Positions 1 to 64,000 of a stretch of 64,000 nucleotides of DNA are shown here, piece after piece. The translations under genes were made by a program, and so were the position numbers. The notes beneath the pieces were generated by a model that was not told where the DNA came from, did no database searches, and saw nothing but the letters and a program-made list of their open reading frames with translations. Position 1 is the first letter of the stretch; every line of letters begins with the position of its first letter. Origin of the DNA: Streptosporangium carneum. Lineage in GTDB: Bacteria; Actinomycetota; Actinomycetes; Streptosporangiales; Streptosporangiaceae. The stretch spans positions 1 to 64,000 of the forward strand of contig NZ_BSEV01000023.1 in assembly GCF_027922005.1 (NCBI RefSeq), written 5' to 3'.

Positions 1-284
1 CGCAGCACAACCCCATCCCGCAGACACTTACCGCTTAACCTGCAGAAACAGGATCACGCGGAGATCAACTCATACACCACTCCGCTGGACGTGACCCGCG
101 AACCACCCATGCCCGGACTCCGGTTGAAAGGCTGAACATCCTTCTTCGGAAGGCTGCCCCCGACCAGGACAACCCACCCGACACCGCAGACCTGGACCGG
201 CTGCTGATCACGCCACCCCGACTACGCACCCACCTCGAAAGCCGCATCGGTGGCCGTGTCGCCCAGGTTCGCGTAACCGGCACG

Positions 285-2243
285 TTGGACCGGCGATTGG
301 TCTTCCTCCAGCAGCAAGACATGACCTGGCTGGTCGCAGACCTGTCCGGCGAGTCCCACGACAGCCGGGAGTGGCCCGCATGGACGGCCGGCCACCTGGA
401 GCTGGAGACCCCCGACTCCTGGCTGTCGGCAGCCAGCCTGGACGACCACGCCGTTCATCGGCTCTCCCGGCCGCGTATCCTGCTGACCGCTCTCTACCAC
501 CCCGAACACTTCCCGCTGCCGCGTTTCCCCCTGGGAATCAGCGACCTGGCTCGGGCCGCCCGCTCCACCCTGCTGGGAGAGGTCACCCTGACCGACATGC
601 AGCTGGGAGTCACGTTGCCGGACCTGATGCGGGACGTCATCGACGACCAGCCCGACATCCTCGGGATCTCGGCGACCTTCGGCCAGCACGACCTGATGAT
701 CGAGCTGCTGGACACCGTTTACCGCTTGTCGACTCCGCCCCTGGTCGTCGCCGGAGGCAGCCTCACCGCGCGTAACGAGGGTCTGCTTTTGGATCGTTAC
801 ACCGGACTGCTGATCGCCCGAGGAGCCGGAGAGTCGACCATCGCCGATCTTCTGACCTACTGGCATGGCGACATCGTCCAGGGTCAAGTTCACGGGATCG
901 GCTACAACGGCGCCGCCCGAGGAACCGGGACCATGACCATCGGCCGACGGCACACCGCCAAGCCGATCAGTCGTGCTCAGGACGACATCCTGCCCGAACT
1001 GGATCTCCTGCCCGCCACCTTCGATCACCACGGCGTGGCCCAGCTCGAAGGCTCGCGCGGCTGCACCAACTTCTGTTCGTTCTGCCCGCGTGGTCACAAG
1101 GGCCGATGGTCAGGTGCCGAACCGGCCTCGTTTCCCTGGATCCTCGATCAGATGGGGCGCATCTTCGACCACTATCCCGGTATCTCCCGCACCGTGTACC
1201 TGGTTGACGAGGAGTTCGTGGGACGCGGCCCTGACGCGGTGACAAGAGCACTGGAGATGGCGAACACCCTCCACCGCGCCGGATTCCGGTGGGAGACGAG
1301 CTGCCGCATCGACCAGGTGGTCCGACGGGACCGGGACCATGCTTGGCACGAAGAGCGCGCCGTCATGTGGCGGACCCTGGTGGAGCGTGGCCTGCGCCGC
1401 TGCCTGTTCGGCGTGGAGTCGGGCGTGGACTCCATCCTTACCCGCTTCAACAAGGAGACCACCGGCGAACAGAACGTCCTGGCGATCCGTACCCTGTCGG
1501 CTCTGGGCGTCCCCACTCGCTTCACCTACATCACCTTCGACCAGCTCATGACCCTCGACGAACTGAAGGCGACCCATGCGTTCCAGGGACGCACGGACCT
1601 TCTGCTGAAGCCGTTGCCACACCTGACGCCCGAGGAGATCGTCGAAGGTGTTCGCGACCCGGAGTTCGTCGCCCGGACCACGACAGGCAGGCCCTTTTAC
1701 AGCGGCATCTCCTACATGCTGGTCTCCATGGAGTGCCTGATCGGCGCGGCCTATACCAAGCAGGCCCAGGCCGCTGGCCTGACCGGCGACATCCGGCCGT
1801 CGATGGGCCGACAGGACGCCCGGTTCGCCGACCCTCGCATCGGAGCGTGCAGCCAATGGGCACAGCTGTGGGTGGACCGCAACTTCGCCTTGGACTACAC
1901 CCTCAAGTCCCTGGAGAAGATCCTCGACGGTCACCCACGCCAGGCCGTACGACAGGCCCGCGTGGTCATCAAGGACGCCGCCTACACCGTGTTCGGGCAC
2001 ATGATCCAGGCCATCGACGGCACCTCGTTGACCTCGGCCGACGCCGAGCGGATGGGCACACGCCTGCATCAGGTCCTGGACACCGAGATTCGCGCTCTGC
2101 GGGAACGCATGGGCCTGGTCGTCGAGCAGGTCATCAGTGCTCTGCCACCGGAGAACGCGCGAGTCCTGGAGCAGGAGCACACACGATGGGCCGACACGAC
2201 AGGGTGGCGGCTGATCAACGCCGCAGATCCCTGCGGGACGTGA
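285..2243 (+). CDS. B12-binding-type radical SAM protein
   Basis: Radical SAM enzyme of unknown substrate. The cluster motif CxxxCxxC is visible as Cys260, Cys264 and Cys267 (CTNFCSFC), followed by a typical TIM-barrel stretch with GVESG and a loosely conserved B12-binding-like segment before it (about residues 100-190, PDILGIS and VVAGGSL). The C-terminal 200 residues match nothing I recognise. It is the first gene of a unit with an aldo/keto reductase 14 bp downstream and a CYTH gene after that. The start is unsure: TTG at 285 is the first usual start codon, but the frame is open back to a stop at 36-38 and reads like protein from about 132 onward, so translation may begin at an upstream CTG or a sequencing error may hide the start. 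Cobalamin use is inferred, not shown. Confidence 0.75.
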   Translation: MDRRLVFLQQQDMTWLVADLSGESHDSREWPAWTAGHLELETPDSWLSAASLDDHAVHRLSRPRILLTALYHPEHFPLPRFPLGISDLARAARSTLLGEVTLTDMQLGVTLPDLMRDVIDDQPDILGISATFGQHDLMIELLDTVYRLSTPPLVVAGGSLTARNEGLLLDRYTGLLIARGAGESTIADLLTYWHGDIVQGQVHGIGYNGAARGTGTMTIGRRHTAKPISRAQDDILPELDLLPATFDHHGVAQLEGSRGCTNFCSFCPRGHKGRWSGAEPASFPWILDQMGRIFDHYPGISRTVYLVDEEFVGRGPDAVTRALEMANTLHRAGFRWETSCRIDQVVRRDRDHAWHEERAVMWRTLVERGLRRCLFGVESGVDSILTRFNKETTGEQNVLAIRTLSALGVPTRFTYITFDQLMTLDELKATHAFQGRTDLLLKPLPHLTPEEIVEGVRDPEFVARTTTGRPFYSGISYMLVSMECLIGAAYTKQAQAAGLTGDIRPSMGRQDARFADPRIGACSQWAQLWVDRNFALDYTLKSLEKILDGHPRQAVRQARVVIKDAAYTVFGHMIQAIDGTSLTSADAERMGTRLHQVLDTEIRALRERMGLVVEQVISALPPENARVLEQEHTRWADTTGWRLINAADPCGT

Positions 2244-2257
2244 CAGGAGCGAACGAC

Positions 2258-3331
2258 ATGGAGCATCGGCACCTTCCCGGGCTCGCCCGCGACGTCTCGG
2301 CCATTGGCGCCGGCTGTTGGACCATCGGCGGCCTGGCCAGCAACCGCGGAGTGCCCATCGGCTGGGCCGGGATCGACCCTGACCAGGCATACGCGGCCCT
2401 GACCCGTGCCTTTGAGCTGGGCATCACCCTGTACGACACCGCCGACGTCTACGGCCTGGGCGAGTCGGAGCGACTGCTCGGGCGGTTGCTGGGCCAGGTC
2501 GACCGCAGCCGGATCGTGGTCTCCAGCAAAGTGGGCTACTTCGCAGGCACCGCCGTGCACCCGTACCAGGAACGGCAGCTCCTACGCCAGTTCGAGACCA
2601 CCCGCGACAACCTCGGCACCGGCTACCTGGATCTGTATTTCCTGCACAGCGCGGACTTTGGCCCGGCCGACCGCTACTTGGACGAGGCCGCCGACACCTT
2701 GAGACGTCTTCGGGCCGACGGTTTGATCCGCGCCATGGGTATAAGAGCACCGCACGAGTTCGCCGAGGAATGGGCAACGGACCCGAGCCACCCCCAGGCC
2801 ACCGCGACGGCTCGATTCCTGTATCTGTTCAACCGCATCCGGCCTGACGTGGTCACCGTGCGTCACAACCTGATGAGCCTGACCTATTCGCTGGCAGAGA
2901 CCGACATCTTCGCTTTCACCCGTAAGCGCGGGGTAGGGGTACTGATGAAGCAGGTCCTCGGCCAGGGGCTCCTCCTGGGCACCTACAGCCCGGACGCGCC
3001 GCCGCTCTTTCCGCCCGAGGACCATCGCCACGCCGACCCCCGATTCACCCGGCCGATCCTGCGAATCATCCACGACGGCCTGACGGCCCTCGGGCACCGC
3101 TTCGGCTACCGGCCCGTCGACTTGGCGCGAGTAGCCCTGTGCTACGCCCTTCAGGCCGATCCGAACGCGGTCGCATTGGTCGGCTTCCGCAACCCCGCCC
3201 AAATCACCGCCAACCTCGACGTTCTGCGGTGCCCCCTGAGTCCACAGGACATTGACGAGATCCGGCACCTCACGGCACCTCTTCGCGTCATGCTGGCCCA
3301 GCACACCCACCCACCCGTCCGCGGCCGATAG
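2258..3331 (+). CDS. aldo/keto reductase
   Basis: NADPH-dependent (beta/alpha)8 reductase of the aldo/keto reductase superfamily, 357 aa. The catalytic tetrad is visible: Asp60 and Tyr65 in YDTADVYG, Lys91 in SSKVGYF and His130 in FLHSAD. ATG at 2258 is chosen because CAGGAG lies about 9 bp upstream and the N-terminus then begins right before the first barrel strand. It is sandwiched between the radical SAM gene and the CYTH gene, all with gaps of 9-14 bp, so the three are probably co-transcribed. The substrate is unknown; the neighbouring radical SAM product is a reasonable guess. Confidence 0.85.
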   Translation: MEHRHLPGLARDVSAIGAGCWTIGGLASNRGVPIGWAGIDPDQAYAALTRAFELGITLYDTADVYGLGESERLLGRLLGQVDRSRIVVSSKVGYFAGTAVHPYQERQLLRQFETTRDNLGTGYLDLYFLHSADFGPADRYLDEAADTLRRLRADGLIRAMGIRAPHEFAEEWATDPSHPQATATARFLYLFNRIRPDVVTVRHNLMSLTYSLAETDIFAFTRKRGVGVLMKQVLGQGLLLGTYSPDAPPLFPPEDHRHADPRFTRPILRIIHDGLTALGHRFGYRPVDLARVALCYALQADPNAVALVGFRNPAQITANLDVLRCPLSPQDIDEIRHLTAPLRVMLAQHTHPPVRGR

Positions 3332-3340
3332 GAGCAGCGC

Positions 3341-3904
3341 ATGAAGTACATCGAGGTTGAGCAGAAGTTCCGCCTCCTCAGCCCGGTGGACGAGTTGAAG
3401 GCCACCCTCACCGAGCGCGGGGCCAAGGCCGAGGAGTCCTCCCGTCAGGTGGACACCTACTTCAACGCCCCGCACCGCGACTTCCTCGGCGGGGAGATCA
3501 TCTCCGAGTGGCTGCGCATCAGGGAGGAGGCCGGGAGCGCGTCCCTGAACTTCAAGCGGTGGCACCCGCTGAAGGAGAAGATCAAGACGCACTGCGACGA
3601 GTACGAGAGCGCGATCTCCGATGCCGAGGCTGTCCGCCGTACTCTGGCGGCTTTGGACTTCACCGAGCTAACGGTCGTGGACAAGACGCGCGAGGAGTGG
3701 CACCTGGACGGCATCGCGCTGGCCTTCGACAGCGTGACCGGTCTCGGCGACTTCGTCGAGTTCGAGTTCAAGGGCGAAGCCGAGAGCATCGAGCAGGCCA
3801 CCGCGGCCATCACCGAGTTCGTCGACAGCCTCGGCATTGAGCTCGGGGAGAAGATCAACGCGGGATACCCGCACCTTGCCTTGGGCATCCACCCGTCGGT
3901 CTGA
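3341..3904 (+). CDS. CYTH-domain protein (class IV adenylate cyclase-like)
   Basis: 187-aa CYTH protein. The hallmark ExExK motif is at the N-terminus (Glu5, Glu7, Lys9 in IEVEQKF), followed by alternating charged beta strands (SEWLRIREE, LNFKRWH, VEFEFKG) that form the triphosphate tunnel in this superfamily. Family members are class IV adenylate cyclases (CyaB type), thiamine triphosphatases or inorganic tripolyphosphatases; the sequence alone does not tell which. It starts 9 bp after the reductase stop with GGAGCAG as ribosome site, so it belongs to the same unit. A triphosphate-handling enzyme beside a radical SAM enzyme could point to modified-nucleotide chemistry, but this is inference. 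Confidence 0.85.
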   Translation: MKYIEVEQKFRLLSPVDELKATLTERGAKAEESSRQVDTYFNAPHRDFLGGEIISEWLRIREEAGSASLNFKRWHPLKEKIKTHCDEYESAISDAEAVRRTLAALDFTELTVVDKTREEWHLDGIALAFDSVTGLGDFVEFEFKGEAESIEQATAAITEFVDSLGIELGEKINAGYPHLALGIHPSV

Positions 3905-3990
3905 GCGCCGCCAAACGGCGGATATCGGGCAATCGCGTGGCGCCGGACGATCGGAACGTGAAACAGCCCCGTTCCGGTTGGCCGACCGAT

Positions 3991-4242
3991 GAAGTAGTAG
4001 GTATCTCCTCTCTGGCCCGTTGGCCGGTCATGTTTCCGAAGGAGAGGACGAGAAGCAACACGGTAGAAGTTTTCCCAGTTCAGGACGGACCAGGGCATGC
4101 GTGGTCAGGTGCCTGCCTGCCCCGGTGCGGCCGAGCGGTTGTTGGTATGTTGTTCCGCGTTTCGTGTGGCCCGTCCCAAGTGCAGGAAGCTGGTTTTCTG
4201 CAAAACGGCCGGAAGCCGTTCAGGCCGAATACCTACTACTTC
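3991..4242. repeat. 252-bp segment bounded by perfect 14-bp inverted repeats
   Basis: GAAGTAGTAGGTAT at 3991-4004 is repeated in exact inverted form at 4229-4242. The 224 bp between hold no convincing gene. It lies between the CYTH gene and pirin, in the 371-bp gap 3905-4275. This could be a MITE-like mobile remnant or a pair of protein-binding sites; no target-site duplication is evident at the ends. A related word, AGTAGGTAT, recurs near 21724 in the island. Confidence 0.5.
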
Positions 4243-4275
4243 CTTCGCCGGTGGCGGTCTTCAATGAGATGGTGA

Positions 4276-5241
4276 TCACGCTTCGGTGGCCGGGATCGAG
4301 CCCAGGCGGCCTGCCTTGTAGTCGTCGAAGGCCTTGACGAGTTCTTCGTGGGTGTTCATGACGAAGGGGCCGTAGTGGGCGACCGGCTCGCCGATGGGTT
4401 CGCCGCCGAGGACGATGACCTCCAGGCCCGAGGTGGGTGAGGCGGTGATGGTGATGGTCTCGGCGTCGGTGGTCAGGCCGGGGCGGTTGCCGAAGCCCTC
4501 GAAGACGGCGAGCTGCCCGCTGGTGATGGGTGCCTTCTCCGTGCCGACGCTGCCCTTGCCGGACAGGGCGTAGGTCAGGGCGTTGAAGTCCTTGCGCCAG
4601 GGCATGGTGAGCCGGGCGCCGGGGCTGATGCTGGCGTGGAGCAGGGTGATCGGGGTGTGGGTGGAGCCGGGGCCTGCGTGTCCGGCCACGTCGCCGGCGA
4701 TCAGGCGGACCAGGGCGCCGCCGTCGTGGCTGCTGAGCAGGGAGACCTTGGCGCGTCCGATGTCCTGGTACTTCGGGGTGAGCATCTTCTCCTTGGAGGG
4801 CAGGTTCACCCAGAGCTGGATGCCGTGGAAGAGGCCGCCCTGCTGGACGAGCCACTCCGGCGGCGCCTCGATGTGCAACAGGCCAGATCCAGCAGTCATC
4901 CATTGAGTGTCGCCGTCCGCGATGACGCCGCCGCCGCCGTGGGAGTCCTGGTGGACGAAGGTGCCGTCGATGATGTAGGTGACGGTCTCGAAGCCGCGGT
5001 GCGGGTGCCAGGGGGTGCCCTTGGGCTCGCCCGGCGCGTAGTCCACCTCGCCCATCTGGTCCATCATGATGAACGGGTCGAGGTACTCGAGCTTGATAGC
5101 CGCCAGGGCCTTGCGGACGGGGAAGCCCTCGCCCTCGAAGCCGCTGGGCGCGGTCTCGACGGCGAGCACCTTCCTGTCGATCCCCAGGTCCTGCGGGATG
5201 CGGGGCAGGGCGAGGATGTTGTCTACGGTTACGGCGGGCAT
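4276..5241 (-). CDS. pirin family protein (intact, rebuilt copy)
   Basis: 321-aa bicupin of the pirin family; members bind Fe in the N-terminal cupin and some act as quercetinases. The metal-binding region is visible in TPWHPHRGFETVTYIIDG (two His, Glu) plus a further His in the HQDSHGGGG segment. ATG at 5241 has GGGAGC upstream. The gene is mosaic: the 3' part (4276 to about 4883) is resident chromosome, while the 5' part and promoter (to about 5331) are a near-duplicate of the segment beside the integrase at 24917-25340, with about six residue differences over 120. Around the joint the codons become AT-richer (CAATGG, ACTGCT, TCT), as if brought in by the island. Insertion has therefore left a full-length gene. 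Confidence 0.93.
   Translation of the reverse strand: MPAVTVDNILALPRIPQDLGIDRKVLAVETAPSGFEGEGFPVRKALAAIKLEYLDPFIMMDQMGEVDYAPGEPKGTPWHPHRGFETVTYIIDGTFVHQDSHGGGGVIADGDTQWMTAGSGLLHIEAPPEWLVQQGGLFHGIQLWVNLPSKEKMLTPKYQDIGRAKVSLLSSHDGGALVRLIAGDVAGHAGPGSTHTPITLLHASISPGARLTMPWRKDFNALTYALSGKGSVGTEKAPITSGQLAVFEGFGNRPGLTTDAETITITASPTSGLEVIVLGGEPIGEPVAHYGPFVMNTHEELVKAFDDYKAGRLGSIPATEA
4876..4892. other. left attachment junction (attL-type)
   Basis: Resident pirin 3' half joins island-borne pirin 5' half here, inside the codons for the conserved MTAGSGLLHIE segment. The presumed central dinucleotide is CC (plus strand) at 4883-4884. Placement rests on alignment with the truncated copy at 24917-25274. Confidence 0.6.
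5005..5038. other. phiC31 attB-like sequence in intact pirin
   Basis: This 34-bp stretch matches the published minimal phiC31 attB at about 31 of 34 positions from memory, including the TT core in GTGCCCTTGGGCT. phiC31 is known to use a pirin-type gene as its target. The resident integrase does not seem to use this point, since its own joint is about 140 bp away. Confidence 0.6.
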
Positions 5242-5273
5242 GTGGTGCTCCCTTCCTGTGGAGTTCACCGTCG

Positions 5274-5296
5274 TCAACTCAGTTGATATTTCAACT
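5274..5296 (-). promoter_or_regulatory. three-half-site operator upstream of pirin
   Basis: Half-sites TCAACT (5274-5279), AGTTGA (5281-5286) and TCAACT (5291-5296) form two overlapping palindromes with 1-bp and 4-bp spacers, about 35 bp upstream of the pirin start. The arrangement looks like a MarR- or HxlR-type operator. The same array is upstream of the truncated copy at 25306-25328. Confidence 0.65.
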
Positions 5297-5331
5297 ATTC
5301 CGGATGGTGAGTCGGGATGTCGAACCGCTGT

Positions 5332-5971
5332 GCACCTAGGCAGCCACTGTCTCCCTGTCAGGGCAGACACCTGCTTGAACGGTCTGACGGGGCACCCCTC
5401 TTCGGGGCCGTTTAAGGGTGGGGGCACCCTGGTGAAGGCGCCAAACGTGCTGCACGCCGAAACCGAGGCGGGAGGCTGTACCAAGAGGCGGTACTTCTCG
5501 CGCGCACGGGTCCGTGCGTGCTGCCACTCTGAAACTGGTGGTCGGTGTCTTCAGCGCTTCTTGCCCAAACCTGGCAGGCCGCTCGACATCGTGCGCACGC
5601 TCACCGACGGCCCCTCGGGCGGGACAGCGTGTCTCTTGGTGGGTGGCGGTGTGCTGTGCGGTTCCTCCAGGGGAGGCAACATAGGCGGCGTGCCTCCCGC
5701 GGGCTCCAAGACCAAGGAGCCGGAAGCGCTGCAAACCTTGGTTGATTTAGGTATGGGATGGGAGTACAGGCGGCCGGTGCGCTGATTGGCGCGTGTGCTG
5801 GCTCCGCATTCCGAACAAAGGTGATCCACCGCATCGGGGTTACGCACCATGAGCTCCACCCTTGTGCGGCAGCGCCTGCTCGTCCAGAGCCTATTTCATG
5901 TCGAGCCTCTCGGCGGTAATGCATGGTCGAGTGCCCGTCCAACGTCGTTTCCTGATCGTGTCCATGTCTTG
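5332..5971. other. left-end stretch without a convincing gene
   Basis: Homology to the right pirin copy ends near 5331. From there to 5971 several short frames are open but none has a ribosome site or recognisable protein; GC-rich hairpins such as CCCCTCTTCGGGG (about 5396-5408) are present. The frame of the next gene is open from ATG 5849, so that gene may begin there. Confidence 0.4.
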
Positions 5972-6310
5972 ATGGGCACTAACGCCAGGTATATGGACAT
6001 GCTGGTCGGACTTGGCGGAGGTGACCCGCAGCAGGTCAGGCGAGGGTGGGCGCTCCTTTTGCAAGAACGAATCAACCGCACTGCGTTGACCCTGAGAGAA
6101 GCTACCGACGAGGGTGAGATACTGGTGGGGGTGATCGGTCCGTCGATGCTGGTTGCCGCGAACATGCTCAACGTGGTCAATCGGCGAAATATGGTTCCCG
6201 ATATGGTGGCCCAAGTCTTCGATACAGCTGAACGTAACCTGGAAGCTGTGCATAACACCCTTAGCGAGGTACGTGAGATTTTTCGTGAGCGTGCCTTTCC
6301 TGACCTATAA
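5972..6310 (+). CDS. hypothetical protein
   Basis: 112-aa protein from ATG 5972; the frame also contains ATG 5849, which would add 41 residues of unlikely composition. I do not recognise it. It is predicted mostly alpha-helical, with a hydrophobic middle (LVGVIGPSMLVAANMLNVV, too short and polar for a sure membrane span) and a charged C-terminus (VREIFRERAF). No clear ribosome site. It faces the NB-ARC/pentapeptide gene tail to tail, 76 bp apart, near the left end of the island. It may be the remnant of a larger gene. Confidence 0.4.
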   Translation: MGTNARYMDMLVGLGGGDPQQVRRGWALLLQERINRTALTLREATDEGEILVGVIGPSMLVAANMLNVVNRRNMVPDMVAQVFDTAERNLEAVHNTLSEVREIFRERAFPDL

Positions 6311-6386
6311 GGTTCCCTGCTGCGGACACAATCCCACGACATAGCGCGACGGTAGCAGCCCTACCTGCTGCGGCCTCCGGCGCAGC

Positions 6387-9044
6387 TCACATGTCATCAC
6401 CCTCATCGGAAGCTTCGTCGATAGTGGTGCCGGTTTCTGGAGCCTGTTCCTGCTCTGTGCCGGCTTGGGCGCCGTCCCCACTGGACGATTCCGTTGCGGT
6501 ATCGTCCCACTGGATTCGCCCGAAGCCGTCCTTTTGTCGAATGACCTTCCAGCCAGTTGGCAAGCAGTGCTCACCATCCGGCTGTGACAATCGGGCATCA
6601 GTGAACCAGGTGTCCCCTCCGTAGGTCACCTCGCTGAACACAGCCTTCCCTATAAAGGCCACCCCGCTGAAGCTGACGCTCTCCATAAAGGTCACCCTGT
6701 CGAACCGGGCGCACTCTTGAAAGGTCGCCCCGTCGAACCGAGTGTCCCCTCCGTAGGTCACCTCGCTGAACACAGCCTTCCTCGTGAAGGTCGTCCCGTC
6801 GAACCAAGCGTCCCTCGTAAAGGTCATCCCGCTAAACACGGCGTTCCCTATGAAGGTCACCCCGCTGAACTGTGCTTCGGTAATACGACATGCAACAAAG
6901 TCAAGGTCGATGAGGGTGGCGCCGGTCAGATCAAGTCGGATGTCGGGCCAGAACCGGGCTGGGGGCGAGGTCAGGCGCTGCCAACCTTGGTGCTTAGCAA
7001 GTGAGGAGTAACGCAGGTGATCGGCTAGGACGCGCTGCGCGGTGAGGCGGACCTGGCGTTCTTCGTACGGATCGTGCCCAGTGGCAGAGGTGGAGACTCT
7101 AGCGACGGTGGCGCATGGGACGGTGTGGCCCAGATCGCTCTGTGCGGCGGCCTTGGGTGGGGTGTAGGGCATGCGCAGGTAGGCGCAGATCACGTTGATG
7201 ACGGTCTGGCGATGGGGCGAGTTGTCCTGGGCCAGGCGCTCCAGCGCGTACAAGCCAGCCAGGCGGACGGCGGCCTTGTCATGGCCGAGCTGCTCGACGG
7301 CCTTGGTATACAGCTCGGTGATGTGGTGGTTACTGCTGGCATTCAGGTAGATGATGGTCTTGACCATGCCGCCGGAGCGGGGAGTCAGTATGGCTCGGGC
7401 GTGGGGCAGCAACTGAGCATAGGCAGGCCAGGAGGTGCTGTCTGTCGGGTCATCGGGCAGGGCCGCATCGATGAGCGCAGCTGCGCGCTTGCGGATGGCA
7501 GTGCGCTGGCGCTTGGACAGGTCAGTGCGGATAACTGCTTGGACCAAGCGGTGCATGATGACCGCATCACCATCGGCCGAGCGACTGATCATGTTATAGG
7601 AGGTCAGCACCCGTAGCGCCTCGGCCACCGCGACCTCGTTGGCGTCTTGCATGCCGTACAGCACCTGGCAGGGCAGCTGCTCAGGGGCGTAGCAGGCCAG
7701 CAGATGCAGCATCTTGGTGGCCAGAGGATTGATCTGGGTGATGCGGGTGATGGTGAGCGTCAGTGAGCGGCCTACCACTTCCAGTACTCCTGGTCGGCCA
7801 CCCGCAGAGACAGGGGCAGTGCGCAACAGCCGCAGGTAACGGGTCAGATCCATGCCAGGCACAGTGGCGATGTAGGCACCGACGTGCCGCAACGCCAGCG
7901 GCAGCCCATCCAGTTCCTTGGCGAGCTCTTCAGCCAGCGTTTGATCCCAGGCGGCGGCTTCGCCGATCGTCTCGCGAAGCATTGTCACAGCCGTGGAGTG
8001 CTCTAGCACTTCCAGCTGTACCACGGTGCCCGCGTCGGTCCACTCGGTACTGCGGCGGCTGGTGATCAGGACATGGCCGGTGTTCAGCCGCCCTAGATAC
8101 GGCTGAACATGAGCAGCCTCTTCGACATTGTCGAATACCAGTAGCCACCGAGAGTGGGCGTTGAGCCAGGCCAGCGCCCAGTCCTCGGCTTCTTGAGCCA
8201 ACGCTTGGGCAGCGGCCGCCGAGGCCGTGCCAGCGCACAAGGCCCGACATAGCTCGACCAAGCCCACTCGCACGGCCCCCGACGTTTCGGCGTCCATCCA
8301 CCAAATGAGGTCGTAATCGTGGCGGTGGATGGTGGCGTGTTGCAGAACTAGTTCGGTCTTGCCGATGCCACCTAACCCGACCACGGCTTGAGCGACCATC
8401 CCTGGCCCCTGTTTCAATGCCTGGGCCAACTGCCGCAACTGCGGCTCGCGACCGATGAACACTGCCGAGGCCCGCCGTGGCAAGCTGAACAAACTGTTCG
8501 CAGGCACTTGGGTTACCGGCGGCAGTCCCGGCCCGGCTGCGGCCATCCCCACGGGCACATTGGTCAGGGTGATCGACGCATTTCTACCGGTGACGATGAC
8601 GCCGGGATTATTGCCTCCCAGCGCAGCCGCACCTCGCCCGGCCGCCTCCGCTCGGGTGGTGGCCGTGCCAGTGACCGAGCCGTGGAAGACGCCGCCAGAG
8701 AGGTCGATGTGGTCTCCGCTGTAGGCGCGCGTCGGCACGCCGTTGTCCGCAGGCGGTGCTACGGCTGAAAGCGACGGGCTACGGAGCTGCAGCAGAAGGG
8801 CGGCGCCAGCGATGAGCAGTCCAACTAGGCCAGTGAACATGCTGATCACGCTGGCGCGTTTGTCCAGCACGTCAAGGACTTCGTCCGGTATGTGCAGCGG
8901 GTCGGCGAAGAATCCGACCACTCCGGCTCCCAGTAGTCCCAGCGAGACGAGAATTACCACGGCGGTCACAGCGCGACGAGTACGGGAGCGGTGTGGGGCC
9001 TGGGACGCGGTCTCAGGACCTGACGACGGGAGAGGGGGCGGCAC
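6387..9044 (-). CDS. membrane-anchored NB-ARC (STAND) NTPase fused to pentapeptide repeats
   Basis: 885 aa. Order: two membrane segments (about 25-46 and 67-86), a low-complexity linker with a GVIVTGRNASITLTN stretch, an NB-ARC ATPase with Walker A at 223-230 (GLGGIGKT) and Walker B-like LLVFDN, the GLPLAL motif typical of AP-ATPases, a winged-helix-like segment, a helical module (about 570-620, LYTKAVEQLGHDKAAVRLAGLYALERLAQDN), and pentapeptide repeats (about 715-815, e.g. AVFSGMTF, ARFDRVTF) with an acidic tail. STAND NTPases act as signal-gated switches in apoptosis-like and antiphage systems. The C-terminal half is shared with the neighbouring stand-alone pentapeptide gene, so this is a fusion of two normally separate proteins. 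Start GTG 9044; no strong ribosome site. Confidence 0.85.
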   Translation of the reverse strand: MPPPLPSSGPETASQAPHRSRTRRAVTAVVILVSLGLLGAGVVGFFADPLHIPDEVLDVLDKRASVISMFTGLVGLLIAGAALLLQLRSPSLSAVAPPADNGVPTRAYSGDHIDLSGGVFHGSVTGTATTRAEAAGRGAAALGGNNPGVIVTGRNASITLTNVPVGMAAAGPGLPPVTQVPANSLFSLPRRASAVFIGREPQLRQLAQALKQGPGMVAQAVVGLGGIGKTELVLQHATIHRHDYDLIWWMDAETSGAVRVGLVELCRALCAGTASAAAAQALAQEAEDWALAWLNAHSRWLLVFDNVEEAAHVQPYLGRLNTGHVLITSRRSTEWTDAGTVVQLEVLEHSTAVTMLRETIGEAAAWDQTLAEELAKELDGLPLALRHVGAYIATVPGMDLTRYLRLLRTAPVSAGGRPGVLEVVGRSLTLTITRITQINPLATKMLHLLACYAPEQLPCQVLYGMQDANEVAVAEALRVLTSYNMISRSADGDAVIMHRLVQAVIRTDLSKRQRTAIRKRAAALIDAALPDDPTDSTSWPAYAQLLPHARAILTPRSGGMVKTIIYLNASSNHHITELYTKAVEQLGHDKAAVRLAGLYALERLAQDNSPHRQTVINVICAYLRMPYTPPKAAAQSDLGHTVPCATVARVSTSATGHDPYEERQVRLTAQRVLADHLRYSSLAKHQGWQRLTSPPARFWPDIRLDLTGATLIDLDFVACRITEAQFSGVTFIGNAVFSGMTFTRDAWFDGTTFTRKAVFSEVTYGGDTRFDGATFQECARFDRVTFMESVSFSGVAFIGKAVFSEVTYGGDTWFTDARLSQPDGEHCLPTGWKVIRQKDGFGRIQWDDTATESSSGDGAQAGTEQEQAPETGTTIDEASDEGDDM

Positions 9045-9440
9045 GTTTTCCAGCTTGGCGCCAGCTGATGGCAGGTGGGGGAGGGTAGCCGATTTGTTAC
9101 CGATTACCGGATAGGGCGAACGCTCTTTCTATCTACGTCTCACCCCCGATGGCGGGAGGTATCGGGGGTGCGCAGGCGCAGCAGTCCAGCTGTTGGGACC
9201 CCTAAGTTTCCGACAGTTAGCGCCCAAAACTCGGCTAGAAGGTACGTAAGTTCACTTATCGTAATTCAGGCACGAGAATTCACACTCTCGCCACTGGTCC
9301 GAGGTGTTTGGCGGCGACCAGGACGTTGGTCAGCGAGCAGCGCTTTCGGCCAGCGCTCCTGTGTGGTTCGCCGGGGGACATCTACGGTGTCGCTGATCCT
9401 CCCGCAATGCTGGAGGGTCTCGGACTGGTACCGCCTCTGA
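9045..9440. other. 396-bp spacer, presumed promoter of the NB-ARC gene
   Basis: No supported gene on either strand. It must hold the promoter for the minus-strand NB-ARC gene starting at 9044 and the end of the pentapeptide transcript from the right. The region 9196-9300 is less GC-rich than its surroundings. Confidence 0.35.
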
Positions 9441-10820
9441 TCAGGAATTTTGGGCCAAGCCGCTTCCTACCTCCTCTTGGGCCAGGTGACTGGTCCCATC
9501 TGGTGTCGTTTCCAGTCGCCACCCATCAGGCCACACATGTGCGGCCGCAGGATCGACTACCACCATTCTGTTGGACCAGACGTTTCCGGCAAAGATCACC
9601 TTGTCGAACCAGGCGCGCTCGGCGAAGGTCGCCCCGAAGAACCAGGCGTCCTCGGTGAAGGCCGCCGCCTCAAATCGGGCTACGCTGCGGAAGGTCGCCA
9701 TGCGGAACCCGGCTTCTCCTGCGAAGGTTACTTCGCCGAACCGGGCAGTTTCGGCGAAGGTTGCCTTGTCGAACCCAGCGTGCTTACAGAAGGTTGCCCG
9801 CACGAAATCGGCGACCTCGGCGAAAGTCGCCTTATCGAACCAGGCGATCTCGCGGAAGGTCGCCTCGTAGAACCTGGCTGCCCCAGTGAAGGCTGTCCCG
9901 CGGAAGACAGTGTCTTCGTAGAAGACTGCTCGCTCGAAGCCGGCGTCGGTGACGCGACCATTGGTCAGGTTGAAATCGATGAGGGTGGCGCCGGTCAAGT
10001 CCAGACTCATTCCCTCCCAGAAGGCCGGTGCGGCCGGGAGCGTGGAGGGTTGGTCCGCGGGGCGGTCGTCGCGCAGGTGGACGCTGAGAATACGCTGAGC
10101 GGTCAGCCGCACCTGCAGTTCGCCTTCCTGGCCACCGCTTTCCTGCCGAGACGCGGGCTCGGCAAGCAGGAGTATGCCGGCGCGGGCGGCCTGGTGACGG
10201 CGCCGAGCCGCTCGCAACGCGACCTTGCGATCTCGCTCGGGATTAGGGGCGTGTGCGACCTTGGGTGGGGTGTAGGGCATGCGCAGGTAGGCACAGATCA
10301 GGTTGATGATGGTTTGGCGATGGGGCGGGTTGTCCTGGGCCAGGCGCTCCAGCGCGTACAAGCCAGCCAGGCGGACGGCGGCCTTGTCATGGCCGAGCTG
10401 CTCGGCAGCTTTGGTATATAGGTCGGTCACTCGCCGCTCGGTGGCGTCGTACTTGGTGTTGTCGGCCACCTGCTCAGCCAACGCGGCGTTGCGTTCAGCG
10501 AGGTAGGCGGTGACGTGCGCGGTGTGCTCCTGATGGCGTTGGCGGCGGAAGGCGAGCATCAGTGTGATCGCCGCGCCGACCCCAGCGCCAGCCGCCAGCG
10601 CGGTCTGAACCGCGCCCTGACGAATAGTGGCCTCGGCCGCGCTCCACCCGGCGGCTAGCAGCAGCCAAGCTACCCCGCCGACCACACCGCCCACCAGCAG
10701 TGTGATCGGCATGATCCACCATGCGGCAGGCCTGGGAGTGCGCAACTGCGGCGGAACTATTTTTGCCGCGACGACAGGCACATCGGCTCCGGAGGGGCGG
10801 TGAGGCGGAAATAACGGCAT
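9441..10820 (-). CDS. membrane pentapeptide-repeat protein
   Basis: 459 aa from ATG 10820 (PLFPPHRPSG follows); ATG 10829 is also possible, and the frame is open to 10910. Two membrane segments lie near the N-terminus (WWIMPITLLVGGVVGGVAWLLL and the AALAAGAGVGAAITLML region), then a helical linker, the LYTKAAEQLGHDKAAVRLAGLYALERLAQDN module, and about 15 pentapeptide-type units (ARFYEATF, AWFDKATF, ARFGEVTF) forming a right-handed quadrilateral beta-helix. This architecture is common in actinomycetes; function is unknown. The module is nearly identical in DNA to the NB-ARC fusion next door, with 75 bp identical between 10330-10404 and 7222-7296, which points to recent duplication or gene conversion. 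Confidence 0.85.
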   Translation of the reverse strand: MPLFPPHRPSGADVPVVAAKIVPPQLRTPRPAAWWIMPITLLVGGVVGGVAWLLLAAGWSAAEATIRQGAVQTALAAGAGVGAAITLMLAFRRQRHQEHTAHVTAYLAERNAALAEQVADNTKYDATERRVTDLYTKAAEQLGHDKAAVRLAGLYALERLAQDNPPHRQTIINLICAYLRMPYTPPKVAHAPNPERDRKVALRAARRRHQAARAGILLLAEPASRQESGGQEGELQVRLTAQRILSVHLRDDRPADQPSTLPAAPAFWEGMSLDLTGATLIDFNLTNGRVTDAGFERAVFYEDTVFRGTAFTGAARFYEATFREIAWFDKATFAEVADFVRATFCKHAGFDKATFAETARFGEVTFAGEAGFRMATFRSVARFEAAAFTEDAWFFGATFAERAWFDKVIFAGNVWSNRMVVVDPAAAHVWPDGWRLETTPDGTSHLAQEEVGSGLAQNS

Positions 10821-11028
10821 GCTCTCCATTCCAGCGGTCTGCGGCCCGCGCCTAACCGAATGGCGTCTGATCGTTACAAAGCGGATCGGACAGCACCGAT
10901 ATTCTGTCAAGTATCACTGGCTGGTGTCCGCCGCACCTGGGCTGCTGAAACGGCAGCACATCCTGCCCTACTGCCAAAGTCTGTACCGATCCTCCTTGGA
11001 GACCAGTAGGCGCATGCAAGCTCCACGG

Positions 11029-11841
11029 TCACGGAGTCGGGGGAGCCAGTTTGTCAATGAGGAACCGGGCGGCGCAGGTAAGGCTCAGCAAACGATGGTG
11101 CACTTCCGCAGCGGTAGTCACACCCGGGTGCGGCCCATTGGTGTGGGAGATTTGCCACAGTCCGCGGAGGTAACCACCGCCGTCACGCTCCGGCAGAGCA
11201 GTGGAGTTGATGAGATGGTTGATCGCGGGGCCACCACCGCCGTGGCCGGAAGCGACGACGAAGCCGTTCTTTTGCGCAAAGTGAACGACGACTGCTTCGA
11301 ACATCGCACGCAATTGGCCGTTCGCCGCCTCCATCCGGTTGTCGGTATAACAGTCGACGGCCTGCTGGTAGTGATTGAGCGCGGTCGTCAGACCGAGGCG
11401 AGCAAGGTCGTCTTCCAGGGCTGTGATGCTCCTGCCGGGCGGGATCTCTGGTTCGTCGATCGGAAGGATCCGCACCCCGCGGAAGTAACCATCGGCTGAA
11501 AACATCCGTCGTAGGTCGAAGCCATCGACCAGCAAGCGTTCCCGCAGCTCCCACAACGGCGTGCCATGCTCTAACTCGCCCTCTGGGTACAGCGGCGCAA
11601 GCTTGGTCGCCACTGCAATGACCAGCTCACTCAAACCCTCTGTTGCTGCCACATCACCACTGTCCGCCGCAGCCTTTGCAGTCCTCACGGTGTTGGAGAC
11701 CGTCGCAAGCTTCCCATAAGCGGACGAATAGTACTCATCTAGCCCTGCCGCCATGAACAGCATCTCGATTTCCCCCATGGTGTACTTCTCGGGAATCTGT
11801 TGAGCCGCATAGCCAATGACGCGGGAAGAAAACGGTCGCAT
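11029..11841 (-). CDS. possible abortive-infection-type (Abi C-terminal-like) protein
   Basis: 270 aa. The C-terminal third (about 170-268: Asn/Arg-rich helix ANGQLRAMFEAVVVHFAQ, then GGPAINHLIN, LRGLWQISHTNGPHPG and a final helix RFLIDKLA) resembles the C-terminal domains of bacterial abortive-infection or HEPN-like proteins that sense or cut RNA. The N-terminal half, beginning with an EIEMLF helical stretch, is not recognised. An alternative start is ATG about 11778 (MGEIEMLF) with a better ribosome site. It is upstream of the pentapeptide gene on the same strand, 208 bp away, within the conflict-gene part of the island. The family call is tentative. Confidence 0.45.
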   Translation of the reverse strand: MRPFSSRVIGYAAQQIPEKYTMGEIEMLFMAAGLDEYYSSAYGKLATVSNTVRTAKAAADSGDVAATEGLSELVIAVATKLAPLYPEGELEHGTPLWELRERLLVDGFDLRRMFSADGYFRGVRILPIDEPEIPPGRSITALEDDLARLGLTTALNHYQQAVDCYTDNRMEAANGQLRAMFEAVVVHFAQKNGFVVASGHGGGGPAINHLINSTALPERDGGGYLRGLWQISHTNGPHPGVTTAAEVHHRLLSLTCAARFLIDKLAPPTP

Positions 11842-12523
11842 AACCCTTGATCCTGGACCGCGTGCCGCCAGCTGTCATCCGGATTGGTCGCTCTCACTCG
11901 ATATAGGACTCAGATCTAACTCTTGCTGACCTAGGCGATCGCGATCGTGTGTACCTGGTGACACGAGTCTCGCCGACATCCCGAGCCGTATCTGCAGTTC
12001 GTGCAGGCTCTTACGCACGCGCGGGCGACAGCTCACGAAATCCTGCTGACGGCTGCGTTCCGCGATGCGGGCGGTGGCATCGAGATCTCCCGCACCGTCC
12101 GCCCAGGCGGCGCTAAGACGGTGCGGACTACCCCGCCCAACGGCAGGTTAGCCCTGGAGATCCTGGGCCTGATGAGTCTGGACTGGCGGTGGAGATCTTC
12201 GGGTCGTAGGGCGGGAGAGAAGGCCGGCTACGACCCCGGGGTGATCGAGCGTCTGGCCAAACGAGTCAGCCGCGCCCGGGCTGAGTACGAACAGTACGAG
12301 CCAGGCAGCCCGGGAGAAAGCCGATGAAACGGCTCTGGTGTTGTGAGCCGTCATCACCGGCTACGTGGTCTCGAACGTCGACCTGGCCGGTGTCGGGGTT
12401 GAGAACTCGTCTCCTCGCCTATCTCTGGGGTAAGACGAGAGAGAAGACTTTTCACGCGGTGGCTCGTATGATGACCAGGCTTAAGGGGTGGCACTCTTTA
12501 CAGTCAGCCCTGTGAAGGCGGAA
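11842..12523. other. 682-bp stretch without a confident gene
   Basis: A 108-codon plus-strand frame (12001-12327) is open but has no ribosome site, recognisable motif or conserved-looking composition. Base composition is mixed. The stretch may hold the promoter of the gene starting at 11841 and decayed sequence. Confidence 0.35.
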
Positions 12524-12590
12524 GGCCTCCTGCCCATTGAGGTCGGGAAACCTGCGGCAGGAGGCCCTCCATCCCCTACAGGAGGGGATG
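12524..12590 (-). terminator. tandem hairpins ending the sigma-factor operon
   Basis: Perfect 11-bp stem GGCCTCCTGCC (12524-12534) with GGCAGGAGGCC (12556-12566), then a second 8-bp stem CATCCCCT / AGGGGATG (about 12570-12590). They lie just past the stop at 12647 of the last gene of the leftward operon, so they probably terminate it; the T-run is weak. Confidence 0.6.
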
Positions 12591-12646
12591 CACAGGTAAA
12601 GCCTCACCAACGGTGAACAGCATCCACAGGGCCCATATCACAAACC

Positions 12647-13063
12647 TCACGTAGGCGAGATGCGTACGAGTCCTCCAGTACCGCTCAGCCGCCGTCTCGG
12701 CGCTGTCCCGTGGCCCTTCTTCAGGGTCTCCGTTTGCACGGACGAACCTTCTCTCCCAGCAGGACGCCGGGGTGCCTCGCCGGGCCATCCGACGAGCTCG
12801 ACCCGGATGATCTGGCTATGCGGGACAGACGCTAGAGCCATCGATGCCTGTACGGCAACGTCAACTCCGAAGACGTCCGGTATGACCGATTGACGTGTGC
12901 GATACGCGCTCTTGTCGTGCGTGTCGGCAGAGATCCGCTTGTCGACCGCGTGTGTCCCATGGGTGGCAGCTCGCCGCAGTTCTGTGCGGCTGGCCGGAGC
13001 ACGGTAGAAAGAGGCGACGCAGGCGTGGACGTACTGTCTGGTCCGACGGTCGCCTTCGTTCAT
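12647..13063 (-). CDS. hypothetical protein, fourth gene of the sigma-factor operon
   Basis: 138 aa from ATG 13063, which overlaps the previous stop as ATGA (13060-13063), the same coupling seen between all genes of this operon. I do not recognise it. The middle part (VFGVDVAVQASMALASVPHSQIIRVELVGWPG) looks like a folded beta/alpha segment; the ends are basic and low in complexity (EAPRRPAGREG). G+C at third positions is lower than in the surrounding chromosome. The coupling is the main evidence that it is real. Confidence 0.5.
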   Translation of the reverse strand: MNEGDRRTRQYVHACVASFYRAPASRTELRRAATHGTHAVDKRISADTHDKSAYRTRQSVIPDVFGVDVAVQASMALASVPHSQIIRVELVGWPGEAPRRPAGREGSSVQTETLKKGHGTAPRRRLSGTGGLVRISPT

Positions 13064-14088
13064 GCCAGATCGGCGAAGCCGCGCACCGTTGCCGGACCTG
13101 ATTGGACGACGTAGATCCCGCTTCCCATACCGGTCTCTTTTGAGCGGGCCTTGAGGGCTTCGACGTCCATCTCTTCTGACCACTTTGTTCTGCTCTCGGA
13201 CCACTGCACACCAGTGAGGTCGACGCTGATCACGTTTGCGGCGCGTAGATCAGCTGTCGTGAAGTCGTCCAGGAAAGCCTTGATCAACTCCTTGTGGAGA
13301 ACAGGTAGATCTTGACCTAGTGCCAGGGCGATGGCGCGGCGGACTTGGTCCACGCAAAAGCCGATGAGGTCGTCGGTGCGGGCGAGGGCGAGGGCGAAGA
13401 CACGGGCGAGGGTGTGGGCGAGGGCGAGGGCCTGCTCCTGGGAAAGAGCAGAGATAAGAGGGCGGTCGTTAACACGGCTGGAGGCGTGGGTGAGGTCAAG
13501 TGAAAGGTTGCCCACGATTTCGTAGATGTGGGTGAGGTCACGGACGAGGAGGTGGGGGAGCATGAAGTTGAGGGCCATGTCGTGGGCGAGGTCGCTGGCG
13601 TGTGCGAGGTTTTCGACGAGGTCGATGATGAGGTAGCGGATGCGATAAGGGTCGCGGATACGGTCGGAGCCGTGGGCAAGCCGGTGAGCGCGGGTGAGGA
13701 TGTCGTTGAGGGTTAGGACCTCTTCGAGGTGGCGGGATGCTGATACGACGACGGGGCGACGGCGTAGTAGCAGGCGGCTTTCGGGGCTGACTGACCGGAG
13801 GAACTGCTCGACAGTAGTGTGACCTCGCTCCTCCGTGCGCAGCCCCGACTGGGCGACCGGTGCGGATGGGGGTTTGGCAGGCAGGATCGCAGCCAGACCG
13901 GCTTCGACATCCAGGACGGTGTCTAGGTCGTTCCCGAGGACAGAGTGACGGGATTGGAGCAGGACCTCCTGTAGACCAGCTTCGATATCAAGGAGAGAAC
14001 CGAGGCCGCTTTCGAGGACGTGTTGGTGCTCGTTGAGCCAGCGGTCGACGGCAGCGTCGTGGTGCTCAGGCGGGTGATGGGCGTTCAC
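13060..14088 (-). CDS. helical-repeat protein coupled to the sigma factor
   Basis: 342 aa from GTG 14088, chosen because a strong GGAGGAG site precedes it and it overlaps the sigma-factor stop as GTGA. The first part is polar; residues about 120-270 are long amphipathic helices rich in LAHA, LAHDMALN and LALARTDD repeats, giving the GAGGGCGAGG-type DNA runs at 13380-13430. The C-terminus (DFTTADLRAANVISVDLTGVQWSES, then GIYVVQSG) resembles a module found at the ends of many actinomycete pentapeptide and conflict proteins. Because it is made with the sigma factor, it may be its regulator or the effector, but no anti-sigma motif (ZAS HxxxCxxC) is visible. Confidence 0.75.
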   Translation of the reverse strand: MNAHHPPEHHDAAVDRWLNEHQHVLESGLGSLLDIEAGLQEVLLQSRHSVLGNDLDTVLDVEAGLAAILPAKPPSAPVAQSGLRTEERGHTTVEQFLRSVSPESRLLLRRRPVVVSASRHLEEVLTLNDILTRAHRLAHGSDRIRDPYRIRYLIIDLVENLAHASDLAHDMALNFMLPHLLVRDLTHIYEIVGNLSLDLTHASSRVNDRPLISALSQEQALALAHTLARVFALALARTDDLIGFCVDQVRRAIALALGQDLPVLHKELIKAFLDDFTTADLRAANVISVDLTGVQWSESRTKWSEEMDVEALKARSKETGMGSGIYVVQSGPATVRGFADLA

Positions 14089-14663
14089 TGCTCCTCCTCT
14101 CTGGTCTTGAGGTAGTGGGCGGCGGCGCGGCGGGCCTTCTTGAGATTGGCGCTGACTGTGTTGGGGGTTATGCAGAGCTGTTCGGCGATCTCGGTGGGGG
14201 TGTAGCCATCGAGGGTCCAGGCCAGGATCTGGCGCTGCCGGGGCGGCAGGTTTCGCAGCATCCGCAGTGTGTCGTGGCGGGCCTCCCATTCTGCGGCGGC
14301 GTCTGGGTGGGGTAGCAATGATGTCGGTTCGGGGAGTTGGTCGCAGGGGTCCTCGAGGATGTCGACGATCTTGCGAATCAAAGCGCGGGAGGCCACGGCG
14401 TAGGCCCATGCCTTGGGCTGATCGATCTCGGTCCAGCGCTGGTATGCCTTGGTCATCGTGTCCTGAGCGATGTCCGCAGCCACGGTCAGCTCGGCGCCTT
14501 GGCTGAGCAGGAAAACGACCAGCTGGCGGATAGTGGTGCGGTAGAAGGTGGAGAACTCATGGTCAACCGCGAGACGCGCTGTGTCGGGTTGGTCGAGAGC
14601 GTCCGAGGGACTAACTGGGAGGAGGGGCGGAGGGAGGGTACGCTCCGGTTCATGATCGCTCAT
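14085..14663 (-). CDS. ECF-like RNA polymerase sigma factor
   Basis: 192 aa. Region 2 is visible around residues 35-100 (FSTFYRTTIRQLVVFLLSQGA, DIAQDTMTKAYQRW, PKAWAYAVASR) and region 4 around 130-185 (LPPRQRQILAWTLDGYTPTEIAEQLCITPNTVSANLKKARRA), a classical sigma-70 region 4.2 helix-turn-helix. Size and layout fit extracytoplasmic-function or SigE-type mobile sigma factors. It overlaps the small membrane-protein gene by 4 bp at its start (14660-14663) and the repeat protein by 4 bp at its end, so the operon is fully coupled. Its target promoters are unknown; the island's own genes are obvious candidates. Confidence 0.85.
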   Translation of the reverse strand: MSDHEPERTLPPPLLPVSPSDALDQPDTARLAVDHEFSTFYRTTIRQLVVFLLSQGAELTVAADIAQDTMTKAYQRWTEIDQPKAWAYAVASRALIRKIVDILEDPCDQLPEPTSLLPHPDAAAEWEARHDTLRMLRNLPPRQRQILAWTLDGYTPTEIAEQLCITPNTVSANLKKARRAAAHYLKTREEEQ

Positions 14664-14905
14664 GCTGCCTGGTTTCTTTGCGACGCCGGAGTGCCGACGA
14701 TCTTCACATGCATGTGGTGACTCGCGCCCCCCTGCTCGTCGAACTCCAGCCGGCCGCCCCGGGCGACCGCCTTGCTCATGCGGGTGAGGTATCGGTCTCG
14801 AATCTCTTCACGTCGTATCCGCGAGCGCAACCACAGTTCCAGCAGACCGCACGTTCGGACCGTGATGATTGCGCCGAGGGCGACCACAGCTGTGAGTACG
14901 TCCAT
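14660..14905 (-). CDS. small membrane protein, first gene of the sigma-factor operon
   Basis: 81 aa from ATG 14905, picked over ATG 14911 because AAGGAG then sits 6 bp upstream. An N-terminal membrane segment (LTAVVALGAIITVRTCGLLELWL) is followed by a basic juxtamembrane stretch (RSRIRREEIRDRYLTRM) and a short cytoplasmic tail ending in HHMHVKIVG. The stop overlaps the sigma-factor ATG. A membrane protein leading a sigma operon suggests signal sensing or membrane tethering of the response, but it shows no known anti-sigma domain. Confidence 0.7.
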   Translation of the reverse strand: MDVLTAVVALGAIITVRTCGLLELWLRSRIRREEIRDRYLTRMSKAVARGGRLEFDEQGGASHHMHVKIVGTPASQRNQAA

Positions 14906-15175
14906 GCACATCTCCTTCTACAGGGAGTGGGGCCGGTGATGAGCTCTTCATGAGTAAGAGGCGGAACGAGGCGTGTGCATGAACTCTGACTTCAAGATTT
15001 TTTGAGGGAAGACGGTGGATCCGCGGGGCAGAGCCGGATCCAGCGCGGGGAGATAGTTTCTCTGCCATGTTGGGTCTGGCCGGTGCGTCTGGGGGCGAAG
15101 GCGCAGTTAGTCGACTCTGGCTCCTGATAATATTTCTTCTCAAGAGTCAGAAATGAACGAGCGGAGCCCCCACCC
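14906..15175. promoter_or_regulatory. divergent promoter region, sigma operon and tyrosine recombinase
   Basis: 270 bp between two outward-facing transcription units. It contains an AT-rich stretch (TGATAATATTTCTTCTC, 15123-15139) just before the recombinase start that could be a -10 region. No further gene is seen. Confidence 0.4.
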
Positions 15176-16249
15176 GTGACCGAGATCGCCCGATACGCCG
15201 AGGCGCGAATCGTCCCCACCCTCGCCGCCGAAGTGTCCATCCACGCCGAGGCCGATCTCCACCTCAGCCACACCGCCCAGGCCGCTATCGCCGCGGGAAT
15301 CCCGGGGGCGACCCGTCGCGCGTACGCCACCGACTGGAAGACGTTCGCCGCCTGGTGCGACCGGCAGGGCCGAGTGTCGATGCCCGCCACCGTGCAGACC
15401 GTCACCGAATACGTCACTCACTTGACGGTGACCCCCTCGGCGCGCACCGGCCGCCCGCTGTCGCCCTCCAGCATCGAACGAGCCTTGGCCGCCATCCGGA
15501 CCATGCACTCGGCAGCCGAGGCCGTCCAGCCAGAAACCAAGGCCGCCCGTAAGGTGCTGAGCGGCTACCGCGAGCGCCTGGCCCTGACACACGACCCGGC
15601 CGCACAGACCCGCAAGGCCGATCCCGCCGTCCCCGGAGCGCTGCGCGCCATGCTGGCCACCCTCGACCGGGCGACGCTGGCAGGAATGCGGGACGCCGCC
15701 CTCCTGCTGCTCGGCTACGCCTGCGCCGCCCGCGTCTCCGAGCTGGTCGCCCTGGACATCTCCAATGTCACCGAAACCCCTGACGGATTGCTGGTTACGA
15801 TCTACCGCCGCAAGATCAAGGCGTTCACCGAGGTCGCCGTTCCCTATGGCAGCAACCCGGCAACCTGCCCCGTCCGCACGGTACGTGCTCTGATCACCGC
15901 GATGGCCAGCCAGGGACGTACGACTGGACCGCTTTTGGTCCGTATCGACCGTCACGGCCGCATCGCCCCGCCGATGATGCGCAAGGGGCTTCCCATTGGT
16001 GACCCGCTCGGCCGCATGACCTCCGAGGCCGCCGCTGATGTCGTGACCCGCATCGCCGAAGCGGCCGGACTGGACGGTAGATGGACCGGCCACTCTCTGC
16101 GCCGGGGCTTCGCCACTGCCGCCCGACGGGCTGGAGCCAACTTGGAGCGGATCGGCCGTCATGGCGGTTGGGCCGACGGCTCCCGCGCGCTGCTCGGCTA
16201 CCTCGAAGAGGGAGACCGCTGGACCGATAATCCAGTCACGGGGCTGTAG
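15176..16249 (+). CDS. tyrosine recombinase/integrase
   Basis: 357 aa. The N-terminal SAM-like core-binding domain (about 45-130, ATRRAYATDWKTFAAWC) is followed by the catalytic domain with the full set of active residues: Arg186 (AARVSE), Lys213 or Lys215, His306 and Arg309 (HSLRRG), His329 (RHGGW) and the nucleophile Tyr342 (LLGYLEE). Such solitary recombinases move integrons-like cassettes, small islands or resolve dimers. It starts with GTG 15176. It lies in the middle of the serine-integrase island, so it may belong to a nested older element; a broken recombinase fragment lies just downstream on the other strand. Confidence 0.9.
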   Translation: MTEIARYAEARIVPTLAAEVSIHAEADLHLSHTAQAAIAAGIPGATRRAYATDWKTFAAWCDRQGRVSMPATVQTVTEYVTHLTVTPSARTGRPLSPSSIERALAAIRTMHSAAEAVQPETKAARKVLSGYRERLALTHDPAAQTRKADPAVPGALRAMLATLDRATLAGMRDAALLLLGYACAARVSELVALDISNVTETPDGLLVTIYRRKIKAFTEVAVPYGSNPATCPVRTVRALITAMASQGRTTGPLLVRIDRHGRIAPPMMRKGLPIGDPLGRMTSEAAADVVTRIAEAAGLDGRWTGHSLRRGFATAARRAGANLERIGRHGGWADGSRALLGYLEEGDRWTDNPVTGL

Positions 16250-16254
16250 AGCGC

Positions 16255-16482
16255 TACCTGCATATATAGAGTTCCCCTCTGGCGCTGCCACCAGCCAATC
16301 GCCTTGCGCACGATGGACAGCTCCCAGTTGACGGTGTCGGCGTCCATCTCGCTCGTCCGCGCCGCTGTCAGCTCAGCCAATACCTCCGCCGACGCCGAGT
16401 CATCGATCGAGGCGACAGGGAAGACGGGCGGCTTCGCGCCCCGGCGGGCAGGGTCGGTCGGCACCAGGTAGCCAGCGAACAT
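16255..16482 (-). pseudogene. tyrosine recombinase fragment (N-terminal domain)
   Basis: The minus-strand frame reads SASAEVLAELTAARTSEMDADTVNW and LSIVRKAIGWWQRQ, the usual look of a core-binding domain of a tyrosine integrase (TVNRELSVVRKAI-type), then breaks off into the 3' end of the intact recombinase gene. No catalytic domain follows. Residues further upstream (16495-16704) may be more of the same gene out of frame. It is a decayed integrase, left by an earlier insertion. Confidence 0.55.
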
Positions 16483-16929
16483 CCCCCCACATCGTCAGCG
16501 AGATCTGGGGGATCCGAGCAGAGGAGTTCGCGATGCCGCACTGGTGAGGTATCGCTCGACTGTTGCGGTGTACGACGACAGCAGGGCAGACAGGGGCACC
16601 ACCCAGGCGTGGGACAGTCGGAGTGCGTGCCCGCCCCCGAGCTCGGTCACTGGTCCGATGACCATGCCCGTCCCGCCTTCCATGCTGCCGCAGTAAATAC
16701 GCACACCTCACTCCGGCAGCTGGAATGGTCCGTCGCAGGTCACGATGATTACGCTAAAGGCCTTTCCGTGATAAACGTGACATTTGCCACGGTAAATCGG
16801 TCACCTTGGCCTATTTGTCGACAAAATCGACAATTAAGAGGCTAAATTTCCGAACAGCGTGCAGTGCGGATGACTTTCATTATTATGTGAGACACATAGC
16901 AACCTGCGGGCTCGGAAAGAAAGTTATCT
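16483..16929. other. 447-bp leader region of the DGQHR gene
   Basis: No supported gene. From 16740 on the sequence is markedly AT-richer than the rest of the window and carries the palindromic operator at 16815-16833. GGAAAG at 16914-16919 is the probable ribosome site of the next gene. Confidence 0.4.
16815..16833. promoter_or_regulatory. palindrome TTGTCGA-N5-TCGACAA
   Basis: TTGTCGA (16815-16821) and TCGACAA (16827-16833) are perfect inverted copies with a 5-bp spacer, about 97 bp upstream of the DGQHR gene; TTGTCGACAA at 16815-16824 is also a 10-bp palindrome by itself. The same arms with a 3-bp spacer occur at 22022-22038 upstream of the Rep-like gene, so a single island regulator may control both. 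Confidence 0.65.
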
Positions 16930-18213
16930 ATGACCATCACTGTCGATTCGTCACGTCTCTCCCTGGTGCGCGAGGAGTCCACCTACCTGGCGATCCGGAC
17001 CAGCCAGGGCGGCCGGACTGTTTACACGACGCGCATCCCGCTCGCCGACCTCTCGGTCATCCTCACCATCCCTGACCCGATCAAGCCGGACCCGGACAAC
17101 CGCAAGGTAGACATCAACCACGCCAAGGGCTTCGGCCAGTACCTTGCCGACAACCCTGGCTGGGTGGCTCCGGCCCTCCTCATCCGCGACACCGGCGGTT
17201 GTCGTTTCGAGCCGATCAGTGAAGACGGCTCGATCGGTTACCTTACCGTTCCGTGGTCCATTGGCGGCATCGGACGCCTGATCACGATTGACGGCCAGCA
17301 CCGCATCCTCGGCGTCCATTTGGAGAAGAAGCGCATCACGGACGAGGTCTCCCGCGTCGACCGGGAGATCCACCGCGCCAACGAGGCTAAGAAGGCGAAG
17401 CTGGAGCAGGAACGTGAGGCCTTGATCGGCCGAATGCAGCGACTCAAGGACGAGTTTGTCGGCATTGACATCTACGTTGAGCCTGACGGCGTCAAGGGGC
17501 AGCAGATGTTCGTCGACGTTGCGGACAACGCCAAGGGCATCTCCGGCGCTGTCCGGGCCCGCTTCGACACCTCACGTATCGCCAACCGCACGCTCAGCGA
17601 CATCGTCACCCACCCTCTCTTCCTGGGCAAGATTGACATCGAGCGGGACCGGATGACCCTGGCCAACCGCAACCTGATGGGTGCCAAGCACGTTGCCGAC
17701 ATCACGCGGGCCGTTATCGCTGGCCCCGGTGGCCGCGTCAGCAAAAAGGTTGAGTCGCTGACCGATAACGAGGTCATCGAGAGTGTCCGCGGCTTCCTGG
17801 ATGTCATCTCCGTCGCTTTCACTGCGCTCGCGGAGATCACCGAGGAGGATGTCGACAACTACGACCCCTCGCTCTCCGAGAAGAAGAAGAACGAGCCGCC
17901 GGCGCCCCCCACTAAGGCCATGAGGCTGCGTGAGTCCTCGCTCCTGGGCTCGGTGGGCATGCTCCGGGTCATCGGCGGCGTCTACCGCAACCTGCGCGAG
18001 GACGGAGCCGAGGACGGTGACATCCAGGAATTCTTCAAGCGGCTTGACCGGCATATGGCCGCACCGGTCACCGAGGACAGCCTCTGGCGTACTACGGCTG
18101 CGAACGAGGACTTCGAGCCGAACGCCTCCGCCCCGATCATGCGTCAGCAGAACGTAGTACACCTGACCAAGGTGATTACTGACTGGTACAAGAAGCCCCC
18201 GGCCGCCATCTGA
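16930..18213 (+). CDS. DGQHR-domain (DndB-like) protein
   Basis: 427 aa. The signature DGQHR is at residues 121-125 (LITIDGQHRILG), followed by a charged coiled-coil (about 140-180), FVDVADNAKGISGAVRARFD, and an RTTAANEDF-type segment near the end. DGQHR proteins are ParB-like-fold relatives that include DndB, the regulator of DNA phosphorothioation; they are common on actinomycete mobile elements. No dndA, C, D or E genes are present here, so a Dnd role is not supported. Transcription probably ends at the hairpin 18232-18258. An upstream palindrome suggests repression by an island regulator. Confidence 0.85.
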   Translation: MTITVDSSRLSLVREESTYLAIRTSQGGRTVYTTRIPLADLSVILTIPDPIKPDPDNRKVDINHAKGFGQYLADNPGWVAPALLIRDTGGCRFEPISEDGSIGYLTVPWSIGGIGRLITIDGQHRILGVHLEKKRITDEVSRVDREIHRANEAKKAKLEQEREALIGRMQRLKDEFVGIDIYVEPDGVKGQQMFVDVADNAKGISGAVRARFDTSRIANRTLSDIVTHPLFLGKIDIERDRMTLANRNLMGAKHVADITRAVIAGPGGRVSKKVESLTDNEVIESVRGFLDVISVAFTALAEITEEDVDNYDPSLSEKKKNEPPAPPTKAMRLRESSLLGSVGMLRVIGGVYRNLREDGAEDGDIQEFFKRLDRHMAAPVTEDSLWRTTAANEDFEPNASAPIMRQQNVVHLTKVITDWYKKPPAAI

Positions 18214-18231
18214 TCCACCAGCAGCACCGGG

Positions 18232-18258
18232 GCCCCTCCATATCTCACGCGGAGGGGC
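18232..18258 (+). terminator. terminator of the DGQHR gene
   Basis: Stem GCCCCTCC (18232-18239) and GGAGGGGC (18251-18258), 11-nt loop, 19 bp past the stop, followed by TCCTTCC. Confidence 0.75.
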
Positions 18259-18878
18259 TCCTTCCACATCGCGCCAGCATGCCTCGGCCCCAATCAGGGA
18301 GGTCGTAAGTTCTTAAAACGCCGAGTGGCTGGAGGTGCCTCTCGACGTTGCAGAGGGCCGTACCCTGGCGAAGGTTCTGTTGAAGTAAGGGAAAGAAGTA
18401 TTATTCAGGCACATATCAGTCCGCTGCTCAATGCGGTCGTGTTCTAAGAATCCCATCTTGAACTGACCCGGCTTCTGTTCGCTGACTTCGATACGTTCGT
18501 CTTGGGCATTATCGTCGGCCCTTCCTCCTTACAGTCGCGCTCGACGGTACGGTCCGCAGGCATGTTTCCGACTTCCTGTTGTTGATCCGACTGGTTCAGT
18601 GATCGTTGACGTCAAGCTTGCCGACCACGTGGCGGCGCCGAAAGTAGTTGTCACCTCCGTCTCGGACTCGACAAGTGGTTGAATCTCGCGGCTGGCGCTA
18701 CGAGTGATGGAGCGAGGCGGAACTGTGCGCGACTGAACCGGACACCTCATGGCAGCCCTCATGCGGCGCGTCATGAGCGCACAGGTTGGCGACATCGAAC
18801 AAGTGCCCGAACTCGGCTCACATGAAGCGCTAGCATCTCGTCTTGCTTTTACTCTACGTGTCAGGAGTGTCCCGAATC
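18259..18878. other. 620-bp intergenic region
   Basis: No supported gene on either strand. A short minus-strand frame (18529-18795) has no ribosome site. A single half-site TCGACAA lies near 18666. It presumably holds the promoter of the gene starting at 18879. Confidence 0.35.
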
Positions 18879-20918
18879 GTGACCGCTGAAGTGTTATCCG
18901 AGTATCCGGATCCGCCTACACCCGACACTGTCGACCGCCTGGTCGAGGCCGCGTTGGCTACTGATGGCATCAATGTGCCCCGCGAGGCGCTGACGGCCGC
19001 ATTTGTCTACGTTGCCGAGCCGGTCGAGCACCTAATCACTAGCGAACGAGGCCGCGAACAAATCCACCCCTCTCGCCTGCGCCCCATTCGTGCCGGCGGC
19101 GAAGACGCCTTGGAGCTTTCCCTGCGGCTGCTTGGCTGTGCCGGTAGTACCTGGGAACGTAACGAGCGCAACGACACTTATTGGGCCTCCCCGGCCGACC
19201 CGGCCTCGGCCACCGCAAAGTGGATGCTTCCGCCCATCGAGGTCTGGCATGGTCCGGACGGCAAACCAACAGCCGCGCTGAGCGTCACAATGACGAGTGC
19301 CGAGCGCGTTGTCGAGGTGGTCAAGCGCTCCGCGGAACTGCTCGCCGAAGGCGACGGCCGTCGCGGCTACGATCTCACCGCCGACCTGCTGCTGAGCGGG
19401 CAGGAGGACTCCTGCATGATGGTCGCCCAGGTCTATCGCACCCCTGAGGGCGATTTCTGGGCCTGGCCCACCGTCAAGGGCAACAACCGGACGAAGAGTC
19501 GCCATCAGATCCTGAACACCAACCAGACGGCGCTGCTCACGGCGCCGGACGTGACTGCTGCCCTTCAGTTGTGGGTGGACGAGCGCAATGCTGAGCTGAA
19601 GCATGCCGATTCAGATGAGTACTCGGCGCGACTCGCGCTCCAGGTCGCCGTCGTGGAGACCCGGCTCGTTGTCGGTTGCACCAAGCCCGAACTGCTGTAC
19701 CAGACGGTGCAGACTGGGAATCGGCGCGACCACATCCACGCAAACTTGGAATTCACGGCAAGCAATCAGGACCGCGCGATCGGCCGTCGTGTCTTGGAGG
19801 AGTACCGGGTCGCCGGGATCCTCGACGACACCGTGTTCGGGGTGCTCGCTGGAGACCTGCCGATCACACGGTTGCGCGAGTGTCCACCCGATGCTGGCGT
19901 CTGTGAGCAGCGAGACCTGCGCTGCATGCTGTTGCTCGCTCAATTCTTCCCTGTCGCAGGAGACAGCCGCCGCCGTCCTCTGATCCGCAAAGCGATGGCG
20001 GAGCCTTACGGCGAGTTGCTGAACTCACAGCACACGACCGAGCGGTTGCGGGCCTACTCTGCGCTGTGCTCGGTGAGCTGGCCAGAGGCGTGGAACCCGC
20101 GTGTGGACGACAACACCGTCCCAGTTGTCAATGCCCGGCGTGGCGTCACACTCAGCGGTAAGAGCGCCGTGCAGTTGCTGACTGTCGCGGACAAAGACGC
20201 CGATGCGTTCGATGAGCTGCTCCGTTATCGGGCGCCACAGTGGCTGGCCGCGTTCAAGCTCGCCGACGCCGATCGCGGTTCCATGGGCGCCCAGGCTAAC
20301 CGCGGCGCAGACGACCAGTCCGGGGCCAGCGTTCGGGCCCGGCGCGGTATCCCGGATGTGCTCGCTGCCATGAACGCCCGACGGGCGCAGGCAGTGGGGC
20401 TGATGCGCGAAATGGCCACCGCGATGGAGGAGGGGCGTGCTCCGCGGCGCGTTGACCCTTTAGGGCACGCCGACGCCGCTGGCATGGTCGCCGATCAGGC
20501 GTGGTTCGACGACGCTTTCCCCAAGGGAAAGGGCCTGCGCCTGCCTAAGCCTCCGTACACCGAACCCTCCAAGCCTCCGCACACCGCACCTTCGTCCGCG
20601 CCGACGGCTGGCAGGCAGGTGCAGCAGCCGTTGTTTCGTGGGGCGCCGCCGCCCAGCGACCGTGAACTCGCCGATAGAAGGAAGGCGGGTGTACGAAATC
20701 TGCTGGACCAGATCGAGTCCCTCACCAGGGATTTGGTGACGCGGGTCGATGACGCACGCAGCCATGCTGCCGCAGCTGGCATGATCCCGGCTTGGGAGGC
20801 GAACGAATCCGAGCGCCTCAACGTCCAGGCAGGAAACATCATTGAGAGCTTGAAGCATGCCGTGGAGGGCACTCGGCCGCCCGAAGAGGGCCTCGCGATT
20901 AGGCCGCTACCGCGATGA
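18879..20918 (+). CDS. large unknown protein with a KGNNR motif, partner of the DGQHR gene
   Basis: 679 aa from GTG 18879, with CAGGAG 11 bp upstream; TTG 18843 is the outermost option. No family is recognised. Around residues 200-215 it has WAWPTVKGNNRTKSRHQI, which recalls the DGQHR/ParB-type loop (G-x-x-R), so a distant ParB-like fold is possible. A central helical region has two Cys (CPPDAGVCEQRDLRC), and the last 150 residues are a Pro-rich linker and a coiled helix. Downstream of and same strand as the DGQHR gene; the two may work together. Codon use is slightly less GC-biased than in the chromosome. Confidence 0.7.
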   Translation: MTAEVLSEYPDPPTPDTVDRLVEAALATDGINVPREALTAAFVYVAEPVEHLITSERGREQIHPSRLRPIRAGGEDALELSLRLLGCAGSTWERNERNDTYWASPADPASATAKWMLPPIEVWHGPDGKPTAALSVTMTSAERVVEVVKRSAELLAEGDGRRGYDLTADLLLSGQEDSCMMVAQVYRTPEGDFWAWPTVKGNNRTKSRHQILNTNQTALLTAPDVTAALQLWVDERNAELKHADSDEYSARLALQVAVVETRLVVGCTKPELLYQTVQTGNRRDHIHANLEFTASNQDRAIGRRVLEEYRVAGILDDTVFGVLAGDLPITRLRECPPDAGVCEQRDLRCMLLLAQFFPVAGDSRRRPLIRKAMAEPYGELLNSQHTTERLRAYSALCSVSWPEAWNPRVDDNTVPVVNARRGVTLSGKSAVQLLTVADKDADAFDELLRYRAPQWLAAFKLADADRGSMGAQANRGADDQSGASVRARRGIPDVLAAMNARRAQAVGLMREMATAMEEGRAPRRVDPLGHADAAGMVADQAWFDDAFPKGKGLRLPKPPYTEPSKPPHTAPSSAPTAGRQVQQPLFRGAPPPSDRELADRRKAGVRNLLDQIESLTRDLVTRVDDARSHAAAAGMIPAWEANESERLNVQAGNIIESLKHAVEGTRPPEEGLAIRPLPR

Positions 20919-21323
20919 CACCAGCCTGCCTGCGCACAACTGTCGGCTGCGCGTAGGCAGGCCGGGTGCTTCGAGTTCGGATCACAACAGAGCTTCCGGT
21001 CTCAGAGAGGGAAGGCCGCGCCACGAGCAACCGACCTCCTAGTCTGAGGCACTCTGAGGCGCTGCCCGTCGGCAGATCGGAACCCGGCCGTCATGACTAC
21101 AGAAGCCAACACGAGGAGATGCTGCTGATCCTGAGACAAGAGCATCCTGCCACGGTGTGAGATGCCCTAGAACCTGCTGGTCAGTGCCCCTGTGTCACGA
21201 GCCGTGAGGTTCTACACCGCGCTCGCAGCTACCCGGCCTCCAATGGGGGCCTTGCGAGCGCGGTCTGATCTTGGAGGTGTCAAACCGGATGGAACTGGGA
21301 TGTTCAGGACTATGCTGCCCGAT
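20919..21323. other. 405-bp gap without a supported gene
   Basis: Open frames here are short, lack ribosome sites and do not look like protein. Nothing else stands out. Confidence 0.35.
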
Positions 21324-21569
21324 ATGGGCACGTCTCCGGACGCCGCCCAGCACTGCCAGGCCGCCACCTGCGGCCAACCGGCCGCCTTCTCTCTGCGCTA
21401 TCAGGAACGTGGGCAACTCATCAGGTTCGTGCTCTGCGAACCCGACCTTGATGTCAAGAGCTGGGATGTAGGCCAGTCACCTATGGTCGGCTCGCGACCA
21501 TACCCGCGGTTTCCCGTCCGGAGCGTCGGCCGATCATGTTCGAGGCAGGCGACGGGGACGAGGAGTTGA
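21324..21569 (+). CDS. small Cys-containing hypothetical protein
   Basis: 81 aa from ATG 21324; the frame is open from 21192. The segment CQAATCGQPAAFSLRYQERGQLIRFVLC looks like a small zinc-ribbon or beta hairpin (Cys-x4-Cys and a later Cys). The C-terminal third is low in complexity and may be out of frame with the original protein. No clear ribosome site. Function unknown. Confidence 0.35.
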   Translation: MGTSPDAAQHCQAATCGQPAAFSLRYQERGQLIRFVLCEPDLDVKSWDVGQSPMVGSRPYPRFPVRSVGRSCSRQATGTRS

Positions 21570-21802
21570 AGATTGACTACATCTTCTTCGCCAGCTCGGA
21601 TTCCTGGAGCCGCCTCCTTGGCGGGCCGCGACCGTTCGAGTGGCCGAGTAAGGCCACTGTGCTGCTCCTCGGGGCGAGAACCGTGCCCAAGATCCAGAAA
21701 CCGTGGGACCTACTCTCGAGAGCAGTAGGTATCACGGCTGCCCCCTGAGCCGGTGCCCGGCCTCGGCCCTGACTCTCTGAGCCCTCCCAGCCTGGGGCCC
21801 CG

Positions 21803-21836
21803 GGCGCGCTTGCGCGCCTGGTCTACGAAGTAGACC
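21803..21836. repeat. two adjacent perfect hairpins
   Basis: GGCGCGC / GCGCGCC (21803-21809 and 21812-21818, 2-nt loop) is followed directly by GGTCTAC / GTAGACC (21820-21826 and 21830-21836, 3-nt loop). An AT- and pyrimidine-rich tract follows (21838-21860). Could be a terminator, a nick or origin structure. Confidence 0.6.
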
Positions 21837-21864
21837 TCTCCTAATACTCTCCTCTCTTTATGGA

Positions 21865-21945
21865 GGACATCTGTGACACATCTGGGAGGACATCCCTGAC
21901 ACGGTGACCGGACATCTCTGACCCAGATGAGGGCACCGGTGACAC
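21865..21945. repeat. four iteron-like direct repeats, 22-23 bp apart
   Basis: GGACATCTGTGACAC (21865), GGACATCCCTGACAC (21888), GGACATCTCTGACCC (21910) and a diverged GGCACCGGTGACAC (21932) share GGACATC-NN-TGAC. The 22-23 bp spacing is two helical turns, as in Rep-binding iterons. A rival reading is the end of an IS481-type insertion sequence, whose termini carry similar TGTCA-GATGTCC words; no transposase is nearby. Confidence 0.65.
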
Positions 21946-22021
21946 AACAGACGAGGCTGAGATCCCGGCCAGCGCGACCTGCAGACCCTACAAAATCCGC
22001 CGCCTGCATACCAACTCGGAA

Positions 22022-22038
22022 TTGTCGACTCTCGACAA
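22022..22038. promoter_or_regulatory. palindrome TTGTCGA-CTC-TCGACAA
   Basis: Perfect 7-bp arms at 22022-22028 and 22032-22038. Same arms as the site at 16815-16833, different spacer. It lies between the direct repeats and the Rep-like gene, about 165 bp before its start. Confidence 0.65.
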
Positions 22039-22147
22039 ATATCCCAACTTGATTGCGATGCGCGCCGTCGTGAAAGCATCATCTGTCATGATCACGATTG
22101 ACACTGAAAAAGATCATCCTGCTACGCTGAATCGAAGACGGAAAAGA

Positions 22148-22176
22148 AGCCCGCGCGCTCTGCCAAGCGCCGGGCT
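22148..22176 (+). promoter_or_regulatory. leader hairpin of the Rep-like gene
   Basis: AGCCCGCGCGCT (22148-22159) pairs with AGCGCCGGGCT (22166-22176) with one bulged base and a 6-nt loop, 28 bp before the ATG. It may act as an attenuator or mRNA stabiliser. Confidence 0.45.
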
Positions 22177-22203
22177 GGTGAGACGAAGTCTGGAGCTTCA
22201 TCT

Positions 22204-23115
22204 ATGTCCATCGTAGCAGGCGAAAAGCAGGACAAGCGGTATTCGCAGCTCCCTGCGACCGTCAGCCACTCGCGACACCTTCGCCCCTTGGATGTCATCG
22301 TCTGGGCATACATCGACTGCCGAAAATGGCGAGATGCCGGTTCCGTTGTCTGGCCTCTTCTCAAGGCTGATGAGATCGCCAATGCGCTATCCGTGTCAAC
22401 CAGCTCGGTGAATCGCGCTGTCCGTAATCTCCGAAAATTCGGCTTCTTGGAAACGATGCGGACGCAGACTGGTAACCGCATGATCCTCGGAGCGCGGGCC
22501 AATGCTCCTGATACGTTTCGCGGCCGTCAGGCTGGAGATCCGGAGAAGGATTTCACACGCCTTCCCTTGTTGCTCATCACGTCAGGCGTTGAGAAGTTGA
22601 GCCTGCTCGTGTGGGTCCTCCTCGACCGCAGGAAGGGGGCTGGCAAGACGGTCTCCCTCACCCAGGCGACGCTGGCCAAGATGCTTCAGGTGGATGTTCG
22701 CACGGTCCGCCGAGCGATTGAAGAGCTCCAGAAATGCGGCCTCGTCGCGGTGTACCGCCAGGGGTACAAGCGTGCAAACTGGTATTCACTGAGCAGTGAG
22801 CTGGCGATGCGCAAGGAACCGCATCCCATGGAGAGCAATCCTGTTAATCGAATTTTCTATGCTTGGGCACGTGCTGCCTTCAAGGAGGTGGAGCGCGCGC
22901 GAGGGTGGGTATCTGAAAACCCGGAAAAGTTCCGAGAAATGCTTGGGCTGATCCGGGAGGCCCTCCCTCTGTATAGTGAGACTGACATCAGGAGCGTGAT
23001 TTACCTGGCAGTGAAGGGGCGTGATCCAGCTGGGCTGTTTTACGCGCTTCTCCTTGAAATGGTGGACGATGCCTATGGCGAGGCGAACGGGCCTGCCTTG
23101 CCTGAAGCGTCTTGA
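22204..23115 (+). CDS. twin winged-helix protein, Rep-like
   Basis: 303 aa. Two similar winged helix-turn-helix units are seen: residues about 55-95 (LKADEIANALSVSTSSVNRAVRNLRKFGFLE) and about 155-200 (LTQATLAKMLQVDVRTVRRAIEELQKCGLVAVYRQG). The C-terminal 90 residues are helical. This double wHTH plan is that of plasmid RepA/DnaD-type initiators and also of some phage replication or regulatory proteins. It lies just after four direct repeats and a palindrome, the usual order for an origin with its initiator, so a replication role is plausible. GGAG about 9 bp before ATG 22204 sets the start. G+C is visibly lower than in flanking chromosome. Confidence 0.7.
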   Translation: MSIVAGEKQDKRYSQLPATVSHSRHLRPLDVIVWAYIDCRKWRDAGSVVWPLLKADEIANALSVSTSSVNRAVRNLRKFGFLETMRTQTGNRMILGARANAPDTFRGRQAGDPEKDFTRLPLLLITSGVEKLSLLVWVLLDRRKGAGKTVSLTQATLAKMLQVDVRTVRRAIEELQKCGLVAVYRQGYKRANWYSLSSELAMRKEPHPMESNPVNRIFYAWARAAFKEVERARGWVSENPEKFREMLGLIREALPLYSETDIRSVIYLAVKGRDPAGLFYALLLEMVDDAYGEANGPALPEAS

Positions 23116-23238
23116 AGTGTTGCCAGGCCAACGGCGGTGCCGTCCAGTGCGGGCCGCTGATATCACGGCAGAGTTGGGATGCGTCAACTAAATCGCGCGA
23201 ATTGACATCGAAGTTGGGATGCGGTTTAGCGTCGGGGC

Positions 23239-23394
23239 GTGGCAGAGATTGACTGGTCGAAGCATCCAAGTGAGTGCACCGAGGCGGAGCGATGGAACCG
23301 CTTCTACTCGGTGCTGGCGATGGGGCTTGTCGAAGCGTGGAGGGAAGGTCGTCTGGTCGACGGCCAGGCGGCCGACACCCCTGCGGCTGCCTAG
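23239..23394 (+). CDS. small acidic protein beside the integrase
   Basis: 51 aa from GTG 23239: begins VAEIDWSKHPSECTEAERW and ends GQAADTPAAA. It is a compact amphipathic protein with many Trp, Glu and Arg, fitting a real small gene. Its TAG and the integrase TAG share the palindrome CTAG (23391-23394), so the two genes meet tail to tail. Small proteins next to serine integrases are sometimes recombination directionality factors; here that is only a guess. Confidence 0.55.
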   Translation: MAEIDWSKHPSECTEAERWNRFYSVLAMGLVEAWREGRLVDGQAADTPAAA

Positions 23395-24836
23395 TACGGG
23401 ACGACTTCCCACCGTCCACCTGGATGGCCGGCCGGGTGAAGGATGATTTCCCTGATCACCTGCTTGAGGGCCTGCCTCTTCCTGTCATCTGAGAGGCTTG
23501 GCCAGGCGTTACGCAGGTCCTTGTAGAAGGTCACCGGAACCTCGGTCCGATCTTCGCGAAGCTCCTCCAGAGTGATCCTAGCTTGCCGCTGCTCGCCCTC
23601 GCGTTTGGCCTTCCGCTCCAAGTACTTGGCCTTCGACATTCCGCCGGACTCGTAGAGGTCGAGAAGCCGATCCAGGGCGGCGCCGGTCTCAGAGATCACC
23701 TTCTCCAGTCGCCGAATCTCGGCCGCCTCCCGGTTCACGGTCGCGGCCTTCTTCGCCAGACGTTCGACCTTCCCGCCGTCGGTTGCCCGCTCTTCCAGCC
23801 AGGCCAGGACGGCTGCTTCGCCGAGGTGAAGGAGGCTGTATACGCCCTTGCACTGCTTGGTGACTAGGCCCTGACACCGGAACATGACCTCTCCGGCCTT
23901 ACGCGGTGTGCCGGTGGCGCCGCACTTGAACTTGAAGCATCGGCCGCACATGATCAGTCCGGACAGCGAGTACTTCGCCTTCGGGTCGGCCCAGTTTCGC
24001 CCGAGGCTGGCCAGCCGCTTCCGCTTGTACGCCTCCCAGAGTTCGGCCGAGATGAGCGGATTGTGGGCGCCGGGGAACCAGTCCCAGTTGTCGAACCTCT
24101 TGGACTTACTCTCCGGCTTGCGCTTCCGGATCAGCCCTGCTGCGAAACCGGAGTCCATGATCATTATCCAGCGGCTGTTATCCAGGATGTCGTCGTTCGG
24201 TGCACGGATGCCGACCTCGGCCATGTCCCGTACCACGGCCCGGAGCTTCTCCCCGGCTACCCAGCGCTCGTACACCTCTGCCAGGGCCGGGCCGTTCAGC
24301 TCCTCGTCGGGTCGGAATCCTTTGCCGTCCTTCACGTAGCCGAACCGCGCGTGACCGTTGTGGGGGAGGCCCATGCGTAGCCGTACGGCGTGAGTGTCCT
24401 TCCATGAATCGGAGATCATGTCCGACTGGAGCTCGGCGACGCTGAGCATCTGGTTCCTGCTGAAGCGGCCCATGGTGGTCCGGCCGTCCCCGGGCTCGGT
24501 AGCGGCGATGACCTCACCGCCGGCTTCTTCCTCCAGTTCATGGATGTTGGCCAACGACAGGCGCATGTTCCGGCCGAAGCGATTCCACTTCCACACTCCG
24601 ACGACTTCGTAGTCTCCTCGCCGGACCTCCTGGATCATCTGTCTGATCTTGCGCTCGGCGAATCCGCGGCCGGACTTGTCCAGATCCATCACGACGTCGA
24701 GCAGTTCGATGTTCTCTCGCTCGAACAGTCTCCGGATGGCATCCTCTTGGATCTCCGGGGAGAAGAGCTCTTCGCGGCCCATGATGGCCGACACCCTGAC
24801 GTACCCTTTGCCGCGACGACGGCGCTGCTGAACCAT
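23391..24836 (-). CDS. large serine recombinase/integrase
   Basis: 481 aa. The resolvase-type N-terminal domain has the nucleophile Ser16 in YVRVS and the DLDKSGRGFAERKIRQMIQE and WKWNRFGRN motifs; a recombinase domain follows (about 165-260), then a zinc ribbon (MCGRCFKFKC ... FRCQGLVTKQC) and a coiled coil (about 350-430). It is shorter than the 605-aa phiC31 enzyme and not closely like it. The gene begins about 80 bp inside the proposed right end, transcribed inward, as expected of an element integrase. It should have inserted the island into pirin. After insertion it lies directly downstream of the resident pirin promoter, which could drive it. Confidence 0.93.
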   Translation of the reverse strand: MVQQRRRRGKGYVRVSAIMGREELFSPEIQEDAIRRLFERENIELLDVVMDLDKSGRGFAERKIRQMIQEVRRGDYEVVGVWKWNRFGRNMRLSLANIHELEEEAGGEVIAATEPGDGRTTMGRFSRNQMLSVAELQSDMISDSWKDTHAVRLRMGLPHNGHARFGYVKDGKGFRPDEELNGPALAEVYERWVAGEKLRAVVRDMAEVGIRAPNDDILDNSRWIMIMDSGFAAGLIRKRKPESKSKRFDNWDWFPGAHNPLISAELWEAYKRKRLASLGRNWADPKAKYSLSGLIMCGRCFKFKCGATGTPRKAGEVMFRCQGLVTKQCKGVYSLLHLGEAAVLAWLEERATDGGKVERLAKKAATVNREAAEIRRLEKVISETGAALDRLLDLYESGGMSKAKYLERKAKREGEQRQARITLEELREDRTEVPVTFYKDLRNAWPSLSDDRKRQALKQVIREIILHPAGHPGGRWEVVPY

Positions 24837-24907
24837 GGGGGAACTAAGTACCTCTATGTGCCTGAACGAGGGGTTGTGTCCCGGAGGGTATCAGCGATCT
24901 AGTTCTT

Positions 24908-24924
24908 TGGAGTACCCTGCACCG
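24908..24924. other. right attachment junction (attR-type)
   Basis: Island sequence (TTTGGAGTAC) meets resident pirin (CTGCACCGGCGG) here; the presumed crossover dinucleotide is CC at 24916-24917 on the plus strand. The element arm outside it, 24837-24915, separates the junction from the integrase gene. Confidence 0.6.
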
Positions 24925-25037
24925 GCGGTCATCCACTGGGTGTCGCCGTCCGCGATGACCCCGCCGCCGCCGTGGGAGTCCTGGTGGACGAACGTGCCGT
25001 CGATGATGTAGGTGACGGTCTCGAAGCCGCGGTGCGG

Positions 25038-25071
25038 GTGCCACGGCGTGCCCTTGGGCTCGCCCGGCGCG
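25038..25071. other. phiC31 attB-like sequence in truncated pirin
   Basis: Second copy of the 34-bp phiC31 attB-like segment, again about 31 of 34 matches as recalled. The chromosome therefore carries two such sites about 20 kb apart in the same orientation. Confidence 0.6.
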
Positions 25072-25305
25072 TAGTCCACCTCGCCCATCTGGTCCATCAT
25101 GATGAACGGGTCGAGGTACTCGGGCTTGATGGTGGCCAGGGCCTTGCGGACCGGGAAGCCCTCGCCCTCGAAGCCGCTCGGCGCGGTCTCGACGGCGAGC
25201 ACCTTCCGGCCGATCCCCAGGTTCTCCGGGATACGGGGCAGGGCCAGGATGTTGTCGACGGTCACGGCGGGCATGTGGTGCTCCTTCCTGTGGAGTTCAC
25301 CGTCG

Positions 25306-25328
25306 TCAACTCAGTTGATATTTCAACT
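25306..25328 (-). promoter_or_regulatory. three-half-site operator upstream of truncated pirin
   Basis: TCAACT (25306-25311), AGTTGA (25313-25318) and TCAACT (25323-25328), identical to the array at 5274-5296. This is the resident promoter region. Confidence 0.65.
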
Positions 25329-25502
25329 ATTCCGGGGGCGGCGAACCGGGACGCCGAACCGCGACGGGCCCGTCGCGATCGCCTCCTCACCACGCTGTGA
25401 GGGACGATCCCGGTCGCGCCCGGACCGCGACGTTCCGATCGGCCGGTCCCGCCGGAAAGGGCCGTACCCGTCTCGGGAACCTGCGGACGACTCGGATCCG
25501 GG

Positions 25503-26267
25503 TCAGAACGTGTACGTGATCTCGTGGACCAGGAAGGCGCCGAGTTCGACGAGACGGTTCTGCGGCATGCGGGAGGTCGGTCCGGACAGGGCGATCGAAC
25601 CGATGCACCTGCCGCCGTGGTTCAGGGGCGCCGCGACGCAGGACGCGCCGACGAGGGTCTCGTCGAGGTCGAGGGCGAAGCCGACACCGCGGGCTTCCTC
25701 GACCCGCTGGCGCAGCTCCAGCGGCCCCTTGGGGGCGCGCTTGGTGCCGCCTGAGTAGTTCAGGGTGCCGAGGACCTCGTCGAGGGCCTCGTCGTCGAAC
25801 GTCGATAAGTAGGCCCTGCCCACCGCGGAGCAGTGGATGGGCCGAACGGTGCCGAGCCGCTCGCGAAGTGTGAGCACCTCCGATGAGGGCTGGTACTGGA
25901 CGTAGACCATGTTGCCGCTGGCGGGGGCGGCGAAGAGCGACGCCTCGCCGGTCTCGCCGGTCAGCCGTTTGAGCAGGGGCCCGACCCTCTCTATCAGCTG
26001 CTCGTGGGCGGGGTGGTTGACGATCAGCCCGTAGAAGCGTTCCGGGCGGATGGTGAACTCCTTGGTGGCGTCGTCGCGGGCGACGTAGCCGGCGTCCACG
26101 AGGTCGCCGAGGATCCGCAGGGCGCTGCTGCGGTTCACGTTGACCAGCCTGCCCACCTCGGCCGCAGTCGCAGACTTGGTGGCCAGTTGCTCAAGAACCA
26201 TGAGGCCCCGCCTGATGTGCGACATGCTCCCGAGGTCGCTGCTGTCCCGTGATCGCTCGTCTGGCAT
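25503..26267 (-). CDS. IclR family transcriptional regulator
   Basis: 254 aa. N-terminal winged helix (about 18-75, LMVLEQLATKSATAAEVGRLVNVNRSSALRILGDL) and C-terminal IclR effector domain (about 80-250, PIHCSAVGRAYLSTF, GFALDLDETLVGASCVAAPL, GSIALSGP). It faces away from the transport and catabolic operon that starts at 26570; the shared 302-bp region carries GTTG/CAAC palindromes. The usual IclR role is a repressor of the neighbouring catabolic genes, released by a pathway compound, and likely autoregulation. Confidence 0.93.
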   Translation of the reverse strand: MPDERSRDSSDLGSMSHIRRGLMVLEQLATKSATAAEVGRLVNVNRSSALRILGDLVDAGYVARDDATKEFTIRPERFYGLIVNHPAHEQLIERVGPLLKRLTGETGEASLFAAPASGNMVYVQYQPSSEVLTLRERLGTVRPIHCSAVGRAYLSTFDDEALDEVLGTLNYSGGTKRAPKGPLELRQRVEEARGVGFALDLDETLVGASCVAAPLNHGGRCIGSIALSGPTSRMPQNRLVELGAFLVHEITYTF

Positions 26268-26357
26268 AGAGACGATTCTCTCCTCACCAAGATCCTGGGC
26301 TGACGTGTTCTCGGAATTTTCTCAACGTGCTGTGGGACAAGCCACGCACTGAGAGGT

Positions 26358-26395
26358 GTTGCGCTACCGACAACGATATGTGTTGCGCTGTCAAC
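26358..26395. promoter_or_regulatory. tandem candidate IclR operators
   Basis: The 10-bp word GTGTTGCGCT occurs twice (26356-26365 and 26380-26389), each followed by CAAC, giving GTTG-N9-CAAC and GTTG-N6-CAAC inverted pairs. They lie 90-130 bp from the IclR start. Confidence 0.55.
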
Positions 26396-26534
26396 AACGT
26401 ACCACGCCTCAATCGGGGCGAGGAAGCGCTCGAATCTCTGTCGAGGCTGCCCTATGACCAGGCGTATAGCACCTCTCCGCCGGTGACCCCCTTGACACGC
26501 CTTCCAGGGCTACCTATGTTCATCAGCCATACGC

Positions 26535-26551
26535 GTTGCATTGATTGCAAC
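26535..26551 (+). promoter_or_regulatory. palindromic operator GTTGCA-N5-TGCAAC
   Basis: Perfect inverted repeat GTTGCATTGATTGCAAC, 18 bp before the ABC-ATPase start. Its position just upstream of the ribosome site suggests it blocks transcription. The GTTGC/GCAAC arms match those of the sites at 26358-26395, pointing to one regulator, probably the adjacent IclR protein. Confidence 0.65.
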
Positions 26552-26569
26552 TTTAGCGAGGAGTTGAGG

Positions 26570-27724
26570 ATGTCCGAGATGTCGGAGGGCGTCCAGGTCG
26601 TCGACCAGGTCGCGACGGGCGGTGAGGTTGAGTTGGACGGCCTGTCGAAGAGATACGGAACCGTCGAGGCGGTGCGTGGTGTCTCGCTGAACATCCGCCG
26701 CGGTGAGTTCCTGGCGATCCTGGGGCCCTCCGGCGCGGGAAAGACGACACTGCTCAACATGCTCACCGGGTTCGAGGAGCCCACGAGCGGTGCGATCCGG
26801 ATCAACGGCCGGGACGTCGCGCGGCTGGCACCGCACAAGCGCGGGATCGGCGTCGTGTTCCAGCACTACGCGCTGTTCAAGCACATGACCGTCGCCCAGA
26901 ACGTGGGGTTCCCGCTGCGCATGCGACGGATGCCGCTGCGGGAACAGCGCAGTCACATCCAGCACGCCCTTGAGATGGTCAAGCTCGACGGGTACGCGAC
27001 CCGGTTCCCCGACCAGCTGTCCGGCGGCCAGCAGCAGCGGGTCGCGCTCGCCCGCGCCATCGTGTTCCGGCCCGCGCTGCTCCTCATGGACGAGCCGCTC
27101 GGCGCGCTCGACAAGCGTCTGCGCGAGCACATGCGCGTCGAGATCAAACGCCTCCAGCGGAACCTCGGCGCGACCGTCATCTACGTGACCCACGACCAGG
27201 GCGAGGCGCTCACGATGGCCGACCGCGTCGCGGTGATGAACGACGGCGCCGTCGAGCAGCTCGGGCCGCCGACCGAGCTGTACGAGAGGCCGGTGAGCGC
27301 CTTCGTGGCCGACTTCGTCGGGGAGACCAACTTCTTCCGTGGCCGCACCGTTCTCGACGCCGACGGCCGGGTCCGCGTCGTTCTCGACGGCGACCGGCTG
27401 GAGCACCGCCGCGACGTGGACAACGCGGCGACGCTCAAGCCCGACCACGGTGTCGACGTCGGGGTGCGCCCGGAGCAGGTCTCGCTGCTGCCGGTGGAGG
27501 GCGCCGACGAGCTGGCCGTGCCGGGCACGGTGAGCGAGGTTCTGTACGAGGGCGGGACGGCCCTGCACGTCGTCGAGACGGCGATCGGGAACCTCAACGC
27601 GCGACTCTCGCTCACGAACCACCTCCAAACCCGATGGGCCGTGGGCGACCAGGTCGCCGTTCACTGGGACGCCCGGGCGGCACGGGGCTACCACGACGCG
27701 AGCCGGGGTTCGTCCCCGTCGTGA
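26570..27724 (+). CDS. ABC transporter ATPase, polyamine/Fe type (PotA-like)
   Basis: 384 aa from ATG 26570, with GAGGAG 6-7 bp upstream. Walker A GPSGAGKTT, Q-loop VFQHYALF, signature LSGGQQQR, Walker B LLLMDEPLGALD and His switch VTHDQGEAL are all present, followed by a C-terminal TOBE domain (about 290-370, VGVRPEQVSLLP). This is the CUT1/spermidine-putrescine class of import ATPases. It is the first gene of the transport unit, with the binding lipoprotein and fused permease next. Probably repressed by the IclR protein through the palindrome just upstream. Confidence 0.93.
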   Translation: MSEMSEGVQVVDQVATGGEVELDGLSKRYGTVEAVRGVSLNIRRGEFLAILGPSGAGKTTLLNMLTGFEEPTSGAIRINGRDVARLAPHKRGIGVVFQHYALFKHMTVAQNVGFPLRMRRMPLREQRSHIQHALEMVKLDGYATRFPDQLSGGQQQRVALARAIVFRPALLLMDEPLGALDKRLREHMRVEIKRLQRNLGATVIYVTHDQGEALTMADRVAVMNDGAVEQLGPPTELYERPVSAFVADFVGETNFFRGRTVLDADGRVRVVLDGDRLEHRRDVDNAATLKPDHGVDVGVRPEQVSLLPVEGADELAVPGTVSEVLYEGGTALHVVETAIGNLNARLSLTNHLQTRWAVGDQVAVHWDARAARGYHDASRGSSPS

Positions 27725-27806
27725 CACCGCGGCGGCGCCTCAGCCCAGGCTGCCGAACAGGACTCCAAACCGCGTCAGAGATCTGCACGAAAGAAAGGTT
27801 CGGCTG

Positions 27807-28916
27807 ATGAAGTTTTCTCGGAAGACCGCGCTGGGGGCGGTGGTGGCGGCCAGCACACTGCTCACAACTGTCGCCTGTGGGAGCGGAGACGACTCGGAAA
27901 AGGCCTCTTCCGCCGGTACGGTCGTCGTCCCCGATCCCGGTGGTGACCTGGGCAAGGCGATGAAGCAGGCGTTCTTCGACCCGTTCGAGAAGAAGACCGG
28001 GATCGACGTCGTGCTCAGCTCCGGTGAGTTCGACGCCGCCGTCGTGCTCGCGGGCGTCAAAGCCGGGGCCCCGGCCTTCGACCTGGTGAACCCCAACGGC
28101 GCGGTGCTCCAACGCTTCCGCGACAGCTCGGCGCTCGAACCGATCGACTACACGCTCTGGAAGGCCGGCGACCGTGACAAGATCGCCCCGGTGAAGGCCG
28201 CCGCCGACGCGGTACCGGCCTACTACATCTCCGTCGTTCCGGCCTGGAGCACCGCCAAGCTCGGCGACCAGGCGCTGACCTCCTGGGCGGACTTCTGGAA
28301 CGTCGAGAAGTTCCCCGGGAAGCGCACCCTCGCACCGGGCGCGTGGGGAGCGGGCGGCGCGACGTTCGAGATCGCGGCACTGGCCGACGGCGTGGCGCCG
28401 AAGGACCTCTACCCGATCGACTACGACCGGGTGTTCGCGAGCCTGGACAAGCTCAAGCCGAACCTGGTGAAGTTCTGGGAGACCGGCGCCGAGCCCATCC
28501 AACTGCTCACCGGTGGTCAGGTGACGGTCGCCAGCGCGTGGAACGGCCGCGTCGCCGGCGCCCAGGACAAGGGCGTGCCGGTGGCCGGCACGTGGAACCA
28601 GTCGGTCCTCCAGTACGACAACTGGGCGATCCTCAAGGGCGCCAAGAACGTCGCGAACGCGCAGAAGCTTCTGGCCTTCATGATGGAGGCCGGACCCCAG
28701 GCGGACTTCGCGAAGGCGATCACCTACTCGCCGGCGAACTCGGCGGCGTTCGACCTGCTCCCCGCCGACCGTGCGGCCCTGCTGCCGACCTCGCCGAAGA
28801 ACGTCGCGTCCGCCGTGACCCAGGACTACGACTGGTGGACCGCCACCGCGCCGGGGACGGACAAGTCCAATGAGGAAGTCGCCATCGAGCGCTGGCAAGC
28901 GTGGGCCTCGAAGTAG
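27807..28916 (+). CDS. polyamine-type substrate-binding lipoprotein (PotD-like)
   Basis: 369 aa. Lipoprotein signal with lipobox TTVAC and lipidated Cys24, then a type II periplasmic binding fold: SSGEFDAAVVLAGVKAGAPAFDLV, AYYISVVPAW, WADFWNVEKFPGKRTL and YDNWAILKGAKN are typical of PotD/PotF family receptors. It sits outside the membrane and delivers substrate to the fused permease. The conserved acidic polyamine contacts cannot be assigned by eye, so the ligand could be another cationic or amine compound. Confidence 0.92.
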   Translation: MKFSRKTALGAVVAASTLLTTVACGSGDDSEKASSAGTVVVPDPGGDLGKAMKQAFFDPFEKKTGIDVVLSSGEFDAAVVLAGVKAGAPAFDLVNPNGAVLQRFRDSSALEPIDYTLWKAGDRDKIAPVKAAADAVPAYYISVVPAWSTAKLGDQALTSWADFWNVEKFPGKRTLAPGAWGAGGATFEIAALADGVAPKDLYPIDYDRVFASLDKLKPNLVKFWETGAEPIQLLTGGQVTVASAWNGRVAGAQDKGVPVAGTWNQSVLQYDNWAILKGAKNVANAQKLLAFMMEAGPQADFAKAITYSPANSAAFDLLPADRAALLPTSPKNVASAVTQDYDWWTATAPGTDKSNEEVAIERWQAWASK

Positions 28917-28961
28917 CCCGCGGCCTGTCTGCGACCAAGACGACCTCGATCTAGGAGATCC

Positions 28962-30785
28962 ATGTCGGTCGACAGCCCTCCGGAGCAGTTCACCGGTGGC
29001 CTGACCATCCGCCCTCGGCGCAGGCCAGACCACCGGTGGCTCACCCTCGTGCCGCTCCTCGCGGTCCTGATCCTGCTGTTCGTCGTCCCGCTGGGCTCGC
29101 TGCTGGTCGACAGTTTCCGCGGCGGGCAGGGATTCACCCTGGAGAACTACCGCGAGCAGGTGACCTCGCCGGTCTTCTGGCGCGCGATACGCCGCACCCT
29201 GGTCATCGCCGCGCTCTCGACCGGGATCTGCGTCGTGCTCGGGTACTGCATGGCCTACGTGCTCACCCGCATACCCAAGCGGCTGCGTGGCGTGCTGCTG
29301 GTCGTGGTGCTCGTGCCGTACTTCACGAGCATCCTGATCCGCTCCTACGCGTGGATCGCGATCCTCGCACCGAGCGGGCTCGTCGCCAGGACGCTCGCGC
29401 TGTTCGGGGTCGACACTCCTCCCGAGCTGGTGTTCAACCAGACCGGCATGCTGATCGGGACCGTGCAGATCCTGCTGCCGCTGGCGCTGCTGCCGATCTA
29501 CAGCGTGATGAGCGGCATCGACCGCGCCCCGGTGCGCGCCGCGCAGAGCCTGGGTGCCTCGCCCGCCGTCGCGCACTGGCATGTGTACCGCCCCGCCACG
29601 TCGTCGGCGGTCACGGCGGCCGCCGCCCTGGTCTTCATCAGCACCCTCGGCTTCTACGTGACGCCCGCGTTGCTGGGCGGGCCAGGCGACACGCTCATCG
29701 CGCAGTCCATCCTCGTGCAGTTCTCGAACCTCGTCGATCCCGCAGGGGCCGCGGCGCAGGCCACGCTGCTCCTGCTGGTCGTCCTGCTGCTGTTCGTCAT
29801 CCTCTTCCGCTATCTCGCGCCCTCGCTCTCCGTCGCGGGCGCCGAGCCGACGCCTGCGAGCACCGCCACGCGGTCAGGCCGGCGTTTCTCCCGCGCCGCG
29901 GGCTCCACCGAACGGCACGAGGAGCTGCGCGCCCTGCGTGCGCGGATCCTCGACACCGGTCTCGACGTCGTCGGGCGGCTACGCCTGCCCATCCTGGCGG
30001 GCAGCTGGATCGTGGGCGCGGCGCTGCTGGTCACGCCACTGGTCGTGGTGGCCATCTGGTCCTTCAGCGACGCGACGTACCTGACGTTCCCGCCGGAGGA
30101 GTACTCCACCCGGTGGTTCGCCGACTACTTCGCCGACGAGGCGTGGCTCGACTCGACGTTCCTCAGCCTGGGCATCGCCTCCGCCTCCGCCGCGATCAGC
30201 GTCGTCATCGGCGGCCTCGGGGCCTTCGGTCTCGTACGGGGCCCGCGGGTGCCGCGGGTGCCGGTCGCGATCCTGGTCGCGATGCCGATGATCGTCCCTC
30301 CGATGATCTACAGCCTCGGGTTCTTCGTGCTCGTGGCGCCGCACGGTCTCGTCGGCACGCATCTGGGCCTGATCCTGCCCTACCTGGTGCTGGGACTGCC
30401 CTTCGCGGTGTCCATCACGGCGGCGGCACTGCGCAACCTCGACGTGCGGCTGGAGAACGCCGCGCGCAGCCTGGGCGCGGGACCGCTCTCGGTGCTCCGG
30501 CACGTCCTGCTGCCCGCGCTGCGCCCGGCGCTGGTCAGCGGCTTCGTGTTCGCCTTCCTCGCGGCGTTCGACGACGTCGTCGTCGCCACCTTCATGTCCG
30601 GGCCGACAGCGGTGACGCTGCCGCTGCGGATGTTCCAGGACATCAAACTCGAAGTGAGCCCGAGGACAGCCGTGGTCGCCGTCGTCCTGCTTGGAGCAGG
30701 AGCGGCCGCGGTGCTCCTCCGGTTCGTAACGGCTTGGCTCGTGCGCGCCGTACGGGTGGCGCTGAGCCGACTGGGAGACTCATGA
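28962..30785 (+). CDS. fused double permease (PotB-PotC type)
   Basis: 607 aa containing two ABC permease domains that are usually separate proteins. The first half (about 25-285) and second half (about 345-600) each have about six membrane segments and an EAA-type loop (RAAQSLGASPAVAHWHVYRP and NAARSLGAGPLSVLRHVLLP). A basic cytoplasmic linker joins them (SGRRFSRAAGSTERHEELRALRARI). It forms the membrane channel for the PotA/PotD-like partners. Its stop overlaps the start of the amidohydrolase gene as ATGA, tying uptake to catabolism. The fusion itself is uncommon. Confidence 0.92.
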   Translation: MSVDSPPEQFTGGLTIRPRRRPDHRWLTLVPLLAVLILLFVVPLGSLLVDSFRGGQGFTLENYREQVTSPVFWRAIRRTLVIAALSTGICVVLGYCMAYVLTRIPKRLRGVLLVVVLVPYFTSILIRSYAWIAILAPSGLVARTLALFGVDTPPELVFNQTGMLIGTVQILLPLALLPIYSVMSGIDRAPVRAAQSLGASPAVAHWHVYRPATSSAVTAAAALVFISTLGFYVTPALLGGPGDTLIAQSILVQFSNLVDPAGAAAQATLLLLVVLLLFVILFRYLAPSLSVAGAEPTPASTATRSGRRFSRAAGSTERHEELRALRARILDTGLDVVGRLRLPILAGSWIVGAALLVTPLVVVAIWSFSDATYLTFPPEEYSTRWFADYFADEAWLDSTFLSLGIASASAAISVVIGGLGAFGLVRGPRVPRVPVAILVAMPMIVPPMIYSLGFFVLVAPHGLVGTHLGLILPYLVLGLPFAVSITAAALRNLDVRLENAARSLGAGPLSVLRHVLLPALRPALVSGFVFAFLAAFDDVVVATFMSGPTAVTLPLRMFQDIKLEVSPRTAVVAVVLLGAGAAAVLLRFVTAWLVRAVRVALSRLGDS

Positions 30786-31852
30786 ACACCACGGCGAAGA
30801 ACGACCCGACCACGGTCATCGCGGAGATGACCGCACCCTATGTCGAACATCAGGAGTTCCCCGACATCGTCTACCCGACCTCGGTCACGGCCACGCTGGC
30901 GGCCTTCCGGCGATCGTTCCCGGCAGCGACGCGGCTCGTGCCGGAGCAGGACGACGGGGCGGCGGCACTGAGCGTGCACAGCCGCGACTACGTCGACTTC
31001 GTCAAGGAGGGCAGCCGGCGACCGGAGGGCGCCACGAAGTTCCCGCTGAACGTCATCGCGCTCCCCGAGCTGAGGGTCTCCGAGCCGCGTACCTTCGAGG
31101 GCCGGCACACGCGGTACTTCTTCGACGAGGTCACGCGTGCCACCCCCGCGGTGTGCGAGGGAGCGCTGCACAGCGCGGCGGCCTCCCTGCAGGGGGCCCG
31201 CTGGCTCGCCGACACGGTCGCCGCGCAGACCGCGGAGCGCGCCGACCGGCCGTCGTCGTCGTCGGCGGCGCTGGTGCTCGTGCCGTCCCGTCCTCCGGGT
31301 CACCACGCCCTGCCCACCGTGGGCGGCGGTCTGTGCCTGTTCGCGAACGCCGCCATCGCGGCCCGCGAGCTCTCCCGCAGCGGCCGGGTCGTCGTGCTCG
31401 ACATCGACCAGGACCACGGCAACGGCACCCAGGCCGTCTTCTACGACGACCCGTCGGTCCTGACGATCTCGATCCACGCCGAGGGCTGGCCCCACGTCGC
31501 CGGGTTCTCCGAGGAGACCGGGGGTCCCGGCGCGCCCGGCGGCAACCTCAACCTCCCGCTGCCCACCGGTTCGGGGTTCGCCGCCTACGAGCCCGCCCTT
31601 GAGACCGCGCTGGAGGCGATCGGCCGCTTCGAACCCCGGTACCTCGTCCTCGCCCTGGGCTACGACGCCCAGAAGGAACAGGGGTTCGGCGCGCTCCGCC
31701 TGGAGACGGAGCACTTCGGCGTCCTCGGCCGCCGTATCGCCGACCTGCGCCTGCCGACACTCGTGACCACCGAGGGGTGCTACGGGTACTACGAGTCGAC
31801 CGCCGAGGCGGCGACCCTCTTCTTCGAGGGGTGGGCGGAGCGGTGGCGGTGA
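30782..31852 (+). CDS. histone deacetylase-fold amidohydrolase (acetylpolyamine amidohydrolase-like)
   Basis: 356 aa from ATG 30782, overlapping the permease stop. Arginase/deacetylase fold: the charge-relay RPPGHHA, the zinc motif DIDQDHGNGTQ (Asp and His ligands), ISIHAEGWPH, a Gly-rich GPGAPGGNLNLPLP loop and the catalytic-site end LGYDAQKEQ and ATTEGCYGYY. In bacteria this family removes acetyl groups from acetylpolyamines and related N-acyl amines. Coupling to a polyamine-type importer strongly suggests that the imported compound is an N-acetylated amine, deacetylated on entry. Confidence 0.9.
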   Translation: MNTTAKNDPTTVIAEMTAPYVEHQEFPDIVYPTSVTATLAAFRRSFPAATRLVPEQDDGAAALSVHSRDYVDFVKEGSRRPEGATKFPLNVIALPELRVSEPRTFEGRHTRYFFDEVTRATPAVCEGALHSAAASLQGARWLADTVAAQTAERADRPSSSSAALVLVPSRPPGHHALPTVGGGLCLFANAAIAARELSRSGRVVVLDIDQDHGNGTQAVFYDDPSVLTISIHAEGWPHVAGFSEETGGPGAPGGNLNLPLPTGSGFAAYEPALETALEAIGRFEPRYLVLALGYDAQKEQGFGALRLETEHFGVLGRRIADLRLPTLVTTEGCYGYYESTAEAATLFFEGWAERWR

Positions 31853-32922
31853 GTACCACCATGCGCGCCGCGCTCCTGACCGGCGTCGGTCGGCCGCTGG
31901 AGATCCGCGAGGTGCCCGTCCCCCGGATCGGGCCCGACGAGGTCCTGGTCAGGACGCTGTCCAGCGGCGTGTGCCGGACGGACCTGCACATCCAGGACGG
32001 CCTGGCCTACGTGCCGGAACTGCCGCACATCATGGGCCACGAACCCGCGGGCGTCGTGGTCGAACGCGGCCCGGCGGTGTCAGAGGTCGAGGTCGGCGAG
32101 GTGGTCGTGCCGCACCTGTTCGTCGCGGACGGGGACTGTCGCTTCACCCGGGCCGGCGCCGACGCGCAGGCCCTGCACCTGCGAGGAATCCTCGGCGTGA
32201 CGCTGCCCGGAGGCTTCGCGGAGTACTTCGGCGCACCCGCCAGGAACCTCCTGAAGGTCCCCGCCGGGCTCGACCCCAGGGTCGCCGGGCTTTCCAGCTG
32301 CGCGATCGTCACGGCCCTGCACGCCTACCGTCGCGGCACGGTGACACCGGCGAGGACCGCGGTGGTGATCGGCGCGGGCGGCATCGGGCAGATCATCATC
32401 CAGCTCCTGACCGGTGCGGGCGTGTCGGCCGCGGCCGTCGACGTGCGGGAGGACAATCTGGCGCTGGCGATCCGCAACGGGGCCGGCCACACCGCGTCGG
32501 CGTTCGCGGCGGACCGCGTGCCCGCCGTTCGCGCCTGGGCCGAGTCCCGGGCCGACGACGCCGGTGACGGAGTGGACCTGGTGATCGACCTGGTGGGGTC
32601 GTCGGCGACGATGGCCGACGCCGCCCAGTACGTGCGTCGCCGGGGCCGGATCGTCGTGGTCGGCGAGGAACCCGACTTCCCCGGCATCAGCTCGACGACC
32701 CTCGCCCAGCGCGAGCTGGAGATCGTCGGTTCGCGCAACGGCGATCGCGGCGATCAGCACGACGCGCTGCGGCTGCTCGCCGAGGGCGTCATCACCCCGC
32801 CGCTGGACGAGGAGTATCCCCTGGAGCGTGCCAACGAGGCACTCGCCCGCCTGCGAAGCGGTCAGGCGCACGGCCGGGTCCTCATCACGCACGAGGCGTT
32901 ACGCGCACACCGGGGCGACTGA
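31849..32922 (+). CDS. medium-chain zinc alcohol dehydrogenase-like protein
   Basis: 357 aa from GTG 31849, overlapping the previous stop as GTGA. GroES-like domain with the catalytic-zinc Cys (SSGVCRTDLH) and GHEPAG, then a Rossmann domain with GAGGIGQ. The four-Cys structural-zinc loop usual in alcohol dehydrogenases is replaced by DGDCRFTRAGADAQALHLRG, with only one Cys, so it probably lacks the structural zinc. It likely oxidises an alcohol or sugar-alcohol intermediate of the pathway. Confidence 0.88.
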   Translation: MSTTMRAALLTGVGRPLEIREVPVPRIGPDEVLVRTLSSGVCRTDLHIQDGLAYVPELPHIMGHEPAGVVVERGPAVSEVEVGEVVVPHLFVADGDCRFTRAGADAQALHLRGILGVTLPGGFAEYFGAPARNLLKVPAGLDPRVAGLSSCAIVTALHAYRRGTVTPARTAVVIGAGGIGQIIIQLLTGAGVSAAAVDVREDNLALAIRNGAGHTASAFAADRVPAVRAWAESRADDAGDGVDLVIDLVGSSATMADAAQYVRRRGRIVVVGEEPDFPGISSTTLAQRELEIVGSRNGDRGDQHDALRLLAEGVITPPLDEEYPLERANEALARLRSGQAHGRVLITHEALRAHRGD

Positions 32923-33028
32923 CAGGACGACGCCCGTCGCGGGGCCGACGGGCGACCGGCGGGGCGGGGTGAGACCCGCGAGACAGACCAGCCTGCGTAG
33001 CCAGGCACAACGATCAGTGAGGAGTGAG

Positions 33029-33907
33029 ATGAAGATCGCGACCGACACGTGGATGCTGCGTCCACAGCCAATCGACGCGGTGTTCTCGACCGTACGGGAG
33101 GCGGGCTTCGAGTACCTGGAGCTCTCGCCACGGCCCGACGTGATGCCGAGCTACGGGGGCAGGCGGGCGTCGAAGGCCAAGATCGCCGAGATCGCGGAGG
33201 CGTCGAAGACCCACGGCGTCGAGATCGCGTCCATCTTCATCGAGCAGGCCTGGGGAAGCTCGGAGGAGGACATCCGGCGGGCGGCGGTCGGCTACTGGAA
33301 ACAGACCGTCCAGCTGGCCGTCGACCTGGGCTGCGACCGGATCAACTCCGAGTTCACCGGCCGCCCGACCGCCCCGCAGGCCGGCGAGGCCGCGATGCGC
33401 CGCTCCCTGGAGGAGGTGCTGCCGCTGGCGGAGTCCGAGGGCGTCACGCTCGCGCTCGAACCGCATCCGGGCGACTGGGTGGAGTCCGGCGTCGGGGCCG
33501 TCGACTTCATCCGGGGTCTGCAGAGCGACCACGTCACCTACCTGCACTGTGTGCCGCACACCTTCTACCTCACCGGTGTGGAGGACGAGCGCGGTCAGTT
33601 CAAGGACGTCAACCGCGACATCATCACCTACGCGGGCGACACCATGGACCACGTCCATCTGGCGGACACCCTGCTGCCCGGCCGTACCTTCCTCAATCCC
33701 GGAAGTCCCGGGGTGCGCAACCACCAGCACCTCGACATCGGCCAGGGCGACATCGACTGGGACGAGGTGTTCACCGCCCTGCGGGAGGTCGGGTTCGACG
33801 GCGTCGTGTCGGTGGCCGTCTTCCGGCACGAGTCACGGGTGATGGAGTCGCTCACCCACAACCGACGCATCATTCGCGAACGCCTCGAAGGGGGTGCTGA
33901 CCAGTGA
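33029..33907 (+). CDS. sugar phosphate isomerase/epimerase (TIM barrel)
   Basis: 292 aa from ATG 33029 with GAGGAG upstream. AP-endonuclease-2/xylose isomerase-like TIM barrel: FEYLELSPRPDVM, LALEPHPGDW (metal Glu), HVHLADTL (His/Asp ligands) and FDGVVSVAVFRHES near the end. The family includes isomerases and epimerases of keto-sugars and inositol derivatives. Its stop overlaps the Gfo/Idh/MocA gene start, so the two act in succession, probably on the same carbohydrate-like intermediate. Confidence 0.88.
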   Translation: MKIATDTWMLRPQPIDAVFSTVREAGFEYLELSPRPDVMPSYGGRRASKAKIAEIAEASKTHGVEIASIFIEQAWGSSEEDIRRAAVGYWKQTVQLAVDLGCDRINSEFTGRPTAPQAGEAAMRRSLEEVLPLAESEGVTLALEPHPGDWVESGVGAVDFIRGLQSDHVTYLHCVPHTFYLTGVEDERGQFKDVNRDIITYAGDTMDHVHLADTLLPGRTFLNPGSPGVRNHQHLDIGQGDIDWDEVFTALREVGFDGVVSVAVFRHESRVMESLTHNRRIIRERLEGGADQ

Positions 33908-34926
33908 CCGGATCGGTGCGCTTCGGCGTCGTCGGCCTCGGAGAGATCTACCAGCTCGCCCACCACCTCGCCTACCAGCGGGCGGACGGCCTGGAGGCCG
34001 TGGTCGTCTGCGACTTCGACCAGGACGTCGCCACGCGGACGGGGCAGTCGCTCGGCGCGGAGGCGTGCACCGACTACCGCCGGCTGCTCGAGGACGACCG
34101 GATCCAGGCCGTCGACCTCGTGCTTCCCCACAACGTGCACTACGAGATCGCCCGCGAGTTCCTGGAGGCGGGCAAGCACGTCCTGATCGAGAAGCCCATG
34201 ACCGTCGACGCCGCGCACGCGCGCGAACTCGTCGACCTCGCGGCGAGCAAGGGTCTCAAGTTCACCGTCAACGAGAACACCCGGTTCATCCCCGCCTACC
34301 AGGCGGCCCTCGACGCGATCAACGGCGGCGAGATAGGGGACGTGACGCTCGTCCGCACCCTGATCAGCGGCAACGAGTTCGAGCGGCTCGGCAACCCGAA
34401 GCTGTGGAAGGGCCGCCAGGACGGCTCGGGCGGCGGCACCATCATCGACGCGGGCGCCCACTCCTTCTACCTGCTGAAGTGGATGTTCGGCGAGGTCGCC
34501 TCGCTGCGCGCGCTCTCCGAGCGCCTCGTCGGCGCCAGCCAGGTCGAGGACTGGTCGGTCGTGTGCGGCCGGACGCGATCGGGCGCGCTGTTCTCCGTCG
34601 AGTCCACCTTCACCTCGGGCGGGCCCTGGAACGAGCGCCTCGAGGTGCACGGAACCAAGGGGCTCATCGTCGTCGACCAGCACCAGAACCCCCCGGCCGT
34701 GCTTTTCCGCGGCAAACGCGACCACACCGGATCGCCGCTGCCCGGCACGGCCTACGAGCCGACCACCTGGAAGTACAACTCGATCGCGGCCGGGATCGAA
34801 AGCTTCGCCCGTTCGATCGCGGGCGACGAGCCGACCGCCGTCGCGCCCGAGGACGGCGCGTACGCGGTGCGGATCATCGAGCTCGCCTACGAGTCGGTGG
34901 CCACGGGCCTGCCCGTCACCGTCTGA
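33904..34926 (+). CDS. Gfo/Idh/MocA family NAD(P)-dependent oxidoreductase
   Basis: 340 aa from GTG 33904. N-terminal Rossmann fold (FGVVGLGEIYQ), the diagnostic EKPMTVDAAHA, and a C-terminal alpha/beta sheet domain with GGGTIIDAGAHSFYLLKWMFGE, where the Asp and His are typical catalytic residues. Members oxidise a sugar or inositol hydroxyl group to a ketone. Linked by a 4-bp overlap to the isomerase-like gene upstream. Substrate unknown. Confidence 0.92.
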   Translation: MTGSVRFGVVGLGEIYQLAHHLAYQRADGLEAVVVCDFDQDVATRTGQSLGAEACTDYRRLLEDDRIQAVDLVLPHNVHYEIAREFLEAGKHVLIEKPMTVDAAHARELVDLAASKGLKFTVNENTRFIPAYQAALDAINGGEIGDVTLVRTLISGNEFERLGNPKLWKGRQDGSGGGTIIDAGAHSFYLLKWMFGEVASLRALSERLVGASQVEDWSVVCGRTRSGALFSVESTFTSGGPWNERLEVHGTKGLIVVDQHQNPPAVLFRGKRDHTGSPLPGTAYEPTTWKYNSIAAGIESFARSIAGDEPTAVAPEDGAYAVRIIELAYESVATGLPVTV

Positions 34927-34966
34927 GCGTCCCGACCCCGGCAGTCTGCTTCCGGCAGGCTGCCCC

Positions 34967-35025
34967 GGCACTCCGACTCCGGCGGTCTGACCTCAGAGGT
35001 CCGACCTCGGCGGTCCGGCTCCGGG
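34967..35025 (+). repeat. degenerate short tandem repeats
   Basis: About four imperfect copies of a 14-15 bp unit (GGTCTGACCTC, GGTCCGACCTC, GGTCCGGCTCC type) in the 228-bp gap between the oxidoreductase and BKACE genes. The rest of the gap holds nothing clear. Confidence 0.4.
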
Positions 35026-35154
35026 TGCCGGAGCTTCTCCCGCCTGCCCAGAGCGTGGCGCGACGTGTGGCCGCTCGCCTCAACGCGCCACGACGCAGCA
35101 GGCCGTCACCCCCGAACTCCCCCCAGCACGTACATGAAGCGACAAGGAGACCCC

Positions 35155-36033
35155 ATGGATCCGCTCGTCATCACCGTCACGGTCGACAGCACGATGTCCT
35201 ATCCCGGCTACCAGGGCATGCCGGCCATCGAGGACACCGACAAGGTCGGCCAGGAGTACATCGACTCGGTGAACGCGGGTGCGACACTGTGCCACCACCA
35301 CGGTGTCCACTACTTGGAGGACGCCATCCAGGACGACGGCAAGAAGTTGTCCAAGATCGATTTTGATGGCTGGAAGAATCTCACTGAGAAGATCCGGACC
35401 GTGGGCACCGATCCGATCATGCAGTTCGGCATCGCCAGCGCCCGGCTCCCCGAGAAGGTCGAGCTCATGTCGCTCAAGCCCGACATGATGTCCTACGCCT
35501 TCAACGTGCACGACGAGTACTTCCAGCCCGACCCGGCCTACCCCGCCAACGAGATGTACTCCCTGCACCCGCGGGACGAGCTCGTCGAGTTCGTCACGGC
35601 GGCGGAGGCGAACGGTGTGAAGCCGGAGATCGAGTGCTTCTACACCGGGGCGTTCTGGAACCTGGAGTATGTCCGGCGGCAGGGCCTGCTGAAGGAGAAG
35701 GCGTGGGCGACCTTGTTCTTCGGCTGGCAGGGCGGCGCGTGGACGCCTCCGACCCCGGACGCGCTCATGTACATGGTCAAGCACCTCCCGCCGAACACGA
35801 ACTGGAACGTCAGCGTGATGGACCCGGTCGCGCAGTGGCAGCTGCTGCCGCTGGCCATCGCGATGGGCGGCCACGTCCGCGTCGGCTGGGAGGACAACCC
35901 CTACCTGCCCGGCGGTGAGCCCTCGCGCAGCAACGCCGAGCTGGTGGAGGTCGTGGTCACGATGGCCCAGCAGATCGGCCGCCCGATCGCGAACGTCGAA
36001 GAGGCTCGGCGCATCGCCGGGGTGAGCCGGTGA
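35155..36033 (+). CDS. BKACE family enzyme (DUF849, beta-keto acid cleavage)
   Basis: 292 aa from ATG 35155, with AAGGAG 7 bp upstream. The TIM-barrel BKACE family uses acetyl-CoA and a beta-keto acid to give acetoacetate and a new CoA ester; the founder is Kce of lysine fermentation. Seen here: VTVDSTMSYPGYQG, AGATLCHHHG (metal-binding His pair), FYTGAFWNL, and VGWEDNPYLPGGE with the catalytic Arg/Asp/Glu region (GHVRVGWEDNPYL). The first strand (PLVITVTVDST) is unusual, lacking the common T-G-A start. In this operon it should split a beta-keto acid made by the two dehydrogenases. Confidence 0.85.
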   Translation: MDPLVITVTVDSTMSYPGYQGMPAIEDTDKVGQEYIDSVNAGATLCHHHGVHYLEDAIQDDGKKLSKIDFDGWKNLTEKIRTVGTDPIMQFGIASARLPEKVELMSLKPDMMSYAFNVHDEYFQPDPAYPANEMYSLHPRDELVEFVTAAEANGVKPEIECFYTGAFWNLEYVRRQGLLKEKAWATLFFGWQGGAWTPPTPDALMYMVKHLPPNTNWNVSVMDPVAQWQLLPLAIAMGGHVRVGWEDNPYLPGGEPSRSNAELVEVVVTMAQQIGRPIANVEEARRIAGVSR

Positions 36034-36932
36034 CGACGGCCCTGACCTCGGAGGCCCCGGACGTCTCGACCCCGCCCGCGGCGCGGGGTCTGGCGCGCGC
36101 CCGCCTGAACGGCCGCGTCGTGCTCGTCCGGATCTCGCAGGGCCACGCGACGGTGCTCGCGACCGAGTCCGACCATCCCGCCGCCGACGTCCTGCGGGAG
36201 GCGCTGCACACCGGCGCGTGGCGCGCGGACGGCGACGACGCCGGAGCGGCGAGGGTTCCGGTCGAGGATCTCGAACTGCTCGCTCCGGTCGCGAACCCCT
36301 CGAAGATCCTGTGCGTCGGTCTGAACTATCTCGACCACGCGGACGAGTCGGGGGTGCAGGCCCCCGCCAAGCCGCTGCTGTTCGCGAAGTTCCCCAACGC
36401 GTTGCGAGCCGGCGGCGCCGCCGTCGAGGTGCCGAGCGACCTCTCCGGCGAGCTCGACTACGAGGGTGAGCTGGCCGTCGTGATCGGGCGCCGGGCGAGC
36501 GACGTCAGCCGGGACGAGGCTCTCGACCACGTCCTCGGTTACGTCGCGGCGAACGACCTGTCGGCGCGGGACGCCCAGTTCTCCGACGGTCAATGGCTCC
36601 GTGGCAAGTCCGCCGACGGTTTCTGCCCGGTCGGGCCGATCGTGGTGCTCGCCCAGGACGTCGAAGACCCTCAGGCGCTGCGCATCACCACCCGGCTCAA
36701 CGACCAGGTCGTCCAGGACTGCTCAACGGCTGAGATGATCTTCTCCGTGGCGGAGATCATCTCCTATGCCTCCCGCTACCTGACGCTCGAACCGGGGGAC
36801 CTGATCCTGACGGGCACGCCGCCGGGTGTGGGTTTCGCACGCAAACCCCCGCTGCTGGTCCGGGACGGCGACGTGGTGACGGTGACCGTGGAGGGCGTCG
36901 GCAGCGTCGCCAACCGGGTGCTCGTCGTATGA
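36030..36932 (+). CDS. fumarylacetoacetate hydrolase-family protein
   Basis: 300 aa from GTG 36030, overlapping the BKACE stop as GTGA. N-terminal lead domain then the FAH fold from about residue 90: KILCVGLNYLDHADESG, metal-binding Glu residues in ELDYEGELAVVIGR, the VLGYVAANDLSARDAQ and GTPPGVG motifs. Members hydrolyse or hydrate diketo acids (fumarylacetoacetate, 2-oxo-acid hydratase/decarboxylases, acylpyruvate). It ends the catabolic unit; with BKACE it suggests a beta-diketo or beta-keto intermediate. Confidence 0.93.
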   Translation: MTTALTSEAPDVSTPPAARGLARARLNGRVVLVRISQGHATVLATESDHPAADVLREALHTGAWRADGDDAGAARVPVEDLELLAPVANPSKILCVGLNYLDHADESGVQAPAKPLLFAKFPNALRAGGAAVEVPSDLSGELDYEGELAVVIGRRASDVSRDEALDHVLGYVAANDLSARDAQFSDGQWLRGKSADGFCPVGPIVVLAQDVEDPQALRITTRLNDQVVQDCSTAEMIFSVAEIISYASRYLTLEPGDLILTGTPPGVGFARKPPLLVRDGDVVTVTVEGVGSVANRVLVV

Positions 36933-37224
36933 GACGACCGGCGGCCGGCCCACGGTGATCACGGCGCCGGACAGGTTCCGACGCCGGTGCGTCTGACCGA
37001 TCGGCTGTTCGTCAAAGCCTGACGACGAGGCGACGGGACTCTGACGGATCATCCTGCGACCGGGCAGGGAGACCGACAGGAGTCCCGTCGCGGAGCATGC
37101 CCGTCATCACCCGTGCGGATCGGGACAGTTCCCGGCGGCACGGCGGGCATCGACCGGGCACGACGACGGGTCAGGTGGGCCGACGCGCCGGCCGTCCTGG
37201 AAAACGTCCCCTGGAGGACGATCA

Positions 37225-38439
37225 GTGAAGAGAGATCAGGTGAGCCATGACATGACAGGGCGTATGGCGGGGCGGGTCGTCGTCGCGCCGGACAAGTTCC
37301 GCGGGTCGCTGACCTCTCCCGAGGTGGCCGCCCACGTGGCCGCCGGACTGCGTTCCGCGGGTTCGGGGCAGGTGCTCGTCGTCCGGCTTCCGGTCGCCGA
37401 CGGCGGCGACGGCACCGTCGACGCGGTGGTCGCGAGCGGGTTCACCCGGGTCGAGACGGAGGTGACCGGACCGGTCGGCGAGCGGGTCCTGGCGGCCTAT
37501 GCCGTACGCGACGAGCCGGACGGCCGGGTCGCGGTGATCGAGCTGGCCGAGGCGTCGGGCCTGCGGCGGCTGCCGGAGGGGGCCGCCCCGGCCCCGCTGA
37601 CCGCCACGAGCCGCGGCGCCGGCGAGCTCGTCGCCCACGCCGTACGACACGGCGCGACGCGGATCGTGCTCGGCCTCGGCGGCAGCGCCTGCACCGACGG
37701 AGGCGCGGGCATGGTCCAGGCGCTCGGCGTGCGGCTGCTGGACGCGGCCGGGAACGACCTGCCGCCGGGCGGGGCCGCGCTGCGCGACCTGCACGCGATC
37801 GACGTCTCCGGCAGACTGCGCGGCTTCGAGGTCGTCGTGGCGAGCGACGTGGACAACCCGCTGCTCGGGCCGTACGGCGCCGCGACCGTGTACGGCCCGC
37901 AGAAGGGCGCGACCCCCGGGGACGTGACCGTGCTGGAGGCCGGCCTGGCCCGGCTGGCGGCCGTCGTCGCACGCACCCGCGCTCTGGCGGGCGCCGCCGG
38001 GCACGGCGGCGTCGTGCGCGCGGCGGGTGTGGCCGACCGGCCGGGCGCGGGAGCCGCCGGTGGAGTGGGGTTCGGCGCGCTGGCCTTCCTGGAGGCGAGG
38101 ATCCGGCCGGGCATCGGCTATCTGCTGGACCTGGTGGACTTCGACCGGCACGTGGAGGGGGCCCGGCTGGTGATCACCGGCGAGGGCTCGATCGACGAGC
38201 AGACGCTGCGCGGCAAGGCCCCCGTGGGCGTCGCGGCGGCCGCGGCCAGGCACGGCGTGCCGGTCGTGGCGGTCTGCGGCCGACGCTCGGTGGGCGACGA
38301 GGAGCTGCGGGCGGTCGGCATCGAGGCGGCGTACGCGCTGACCGACGTCGAGCCCGACGTGCGGCGTTGCATGGCCGAGGCCGGGCCGCTGCTCGAACGG
38401 CTCGCCGGGCGGATCGCCGCCGCGTTCTTCACACCCTGA
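37225..38439 (+). CDS. glxK: glycerate kinase
   Basis: 404 aa. Glycerate kinase type I/II (GlxK/GarK family): VVVAPDKFRGSLTSPEVA, VADGGDGTVDA, LGLGGSACTDGGAGM, DVDNPLLGPYGAATVYGPQKGA, ITGEGSIDEQTLRGKAP. It phosphorylates glycerate with ATP to feed glycolysis. GTG 37225 with GGAGG about 8 bp upstream is the likely start. It is 292 bp after the catabolic operon on the same strand and may share its regulation, or be separate. Ends at the strong bidirectional hairpin 38496-38534. Confidence 0.92.
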   Translation: MKRDQVSHDMTGRMAGRVVVAPDKFRGSLTSPEVAAHVAAGLRSAGSGQVLVVRLPVADGGDGTVDAVVASGFTRVETEVTGPVGERVLAAYAVRDEPDGRVAVIELAEASGLRRLPEGAAPAPLTATSRGAGELVAHAVRHGATRIVLGLGGSACTDGGAGMVQALGVRLLDAAGNDLPPGGAALRDLHAIDVSGRLRGFEVVVASDVDNPLLGPYGAATVYGPQKGATPGDVTVLEAGLARLAAVVARTRALAGAAGHGGVVRAAGVADRPGAGAAGGVGFGALAFLEARIRPGIGYLLDLVDFDRHVEGARLVITGEGSIDEQTLRGKAPVGVAAAAARHGVPVVAVCGRRSVGDEELRAVGIEAAYALTDVEPDVRRCMAEAGPLLERLAGRIAAAFFTP

Positions 38440-38495
38440 GACCGGGGCGCGCACGGCCTGCGGGCGGACGGCGCGGTGCCGCCGATCATCCGCGA

Positions 38496-38534
38496 TGACG
38501 AGACCGCGGCGCGGAGAACGCCGCGGTCTCGTCA
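38496..38534. terminator. strong bidirectional terminator, 16-bp perfect stem
   Basis: Arms at 38496-38511 and 38519-38534, perfectly complementary, loop 7 nt. It separates convergent glycerate kinase and the ORF12-like gene. Confidence 0.9.
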
Positions 38535-38567
38535 GCCAGGCCCGCCCCCTGCCAGGGCCGGGTTCGT

Positions 38568-39926
38568 CTACCTCCCCTTGACCAGGGAGAACGATCCCTT
38601 GGTCAGCGAGACCAGCTGGGGAACGGTGGCACTGTCCTCGAGGGCCTTCCTGGGGTTGTTGGCCAGCGCGGTGACGACGTAGGTCTTCCCGCGGGCGGAG
38701 CGCCCGAGATAGGCCAGATCCAGCACGCCGAGCTCGGAGCCGCCCTTGAACCAGACGGTCGGCCACTTCTTCGGATCGAGGTCCAGTCCGTCGAAGCCGG
38801 ACAGCGTCTCGTTGAGCTGCTTGGAGTACAGCTTGCTCAGGCCGGCGTAGGCACGGCAGACGTCACGCGGCGAGCCGAACCACTCGAGCGTGTCGATCTC
38901 GCGGGGCTCGGTCCAGGGCTTGGCGTCCTCGATCGACTGCTTGGCGACCGTCTTCCTCAGGTAGGCGCGCCTGCCCGCCGTGTCGAGCGCCAGGTAGGTC
39001 CTGGCCTGCCGGGGATAGTCGACGGCCTTGAGCAGGCCCCACTCGCGTGTGGTCAGGAAGGGGATGTTCAGTGAGGCGTGGTCGGACCACTGGCGGACCT
39101 TGGCCTCGACGGCCCCGCGGCCGACGGTGTGCAGGAGGATGTCGGCGGCGGTGTTGTCGCTGATCGAGATCATCAGCTTCGCGGCCTCGCGGACCGAGAT
39201 CTTGCTGTTGTCCGGCCGCTCCCAGATGCCGCCCTCGCTCGGGCTCTTCCACTCCGGCCTGATCGTGACCTTGGTGTTCCAGCTCAGCTTCCCGTCGCGG
39301 ATCTTCTCCGCCACCGCGCCCAGCACGTAGAGCTTGAAGATCGAGCCGAGCGGCTGCGGCCTGTCCACGGCCACGCCGTGCACGACCTGGCACCGGCCCC
39401 TGGCGTCGATCTCGGCGGCGAGGAAGCCGACGTCGGGGGCGACCGTGCGCAGCCGGGCGTCCAGTTCCTTCCAGTCCTTGGGGCCGGGCAGGGGCGGCTG
39501 CTCCGGGGGCACCTGCAGACCGTTGATCCTCCCGTCGGCGTCGACGGAGATCATCAGGTTGTACCTCTGGTCGCCGAGCGTCGCCGTGCCCTGGAGCAGC
39601 GTGGGCTGGACGACGACCAGCTTCTCCAGCGTCAGCCCCTTGAGGGCCTTGGCGGACTTGTTGAGCTCGTCGACCGGAACCGCCTTGAGGAAGTCCGCCG
39701 TGAAGTGCTCCTGGTACTCGCTCTCGGCGATGGGCGTACGGGACAGGGCGTCGAGGAACCAGGTCAGCTGCTTGCCGGCCGGGCTGTCCGGAATCTCCGG
39801 CGCCGCGGTGACCGACCGGGCGGCCGCGACCGCGGACTGCCCGCCGCCCGCGAGGACGGTCACGGGCACGACCGCCGTGACGAGGGCCAGGGCGAGCAGA
39901 CGCGTCGATCTGAACGGCAATCTCAC
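38568..39926 (-). CDS. exported beta-lactamase-fold protein, ORF12-like
   Basis: 452 aa with an N-terminal signal peptide (TRLLALALVTAVVPVTVLA). A small domain (about 50-140, cystatin/isomerase-like) precedes a serine beta-lactamase/PBP-like domain with SIFK (Ser195, Lys198), SDN (256-258) and KGGSE near residue 395. This two-domain plan is that of Orf12 of the clavulanic acid cluster, which has a steroid-isomerase-like N-terminal domain. No glutamate of the class A omega loop was identified. Likely an extracytoplasmic hydrolase; real beta-lactamase activity is not established. Confidence 0.85.
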   Translation of the reverse strand: MRLPFRSTRLLALALVTAVVPVTVLAGGGQSAVAAARSVTAAPEIPDSPAGKQLTWFLDALSRTPIAESEYQEHFTADFLKAVPVDELNKSAKALKGLTLEKLVVVQPTLLQGTATLGDQRYNLMISVDADGRINGLQVPPEQPPLPGPKDWKELDARLRTVAPDVGFLAAEIDARGRCQVVHGVAVDRPQPLGSIFKLYVLGAVAEKIRDGKLSWNTKVTIRPEWKSPSEGGIWERPDNSKISVREAAKLMISISDNTAADILLHTVGRGAVEAKVRQWSDHASLNIPFLTTREWGLLKAVDYPRQARTYLALDTAGRRAYLRKTVAKQSIEDAKPWTEPREIDTLEWFGSPRDVCRAYAGLSKLYSKQLNETLSGFDGLDLDPKKWPTVWFKGGSELGVLDLAYLGRSARGKTYVVTALANNPRKALEDSATVPQLVSLTKGSFSLVKGR

Positions 39927-40103
39927 GAGGAGCTCCTTCGGTGCAGGTGTCGTGGCCGCCCCCGGCGGCCTGGTCCGAAACTAGGGAGATCCGTCGCTCC
40001 GAAACACCTGGCCACCCTCCGTCCCGCAGGGTGCGGCAAACTGCATGGAGTGTGCGGACAACCTCATGGACGGCGCCTTCCACGGCAGGTCACGCTGCCT
40101 TCC

Positions 40104-41873
40104 ATGGCTCACGTGACTCCGGCTCCCGCCCTCGCCGCGCTGATGGCCGCGGTGGCCGCGGCCGGGGTCGTCGCGGGCGGGTTGCTGGAGACCGGAATGC
40201 CCGCGCCGCCCAGCCAGTGGCTGTTCGTCGCGACGTGCCTGATCATGCCCACGGTCGGCTGGCTCGTCGCGGCGAGGCGTCCCGACAACGTCTACGGCTG
40301 GCTGCTGCTGGCCGCGGCGGACTGCCTGGGACTGGGCGCCCTTGGCGCGGGCATCCTGATCGCGGATCCGTCGGGCCAGAGCCCGCTGGGCGGCGTCGGC
40401 GCCCTGCTGGGTTCGCTGTTCCCCGTCTTCTACGGTCTGAACTGGGTCTTCCTTCCCCTGCTGTTCCCCGACGGGCGGCTGCCCTCGCGCCGCTGGCGGG
40501 TCGGGGCCGGGATCGCGGCCGTGGCGATCGCCGCCCACTGGGCGGGCCTGCTGCTGAGCGGCGACGAGATCTACATCCCGGTCTTCGGCAGGGGCAACCC
40601 GTTGGGACTCGACGGGACGCCGGGGCTGGTCGCCGCCCTCGTCGGCGCCGCGGGCCAGGCGGTGACCTTCCTGGTGGCGCTGTCGGTGCTGGTCTCCCTC
40701 GTGCTGCGCTGGCGGCGGAGCGCGGCCGTCGAACGCCGCAGGCTCCGCTGGATGATCGCCGGGGTCGTGGGCACCCTGGGCGGGTTCGCGCTGGTGGCGG
40801 TCTTCGAACCGGACACCTACGGCGTGGGCCTCGGGATCGGCCTGATGACGTCCCTGGTCGCACTGCCCAGTGTGATCATCGCGACCGTGTTCCGCCACAA
40901 CCTCCTCGACATCAGGGTGGGCGTCAGGGGTTCCCGGATCTTCCTCGTCTTCGACCTCAGGCCGACGGTCGACGAGCTCCTGACGGAACTCGGTCCCGCG
41001 CTGGAGGAGGTGGAGCCGGTCGAGCAGCTGGGGCGGCTGGCGGGAGCCGTACGGGCGGGGCTGGAGACCCGGTGGGCCGCCGTCGAACTCGCGGACGGCA
41101 CCCGGATGGTCGCGGGCGACGAGGACAGCAAGGCCGTGCTCACCGTGCCCGCGGGTCTGGGGCACATCGTGTGCGGACCCAAGGTGGCCGGCCGCTTCAC
41201 CGCCGAGGACCGCAGGCTGCTCAGGGCGCTGGCGGTGCCGGTCGGGCTCGCGATCCAGAGCGTGGGCCTGGCGGCCAGGCTGGTCAACGCGCAGGAGGCG
41301 GAGCGGCGGCGGATCGAGCGCAACATCCACGACGGGGCACAGCAACAGCTCGTCGCACTGATCGCCGGTCTCGAGCTGGCACGGGCGACCGGCGGCGGCC
41401 CCGAGACCCTGGCGCTCCTGCGCGAGCAGGCCCGTCAGACGCTCACCGACCTGAGGGAGCTCGCGGCGGGCATCCACCCGTCCGTGCTCAGCCAGGGCGG
41501 CCTGGTCGAGGCGGTCGAGGAGCGTTGCTCACGGCTGCCGGTGACCACCACGGTGACGGCCGACCCCGCTCTGCGCGAACGCCGTTTTCCCGACGAGATC
41601 GAGGGCGCGCTGTACTTCACGGTGAGCGAGGCGATCGCCAACGCGCTCAAGCACGCCGCGGCCTCCCGGATCGAGGTACGGCTGACGCAGGCGGAGGGGC
41701 GGCTCCAGGCCATGGTCTCCGACGACGGCAGGGGCTTCGACACGGGCGCGGCGCGGCGCCGGGGGCTGGAGACGCTCGCGGACCGGATGAGCGCCCTCGG
41801 CGGGGGAATGCGGCTGACCAGCGGCCCCGGGACGGGCACGCGGATACGGGCCTGGGTGCCCGTGCAGGCCTGA
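40104..41873 (+). CDS. orphan NarL-type sensor histidine kinase
   Basis: 589 aa from ATG 40104. Seven or so membrane segments fill the first 265 residues, then a linker, the HisKA_3 dimerisation box IERNIHDGAQQQL with phospho-acceptor His409, and a GHKL ATPase (SEAIANALKHAAAS, DDGRGFD, GLETLADRMSALGG, GTRIRAWVP). No response-regulator gene lies next to it. It diverges from the ORF12-like gene with 177 bp between. Signal unknown; the membrane input domain suggests a cell-envelope cue. Confidence 0.9.
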   Translation: MAHVTPAPALAALMAAVAAAGVVAGGLLETGMPAPPSQWLFVATCLIMPTVGWLVAARRPDNVYGWLLLAAADCLGLGALGAGILIADPSGQSPLGGVGALLGSLFPVFYGLNWVFLPLLFPDGRLPSRRWRVGAGIAAVAIAAHWAGLLLSGDEIYIPVFGRGNPLGLDGTPGLVAALVGAAGQAVTFLVALSVLVSLVLRWRRSAAVERRRLRWMIAGVVGTLGGFALVAVFEPDTYGVGLGIGLMTSLVALPSVIIATVFRHNLLDIRVGVRGSRIFLVFDLRPTVDELLTELGPALEEVEPVEQLGRLAGAVRAGLETRWAAVELADGTRMVAGDEDSKAVLTVPAGLGHIVCGPKVAGRFTAEDRRLLRALAVPVGLAIQSVGLAARLVNAQEAERRRIERNIHDGAQQQLVALIAGLELARATGGGPETLALLREQARQTLTDLRELAAGIHPSVLSQGGLVEAVEERCSRLPVTTTVTADPALRERRFPDEIEGALYFTVSEAIANALKHAAASRIEVRLTQAEGRLQAMVSDDGRGFDTGAARRRGLETLADRMSALGGGMRLTSGPGTGTRIRAWVPVQA

Positions 41874-41940
41874 GCGGCCACCCCGCTCTCCTGGCCCCCC
41901 TCCGTCGGCTCATCGGGGCCGGACGCCCCGCCCGGACGTC

Positions 41941-41994
41941 TCCGTGCCGTCGGGGGGCTCCGAACGCCTCCGTGCCGTCGGGGCTCCGAACGCC
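41941..41994. repeat. short tandem direct repeat
   Basis: Two near-identical copies of a 26-28 bp unit (TCCGTGCCGTCGGGG ... CCGAACGCC) at 41941-41968 and 41969-41994, just past the kinase stop in a gap that holds nothing else. Confidence 0.6.
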
Positions 41995-42036
41995 TCCTGC
42001 GCCGCCGGGGGCTCCGGGCGGGCGAGGCCCCCGGTC

Positions 42037-42858
42037 TCAGCCGAACACCCCGGGCGGCGGGACGGGGATGACCACCGGGTCGCCGTCGCGCAGCGGCGGC
42101 GCTCCGGCGACGAACCTGGTCAGCTCCTCCCCGTACAGGCAGCGGGCCTGGACGAGGCCGCCCGCGGCCCTGCGGGTCAGGCCCGCGAAGGGAAGCTCGG
42201 CGCGGGAGGCGGCGACGATGAGGTTGCCGAAGCGGCGTCCCCGCAGGACGCCGGGGTCCGCCAGCAGCGCCCTGTGCCCGAAGGAGCCGCCGACGGTGGC
42301 GAGCAGCCTGCGGGCGAAGGCGAGACCCTTGCCGTCCGCGACGTTGACCAGCAGGGTTCCGCTGTGCCGCAGGACGCGTGCCACGTCGTCCATGTACTCG
42401 GAGGTGGCCAGGTCGATGGGCATCGTGGCGCCGCTGAACGCGTCCAGCACGACCAGGTCGGCCGAGTCGTCGAGCAGGCCCGCCGTCGCCGTGCGGCCGT
42501 CGAGGATCCTGACCTTGAGCCGGGGCACCGACTTCAACCGGAGCTGGTCCCTGACCAGCTGGACGAGCCCGCCGTCCGGCTCCACGACGATCTGCCGTGA
42601 ACCCGGCCTGGTCGCCGCCACGTAGCGGGGCAGGGTGCAGGCGCAGCCCCCCACGTGCACCGCGTCCAGCGGGCCCTCGTCGAGAAGGTCGATCACGACG
42701 GCCATCAGCTGCACGTACTCGAAGTCGAGATACGTGGGGTCCTCCAGGTCCACGTAGGACTGGGGCACGCCGTCCTTGGAGATCACCCATCCGGAGGGCC
42801 TGTCCAGATCTCCCAGGAGGTCGACCTCGCCGAAGGTCACCGGATAGCGGCCCGGCAT
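42037..42858 (-). CDS. spermidine synthase-fold methyltransferase-like protein
   Basis: 273 aa from ATG 42858; GTG 42885 would add nine residues. The polyamine-synthase Rossmann fold is clear: DLEDPTYLDFEYVQ, the nucleotide loop HVGGCACTLPRYVAATRPGS, IVVEPDGGLVQLVRDQL, RILDGRTA and VVLDAFSGATMP. It lacks the transmembrane part found in some actinomycete relatives. Usual activity is aminopropyl transfer from decarboxylated SAM, but many actinomycete members are of unknown substrate and may be methyltransferases. Confidence 0.85.
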   Translation of the reverse strand: MPGRYPVTFGEVDLLGDLDRPSGWVISKDGVPQSYVDLEDPTYLDFEYVQLMAVVIDLLDEGPLDAVHVGGCACTLPRYVAATRPGSRQIVVEPDGGLVQLVRDQLRLKSVPRLKVRILDGRTATAGLLDDSADLVVLDAFSGATMPIDLATSEYMDDVARVLRHSGTLLVNVADGKGLAFARRLLATVGGSFGHRALLADPGVLRGRRFGNLIVAASRAELPFAGLTRRAAGGLVQARCLYGEELTRFVAGAPPLRDGDPVVIPVPPPGVFG

Positions 42859-43165
42859 CGGCCCCGGCGCTTCCCGCCTGATCACTTTTGTCCCACTTTC
42901 CACTGCCGTCGAGGTGCAACCGGGGAAACCCCTGGAAGAAACCGTATGCGCATCCGGACCGTCGCACGCCGTCGATCCCCCTGGAACGTCCGCCTGCCGG
43001 GCTCCCCGCGGCTCCCTCGACCGGATCGGAGATGATCCGCGCCTTTCGCACCGGTTCCGGGTTTTCTCGGCCACGCCGGGGGAGACGGCGTTAGATTCGA
43101 CACGACGGGGTGCGGGCGCACGCGCCGTCGGGGGCCTTCGCGCTGACGGCAAGGGGAGCTTCCAC

Positions 43166-45511
43166 ATGGACGTGGATCGTGCGGTTCCGGCCGGCGACCA
43201 GCGGGTCCAGGCGTACGGCCACGCCCAGCAGGCCGCGCAGCACGGCGGCACGCAGATCAACAACTTCGGCGGAGGGCAGCCCCGCCGCATCGAGGGGACG
43301 CTGGACACGCTGGTGCCGCCGCCTGCCACGATGGTCGGGCGGGAGGACGAACTGGCGGACCTGCTCGCCCTGGTCGAGCGGGCGAGCCCGGACGGGCGTC
43401 CCGTGGTGCTCTCCGCGGTGCACGGCATGGGCGGGGTCGGCAAGACCGCGCTGGTGCGCGCCCTGACCGCGCGGGTCCGTGACCGGTTCGCCGACGCCAG
43501 GATCGAGCTGGACCTGTTCGGCTTCACCCCCGGGGAGGAGCCGCGCGATCCGGGGGACGCCCTGTCCGAACTGCTGGGCCTGGCCGGGTTCCCCGCCTCC
43601 GAGGTTCCCGTGGACACGGCGGGCAAGTCCCAGCTGTGGCGGGCCTGGCTGGCGGGCCGCCGGGTGCTGCTGGTGCTCGACAACGCCCGTGACGCCGCCC
43701 AGGTGCGGCCGCTGCTTCCCGGCCACGCCCGGCACTGCCTGGTGCTGGTCACCAGCCGTGACCGGCTGGACGAGCTGGACGCCCACGGGAGGGTGCCGGT
43801 GGGCACGCTGCCGGAGTCCGACGCGGTCGCGCTGCTGGCGGGCGCCCCCGGGCGGGAGGGCGCCGACCGTTCGGCGCTGGCCGAGCTGGCGCGACTGTGC
43901 GGGTGCCTGCCGCTGGCGCTGCGTCCCGTGGGCGCGCTGCTCGCCGAGCTCGGCCCGGCGGACCTCGTGGAGGCGATGAGCGACACCGCGCGGCCGCTGC
44001 GGCACATCCGCGACGGGGAGCGGGGCGCCCGCGCCGCGTTCGACCTGTCCTACGGAGCGCTGGAGGAGGACCTGCGCGACCTGCTGGACGCCTGCGCCCG
44101 GCACCCGGGCCCCGACTTCGACGCCGCCTCGATCGGGGCGCTCGCCGGCCTGCCCCGTCCCGTGGCCGGGGTCGGGCTGGCCGAGCTGGCCAAGCGCAGC
44201 ATGCTCGTCCTCGCCATGCCCGGCCGCTACGCCTTCCACGACCTGTTCCTGGGGTACGCCCGCAGCCGGGCGGACGCCGGGCACGACGCCGCGCGGGCGC
44301 GTCAGGCCAGGGTCAGGCTGTACCGGCGCCTCTACCACGCGGCCGACGTCGAGACCGAGGTCCTCCTCGGACGTCGCGGCCGGTCGGGCGGCGCACGGGA
44401 CGCGCCGGGCTCCGGCGGACCGGCGCGGGGCAGGGCGTGGCTGCTCCCCGCGACCGGCGAGCTGCGCGCGTGCTGCGCGGCCGCGCTGGACGACCGCTGG
44501 GAACGGGCGACCGGGTTCGTCAAGGTCGTCGGATGGTGGCTGCTTCTGGAGGGGCGCGCCGACCAGGCCCACGCCCTCCACACGGCCGCCAACCACGTCG
44601 CCGAGGAGGCGGGAAACCCCTGGGGACGAGCCGTCGCGCTGCACGGCCTGGCCAACGTGGCCGAGAAACGCGCCGACTACGACCACGCCGCGGGCCTCTA
44701 CCGGCGGGCGCTCGCCCTGTACGAGGAGGTCGGCGACCAGCACGGCAGGCTCTCCGCGCTGTGCGGCCTGGCGGACGTCATCCGGCTGTGCGGGGAGCAC
44801 GGGCAGGCCGTGGAGACCTACCGGCGGGCGTTGGAACTGGCGGAGGGGATCGGCGACCTGCTCGGCCAGGCCGACGCGCTGTTCGGCGTGGGCGACGTGG
44901 CCAGGCTGCGCGACGACTACGGCCGCGCGGACGTCGACTACCGGCGGGCGCTCGCCCTGTACGAGGAGGTCGGCGACCTGCTCGGCCAGGCCAACGCGCT
45001 GCGGGGGGTGGCCGACGTGGCGCGGCTGGGCGGGGAGCACGAGCACGCGGTGGAGACCTACGGCCGGGCGCTGGCGTTGTTCGAGGAGATCGGCGACCGG
45101 CGCGGTCAGGCCGACGTGCTGCGCGGTGTGGCCGAGGCCGACAAGCTGCACGGGGACCACGAGCACGCGGTGGAGACCTACGGGCGGGCGCTGGCGTTGT
45201 TCGAGGAGATCGGCGACCGGCACGGCCAGGCCAGCACGCTGCGGGGCATGGCGGACGTGGCCAGGCTGTGCGGGGAGCACGAGCGGTCGGTGGAGACCTA
45301 CGGGCGGGCGCTGATGATGTACGAGGAGGTCGGCGACCTGCTCGGCCGGGCCGGCGCCTTCCTCGCCCTCGCTCAGGTCGAGGCGGCCCAGAACCGGCTG
45401 CGGGACGCCCGCGAGACCTATCGCGGGGCCGCGAGGATCTACGCGTCGTTCGGGCTGGCCAATTGGGTCGAGCACTGCGAGAACAGGATCAGGAATCTCG
45501 GCCTCGCCTGA
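43166..45511 (+). CDS. NB-ARC/TPR STAND NTPase
   Basis: 781 aa from ATG 43166, AAGGGGA 8 bp upstream. N-terminal TQINNFGGG motif, NB-ARC with Walker A GMGGVGKT (87-94), LLVLDN, LVTSRDRL and GCLPLALR, winged helix, then at least six tetratricopeptide repeats of 40 residues (about 505-770, YRRALALYEEVGDLLGQANALRGVADVARL). The TPRs are nearly identical in DNA and exactly 120 bp in period. STAND proteins of this form are self-activating sensors; no effector domain is fused, and none is adjacent, so this could act as a regulator or partner of a separate effector. Confidence 0.9.
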   Translation: MDVDRAVPAGDQRVQAYGHAQQAAQHGGTQINNFGGGQPRRIEGTLDTLVPPPATMVGREDELADLLALVERASPDGRPVVLSAVHGMGGVGKTALVRALTARVRDRFADARIELDLFGFTPGEEPRDPGDALSELLGLAGFPASEVPVDTAGKSQLWRAWLAGRRVLLVLDNARDAAQVRPLLPGHARHCLVLVTSRDRLDELDAHGRVPVGTLPESDAVALLAGAPGREGADRSALAELARLCGCLPLALRPVGALLAELGPADLVEAMSDTARPLRHIRDGERGARAAFDLSYGALEEDLRDLLDACARHPGPDFDAASIGALAGLPRPVAGVGLAELAKRSMLVLAMPGRYAFHDLFLGYARSRADAGHDAARARQARVRLYRRLYHAADVETEVLLGRRGRSGGARDAPGSGGPARGRAWLLPATGELRACCAAALDDRWERATGFVKVVGWWLLLEGRADQAHALHTAANHVAEEAGNPWGRAVALHGLANVAEKRADYDHAAGLYRRALALYEEVGDQHGRLSALCGLADVIRLCGEHGQAVETYRRALELAEGIGDLLGQADALFGVGDVARLRDDYGRADVDYRRALALYEEVGDLLGQANALRGVADVARLGGEHEHAVETYGRALALFEEIGDRRGQADVLRGVAEADKLHGDHEHAVETYGRALALFEEIGDRHGQASTLRGMADVARLCGEHERSVETYGRALMMYEEVGDLLGRAGAFLALAQVEAAQNRLRDARETYRGAARIYASFGLANWVEHCENRIRNLGLA
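44701..45360 (+). repeat. in-frame 120-bp tandem repeats encoding TPRs
   Basis: Exact 120-bp period with units starting near 44701, 44821, 44941, 45061, 45181 and 45301; runs such as CGGGCGGGCGCTGGCGTTGT are shared between neighbours. Low divergence points to recent expansion or homogenisation. Confidence 0.85.
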
Positions 45512-45685
45512 CGCGGCGGCGCGTCCCCCGGCGCGGAGGCGTACGGAGGCGTGCGGCGGGCCGGTGCGGCCCGCGGTGGGGAGACGCGGGTGCGCGGACG
45601 CGGGGAGGTGGGGGAGCGCGGCGCGGCCCGGGGCACGAGGGCGGAAGGCCGCGGTGGGACGGCGGCCACGGACGGAGAGGGTCAC

Positions 45686-45720
45686 AACCTACGCGAGCGT
45701 AGGTTACGGTAACGTAGGTT
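45686..45720 (+). promoter_or_regulatory. operator array at the hemolysin III promoter
   Basis: AACCTACG (45686-45693) and CGTAGGTT (45698-45705) make a palindrome with a 4-bp spacer; a third half-site CGTAGGTT (45713-45720) follows and touches the ATG at 45722. This is TetR-operator-like. With no Shine-Dalgarno sequence, the mRNA may be leaderless. Confidence 0.7.
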
Positions 45721-45721
45721 C

Positions 45722-46396
45722 ATGACCACGACCGCTGTCGAGGGCTTCACGCTCTCCGGGCCGGCCAAGCCCCGCCTGCGAGGCTGGTTGCACGCCGGAG
45801 CCCTGCCCGTCGCGCTGATCGCCGGATTCGCCCTCGTCGCCCTGGGCCCCACCCTGCAGGCGCGGCTGGCCGCCGCCGTCTACGCCGTCACCTCCGGCCT
45901 GCTCTTCGGCGTCTCCGCCACCTACCACAGGGGCGCGCTCTCCCCGCGCCTGGAGGAGGCGCTGCGCCGTCTCGACCACGCCAACATCTACCTGATCATC
46001 GCGGGCACCTACACGCCCTTCGCGCTCCTGGCCCTCGACGGGCCCGCCAGTGCCGTGGTCCTCGGCGTGATCTGGACGGGCGCGGTCGCCGGGGTGCTGT
46101 TCAGAGTGCTGTGGACCGCCGCCCCCCGTTGGCTGTCCACGGCGCTCTACATCGCCCTCGGCTGGACGGCGGTCTTCGTCCTGCCCCAGCTGACGGCGGG
46201 GGCGGGAACGGCCGCGCTCGTCCTCCTCCTCGTCGGCGGCCTGCTCTACACCGCGGGCGGCGTGGTGTACGGCGTCCGCCGCCCGGACCCCTCACCTCGC
46301 TGGTTCGGCTTCCACGAGGTCTTCCACGCCTTCACCGTCGCCGCCTACCTGGTGCAGTACGTCGCGGTCTCGCTGGTGGTCTACGCGGCGGCGTAG
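45722..46396 (+). CDS. hemolysin III family membrane protein (TrhA/YqfA-like)
   Basis: 224 aa with seven membrane segments. Family residues are visible: FGVSATYHRG, LDHANIYLIIAGTYTPF and FGFHEVFHAFTVAAYLVQY, the conserved His that form a putative metal site as in PAQR/AdipoR proteins. The family is linked to membrane-lipid homeostasis and not to real hemolysis in most bacteria. The gene has a TetR-like operator array overlapping its promoter; no regulator gene is adjacent. Confidence 0.92.
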   Translation: MTTTAVEGFTLSGPAKPRLRGWLHAGALPVALIAGFALVALGPTLQARLAAAVYAVTSGLLFGVSATYHRGALSPRLEEALRRLDHANIYLIIAGTYTPFALLALDGPASAVVLGVIWTGAVAGVLFRVLWTAAPRWLSTALYIALGWTAVFVLPQLTAGAGTAALVLLLVGGLLYTAGGVVYGVRRPDPSPRWFGFHEVFHAFTVAAYLVQYVAVSLVVYAAA

Positions 46397-46419
46397 GGAG
46401 GAGGCCGGGGCGCGGCGGG

Positions 46420-47619
46420 TCAGACCGCCGAGAGCCCGAGGCGGCGCGCCGCGAGCTCGGCGTAGAACGCGGCCCCGTCGGGCAGCACCGCGTCGTCGAA
46501 CACCGCGTCGGGGGCGTGGTTGTAGGCGGCCTTCTCCGGGTCGGCGTCGGTCAGGCACGCCCCCAGTGCCACGAACGCCGACGGCACCTGGTCGCAGACG
46601 TAGGAGAAGTCCTCCGAGCCGGTGAAGGGGTGCGGGGCCCGCCGGAAGCGCTCCTCGCCGTAGACCTCCCTGACGGCGCCGGCGACGAAGTCGGCCTCCG
46701 CGTCGCTGTTGACCGTGACCGGGTAGTTCACCCGGTACTCGGTCTCCACGTCCAGCCCGTGGGCGGCGCCGATGCCCTTGACCAGCGCCACCGCCCGCTC
46801 CTGGAGCCGTTCGTGGGCGGCCCTGGAGAACGACCGGATCGTCACCTCGAAGCGGGCCTCCTCGGGGATCACGTTGTTGACGGTGCCGGAGTGGAAGCTG
46901 CCGACGGTGACGACCACCGGGTCGAAGACGTCGAAGCCCCGCGTGACCATGGTCTGCAGCGCGGTGACCATCTCGCACGCGGCGGGGATGGGGTCCTTGG
47001 CGCGGTGCGGGGCCGAGCCGTGGCCGCCCACGCCGCGCACGGTCACGATCATGTCGTCGACGGCGGACATCATCGGCCCGCCCCTGGTGTAGAACATCCC
47101 CTGCGGAAGCATCGAGCTGACCACGTGCAGGGCGTAGGCCGCCACGGGGCGCTCGCCGGCCGCGTCCAGCGTGCCCTCGTCGATCATGATCTTCGCGCCG
47201 CCGTACCCCTCCTCGCCGGGCTGGAACATGAAGACCACGTTCCCCGCGAGCCGGTCGCGCCCGGCGGCCAGCAGGTGCGCGGCACCGGCCAGCATGGTGG
47301 TGTGCAGGTCGTGGCCGCACGCGTGCATCCGGCCCTCCAGCTGAGAGGTCACCGCCGCGCCGCCGCGCTCGGAGACCGGCAGGGCGTCCATGTCGCCCCG
47401 CAGCAGCACGGTCGGGCCTGGCCGTGCCCCGCGCAGCACCGCCGTGACCGAGCTGAGCCGCTCGCCGAGACGCACCTCGAGGGGGAGGCCGGAGATCGCC
47501 TCCAGCACCTTCTCCTGGGTGCGCGGCAGGTCGAGGCCGAGTTCCGGCTCCCGGTGCAGGGCGTGCCTGAGGCGGACCAGTTCGTCCCGCATGTCGGCGG
47601 CGGATTCACGAAAGGACAT
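46420..47619 (-). CDS. M20 family amidohydrolase/aminoacylase
   Basis: 399 aa. M20D metallopeptidase/amidohydrolase: LLRGDMDALPV, MHACGHDLHTTML (metal-binding Cys/His), FQPGEEGYGGAKIMI with catalytic Glu pair, HGSAPH in the lid domain and FTGSEDFSYV near the end. Relatives hydrolyse hippurate, N-acetyl amino acids or amide side products. It converges on the hemolysin III gene with a 23-bp gap and stands alone on its strand. Confidence 0.93.
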   Translation of the reverse strand: MSFRESAADMRDELVRLRHALHREPELGLDLPRTQEKVLEAISGLPLEVRLGERLSSVTAVLRGARPGPTVLLRGDMDALPVSERGGAAVTSQLEGRMHACGHDLHTTMLAGAAHLLAAGRDRLAGNVVFMFQPGEEGYGGAKIMIDEGTLDAAGERPVAAYALHVVSSMLPQGMFYTRGGPMMSAVDDMIVTVRGVGGHGSAPHRAKDPIPAACEMVTALQTMVTRGFDVFDPVVVTVGSFHSGTVNNVIPEEARFEVTIRSFSRAAHERLQERAVALVKGIGAAHGLDVETEYRVNYPVTVNSDAEADFVAGAVREVYGEERFRRAPHPFTGSEDFSYVCDQVPSAFVALGACLTDADPEKAAYNHAPDAVFDDAVLPDGAAFYAELAARRLGLSAV

Positions 47620-47746
47620 CGATCATTCCTCCTGGCAGTTGCACGACTTGATCGCACGATAGCCCGATTTAACCGATTTGAGGTCTCGCGTTGCCCGTCT
47701 ACTGGAAATGAACGGATCACACGGGACCGATCGCTGGGGAGGTCAC

Positions 47747-48313
47747 ATGGAAGAGTTGTCACGCACCTGGTGGGTTTATCTGGTCCGCGGCATCTGCGCG
47801 ATCCTGTTCGGCCTGGTGACGCTCGTCTGGCCCGCCATCACCGTCTACGCCCTGGTCGTCGTTTTCGCCGCGTACGCCATCGTGGACGGGGTGTTCGCCC
47901 TGTTCGGCGCGGGGCGAGGGGCGGCCTCCGGATCCCGGGGATGGATGATCTTCTACGGTGTCGTCAGTGTCCTGACCGGCATCGCGGTCTTCGCCTGGCC
48001 GAAGATGACCGCGCTCATCCTGCTGCTCTTCATCGCGGCCTGGGCCGTCGTCACCGGCGTGCTGGAGATCGTGGCGGGGGTACGGCTGCGCAAGGCCGGG
48101 GTGAACGAGTGGATGTTCATCATCGGCGGCGCGTTGTCGCTGCTGTTCGGCGTCCTGCTGTTCGTCTGGCCGGCCGCGGGCGTGCTGACCGTCGTCTGGC
48201 TCGTCGGCATCATGGCCGTTGTGTACGGCGCCGCCCTGGTCGTGCTGGCCTTCCAGGTCAAGGGCCTCGCCTCCCGCAGGCCGGGACCCTCAGGCACCCC
48301 GCGTGTCGTCTAG
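47747..48313 (+). CDS. HdeD/DUF308 membrane protein
   Basis: 188 aa from ATG 47747, with GGGGAGG 7 bp upstream. Six membrane helices in three hairpins, the HdeD pattern (VYLVRGICAILFGLVTLVWPAITV, GVVSVLTGIAVFAWPKMTAL, GGALSLLFGVLLFVWPAAGV). Each hairpin begins with a G-x-xxx-FG motif typical of the family. Acid-resistance roles are known only in enterics. Confidence 0.92.
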   Translation: MEELSRTWWVYLVRGICAILFGLVTLVWPAITVYALVVVFAAYAIVDGVFALFGAGRGAASGSRGWMIFYGVVSVLTGIAVFAWPKMTALILLLFIAAWAVVTGVLEIVAGVRLRKAGVNEWMFIIGGALSLLFGVLLFVWPAAGVLTVVWLVGIMAVVYGAALVVLAFQVKGLASRRPGPSGTPRVV

Positions 48314-48414
48314 GTTCAGGAGAATCTCCCGAAAAATCGGCTTCTACGCGTAATCTCTCCATGTGTACGCATCATTAGCGGGGAATAATCTCCTCATCCC
48401 ACCGTGGAGGAGAC

Positions 48415-49716
48415 ATGGACGTGCACGGCCGCCTCGCTCGACACCTGCTCGTAGACGGTTACCGGCTGGTCCTGGACCTCGAACGGAGCCGGGGCTCCCG
48501 GCTCGTCGACGCCCGCACCGACCGGAGCTACCTGGACTTCTACACCTTCTTCGCCTCGGCGCCCCTCGGCGTGAACCCGTTCGACGACGACCCGGAGTTC
48601 CTGGCGCTCCTCGGCAGGATCGCCGCGAACAAGCCCGCCAACTCCGATCTCTACACCAGCCATCTCGCGGACTTCACCGAGACGTTCAGCCGTGTCCTCG
48701 GCGACCCCGAACTGCCGCACCTGTTCTTCGTCGAAGGCGGGGCGCTGGCCGTGGAGAACGCGCTGAAGTGCGCCTTCGACTGGAAGAGCCGTCGCAACGA
48801 GGCCGCGGGCCGTTCCCCGAGCCTGGGCGCCAAGGTGCTCCACCTCACCCGCGCCTTCCACGGGCGCAGCGGCTACACGCTCTCACTGACCAACACCGAC
48901 CCGATCAAGACCGACCGCTTCCCGATGTTCGACTGGCCCAGGATCGAGGTCCCCGCGATCCACTTCGGTGACGTCGAGGCGGCGGAGAGGCGGGCGCTGG
49001 CCCAGGCGCGGGCCGCCTTCGAGCGCCATCCGCACGACATCGCCTGCTTCATCGCCGAGCCGATCCAGGGCGAGGGCGGCGACAACCACATGCGGGCCGA
49101 GTTCCTGCAGGCGATGGAACACCTGTGCCACGAGCACGACGCGCTGTTCGTCATGGACGAGGTGCAGACGGGCGCCGGGATCACCGGCACCCCCTGGGCG
49201 CACCAGCAACTCGGCCTGCGCCCCGACATCGTGGCCTTCGCCAAGAAGATCCAGGTCGGCGGGGTCATGGCGGGCCGCAGGGTCGACCTGGTCCCGGACA
49301 ACGTCTTCCGGGTCAGCGGCCGGATCAACTCCACCTGGGGCGGCGGACTCGTCGACATGGTGCGCTCCCGCAGGATGCTGGAGATCATCGAGCGCGACGG
49401 CCTGATCCGGCGCGCGGGCGAACTCGGCCGCGACCTCCTCGACGCGCTGCTGAAGATCCAGGCCCGCTTCCCCGGCCTGGTCCGCAACGCGCGGGGACGC
49501 GGTCTCATGTGCGCCTTCGACCTGCCGGACCCGGTCGCGCGCGACCGCCTGATCGCCAGGCTCAGGCGGGACGAGGGCGTGCTCGTCCTGCCCTGCGGGG
49601 AGCGCTCGGTACGGCTCCGCCCCGCGCTCTCGGTCACCGCCGAGGAACTCGCGGAAGGGACGACCGCGCTCGGCCGGGCACTGGAGGCCTCCCAGGACCT
49701 GAGGCTGTCAGCGTGA
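48415..49716 (+). CDS. lat: L-lysine 6-transaminase (lysine epsilon-aminotransferase)
   Basis: 433 aa class III PLP aminotransferase of the lysine-epsilon type: YLDFYTFFASAPLGVNPF, LFFVEGGALAVENALK, RAFHGRSGYTLSLTNT, FIAEPIQGEGGDNHM, DEVQTGAGITG and the PLP lysine in AFAKKIQVGG. It moves the epsilon-amino group of lysine to 2-oxoglutarate, giving aminoadipate semialdehyde, the first step to cephamycin side chains or to lysine/pipecolate catabolism. GTGGAGGAG precedes the start. No beta-lactam synthetase or ACV genes are nearby, so a catabolic or stress role is more likely here. Confidence 0.93.
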   Translation: MDVHGRLARHLLVDGYRLVLDLERSRGSRLVDARTDRSYLDFYTFFASAPLGVNPFDDDPEFLALLGRIAANKPANSDLYTSHLADFTETFSRVLGDPELPHLFFVEGGALAVENALKCAFDWKSRRNEAAGRSPSLGAKVLHLTRAFHGRSGYTLSLTNTDPIKTDRFPMFDWPRIEVPAIHFGDVEAAERRALAQARAAFERHPHDIACFIAEPIQGEGGDNHMRAEFLQAMEHLCHEHDALFVMDEVQTGAGITGTPWAHQQLGLRPDIVAFAKKIQVGGVMAGRRVDLVPDNVFRVSGRINSTWGGGLVDMVRSRRMLEIIERDGLIRRAGELGRDLLDALLKIQARFPGLVRNARGRGLMCAFDLPDPVARDRLIARLRRDEGVLVLPCGERSVRLRPALSVTAEELAEGTTALGRALEASQDLRLSA

Positions 49717-49722
49717 CTTATT

Positions 49723-49741
49723 GCGACGCCTGGGGCGTCGC
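49723..49741. terminator. hairpin between lat and luxR-type gene
   Basis: GCGACGCC (49723-49730) pairs with GGCGTCGC (49734-49741), 3-nt loop, between convergent genes. No strong T-run. Confidence 0.6.
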
Positions 49742-49746
49742 GGATG

Positions 49747-50013
49747 TTATGGGGTCGTCCGCCGGGGCTGGGGGGCGTCGTGGCCCGCGCGGTCGCGCCA
49801 CAGGCCGATCGCGGTGACCCGTGAGTCCGCGCCGAGCTTGGCGTAGATCCGGTTGACGTGGTTCTTCACGGTCTTCTCGCTGAGGAACAGGTGCTGGGCG
49901 ATCTGCCCGTTCGAGCAGCCTGTCGCGATCAGCTCCATGACCTCGGTCTCGCGCCTGCTCAAGCCCGTCACGACTGTGGGTTCGGCGTCGAACGGTGCGT
50001 CGTCGACTCTCAT
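49747..50013 (-). CDS. stand-alone LuxR-type DNA-binding domain protein
   Basis: 88 aa consisting of little but a LuxR/NarL C-terminal helix-turn-helix (about 15-75, [44 protein letters not shown]). No receiver or sensor domain is present, so activity must be controlled by level or by partners. Such short GerE-like proteins occur in actinomycetes and act in development. It is not adjacent to the orphan histidine kinase at 40104. Confidence 0.88.
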
Positions 50014-50137
50014 CCGGCCTCCGTGGCAGCAACACGTTCAGGTCGCCGAAACCCCCCGTCTTACGGCGTAGCGATAGCAGCGAGCATAACCCGGGATATC
50101 CATTTTTGGTGGATAAGTCTGAAGCGAGAGAAAACGC

Positions 50138-50167
50138 GAACGGCCGGTCCCGTAGGACCGGCCGTTC
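50138..50167 (-). terminator. tRNA-His terminator
   Basis: Perfect 13-bp arms at 50138-50150 and 50155-50167 with a 4-nt loop, 6 bp past the tRNA; on the minus strand a T-rich GCGTTTTCTCTC follows. Confidence 0.9.
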
Positions 50168-50172
50168 ATCCG

Positions 50173-50246
50173 GGTGAGCGAGGGGACTTGAACCCCCGGC
50201 ATCCAGGACCACAACCTGGCGCTCTGCCAACTGAGCTACGCCCACC
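50173..50246 (-). tRNA. tRNA-His (anticodon GTG)
   Basis: The reverse complement folds as a tRNA: acceptor GTGGGCG/CGCTCAC, D arm with AGCTCAGTTGG, anticodon stem CCAGG/CCTGG around loop TTGTGGT (anticodon GTG) and TpsiC arm GGGGGTTCAAGTCCCC. A 5' G (50246) faces a discriminator C, the His-tRNA G-1:C73 mark. No CCA is encoded. It precedes orn's 3' end on the same strand. Confidence 0.95.
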
Positions 50247-50321
50247 ATGTGCGCCGCAGTGGCACATGAAAAGTGTAGCGGTCTTTGGGAGTCGTTTCGC
50301 ACCCGGTTTTCGTGGCGTCGC

Positions 50322-50924
50322 TCAGGTGGCGAGGGTGGAGACGGTCTCGGCCAGCTCGCGGGCCGTCGCGGAGTCGGGCCCCGGCTGGGGCACGAAGACC
50401 GCCGCGCGGTAGTAGCGCAGCTCGCGGATGCTCTCGGTGATGTCGGCCAGCGCCCGGTGGCCGCCCTGCTTCTCGGGCGAGGCGAAGTAGACGCGGGGAT
50501 ACCACCGCCGGGCGAGCTCCTTCACCGACGACACGTCGATCATCCGGTAGTGCAGGAACGTGTCCACGGCAGGCATGTCGCGCGCGATGAACGAGCGGTC
50601 GGTGGCGATGGAGTTGCCGCACAGAGGCGCCCTCTTCGGCTCCGGGATGTGCCTCTTGATGTAGTCGAGCACCAGGGCCTCGGCCTCGGCCAGCGTCACA
50701 CCCCCGCCCAGCGCCTCCAGCAGCCCGGAGGCGGTGTGCATCTCCCGGACGACCTGCGACATCTGCTCCAGTGCCTCCGGCGGGGGCTTGATGACCACGT
50801 CCACCCCCTGGTCAAGCTGGTTCAGCTCGCCGTCCGTGACCACGCAGGCCACCTCGATCAGCGCGTCTCGGCCGAGGTCGAGCCCGGTCATCTCACAGTC
50901 GATCCAGACCAGCAGGTCACTCAT
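50322..50924 (-). CDS. orn: oligoribonuclease
   Basis: 200 aa DEDDh 3'-5' exonuclease. [11 protein letters not shown] (Asp, Glu), [28 protein letters not shown] and [16 protein letters not shown] (His, Asp) are the exo motifs. It degrades nanoRNAs of 2-5 nt, including pGpG. It follows the DUF2510 gene by 22 bp and is directly upstream of tRNA-His, an order common in Streptomyces and relatives. Confidence 0.96.
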
Positions 50925-50946
50925 AGCCTTCAGGGTAGTACTCCCT

Positions 50947-52170
50947 TCAGGAGATCTTGAGCGAGTCGACCACCCGGTCCGCGACCGAGGTGTCGAGATT
51001 GTCGGGCACGGACAGGTAGAGCAGGGCCGGACGTTTTCCCTCGCCGCGGTCCACGATCACGAAGGCGGCCCGTTCCTTCTTCCACTTCCAGCCGTTGGCC
51101 TTGGCCTGCTCGGAGAAGTCCAGGTCGAACATGAACAGCCAGGCGTCCCTGCCGCTCACCTTGATCGCCTCGTCCTTGACGACCTTCCGCCTGTGGGCGG
51201 GAGTGTAGTAGACCGCTTCGGCCGCGTGCAGCAGCGTCGCGGCGATCCCGCGCATGCTGCCGACGCCGTCATAGCCGTACTTGTCGGGAAGCTCCCCGGT
51301 GAAGACGTTGCCGAGCCACCTGCCGCCCTTGCCGTCGTAGTCGTCCTGGGCGATCGCCACGGAGCCGCTGGTCCACACGAACCCGAGCGGATCCGTGCCC
51401 GTGACCTCAGGCACTGCCCACGGACTTCCGGGGAAGTGGTAGGACAAGCCGGTCGCCGGGTCCTGGATGCGTCCGTCCTGCGGCGCGGGCAGCTCGGCGG
51501 TCGACCTGGGAAGGGGGGTCTCCTGCGGCTGCTCGGTGAACTGCGGTTCGGGCGTCGAGGGTGAGGAGGGCTCCAGCGTCGGCACGATCGGCGGGGGAGT
51601 GGAGTCCTCCGCGGTCGTCCCGCCCCTGGGGTTCAGCAGGAACACGGCCGCGACCACGATCCCGACGACCAGGATCACCACCCCGCCGCCGCCCAGGATC
51701 CACGGCCACGGGGTGCTCTTCTTCGGCGGGGCTCCCTGGGGAAGGCCGTAGGTCCCCGCGGGCAGCTGCATCGTGTTGCCGTTCTGCGGGGCGTCCCAGT
51801 GCGGCTGCCCCGCCTGCGACGCCGCGGGCCCCTGGGGGCCGTTCCACTGTCCCGTGGGGCCGGGCTGCGGGCCCGTCGGTTGCGCGAAGGGCCCTGTCCC
51901 CGCCCCCGGGGGCGGAGAGGGCGGTCCTGAGGGCGGTCCCGCGGGCGGGGCGAGGGGCCCTGTCGGCGGTCCGGACGGCTGTGCGAAGGGGCCGGTCCCG
52001 ACCCCCGTGGGCTGGGGGAGGGGTCCGGTCCCGGACCCCTGGGGTACGGCCTGCCCGGCCTGGGGTTCGACCGGGTGTGTGGCGTCGGTCCACTGGTCGC
52101 CGTCCCACCAGCGCAACTGCGGTGAACCGTAGGGATCGGGGTACCAGCCCGAGGGGGTCTGCGTGGTCAT
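50947..52170 (-). CDS. DUF2510 membrane protein
   Basis: 407 aa from ATG 52170. N-terminal DUF2510 ([26 protein letters not shown]), a long Pro/Gly/Gln linker, one membrane span (about 168-190, [23 protein letters not shown]), a Thr/Pro stretch and an extracytoplasmic globular domain (about 245-405). Function unknown; DUF2510 proteins are abundant in actinomycetes and are often envelope-linked. The outer domain is not recognised. Confidence 0.85.
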
Positions 52171-52224
52171 GGCCGTCAGAGTAGTAAGAACCGGTTTGCC
52201 GTGCATTGTGGACCTTTAAGGCCC

Positions 52225-53679
52225 TCACGGACATTTGTAGGTGAAACTCGCCTTGTCCTGGACTTTTCCGTCCGCAGGCAGGGGAGAGAGCAGCTTCAGG
52301 GTGGCCGTCCCCCTGAAGCGTCCCTCGCCCTTGACCGTCCACTGCAGATCCACCTCGTGAGAGGTCTGCCCCGAGGAGACGGTGTCCTCCTGGACGATCG
52401 GAGCCTTGCGGTCGCTGCGCTTCCACTGGTAACGGATCTGCCCCGCGGAGCCGTTCGTGGCGAACACCCCCGTGATCCTGACCGTGGCGTCGCACCCCTG
52501 CGTCTTCTTCGGCGCGGTCGTCTCGACCCCCGTGACCGCCAGCGGGGTCGCCGCGCCGCGCAGCAGCCAGGCCGCCAGGATGCCCACGACCATCAGCGCC
52601 AGGATCGCCGAGGCGAGAGCCGTACGGCGGCGGCGCCGTCTGGCCGGGACCCCCAGCGCGCGCAACCTGCCCGAGGGGGGCTCGGTCTGCTGCTGGTCCC
52701 GGCCCGCGCGCCAGATCTGCGCCGCCGTGGTCTCGGCCGGCACGCCGGGGCCGAAACGCATGACCACGTTTCCGCCGCTCTCCGGGGGCGCGGTGTCCGC
52801 CGTGCCCGTGCCCTGCCCCGCGTTCCCGGCACGGCTCTCGCCCGTTCTCGGGACGTGCAGCAGTGTGACGATCTCCCCTTCGTCGGGGCCGGGCAGCGCG
52901 GCCGCCTGGGCGGCGGCCTGCCGGTCCTGCCGGGTCTGGGGCGTCGCAGCGGATGACGACTCCCGCCGCGCGGCCTCCGCCAGCCCGTCCCGGCCGAAAG
53001 ACCCCTGCGGGAGCAGGTCACGTCCGGCGAGCAGGGCGTCACGGGCCTGGATGAGCCCACCGGCCGAGGCCGTCGCCGCCGCCCGCTCGAACAACCCGGC
53101 CGTGTCGGGGGAGGCCGCCGGGCTCGCGGCCAGATCGCGCGCGAGCGACGCCCAGGCCGCGACGTCACCCTCGGGGAGGGAGGGACGCCCGTGCAGCGCG
53201 TCGGCCAGTCCCCGTTCCGCGAGCAGCGCCGCCCCGTCGGCGGCGATCACCACGGTGTCGGGGCGCACCGCCCCGTGGGCGAGCCCCGCGGCGTGCAGGG
53301 TCAGCAGTGTCTGCGCGGTCTCCAGCAGGACGGCGGCCAGGCCGCCCGCGTCGGGGCGCGGGACGCCCGAGGAGAGCAGATCGGCCAGCGTGGGGCTCGC
53401 CGGAACCGCGGTGAGCAGCCAGACCTCGCCCTGCGTCGAGACCAGGTCGGAGATCGGGACCAGCCCGGTCAGGCCCGCCTGGATCAGCCCTCTGTCCGCG
53501 ACCACGGCCGCGACCAGCCGGTCGCGCGCCGCCGGATCCGCGATCGAGCGCGGGTCGAACCCGAGCACGCCCGCCGGCCGCCCGTCGGGCGCGACCGCTG
53601 ACGACCAGACGCCCAGCTCGCCGGTCCGGCTCACGCCGGTGAGCCGGAACCCGGCGACGTTCCCCCGCTCGCTGTTCAC
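52225..53679 (-). CDS. membrane pseudokinase with extracytoplasmic domain
   Basis: 484 aa. The N-terminal 230 residues look like the C-lobe side of a Ser/Thr kinase (LLETAQTLLTLHAAGLAHGAVRPDTVVI), where the catalytic HRDxKPxN is replaced by HGAVRPDTV and no DFG or VAIK lysine is seen, so it should be catalytically dead. Then an acidic/Gln linker, a membrane span (about 355-375) and a beta-rich extracytoplasmic domain with two Cys (QGCDATVRI ... SFTYKC). It lies 66 bp after an active kinase gene and may modulate it, like MviN/FhaA-type pseudokinases. Confidence 0.82.
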   Translation of the reverse strand: MNSERGNVAGFRLTGVSRTGELGVWSSAVAPDGRPAGVLGFDPRSIADPAARDRLVAAVVADRGLIQAGLTGLVPISDLVSTQGEVWLLTAVPASPTLADLLSSGVPRPDAGGLAAVLLETAQTLLTLHAAGLAHGAVRPDTVVIAADGAALLAERGLADALHGRPSLPEGDVAAWASLARDLAASPAASPDTAGLFERAAATASAGGLIQARDALLAGRDLLPQGSFGRDGLAEAARRESSSAATPQTRQDRQAAAQAAALPGPDEGEIVTLLHVPRTGESRAGNAGQGTGTADTAPPESGGNVVMRFGPGVPAETTAAQIWRAGRDQQQTEPPSGRLRALGVPARRRRRRTALASAILALMVVGILAAWLLRGAATPLAVTGVETTAPKKTQGCDATVRITGVFATNGSAGQIRYQWKRSDRKAPIVQEDTVSSGQTSHEVDLQWTVKGEGRFRGTATLKLLSPLPADGKVQDKASFTYKCP

Positions 53680-53745
53680 AGCTTCCCCCGTCCAGCCATC
53701 TGCCGCCTCCGCCGTTCGGTCTCCACGGCCTTCCTCGCCCCGCCG

Positions 53746-55440
53746 CTACCGCCTCCGCCTGCGGTGCCGGCCGGCCATGCGTCGCTTCACGGCCAGTGTG
53801 AGGGGGACGGCGCCGCTCGTCACCAGACCGAACGCCAGCAACGCCGAGGGGGCCGTGTCAACGGGAGGCGTGGGCGAGGCGGTCAGGGTCGGAGTCTCTC
53901 CGCCCCCGTCGGTCGAGGTCTCCGTCGGCTCCGGGCTGGTGGGGCTGCTCGTCGGGGTGGCCGTGGCGGTGGGCGTGCTCGGAGGGGTGCGCGTAGGCGT
54001 CGGCGCGGGCGGCGCGGTCGTCCTGGTCGGCGACGGGGTCGCCGACTTGGTCGGGGTGGAGGGGGCGCTCGGGCTGTCGAGGTCTGAGCTCTCCTCCTCG
54101 GAGGGGGCGGGGGAGGGCTGGGGCGCGGGGGACTTGCTCGGCCTGGCGGTGCGGGTCGCCGACGGCTTGGGCGTCGGGCTCGCCTTCTTGGTCGGCGAGA
54201 CCGGCGGAGGGGTGGCCGCGCTGGTCGTCGTCGCGGTCGGGGTCGGCTCCGGAGTCGTGCTCTGCGGCGAAGGCTTGCCCGTCGGCTCCTGGGTGGGCTC
54301 GTCGGTCTCCTCCGACGGGATGATCGACTCCACGCTCTCGGGGAGGGTCGGGCTCTCCGAGGTGACCAGGCTCTGCGGCGCGATCTCGGTGGTGCCCGCC
54401 GAGTTGACCAGCACCGCGGTCACGCCGCCGATCACCGCGACGCATCCGACGCCGACCAGGATCTTGACGCTCAGCTTGCTGAGCGCGGACGGCTTGCGGC
54501 GTCCCCCGCCGCCGCCGAGGTTCGTCTCGGCCACCGAGGAACCGGTGTCGGCCTTCGGGGCCTCCAGCGGGAACAGCGCGGGCAGGAGCGCGACGAGGCC
54601 TGCCAGGCGGCGGCGGCCCCGGTCGTGCCAGTCGGGGCCGTACGCGTCGGCGGCGACGGCCTCCAGCTCGGTGAGGAAGGCGGCGGCGGTCGGCGGCCGG
54701 TCCGCGGGATGTTTGGCGAGCCCCCGCTCGACCAGGCCCTGCAGGGCGGGCGGCACCTCCTCGACGGGCGGTGGCGCGCTCTGGTGCTGCCTGGCCAGCG
54801 CGGCGGCGTTCGTCGCACGGAAGGGTCTGGTGCCCGTCAGGCACTCGAAGAACACGACGGTGGCGGCGTAGACGTCGGTCGAGGGCCCGGCGGGGGCGCC
54901 CGTCCACTGCTCGGGGGCCATGTAGGGCGGCGTGCCCGCGGGGGCGTCCCCGTCGCCCGAGCGGACCGCGATGCCGAAGTCGACGAGCTTGCTCGTCCCG
55001 TCGGCCTCGACCATCACGTTCTCCGGCTTGAAGTCGCGGTGCACGACACCCGCCGTGTGCGCGGTCGACAGGCCGAGAAGGGCGCCCTTGAGCACGACCA
55101 GCGCGGCCTCGGGGCCGGTCGGCCCCTCGGAGCGCAGGATCGCGCGCAGCGCGACGCCGTTGATCAGCTCCATGACGATGGCCGCGCCCTCGCCGGTCTC
55201 GACGTAGTCGTAGAGCCGGACGGCGTGCGGGCTGTCCAGGGTGTTGAGCACCCGGGCCTCGTGCCGGAAGCGCGCGACGAACCCGACGTCGCTCCTGAGC
55301 TCGTCGGACAGGTACTTGATCGCCACCTGGATGCCGTCGACGTCGTGTCGCGCCATCACCACGCGTCCGCCGGCACCCGCACCCAGCTCGCGTATCTCGG
55401 TGTATCCGGGGACTCGCCAGCCTGATGGCGTGCCGTACAT
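53746..55440 (-). CDS. Ser/Thr protein kinase (PknB type without PASTA)
   Basis: 564 aa. Complete kinase: GAGAGGRV glycine loop, Lys42 (VAIKYL), catalytic Asp136 (HRDFKPEN), DFG at 154-156, GTPPYMAPEQW. A membrane span follows (about 330-352, VKILVGVGCVAVIGGVTAVLV), then about 170 residues of Pro/Thr/Ser-rich tail and a second hydrophobic segment near the C-terminus (ALLAFGLVTSGAVPLTLAV) with a basic end, like a sortase- or tail-type anchor. The outside part has no PASTA domain. It is upstream of the pseudokinase on the same strand. Confidence 0.93.
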   Translation of the reverse strand: MYGTPSGWRVPGYTEIRELGAGAGGRVVMARHDVDGIQVAIKYLSDELRSDVGFVARFRHEARVLNTLDSPHAVRLYDYVETGEGAAIVMELINGVALRAILRSEGPTGPEAALVVLKGALLGLSTAHTAGVVHRDFKPENVMVEADGTSKLVDFGIAVRSGDGDAPAGTPPYMAPEQWTGAPAGPSTDVYAATVVFFECLTGTRPFRATNAAALARQHQSAPPPVEEVPPALQGLVERGLAKHPADRPPTAAAFLTELEAVAADAYGPDWHDRGRRRLAGLVALLPALFPLEAPKADTGSSVAETNLGGGGGRRKPSALSKLSVKILVGVGCVAVIGGVTAVLVNSAGTTEIAPQSLVTSESPTLPESVESIIPSEETDEPTQEPTGKPSPQSTTPEPTPTATTTSAATPPPVSPTKKASPTPKPSATRTARPSKSPAPQPSPAPSEEESSDLDSPSAPSTPTKSATPSPTRTTAPPAPTPTRTPPSTPTATATPTSSPTSPEPTETSTDGGGETPTLTASPTPPVDTAPSALLAFGLVTSGAVPLTLAVKRRMAGRHRRRRR

Positions 55441-55590
55441 GCGGTCTCCTCAGTTGTCTGGGCCCCCACCCATAACAGACGGACCGTAGCTTAGCCATAG
55501 ATCACTGAATTTCGCTCATCAATCACAAATCAGTCTCAGAACTCTGAGTGATCGACGGCCGTGCGGCAGGCGGACGCCTCGCGCCGGGAC

Positions 55591-56235
55591 CTACCTGCCG
55601 GGCGCGGGCCGTGCGGCGACGTGCGCGGGAACCTCCAGCTCAGAGGTCATGGCGGGGTCGGTCTCCGGGGCGCCCCATGACTGGCGCAGCGGCAGCACCC
55701 CGGCCCAGATCGGCAGAGCGTAGTCCTCCTCGTCGTCCTTCGGCGGGCCCTGCCGCACCTTCACCGACGCCTCGGCCAGCGAGAGGGCCACCACGGCGGT
55801 CGCCGCGAGCTCCTTCCTGGTCGGCGCGCGCGTGGCGTCCCACTGCCCGGGGGCGAGCTGTTCGGTGATCGCCCGCAGGCCCGCGAGACGCTCCTCCTCG
55901 TCCAGCACGAGGCGGGGACGGCCGTAGATCATGGCGGAGCGGTAGTTCATCGAGTGGTGGAAGACCGACCGGGCCAGCACCACCCCGTCCAGGTGCGTCA
56001 CGGTGACGCAGACCTCGCCGTCGCCGCGCAGGGAGGTCGCGCCCGTCGAGCCGTGCAGGTAGAGGGTGTCGCCGATCCGGCCGTAGCCGGTGGGGACGAC
56101 CCTCGGGGAGCCGTCGACCACCACGCCCAGGTGACAGACCAGCCCGGCGTCCAGTACGGCGTACAGGTCGTCGCGGCTCGTCCGGCCCCTTTCCTTGGAA
56201 CGGCCGAGAGAGGTGCGGGGAGTAGTGGAGAGCAT
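55591..56235 (-). CDS. pyridoxamine 5'-phosphate oxidase-family FMN protein
   Basis: 214 aa split-barrel flavoprotein of the NimA/PPOX-like class: VLDAGLVCHLGVVVDGSPRVVPTGYGRIGDTLYLHGSTGA, VTHLDGVVLARSVFHHSMNYRSAMIYG and GWGAPET-like end. It is divergent from a MocR regulator, the usual partner in actinomycetes, only 19 bp away, so both genes must share or overlap promoters. Likely an F420- or FMN-linked reductase, not a true PdxH. Confidence 0.88.
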   Translation of the reverse strand: MLSTTPRTSLGRSKERGRTSRDDLYAVLDAGLVCHLGVVVDGSPRVVPTGYGRIGDTLYLHGSTGATSLRGDGEVCVTVTHLDGVVLARSVFHHSMNYRSAMIYGRPRLVLDEEERLAGLRAITEQLAPGQWDATRAPTRKELAATAVVALSLAEASVKVRQGPPKDDEEDYALPIWAGVLPLRQSWGAPETDPAMTSELEVPAHVAARPAPGR

Positions 56236-56251
56236 GGCTCTAACCTAGGAA

Positions 56252-56280
56252 GAAGTGGACATGGAAACCATGGCCACTTC
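56252..56280 (+). promoter_or_regulatory. 29-bp near-perfect palindrome at the MocR start
   Basis: Arms 56252-56264 and 56268-56280 are complementary at 12 of 13 positions (core AGTGG-N-CATGG / CCATGGCCACT) with a 3-bp centre. It covers the MocR start codons and abuts the divergent PPOX start (56235). Probably the MocR operator, or an mRNA hairpin blocking its own start. Confidence 0.8.
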
Positions 56281-57802
56281 CCACCGCCTTCGGGAGACCA
56301 CTTTGCCGCGCACCTCTGTCGACCTGCCCCTCTCGGTGGACCGCCAGGCCCCCGCGGCCCTCGCCAGACAGCTCGGCGACCGGCTGCGCGCCGCCATGCG
56401 CGACGGCACCATCAGGTCCGGCGAGCGGTTGCCCTCGACCCGCGCCCTCGCCCGCCAGCTCGCGGTGAGCCGCACCGTCGTCACCGAGGCCTACCAGCAG
56501 CTCTACGCAGAGGGGTGGCTCGACGGACGCCACGGCTCCGGCACCTACGTCGCGGACCTGACCGTCCACATCCCGTCCAGGCCGCAGGGGCAGGACGCGG
56601 AGACCGTCGCACCCCCGCCGTCCGCGCGCGTGCCAGGCCTCGACCCGGGCCCGCGTTCCCGCCAGGAGGACGGCGCGCCCACCGCCCCGGCCACGGCCGG
56701 CGGGCACGCGGGGCCCGTGATCGACCTGCGTCCGGGGCAGCCCTGGGTCCGTGACTACGACGAGGCGGCCTGGCGCAGGGCGTGGCGCGCGGCCGCGGAC
56801 CTGCCTCCCGGGGACAGCCCCGACGCCTACGGCCTGCCCAGGCTCCGCCGCGCGCTGGCCGAGCACCTGCGCAGGGCCAGGGCGGTCGCGGTCGGCCCCG
56901 AGGACGTCATGGTCGTCCGGGGCACCGCCAACGGCCTCGACCTCGTCGCCGCCACGCTGCTGCGCCCCGGGGACCGGGTGGGAGTCGAGGACCCCGGCTA
57001 CCGCGTCGCCAGGAACGTCTTCGCCGCGCGAGGCGCCGAGGTCGTGTCCTGCCCGGTCGACGGGGACGGCGTCGTCGTCGAGGCGCTCCCCGACGACCTG
57101 CGTGTGCTGTACACCACCCCGGCGCACCAGTACCCCCTCGGCGGACGCCTGCCCGTCCCCCGCAGGGAACGCCTGCTCGCCTGGGCCCGCCGCACCGGGG
57201 CGATCGTCGTCGAGGACGACTACGACGCCGAGTTCCGCTACGACGTCGCCCCGCTGCCCGCCCTGCACGGTCTCGACCCCGGCAGGGTGGTCCTGCTCGG
57301 CACCCTGTCCAAGTCGCTCGCCCCCGACATCGGCGTCGGCTGGCTGGTCGCCCCGCCCGACCTCCTCGCCGCCGTCGCCAGGACCCGCTACGACCTGGGC
57401 GACCGCACCAGCGGCCCGGCCCAGCAGGCGATGGCCGTCCTGCTCGAACGGGGGGACCTGGACCGGCACCTGCGCAGGATGCGCCTGGAGTACGCCCGCC
57501 GCCGCGCCGCGATCGTGGAGGTCCTCGGCTCGCTGGTGACGGGCGACACCGCCGGGCTGCACGTCATGGTCGAGCTGCCCGAGCACGCCGTCGGCCCCCT
57601 GTCCGCCGCCGCGGCCGAACGCGGCGTGCTCCTCGACGTGATGAACCACCACCATCACGGGGGCGTCCCCGCCGTGCACGGCCTCGTGATCGGCTACGGC
57701 TCCGCCTCGCTGCAGGAGGTCAGACGGGGGGTCGCCGTGCTGGCGGAACTGATCGACCGGTTCGCGCGGCGGGAGGCGGTGGCGCCTGAGGCAGGTCCCT
57801 GA
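56261..57802 (+). CDS. MocR-type GntR regulator with aminotransferase domain
   Basis: About 513 aa. N-terminal GntR winged helix (about 20-95, LARQLGDRLRAAMRDGTIRSGERLPSTRALARQLAVSRTVVTEAYQQL) and a PLP-binding fold-type I aminotransferase-like domain: VEDDYDAEFRYD and the PLP lysine in LGTLSKSLAPDIG. MocR proteins sense PLP or amines; members next to PPOX-like genes often regulate vitamin B6 or neighbouring genes. Start choices are GTG 56255, ATG 56261 or ATG 56270, all inside the palindrome. Confidence 0.93.
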   Translation: METMATSHRLRETTLPRTSVDLPLSVDRQAPAALARQLGDRLRAAMRDGTIRSGERLPSTRALARQLAVSRTVVTEAYQQLYAEGWLDGRHGSGTYVADLTVHIPSRPQGQDAETVAPPPSARVPGLDPGPRSRQEDGAPTAPATAGGHAGPVIDLRPGQPWVRDYDEAAWRRAWRAAADLPPGDSPDAYGLPRLRRALAEHLRRARAVAVGPEDVMVVRGTANGLDLVAATLLRPGDRVGVEDPGYRVARNVFAARGAEVVSCPVDGDGVVVEALPDDLRVLYTTPAHQYPLGGRLPVPRRERLLAWARRTGAIVVEDDYDAEFRYDVAPLPALHGLDPGRVVLLGTLSKSLAPDIGVGWLVAPPDLLAAVARTRYDLGDRTSGPAQQAMAVLLERGDLDRHLRRMRLEYARRRAAIVEVLGSLVTGDTAGLHVMVELPEHAVGPLSAAAAERGVLLDVMNHHHHGGVPAVHGLVIGYGSASLQEVRRGVAVLAELIDRFARREAVAPEAGP

Positions 57803-58895
57803 CCACGGGCATGGCCCGATGGGCGTAGAACGGGTCGACGGGCAACGCGTGCCGCCCCCACCACCGCGCGACCTCGGGCTCGGGTGAGGGCTCGACGAAA
57901 CCGGGCAGGTAGTCGTCGTAGGGAGGGGCGTAGAGGTAGCCGGTGGCCACCCCGTGCCGCTCGAGCGCCGCGATCGCCGCATCCCGGTCGGCGACCAGCA
58001 GCGGCACCCGGAACAGCGGCTGGTCCAGGTGCTCACGCACGGCCCCGGCCACCGTGGGCAGCTCGGCCAGCGTCCGGACCCCGGCGATCCGCCGCTCCCG
58101 CTGCCCCGGCAGCGCCCGCAGCCGTCTCGACTGGTAGCGGCGGGAGACCCGGCTCCGCCTGGTCCGGTAGTCGTGCAGGTCCGCACGGACCCAGGAGTCG
58201 AACGGCGGCAGCTCGGGCACCCGCTTCATCGCCACGGCCAGTTCGTCGGGGCGCGTCGCGATCCGGTGGCCCTCGCGCTCCTCCTCCATGCCGAGCGCGC
58301 GCATCGTCCACAGCGCGGGCCTGACCAGGTTGAGGCGGACCGCCGTGTGCCTGGCGACCGAGGTCAGGACCGAGCGGATCTCGGCCGCGAGCGCGCGGGG
58401 CTGGAGCAGCCGGTCGCGTTCCGCCTCGAGCGCCCGCAGGTCCGCCTCGTCCTCGACCGCGACCACTCCGCCGGAGCCCGCCCCGGCGTGCTTGGACAGG
58501 CTGAAGACGCCGGCCGCCCCGAACGTGCCCAGCGGTCTGCCCCCGGCCGTCGTCTCCATGGCGTGCGCGACGTCCTCGATCAGGATCTTGCCCGCGAACG
58601 CGGCCACCCGGTCGGGCAGGCCGTACAGGTTGGTGGTCAGCACGGCGTCCACCATGTCGAGGTCGACGGCGTCGACGTCGATGTTGCCGTCGTCCGGCGA
58701 CAGGGGCGCGATGACGGGGCGCAGCCCGGCGGCCAGCACCAGGAAGAGGATCTCGTCGGCGGAGATCGGCGACATCAGCAGCCGCTGCCCCGGAAGGCAC
58801 CAGTGCCGCAGCGCGAGGTAGAGGCCGAGCCGGTTGGAGGGCACGGCGAGGCAGCGACGCCCGGTCCGGGCGGCCACCAGGTCTTCTGGGCTCAC
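57720..58895 (-). CDS. DegT/DnrJ/EryC1/StrS-type aminotransferase
   Basis: 391 aa from GTG 58895. Fold-type I PLP enzyme of the DegT family: NRLGLYLALRH, DAVLTTNLYGLP, IEDVAHAMET with the PLP-ring Asp, and the PLP lysine in VFSLSKHAGAGSGG. Such enzymes make amino-sugars on nucleotide sugars. Its 3' end overlaps the MocR 3' end by 83 bp, tail to tail. It is 7 bp after the GNAT gene, with which it likely forms a surface-polysaccharide or glycolipid operon; the Lys-containing motif is slightly unusual (SLSKHAG, not the common SFHxxK). Confidence 0.88.
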   Translation of the reverse strand: MSPEDLVAARTGRRCLAVPSNRLGLYLALRHWCLPGQRLLMSPISADEILFLVLAAGLRPVIAPLSPDDGNIDVDAVDLDMVDAVLTTNLYGLPDRVAAFAGKILIEDVAHAMETTAGGRPLGTFGAAGVFSLSKHAGAGSGGVVAVEDEADLRALEAERDRLLQPRALAAEIRSVLTSVARHTAVRLNLVRPALWTMRALGMEEEREGHRIATRPDELAVAMKRVPELPPFDSWVRADLHDYRTRRSRVSRRYQSRRLRALPGQRERRIAGVRTLAELPTVAGAVREHLDQPLFRVPLLVADRDAAIAALERHGVATGYLYAPPYDDYLPGFVEPSPEPEVARWWGRHALPVDPFYAHRAMPVVRDLPQAPPPPAARTGRSVPPARRPPV

Positions 58896-58902
58896 CGGGC
58901 GC

Positions 58903-59988
58903 TCACGACGACTGAAGGGAGGTGCGCAGGCGGCCGAAGGTCTTCAGCGCCCGGTCGGCCGTGCTGCGCAGGACCGGGTTGGCCAGGACCGTTCCCCTGG
59001 CCTTGCGGACCGGCACCCTGAGCATCCAGTGCACCCCCGCGCCCGCGCTCGGCCTGGCGACCTGGCCCTCCGCCACCTCGTACTCGCCGTTCTTGAGCTT
59101 CTCCTTGTACTCCTTCTCGCCGCGGCCCATGTCGATGACCTCGATCCCCGCCTTCGCCGCCTTCTCGGCCATGGCGAGGTGGTGGATCAGCCCGGGGGAG
59201 TACTTGGCGAAGGAGGTGTCGTAGGCGGGGAACCAGCCCGCGAGGGTGGTCGCGGTGCGCAGGCCGAAGTGGCCCGCGACGGGGCGCCCGTCCACGTAGA
59301 GCATGTCCAGGACCCCGCCGAAGTGCTCGGTGTCCGTGGCGAGCAGCCGCTCGACCAGCTCGACGATCCACGGACGGGCGAACCGGTCGGTGCGTCCGGT
59401 GCGCCGGTACTGGCCGGTCTTCCAGCCGAGCAGCGTCCGCAGCGTCGCGGAGTCCGTGACGGCGTAGTCGTGTTGGAGCGGTCCCACGTCACGCTGGAGC
59501 TTACGCGACTTGTAGGCGGTCGAACGGTACGTCTTGCCGGAGGTCAGCTTGATCGTCTCGATGTAGGAATCATAGCCGTCCCGCAGGTCGATGATCGGGG
59601 ACGGGTGGAGGGTGTGCCGCGAGGTCAGCAGCGGCTGCCCGGCGACCAGATGGTCGAACTCGAACACCCCCAGACCGCAGGACTTGATCAACCGTTGCGG
59701 GTCGAACTCCAGGTCCTTGGCGTGCACGAGCCCCTGCGCGTCGGTCAGACCGGCGGCCACCGGTTTGCCGATGCCCATCGGGTGTCGTTCGTACGGGAAG
59801 AACCCCACCGTGTCCTGGCCGTCCTGCAGCACGGCCACCCGGACCTGGTCCTGCAGGTCACCGACCGTGATCGTGAACTCGGGTGAGAGGAACGGGCTGT
59901 CGAAGGCGGGATCGGCTCCCTGAAGTGTCCGCCATCTCTCGATGTCGGATTCGGCGAGGTCGCGGGGGTGGACGATAGAGACGCGCAT
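58903..59988 (-). CDS. GNAT acyltransferase, FemAB/CelD type
   Basis: 361 aa. A double-GNAT-like fold of the BioF2/FemAB/CelD class: LHPSPIIDLRDGYDSYI, LRTLLGWKTGQYRRTG, VDGRPVAGHFGLRTATTLAGWFPAYDTSFAKYSPGLIHHLAM and IDMGRGEKEYKEKLKNG are the characteristic C-terminal motifs. Such proteins acylate polysaccharide or glycan intermediates. It is 7 bp upstream of the DegT aminotransferase, so it may N-acylate the amino-sugar made by that enzyme. Confidence 0.88.
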   Translation of the reverse strand: MRVSIVHPRDLAESDIERWRTLQGADPAFDSPFLSPEFTITVGDLQDQVRVAVLQDGQDTVGFFPYERHPMGIGKPVAAGLTDAQGLVHAKDLEFDPQRLIKSCGLGVFEFDHLVAGQPLLTSRHTLHPSPIIDLRDGYDSYIETIKLTSGKTYRSTAYKSRKLQRDVGPLQHDYAVTDSATLRTLLGWKTGQYRRTGRTDRFARPWIVELVERLLATDTEHFGGVLDMLYVDGRPVAGHFGLRTATTLAGWFPAYDTSFAKYSPGLIHHLAMAEKAAKAGIEVIDMGRGEKEYKEKLKNGEYEVAEGQVARPSAGAGVHWMLRVPVRKARGTVLANPVLRSTADRALKTFGRLRTSLQSS

Positions 59989-60214
59989 GAGCTCCTACTG
60001 GGGTGTGCGGTTTCCCCGACGCCTTCCAGCATGGATACGTGCAGGACGTGCGTGAGCCCAAGCATGCGGGACGGCGCGTAATGTAACGGTAAAGGATCGT
60101 GACTGTCGGCGGCTGCGCGGGGTCACAACGTTTCGGAGACTCCTTCGATGACTCCTTCGATCCGTCCGCTTCCCTCTGGCGCGGGCCGACGCGGCGGCGT
60201 TCTAATGAGTGGCC

Positions 60215-61255
60215 ATGAGCACCCCTGGCATTGACTGGGACCGGCTGGTCAGGTGGATGGCCGTCAACGTCTCCGACGCGGGGGAGCCGACCTCGGTCTC
60301 CCTGATCTCCGGCGGCAGATCCAACCTCACCTACCTCGTCGAGACCGGGGAACGCCGCCTGGTGCTGCGCCGCCCGCCGCTGGGGCACGTGCTGCCCGCC
60401 GCCCACGACATGAAACGCGAGTGGCGTGTGACATCGGCTCTCGCCTCCACCTCCGTCCCGGTTCCGGAGCCGGTCGCCTTCTGCGGCGACGAGGACGTGA
60501 TCGGGGCACCGTTCTACCTCATGGGCCATGTGGACGGCGTGGCCGTACGGACGCCGGAGCAGGTCGCGGGGGTCGCGCCCGAGCGGAACCGGCGCCTCTC
60601 GGAGAGACTGGCCGAGGTCCTCGCCGCCGTCCACGCGGTCGGCTACGAGGAGGCGGGCCTGGGCGACTTCGGCCGCCCCACGGGCTACATGACCCGCCAG
60701 TTGGAGCGCTGGGGCCGGCAGTGGGAGCGGTCCAGGACCCGGGACCTGCCGGAGCACGACCGTCTGGCGGCCCGCCTGCGCGAGCGCCTGCCCGGCCGCG
60801 CGGCCGCGGCGCTGGTCCACGGCGACTACCGGCTGGACAACACGCTGGTACGGCTCTCGCCCGAGCCCGATGTCCTCGCCGTCGTCGACTGGGAGATGTC
60901 CACCCTCGGAGACCCGCTCGCCGACCTCGGCCTGACGCTGACCTACTGGCAGGACCCCGGTGACACCGAACGCGCCTCCGTCCCGGTGGCCGAGGGCGTG
61001 ACCACCGCTCCCGGCTTCCTCACCGCGAGGGAGTTCGCCGCCCACTACGCGAAGATCTCCGGCGCCGACCTCTCCGACCTGGACTTCTACGTCGCGTTCG
61101 GCAACTACAAGCTCGCGGTCATCGCGGAGGGCGTCAACGCCAGGTTCAGACAGGGCAAGACGGTGGGGGAGGGGTTCGAGAACATCGGCGAGGCCGTTCC
61201 CACCCTCCTGCGGCGGGCGGCCCGCGCGCTGGAGGGCCGAGCGCTGGAGGGCTGA
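60215..61255 (+). CDS. APH-family phosphotransferase (ACAD10-like)
   Basis: 346 aa from ATG 60215. Aminoglycoside phosphotransferase-like kinase: Gly-loop LISGGRSNLTYLV, Lys-region RLVLRRPPLG, catalytic HGDYRLDNTLV, metal-binding VDWEMSTLGDPLADLG. The long C-terminus and the GDPLADLG end match the ACAD10/acyl-CoA-linked phosphotransferases common in actinomycetes. It diverges from the GNAT gene by 226 bp. Substrate unknown; antibiotic resistance is not supported. Confidence 0.9.
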   Translation: MSTPGIDWDRLVRWMAVNVSDAGEPTSVSLISGGRSNLTYLVETGERRLVLRRPPLGHVLPAAHDMKREWRVTSALASTSVPVPEPVAFCGDEDVIGAPFYLMGHVDGVAVRTPEQVAGVAPERNRRLSERLAEVLAAVHAVGYEEAGLGDFGRPTGYMTRQLERWGRQWERSRTRDLPEHDRLAARLRERLPGRAAAALVHGDYRLDNTLVRLSPEPDVLAVVDWEMSTLGDPLADLGLTLTYWQDPGDTERASVPVAEGVTTAPGFLTAREFAAHYAKISGADLSDLDFYVAFGNYKLAVIAEGVNARFRQGKTVGEGFENIGEAVPTLLRRAARALEGRALEG

Positions 61256-61466
61256 GCGCCCCTGGCGGGAGGGGCGTGGCCGATCACCGGGGGTTACCGG
61301 TGGAGCGGGGATCTGCGGTAGAAGTTTCAAGTGTTCTGCAAGTGAGCCCGGATAGCGTGAGGGCACGGTCGATAACGCTTGTCTGTGAACGACGCCCAGG
61401 CGCGGTCACGTCGGTTGTCGCTGTGGAACGCTTCAGAGGACCAGCGGCCAGGATCGAGGACGAGCG

Positions 61467-62837
61467 GTGATACCGACTAACGGACAGCACCAGCGGCGAC
61501 GCCCGGGCTGGCCGATCGCACTGGGAGCGGGGCTGGTCGCGCTGGCGCTCCTCGTCGGGATCGTCATCATGTCGATCAGGCCGGACAGGCCCAGGGGGCA
61601 GGTCGTCGCGATTCCCCCCGCGCAGCCCGCGCCCGTCCTGCAGGAGCCGCCGGCCACCGCGGTCTGGCCGCGCTGGGGCGTCACGCACACCGAGTTCAGC
61701 GGCGACGCCGAGTCCGGTGAGGTGGCCGACGAGGCCTCGCACATCCTCAGCCGGGTCCCCCTGGTCCAGAACCAGCACATCATGGGCTGGGGCGCGGACA
61801 ACCCCGAGCCCGTCCGGGGCAAGTACGACTTCCGCAACCTCGACCGCCGGATGAAGTTCATGGCCGAGTCGCAGGCGGTGCCCGTCATCACGCTGTGCTG
61901 CGCTCCCGACTGGATGAAGGGCGGCACGTCGGGGCGCACCGACTGGAACAGCCTGGAGACCGCGCCGAAGCGGGAGAACTTCGACGACTTCGCCAAGCTG
62001 GCCGCGACGGTGGCCAAGCGCTACCCCACCGTCGAGCACTTCATGGTCTGGAACGAGTTCAAGGGCTTCTGGAATCCCGTGGCCAACCGCTGGGACGCGG
62101 AGGCGTACACCGAGCTCTACAACAAGGTCTACACCTCGCTGAAGGCCGTGAACAAGGACATCAAGGTCGGCGGGCCGTACATCCCGATCGTGAGCAACAA
62201 GGGCGGCGGCGGCTCGGAGCTCAAGGGGGCCTGGGGCGTCGTCGACCAGCGTGACCTGGACGCCGTCGAGTACTGGATCAAGAACAAGAAGGGCGCCGAC
62301 TTCATCGTGGTCGACGGCGCCTCGATGACCAAGGACGCCGGCGTCCACCCCGACGAGTTCACCGCGCTCGCCAAGTTCAGCGCCGTGACCACCTGGCTCA
62401 GGCAGAAGAGCGGCGACCTGCCGGTCTGGTGGGCCGAGTGGTACGTCGCGCCGGACAACGCCGACTGGACCGAGCAGCGCCGCACCGCCGTGCAGACGGT
62501 GGCCATGATGGAGTTCGCCACCAGCGGCGCGGCCACCGCTCTCTACTGGAACCCCCAGCGCAAGGCGGGCGAGGACTGCTCCGGCTGCCTGTGGAGCCCC
62601 GGAGAGGGCGCCGAGCTGCCGATGGCGGGGGTCCTGAGCGGCTTCACCAAGTGGTTCCCCACGGGGGTCACGCTGGAGACGGTCACCTCCTCCAACCCCA
62701 AGGTCAGGGTGCTCGCCCAGGAGCGCCAGCTCGTGATGGTGAACACCACGAACGCCGACGCGTCCGCGACGGTCGACGGCAAGAAGTTCGACCTGAAGCC
62801 GTACGAGGTCAGGTGGAGCGAGAGGGGCGGAGCTTAG
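61467..62837 (+). CDS. membrane-anchored glycoside hydrolase, clan GH-A (GH39-like)
   Basis: 456 aa from GTG 61467. One N-terminal anchor (WPIALGAGLVALALLVGIVIM), a Pro-rich linker, then a TIM-barrel glycosidase resembling GH39/GH5: YDFRNLDRRMKFMAESQAVPVITL, acid/base Glu in VWNEFKGFW and nucleophile Glu in WWAEWYVA; a small C-terminal beta domain follows. It should work outside the membrane on polysaccharide. Tail-to-tail overlap with the DUF418 gene is 29 bp. Confidence 0.88.
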   Translation: MIPTNGQHQRRRPGWPIALGAGLVALALLVGIVIMSIRPDRPRGQVVAIPPAQPAPVLQEPPATAVWPRWGVTHTEFSGDAESGEVADEASHILSRVPLVQNQHIMGWGADNPEPVRGKYDFRNLDRRMKFMAESQAVPVITLCCAPDWMKGGTSGRTDWNSLETAPKRENFDDFAKLAATVAKRYPTVEHFMVWNEFKGFWNPVANRWDAEAYTELYNKVYTSLKAVNKDIKVGGPYIPIVSNKGGGGSELKGAWGVVDQRDLDAVEYWIKNKKGADFIVVDGASMTKDAGVHPDEFTALAKFSAVTTWLRQKSGDLPVWWAEWYVAPDNADWTEQRRTAVQTVAMMEFATSGAATALYWNPQRKAGEDCSGCLWSPGEGAELPMAGVLSGFTKWFPTGVTLETVTSSNPKVRVLAQERQLVMVNTTNADASATVDGKKFDLKPYEVRWSERGGA

Positions 62838-64000
62838 GCGCGGACGACGGCGCGGCGGCGGGCCTGCGCCAGTTGGTCAACCAGCGCAGGAGCCACTCGA
62901 CCGGGCCGTAACGGTGGCCGCGCAGCCACACCGCGCTGTAGGCGGCCTGGACCGCGAAGATCGCCACGGCGATCGACGAGACGACGAGCGGGCTGAGCCG
63001 GTCGACCAGGCCGAGCCCGTAGCCGGTGAAGATCAACGAGCAGATCAGGGACTGCGCCAGGTAGTTGGTCAGCGCTATCCGCCCCGGCGGCGTCAGCACG
63101 GCGGTCAGGCGCGGCATGGAGGGAAGCAGGCGCAGCAGGGTGGCCGCGTAGGCCGCCGCCAGCAGCGGCGCGGTGAGCAGGTCCACCGCCTGGCCGAGCA
63201 TGTGGTAGGCGCTGCCGCCGCCCGACCAGGTCGAGTGCGCGTAGACGAACGCTCCGGCGCCGCCGATCGTGAAGCCCGCCCACTGGAGCCTGCGCAGCGC
63301 GGCCGTGTGCCCCGACAGGTCGGCGAGCAGCCGCTTCTTGCCGACGGCCAGCCCGATCAGGCAGGCGGCGAGCACCGCGGGCCCCTGGAAGAACACCCGC
63401 AGCACCACGATCTTGCCGAGTTTGTGCAGGTGCTCGGAGACGATCATGGAGACCGAGCTCTGCAGGGCCGCGTCGGACCTGGCCGCCTCCACCGTGCCCC
63501 CCGCCACGGTCCCCGAGGCGTCGGCGCCGAGCAGCGCCAGTCCCGCGAGCAGGACGAAGCCCATCGCGAGCATCATGGTCAGCCCGACCGCGGCGACCAC
63601 CGCGGTCCGCGGCCTGATCCCCCGCACGGCCAGCAGCACCAGCCCCACCACGGCGTAGGTCGCCAGGATGTCCCCGGGGAACAGCAGCACGGCGTGGGCC
63701 AGGCCGAGCAGGAACAACCCGGCCAGGCGGCGCAGGAACCGGGGCACGAAGGCCGCCCCCGAGTTCGCCGCCGAGTCGACCTGGAGGGTGAGGCTGTAGC
63801 CGAAGAGGAAGGAGAACAGCAGGTAGAACTTGTTCTCGAAGAACATGGTGACGACCCAGCGCACCTCCTGGTCCAGCGGCGCGGAGAAGGCGGGCTCGGC
63901 CAGGCCCGCCATGCGGTACCCGGAGGCCAGGTAGGCGATGTTGACCACCACGATGCCGAACAGCGCGAACCCGCGCAGGGCGTCGACGGCGGCGATCCGC
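62809..64000 (-). CDS. DUF418 membrane protein (partial, start beyond window)
   Basis: At least 397 residues; the reading frame continues past the right edge with RIAAVDALRGFALFGIVVVN, the typical beginning of DUF418 proteins, so the start is just outside. Ten or so membrane segments and the DUF418 signature near the end (GRIALTNYLAQSLICSLIFTGYGLGL, YGPVEWLLRWLTNWR). Function unknown; relatives of the acyltransferase-3 fold. It overlaps the glycosidase 3' end. Confidence 0.9.
   Translation of the reverse strand, partial: RIAAVDALRGFALFGIVVVNIAYLASGYRMAGLAEPAFSAPLDQEVRWVVTMFFENKFYLLFSFLFGYSLTLQVDSAANSGAAFVPRFLRRLAGLFLLGLAHAVLLFPGDILATYAVVGLVLLAVRGIRPRTAVVAAVGLTMMLAMGFVLLAGLALLGADASGTVAGGTVEAARSDAALQSSVSMIVSEHLHKLGKIVVLRVFFQGPAVLAACLIGLAVGKKRLLADLSGHTAALRRLQWAGFTIGGAGAFVYAHSTWSGGGSAYHMLGQAVDLLTAPLLAAAYAATLLRLLPSMPRLTAVLTPPGRIALTNYLAQSLICSLIFTGYGLGLVDRLSPLVVSSIAVAIFAVQAAYSAVWLRGHRYGPVEWLLRWLTNWRRPAAAPSSAPKLRPSRST

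Follow-up and report, generated by a model that had tools for sequence, protein, structure and literature searches.

Genes entered by serine integrases usually end up broken. phiC31 integrates into the pirin gene SCO3798 of Streptomyces coelicolor and inactivates its target (PMC5937489), and a metabolic cost of pirin disruption was reported in one Streptomyces strain (PMC12924846). In streptococci, all 29 insertions of serine-integrase ICEs are reported to disrupt a gene; in the rumA insertion, the 3' part of the gene is swapped with the 3' part of the integrase gene (PMC4701971). The integrating elements mu1/6 and pSAM2, on the other hand, restore the end of their target gene (PMC12924846).

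The window, that is, the whole stretch of 64,000 nucleotides analyzed here, contains part of an element that resembles phiC31 in that a large serine integrase has entered a pirin gene; the available text on phiC31 describes the target as inactivated and mentions no spare copy (PMC5937489), whereas here a spare copy is carried. Serine integrase, insertion into a protein gene and a very short core are shared with the streptococcal ICEs, for which the accessible part of the source mentions no carried replacement (PMC4701971), in contrast with the whole gene carried here. As with mu1/6 and pSAM2, gene function would survive integration; according to the sections available, however, those elements restore the target itself (PMC12924846), whereas in this case the target is left broken and the element carries an entire second gene. 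We consider it highly probable that the element broke the resident pirin and brought a complete second one, restoring the lost function by whole-gene complementation. In the open-licence literature, covered mostly as less than full text, we recognized no description of a serine-integrase element with a complete spare copy of its target gene, nor of target restoration by serine integrases or of a recoded attB. A single element of this design (break plus whole spare gene) was seen.

Resident pirin, integrase and attachment sites

Each half of pirin, 5' and 3', is present twice in the genome. The displaced 5' half of the resident gene lies on the minus strand at 24924-25274, at the right end of the element, as the original prediction had it, and the 3' half was located on a separate contig of this genome, C49 (C49:5643-6257), in native flank; the flanks of both halves are collinear with those of the relative G010. 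Joined at the GG dinucleotide, the halves leave no gap and no overlap and give an open frame of 321 codons. The empty site sought in relatives was recovered in G010, whose pirin is flanked by C49 genes on one side and by genes of this window on the other; G010 has one pirin (E <= 1e-40), whereas the prediction had named two copies in an empty-site genome as evidence against itself.

The gene next to the right joint (23391-24836, minus strand) encodes a large serine integrase of 481 amino acids, with Resolvase N-terminal and Recombinase domains both scoring over the cut-off (PF00239, 71.3 bits; PF07508, 30.6 bits), in agreement with the predicted serine-integrase element in pirin. The zinc ribbon PF13408 (E <= 0.001) was not reported for this integrase or for that of G085, 86% identical to it, and was reported for that of G204 (56% identical). 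Single-sequence searches of genome_contigs and viral_contigs yielded no relatives of the integrase, and a profile of three sequences found one locus in genome_contigs, that of G204 and the only one taken further, and eight in viral_contigs; the closest phage match was 33% identical.

At the right joint, attR consists of a P' arm of 23 nt (24899-24921) and the crossover dinucleotide GG, CC on the plus strand (24922-24923), both read on the minus strand. The true attL core is on C49 (C49:5643-5644), and not at 4884-4889. As predicted, the GG falls within a Gly codon, Gly118. The attP reconstructed from the two joints (23 nt, GG, 23 nt) is an imperfect inverted repeat around the central dinucleotide, symmetric at 13 of 25 positions (P 0.007), unlike attB. 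Its arms resemble those of the G085 element (P' 20/23 and P 15/23 identical; P 0.0002), which sits in a thrS paralogue and has no spare copy; the pirin and thrS sites have 24 of 36 positions in common. The site used here, with its GG core, differs from that of phiC31, which presumably uses another site in the pirin gene. Integration would have taken place through this integrase at the GG of codon 118 of the resident pirin of a Streptosporangiaceae strain, leaving the gene broken.

Extent and gene content of the element

The element measures at least 30.5 kb, summed over its left-hand part (C49:1-5644) and its right-hand part, which begins at the contig end, reaches as far as the attR core (1-24923) and was delimited by the joints, the attP arms, synteny with G225 and G+C content (0.63-0.67 within the element vs. 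0.71 to its right). It extends leftward past 4276 to the contig end, at which the window starts, and then onto C49; C49 and the window are separated by an unassembled gap, and repeats occur at the ends of both contigs. Positions 1-4275 were considered as resident flank and rejected: nothing in the 40 kb of G010 that was examined matched them, and their homologue in G225 adjoins that of the C49 element part. Homologues of the C49 and window parts are neighbors in G225, where the shared block includes 1.8 kb of G225's own; beyond position 2456, the C49 part had no match in the G225 stretch.

A block encoding a B12-binding/radical SAM protein (Pfam match just below cut-offs), an aldo/keto reductase and a CYTH protein (285-3904, plus strand) is also present in G225. 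Between 6387 and 10910, the minus strand encodes two proteins with pentapeptide repeats (6387-9044 and 9441-10910), of which one also has an NB-ARC domain, and a related pentapeptide protein occurs in the G085 element. The plus strand encodes a tyrosine recombinase (15176-16249; PF00589), common to the G085 element (70%), and a DndB-like protein (16930-18213; PF14072). Of the proteins that characterize an AICE, neither an FtsK/TraB-type translocase nor a replication protein was found among the 19 proteins (18 encoded by the element, one by its flank) scanned against Pfam, which are a subset of the open reading frames of an element with an assembly gap.

The complete second pirin gene

Inside the element, the minus strand carries a complete copy of the interrupted gene (4276-5241; 321 aa), with Pirin and Pirin_C domains, and this is the sole intact member of this pirin orthologue found in the genome. 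It aligned with the G010 pirin over its full length in a single piece (4271-5322, 89.7%), homology being unbroken across 4889. The palindrome AGTTGA-N4-TCAACT is located upstream of the copy (5281-5296), which has kept its own upstream region, as well as upstream of the resident half (25313-25328), and a similar one occurs in G010. Copy, resident and G010 differ by about 9% in each pairing (copy ~91% identical to the resident), which points to a different lineage within the clade as the source of the spare pirin and upholds the outside origin previously proposed for it. Complete gene and upstream region would have been acquired by the element from that lineage. Substitutions were 21 nonsynonymous and 18 synonymous in the copy, and 11 and 24 in the resident (P 0.06); the copy may be the less constrained of the two.

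With its intact frame and conserved upstream region, the copy is predicted to be expressed and most probably stands in for the broken gene; the damage would then be mended through complementation by a whole gene rather than through fusion at the joint. A whole replacement for a broken conserved gene would be another answer to the cost of insertion than gene-end repair. Complementation would also make the host dependent on the element, a toxin-free route to addiction, and the benefit would account for retention of the copy. Pirin gave only partial matches, one of them with a stop, in 2 of 16 genus members, so the gene may be dispensable in some cases.

That the second pirin is ordinary cargo, matching the target gene by coincidence, appears improbable. 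Mobile DNA does carry pirins, with relatives in 399 of 72,556 plasmid records and in 9 of 50,697 phage records, and two pirins can occur in one genome (G001, G014); however, the plasmid matches reached 60-80% identity in six records, all remaining plasmid and all phage records being below 60%, whereas the copy is the same orthologue as the resident, at the identity given above, and has the same upstream region. Moreover, the G225 cargo block matching that beside the spare pirin has no pirin.

Silent changes at the former attachment site of the copy

In engineered "cleave and rescue" drives, the target is broken and the accompanying rescue copy has been altered to escape attack. In the spare pirin, the former attB (4866-4913, minus strand; core 4889-4890) shows six synonymous changes to A/T at 4878-4906. 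These represent 6 of the 13 synonymous A/T gains in the copy (fixed window, P 1.5e-5; scan, P about 0.001); the class "gain of A/T" was picked after the pattern had been seen, the window being preset by the att arms. Besides the sites at which resident and G010 agree, this main test includes those at which all three sequences differ and only the copy has A or T. When restricted to sites where resident and G010 are equal, with a window of 23 nt on each side, the stricter test placed 4 of the 18 synonymous changes inside that window (P 0.01); as a scan it was not significant for all synonymous changes (P 0.42) and gave P 0.009 for C>T/G>A. Silent changes thus concentrate at the integrase site in the main test and more weakly in the stricter one, which suggests recoding of a rescue copy to evade the element's integrase. 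The AT-rich codons noted earlier around the supposed joint are real, but they flank the crossover position on both sides. Five of the six changes affect positions common to the pirin and thrS sites (~62% expected by chance), and the likeness of the copy's site to the thrS site fell from 24/36 to 19/36.

Two other sources of the AT-rich patch were considered and rejected. For gene conversion, the other sequences among 39 aligned pirins (copy included) have at most two of the six states, the closest being L037 and G226 with two each. For a scar of attP, of 25 positions in the left side of the copy, 4 agree with the P arm in a count by eye.

According to their coordinates, attP and the site in the copy have the same (direct) orientation. 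Were the latter unaltered, the integrase could split the circle presumed to form on excision and destroy the copy, which gives a reason for selection to erase the site. A recoded site would keep both the element's own circle and a second element from recombining with the rescue copy, and the element may in this way repair its own damage without attacking itself. A natural "break and rescue" element, inserting in a conserved gene and bringing a full replacement with a silently recoded att site, is a tentative reading to which we give slightly less than even weight. If the clustered silent changes do block the integrase, it would be a natural counterpart of the engineered recoded-rescue drives, with a broken target and an altered rescue copy in common; here the system is natural, an integrase replaces the nuclease, and recoding is deduced solely from substitution statistics.

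An origin of the copy as a by-product is also improbable, to a similar degree as ordinary cargo. In this reading, an earlier composite arose when an element in some former host caught a whole pirin by recombination, and the copy has no rescue role. Such a caught pirin might itself be a gene rebuilt by fusion in that host. An origin in another lineage of the same clade, the fusion restoration known in distant relatives and the contig-end repeats, which indicate that the element has been rearranged, are consistent with this; nevertheless, a second att arm leaves no trace at 4889, the silent changes lie on either side of the crossover position, and the open frame of the copy has been maintained.

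Fusion of an imported gene part and comparison with related integrases

The original prediction placed the left boundary at 4884-4889 and proposed that only a replacement 5' half of pirin was imported, fused on insertion to the resident 3' half into a full-length gene. Behind this were direct repeats at either end of 4889-24922 (4889-5328 and 24922-25362), comprising the 5' half of pirin together with some 87 nt of upstream sequence; these repeats are real, with an identity of 93% (410 of 442 aligned positions, 3 gaps) and not the 95% given before. The proposal was overturned because of C49, which lies outside the window from which it had been made. In a fusion-restoring element, the imported end would meet the resident remainder at the far joint, whereas here the remainder is on C49, in native flank and with the matching P arm; pirin at 4889 is continuous with that of G010, the DNA to the left of 4276 adjoins C49-type element DNA in G225 and is unmatched in the 40 kb examined of G010, and the element holds a whole second gene while the resident is broken across two contigs. 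Fusion at this pirin is therefore very improbable, and whole-gene complementation is preferred.

The mechanism does exist in three distant relatives of the integrase (35-38% identical). Twelve integrase loci were compared, "outside" referring to the 5' side of the integrase only; in three of them (G029, G298 and G181), a SpoU-family methylase gene is rebuilt by fusion of an imported 3' part at the far joint, with a short in-frame duplication, and target function is apparently preserved, as predicted for the pirin element, which carries a whole gene instead. In G085, one weak protein match beyond attL (32% over 104 aa) was not counted as a repeat. Fusion (SpoU family) and spare gene (pirin) would both occur among related integrases, making a direct comparison possible.

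An assembly or contamination artefact, C49 belonging to another strain, is likewise very improbable in spite of a draft of 184 contigs with a contamination estimate of 2.32%, since the att arms of C49 and the window fit one attP, the pirin halves fit one gene, and the two element parts are neighbors in G225. A further contig, C54, has 97 bp in common with the start of the window contig and otherwise matches neither the window nor C49 nor the G085 stretch.

Organization of the split pirin gene

Direct repeats of pirin sequence were found at window positions 4889-5328 and 24922-25362 (410 of 442 positions identical, with 3 gaps); they covered pirin codons 1-117 and about 87 nt of upstream DNA, in agreement with the original prediction of a duplicated 5' half at both places. 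The first position of the window is also that of its contig (C23), and an additional pirin 3' half was present on another contig of the same genome (C49:5637-6251), its protein being 89% identical to that of the 3' half in the window. When window 24924-25274 and C49 from 5643 were joined at the GG, an open frame of 321 codons resulted. A relative of the same genus with an empty site (G010) displayed a single pirin match at E <= 1e-40; collinearity extended over C49:6454-24409 on the 3' side of this gene (85-89% in the long pieces) and, on its 5' side, over pieces of the window at and beyond 38568. Since the flanks in G010 matched C49 and the right-hand part of the window, and the halves on both contigs formed one frame, the resident pirin is, by these comparisons, the gene that was split.

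The spare pirin (4276-5241) and the G010 gene gave one unbroken alignment (4271-5322, 89.7%). An island at pirin was confirmed, but not the fusion proposed for it, in which the resident 3' half gains an imported 5' half: the split halves lie on C49 and in the window, and the full-length pirin is a whole second gene. The fusion was rejected because the resident 3' half sits on C49, with its flank collinear with G010; likewise, 4884-4889 did not hold as the left joint of the island, as pirin aligns through it in one piece with the G010 gene. The ca. 13 kb to the right of the resident half (window 25340-38567) were unmatched in the G010 stretch, which has about 1.5 kb in their place; this constitutes another gain or loss adjoining pirin.

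Attachment sites and extent of the element

Sequence comparison located the attL core at C49 5643-5644 and the attR core at window 24922-24923. The reconstructed attP consisted of 23 nt on each side of a GG and was symmetrical at 13 of the 25 flanking positions (mean of shuffles 6.7; P 0.007). In a relative carrying element DNA of both contigs (G225), homologues of C49:2456-2204, C49:2205-374 and window 218-3911 lay one after another in this order, the first and second pieces separated by 1.8 kb of other DNA and the second and third by 317 bp. The starts of C23 and C49 are repeats present elsewhere in the genome, partly at other contig ends, so that the assembly was probably interrupted between C49 and the window by a repeat that remained unassembled. 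The element measures about 30.6 kb, not counting the unassembled stretch, and its G+C content was 0.63-0.67 inside vs. 0.70-0.71 outside.

The closest integrase relative found (86% identical, in G085) belongs to an element of about 19.7 kb (L062-L063, C26:62401-83318) inserted in a second thrS-like gene, whose halves lie at C26:62401-63492 and 83181-83318; a full-length thrS was kept on C14, and a search for a thrS piece inside the G085 element found none. The crossover GG was also present in that element, and the two elements were identical at 20 of 23 positions of the P' arm and 15 of 23 of the P arm, all eight mismatches in the latter being transitions (P 0.0002). The pirin and thrS sites had 24 of 36 positions in common, up to 18 nt from the core (P printed as 0.0000 from 20,000 shuffles), which, in unrelated genes, supports both site assignments.

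Origin and silent changes of the spare pirin

Pairwise identities among the copy, resident and G010 pirins were 0.912, 0.908 and 0.912; being about equidistant, the copy probably derives from a different lineage within the clade rather than from a recent duplication. It retained both pirin domains, a first ca. 60 nt of upstream DNA nearly identical to that of the resident gene, and an upstream palindrome (AGTTGA-N4-TCAACT) also occurring in G010. The copy branch accumulated 21 nonsynonymous and 18 synonymous changes, as compared to 11 and 24 in the resident branch (Fisher P 0.06); the copy is under constraint, perhaps less strongly than the resident. Searching the genome for this orthologue turned up no further intact copy; a weak pirin-like gene (35%) occurs elsewhere in it.

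All differences between copy and resident in codons 52-150 were synonymous. We counted, over the gene, synonymous sites with A or T in the copy and G or C in both the resident and G010 genes, and took as the test interval 23 nt on each side of the crossover, as set by the att arms. Six of the 13 such sites fell at -16 to +11 (P 1.5e-5 for the fixed interval; P 0.001 for a gene-wide scan), vs. 0 of 6 for the resident and 1 of 12 for G010. In A/T-ending codons within this interval, the copy was the most extreme of 39 aligned pirins (P 3e-4; next 0.018), namely 37 loci, the copy and the resident, after dropping 5 of 42 fetched loci whose full gene was not extracted. A stricter test placed 4 of 18 synonymous changes in the interval (P 0.01; as a scan 0.42, not significant). 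Five of the six changes lay at positions common to the thrS site, with about 62% expected, so this overlap is weak as a lone point; the intact G010 site differed from the resident site at 3 positions within 20 nt, and therefore part of the site variation is natural.

In the proposed mechanism, joining of attP to the pirin site by the integrase destroys the resident gene, which the carried pirin would replace. According to their coordinates, attP and the copy's site have the same orientation, so that the circle would be split if the two recombined; selection against this event would favour silent changes there. By the alignments, the replacement comprises the entire gene, which probably acts as a rescue copy and may have been recoded. 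The sequences show the anatomy of the element and the pattern of substitutions; we infer that the carried gene is expressed, rescues the lost function and has lost its site function. A stretch in both pirin copies (window ca. 5005-5060 and 25038-25093) may resemble the phiC31 attB; if so, two or more distinct serine integrases would target pirin, each at its own site.

Related integrase loci and published elements

Integrase matches were obtained in 10 of 341 family genomes (E <= 1e-50) and 3 of 394 class genomes (E <= 1e-80), the window's genome included in both counts; no further element combining a close integrase with insertion in pirin was found among them. Twelve oriented loci from 11 genomes, the window element included, were analyzed by comparing the 3 kb lying on the outside, beyond the 5' end of the integrase, with 8.5 to 35 kb of inside DNA. 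The outside gene was repeated inside in four: the window element, G181 (L110-L111), G029 (L112-L113) and G298 (L114-L115), the last three with integrases 35-38% identical to the window's. No such repetition was detected in the other eight, with inside DNA of only 8.5 kb for G204, from the same family as the window's genome, and 11 kb for G437. G181, G029 and G298 had targets from a single gene family, which Pfam assigned to the SpoU methylases in the case of G029, and at the far joint the resident part read in frame into an imported 3' part through a short duplicated stretch; judging from this read-through, the gene is restored by fusion in those three. G181 contained several further partial copies of its target.

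Published work describes inactivation of the pirin SCO3798 by phiC31 (PMC5937489), disturbed beta-oxidation after phiC31 integration in one strain, and few target-restoring integration tools, with mu1/6 and pSAM2 named (both PMC12924846). In a streptococcal survey, 29 of 29 serine-integrase ICEs disrupt protein genes (PMC4701971), and use of serine recombinases is reported for only 19 of 144 AICEs (PMC3218068). Among the papers listed by our literature searches, we recognised none on the carriage of an entire target gene or on a recoded attB.

Gene content of the element

Nineteen proteins from the window and C49 were scanned with Pfam. The window part encoded a B12-binding/radical SAM protein (scores slightly under the cut-offs), an aldo/keto reductase, a CYTH protein, the spare pirin, two pentapeptide-repeat proteins (one with NB-ARC), a sigma factor, a tyrosine recombinase (15176-16249), a DndB-like protein, a winged-helix protein and the serine integrase; the C49 part encoded a histidine-kinase-like ATPase, an HTH regulator and a GmrSD/Schlafen-domain protein. 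No family was assigned to five of the 19, including those at window 5849, 11032, 13060 and 18843. A cargo block with the HTH regulator, ATPase, radical SAM, aldo/keto reductase and CYTH genes also occurred in G225 (L137, C50:38000-57999), with no pirin nearby within the 20 kb fetched; on this evidence, the spare pirin is not a member of that block there. Besides the serine integrase, the tyrosine recombinase was 70% conserved between the window and G085 elements. Directly downstream of the spare pirin (window 3990-4245), an inverted repeat, GAAGTAGTAGGTAT / ATACCTACTACTTC, was noticed by eye, its arms about 240 bp apart, which is perhaps a small mobile repeat.
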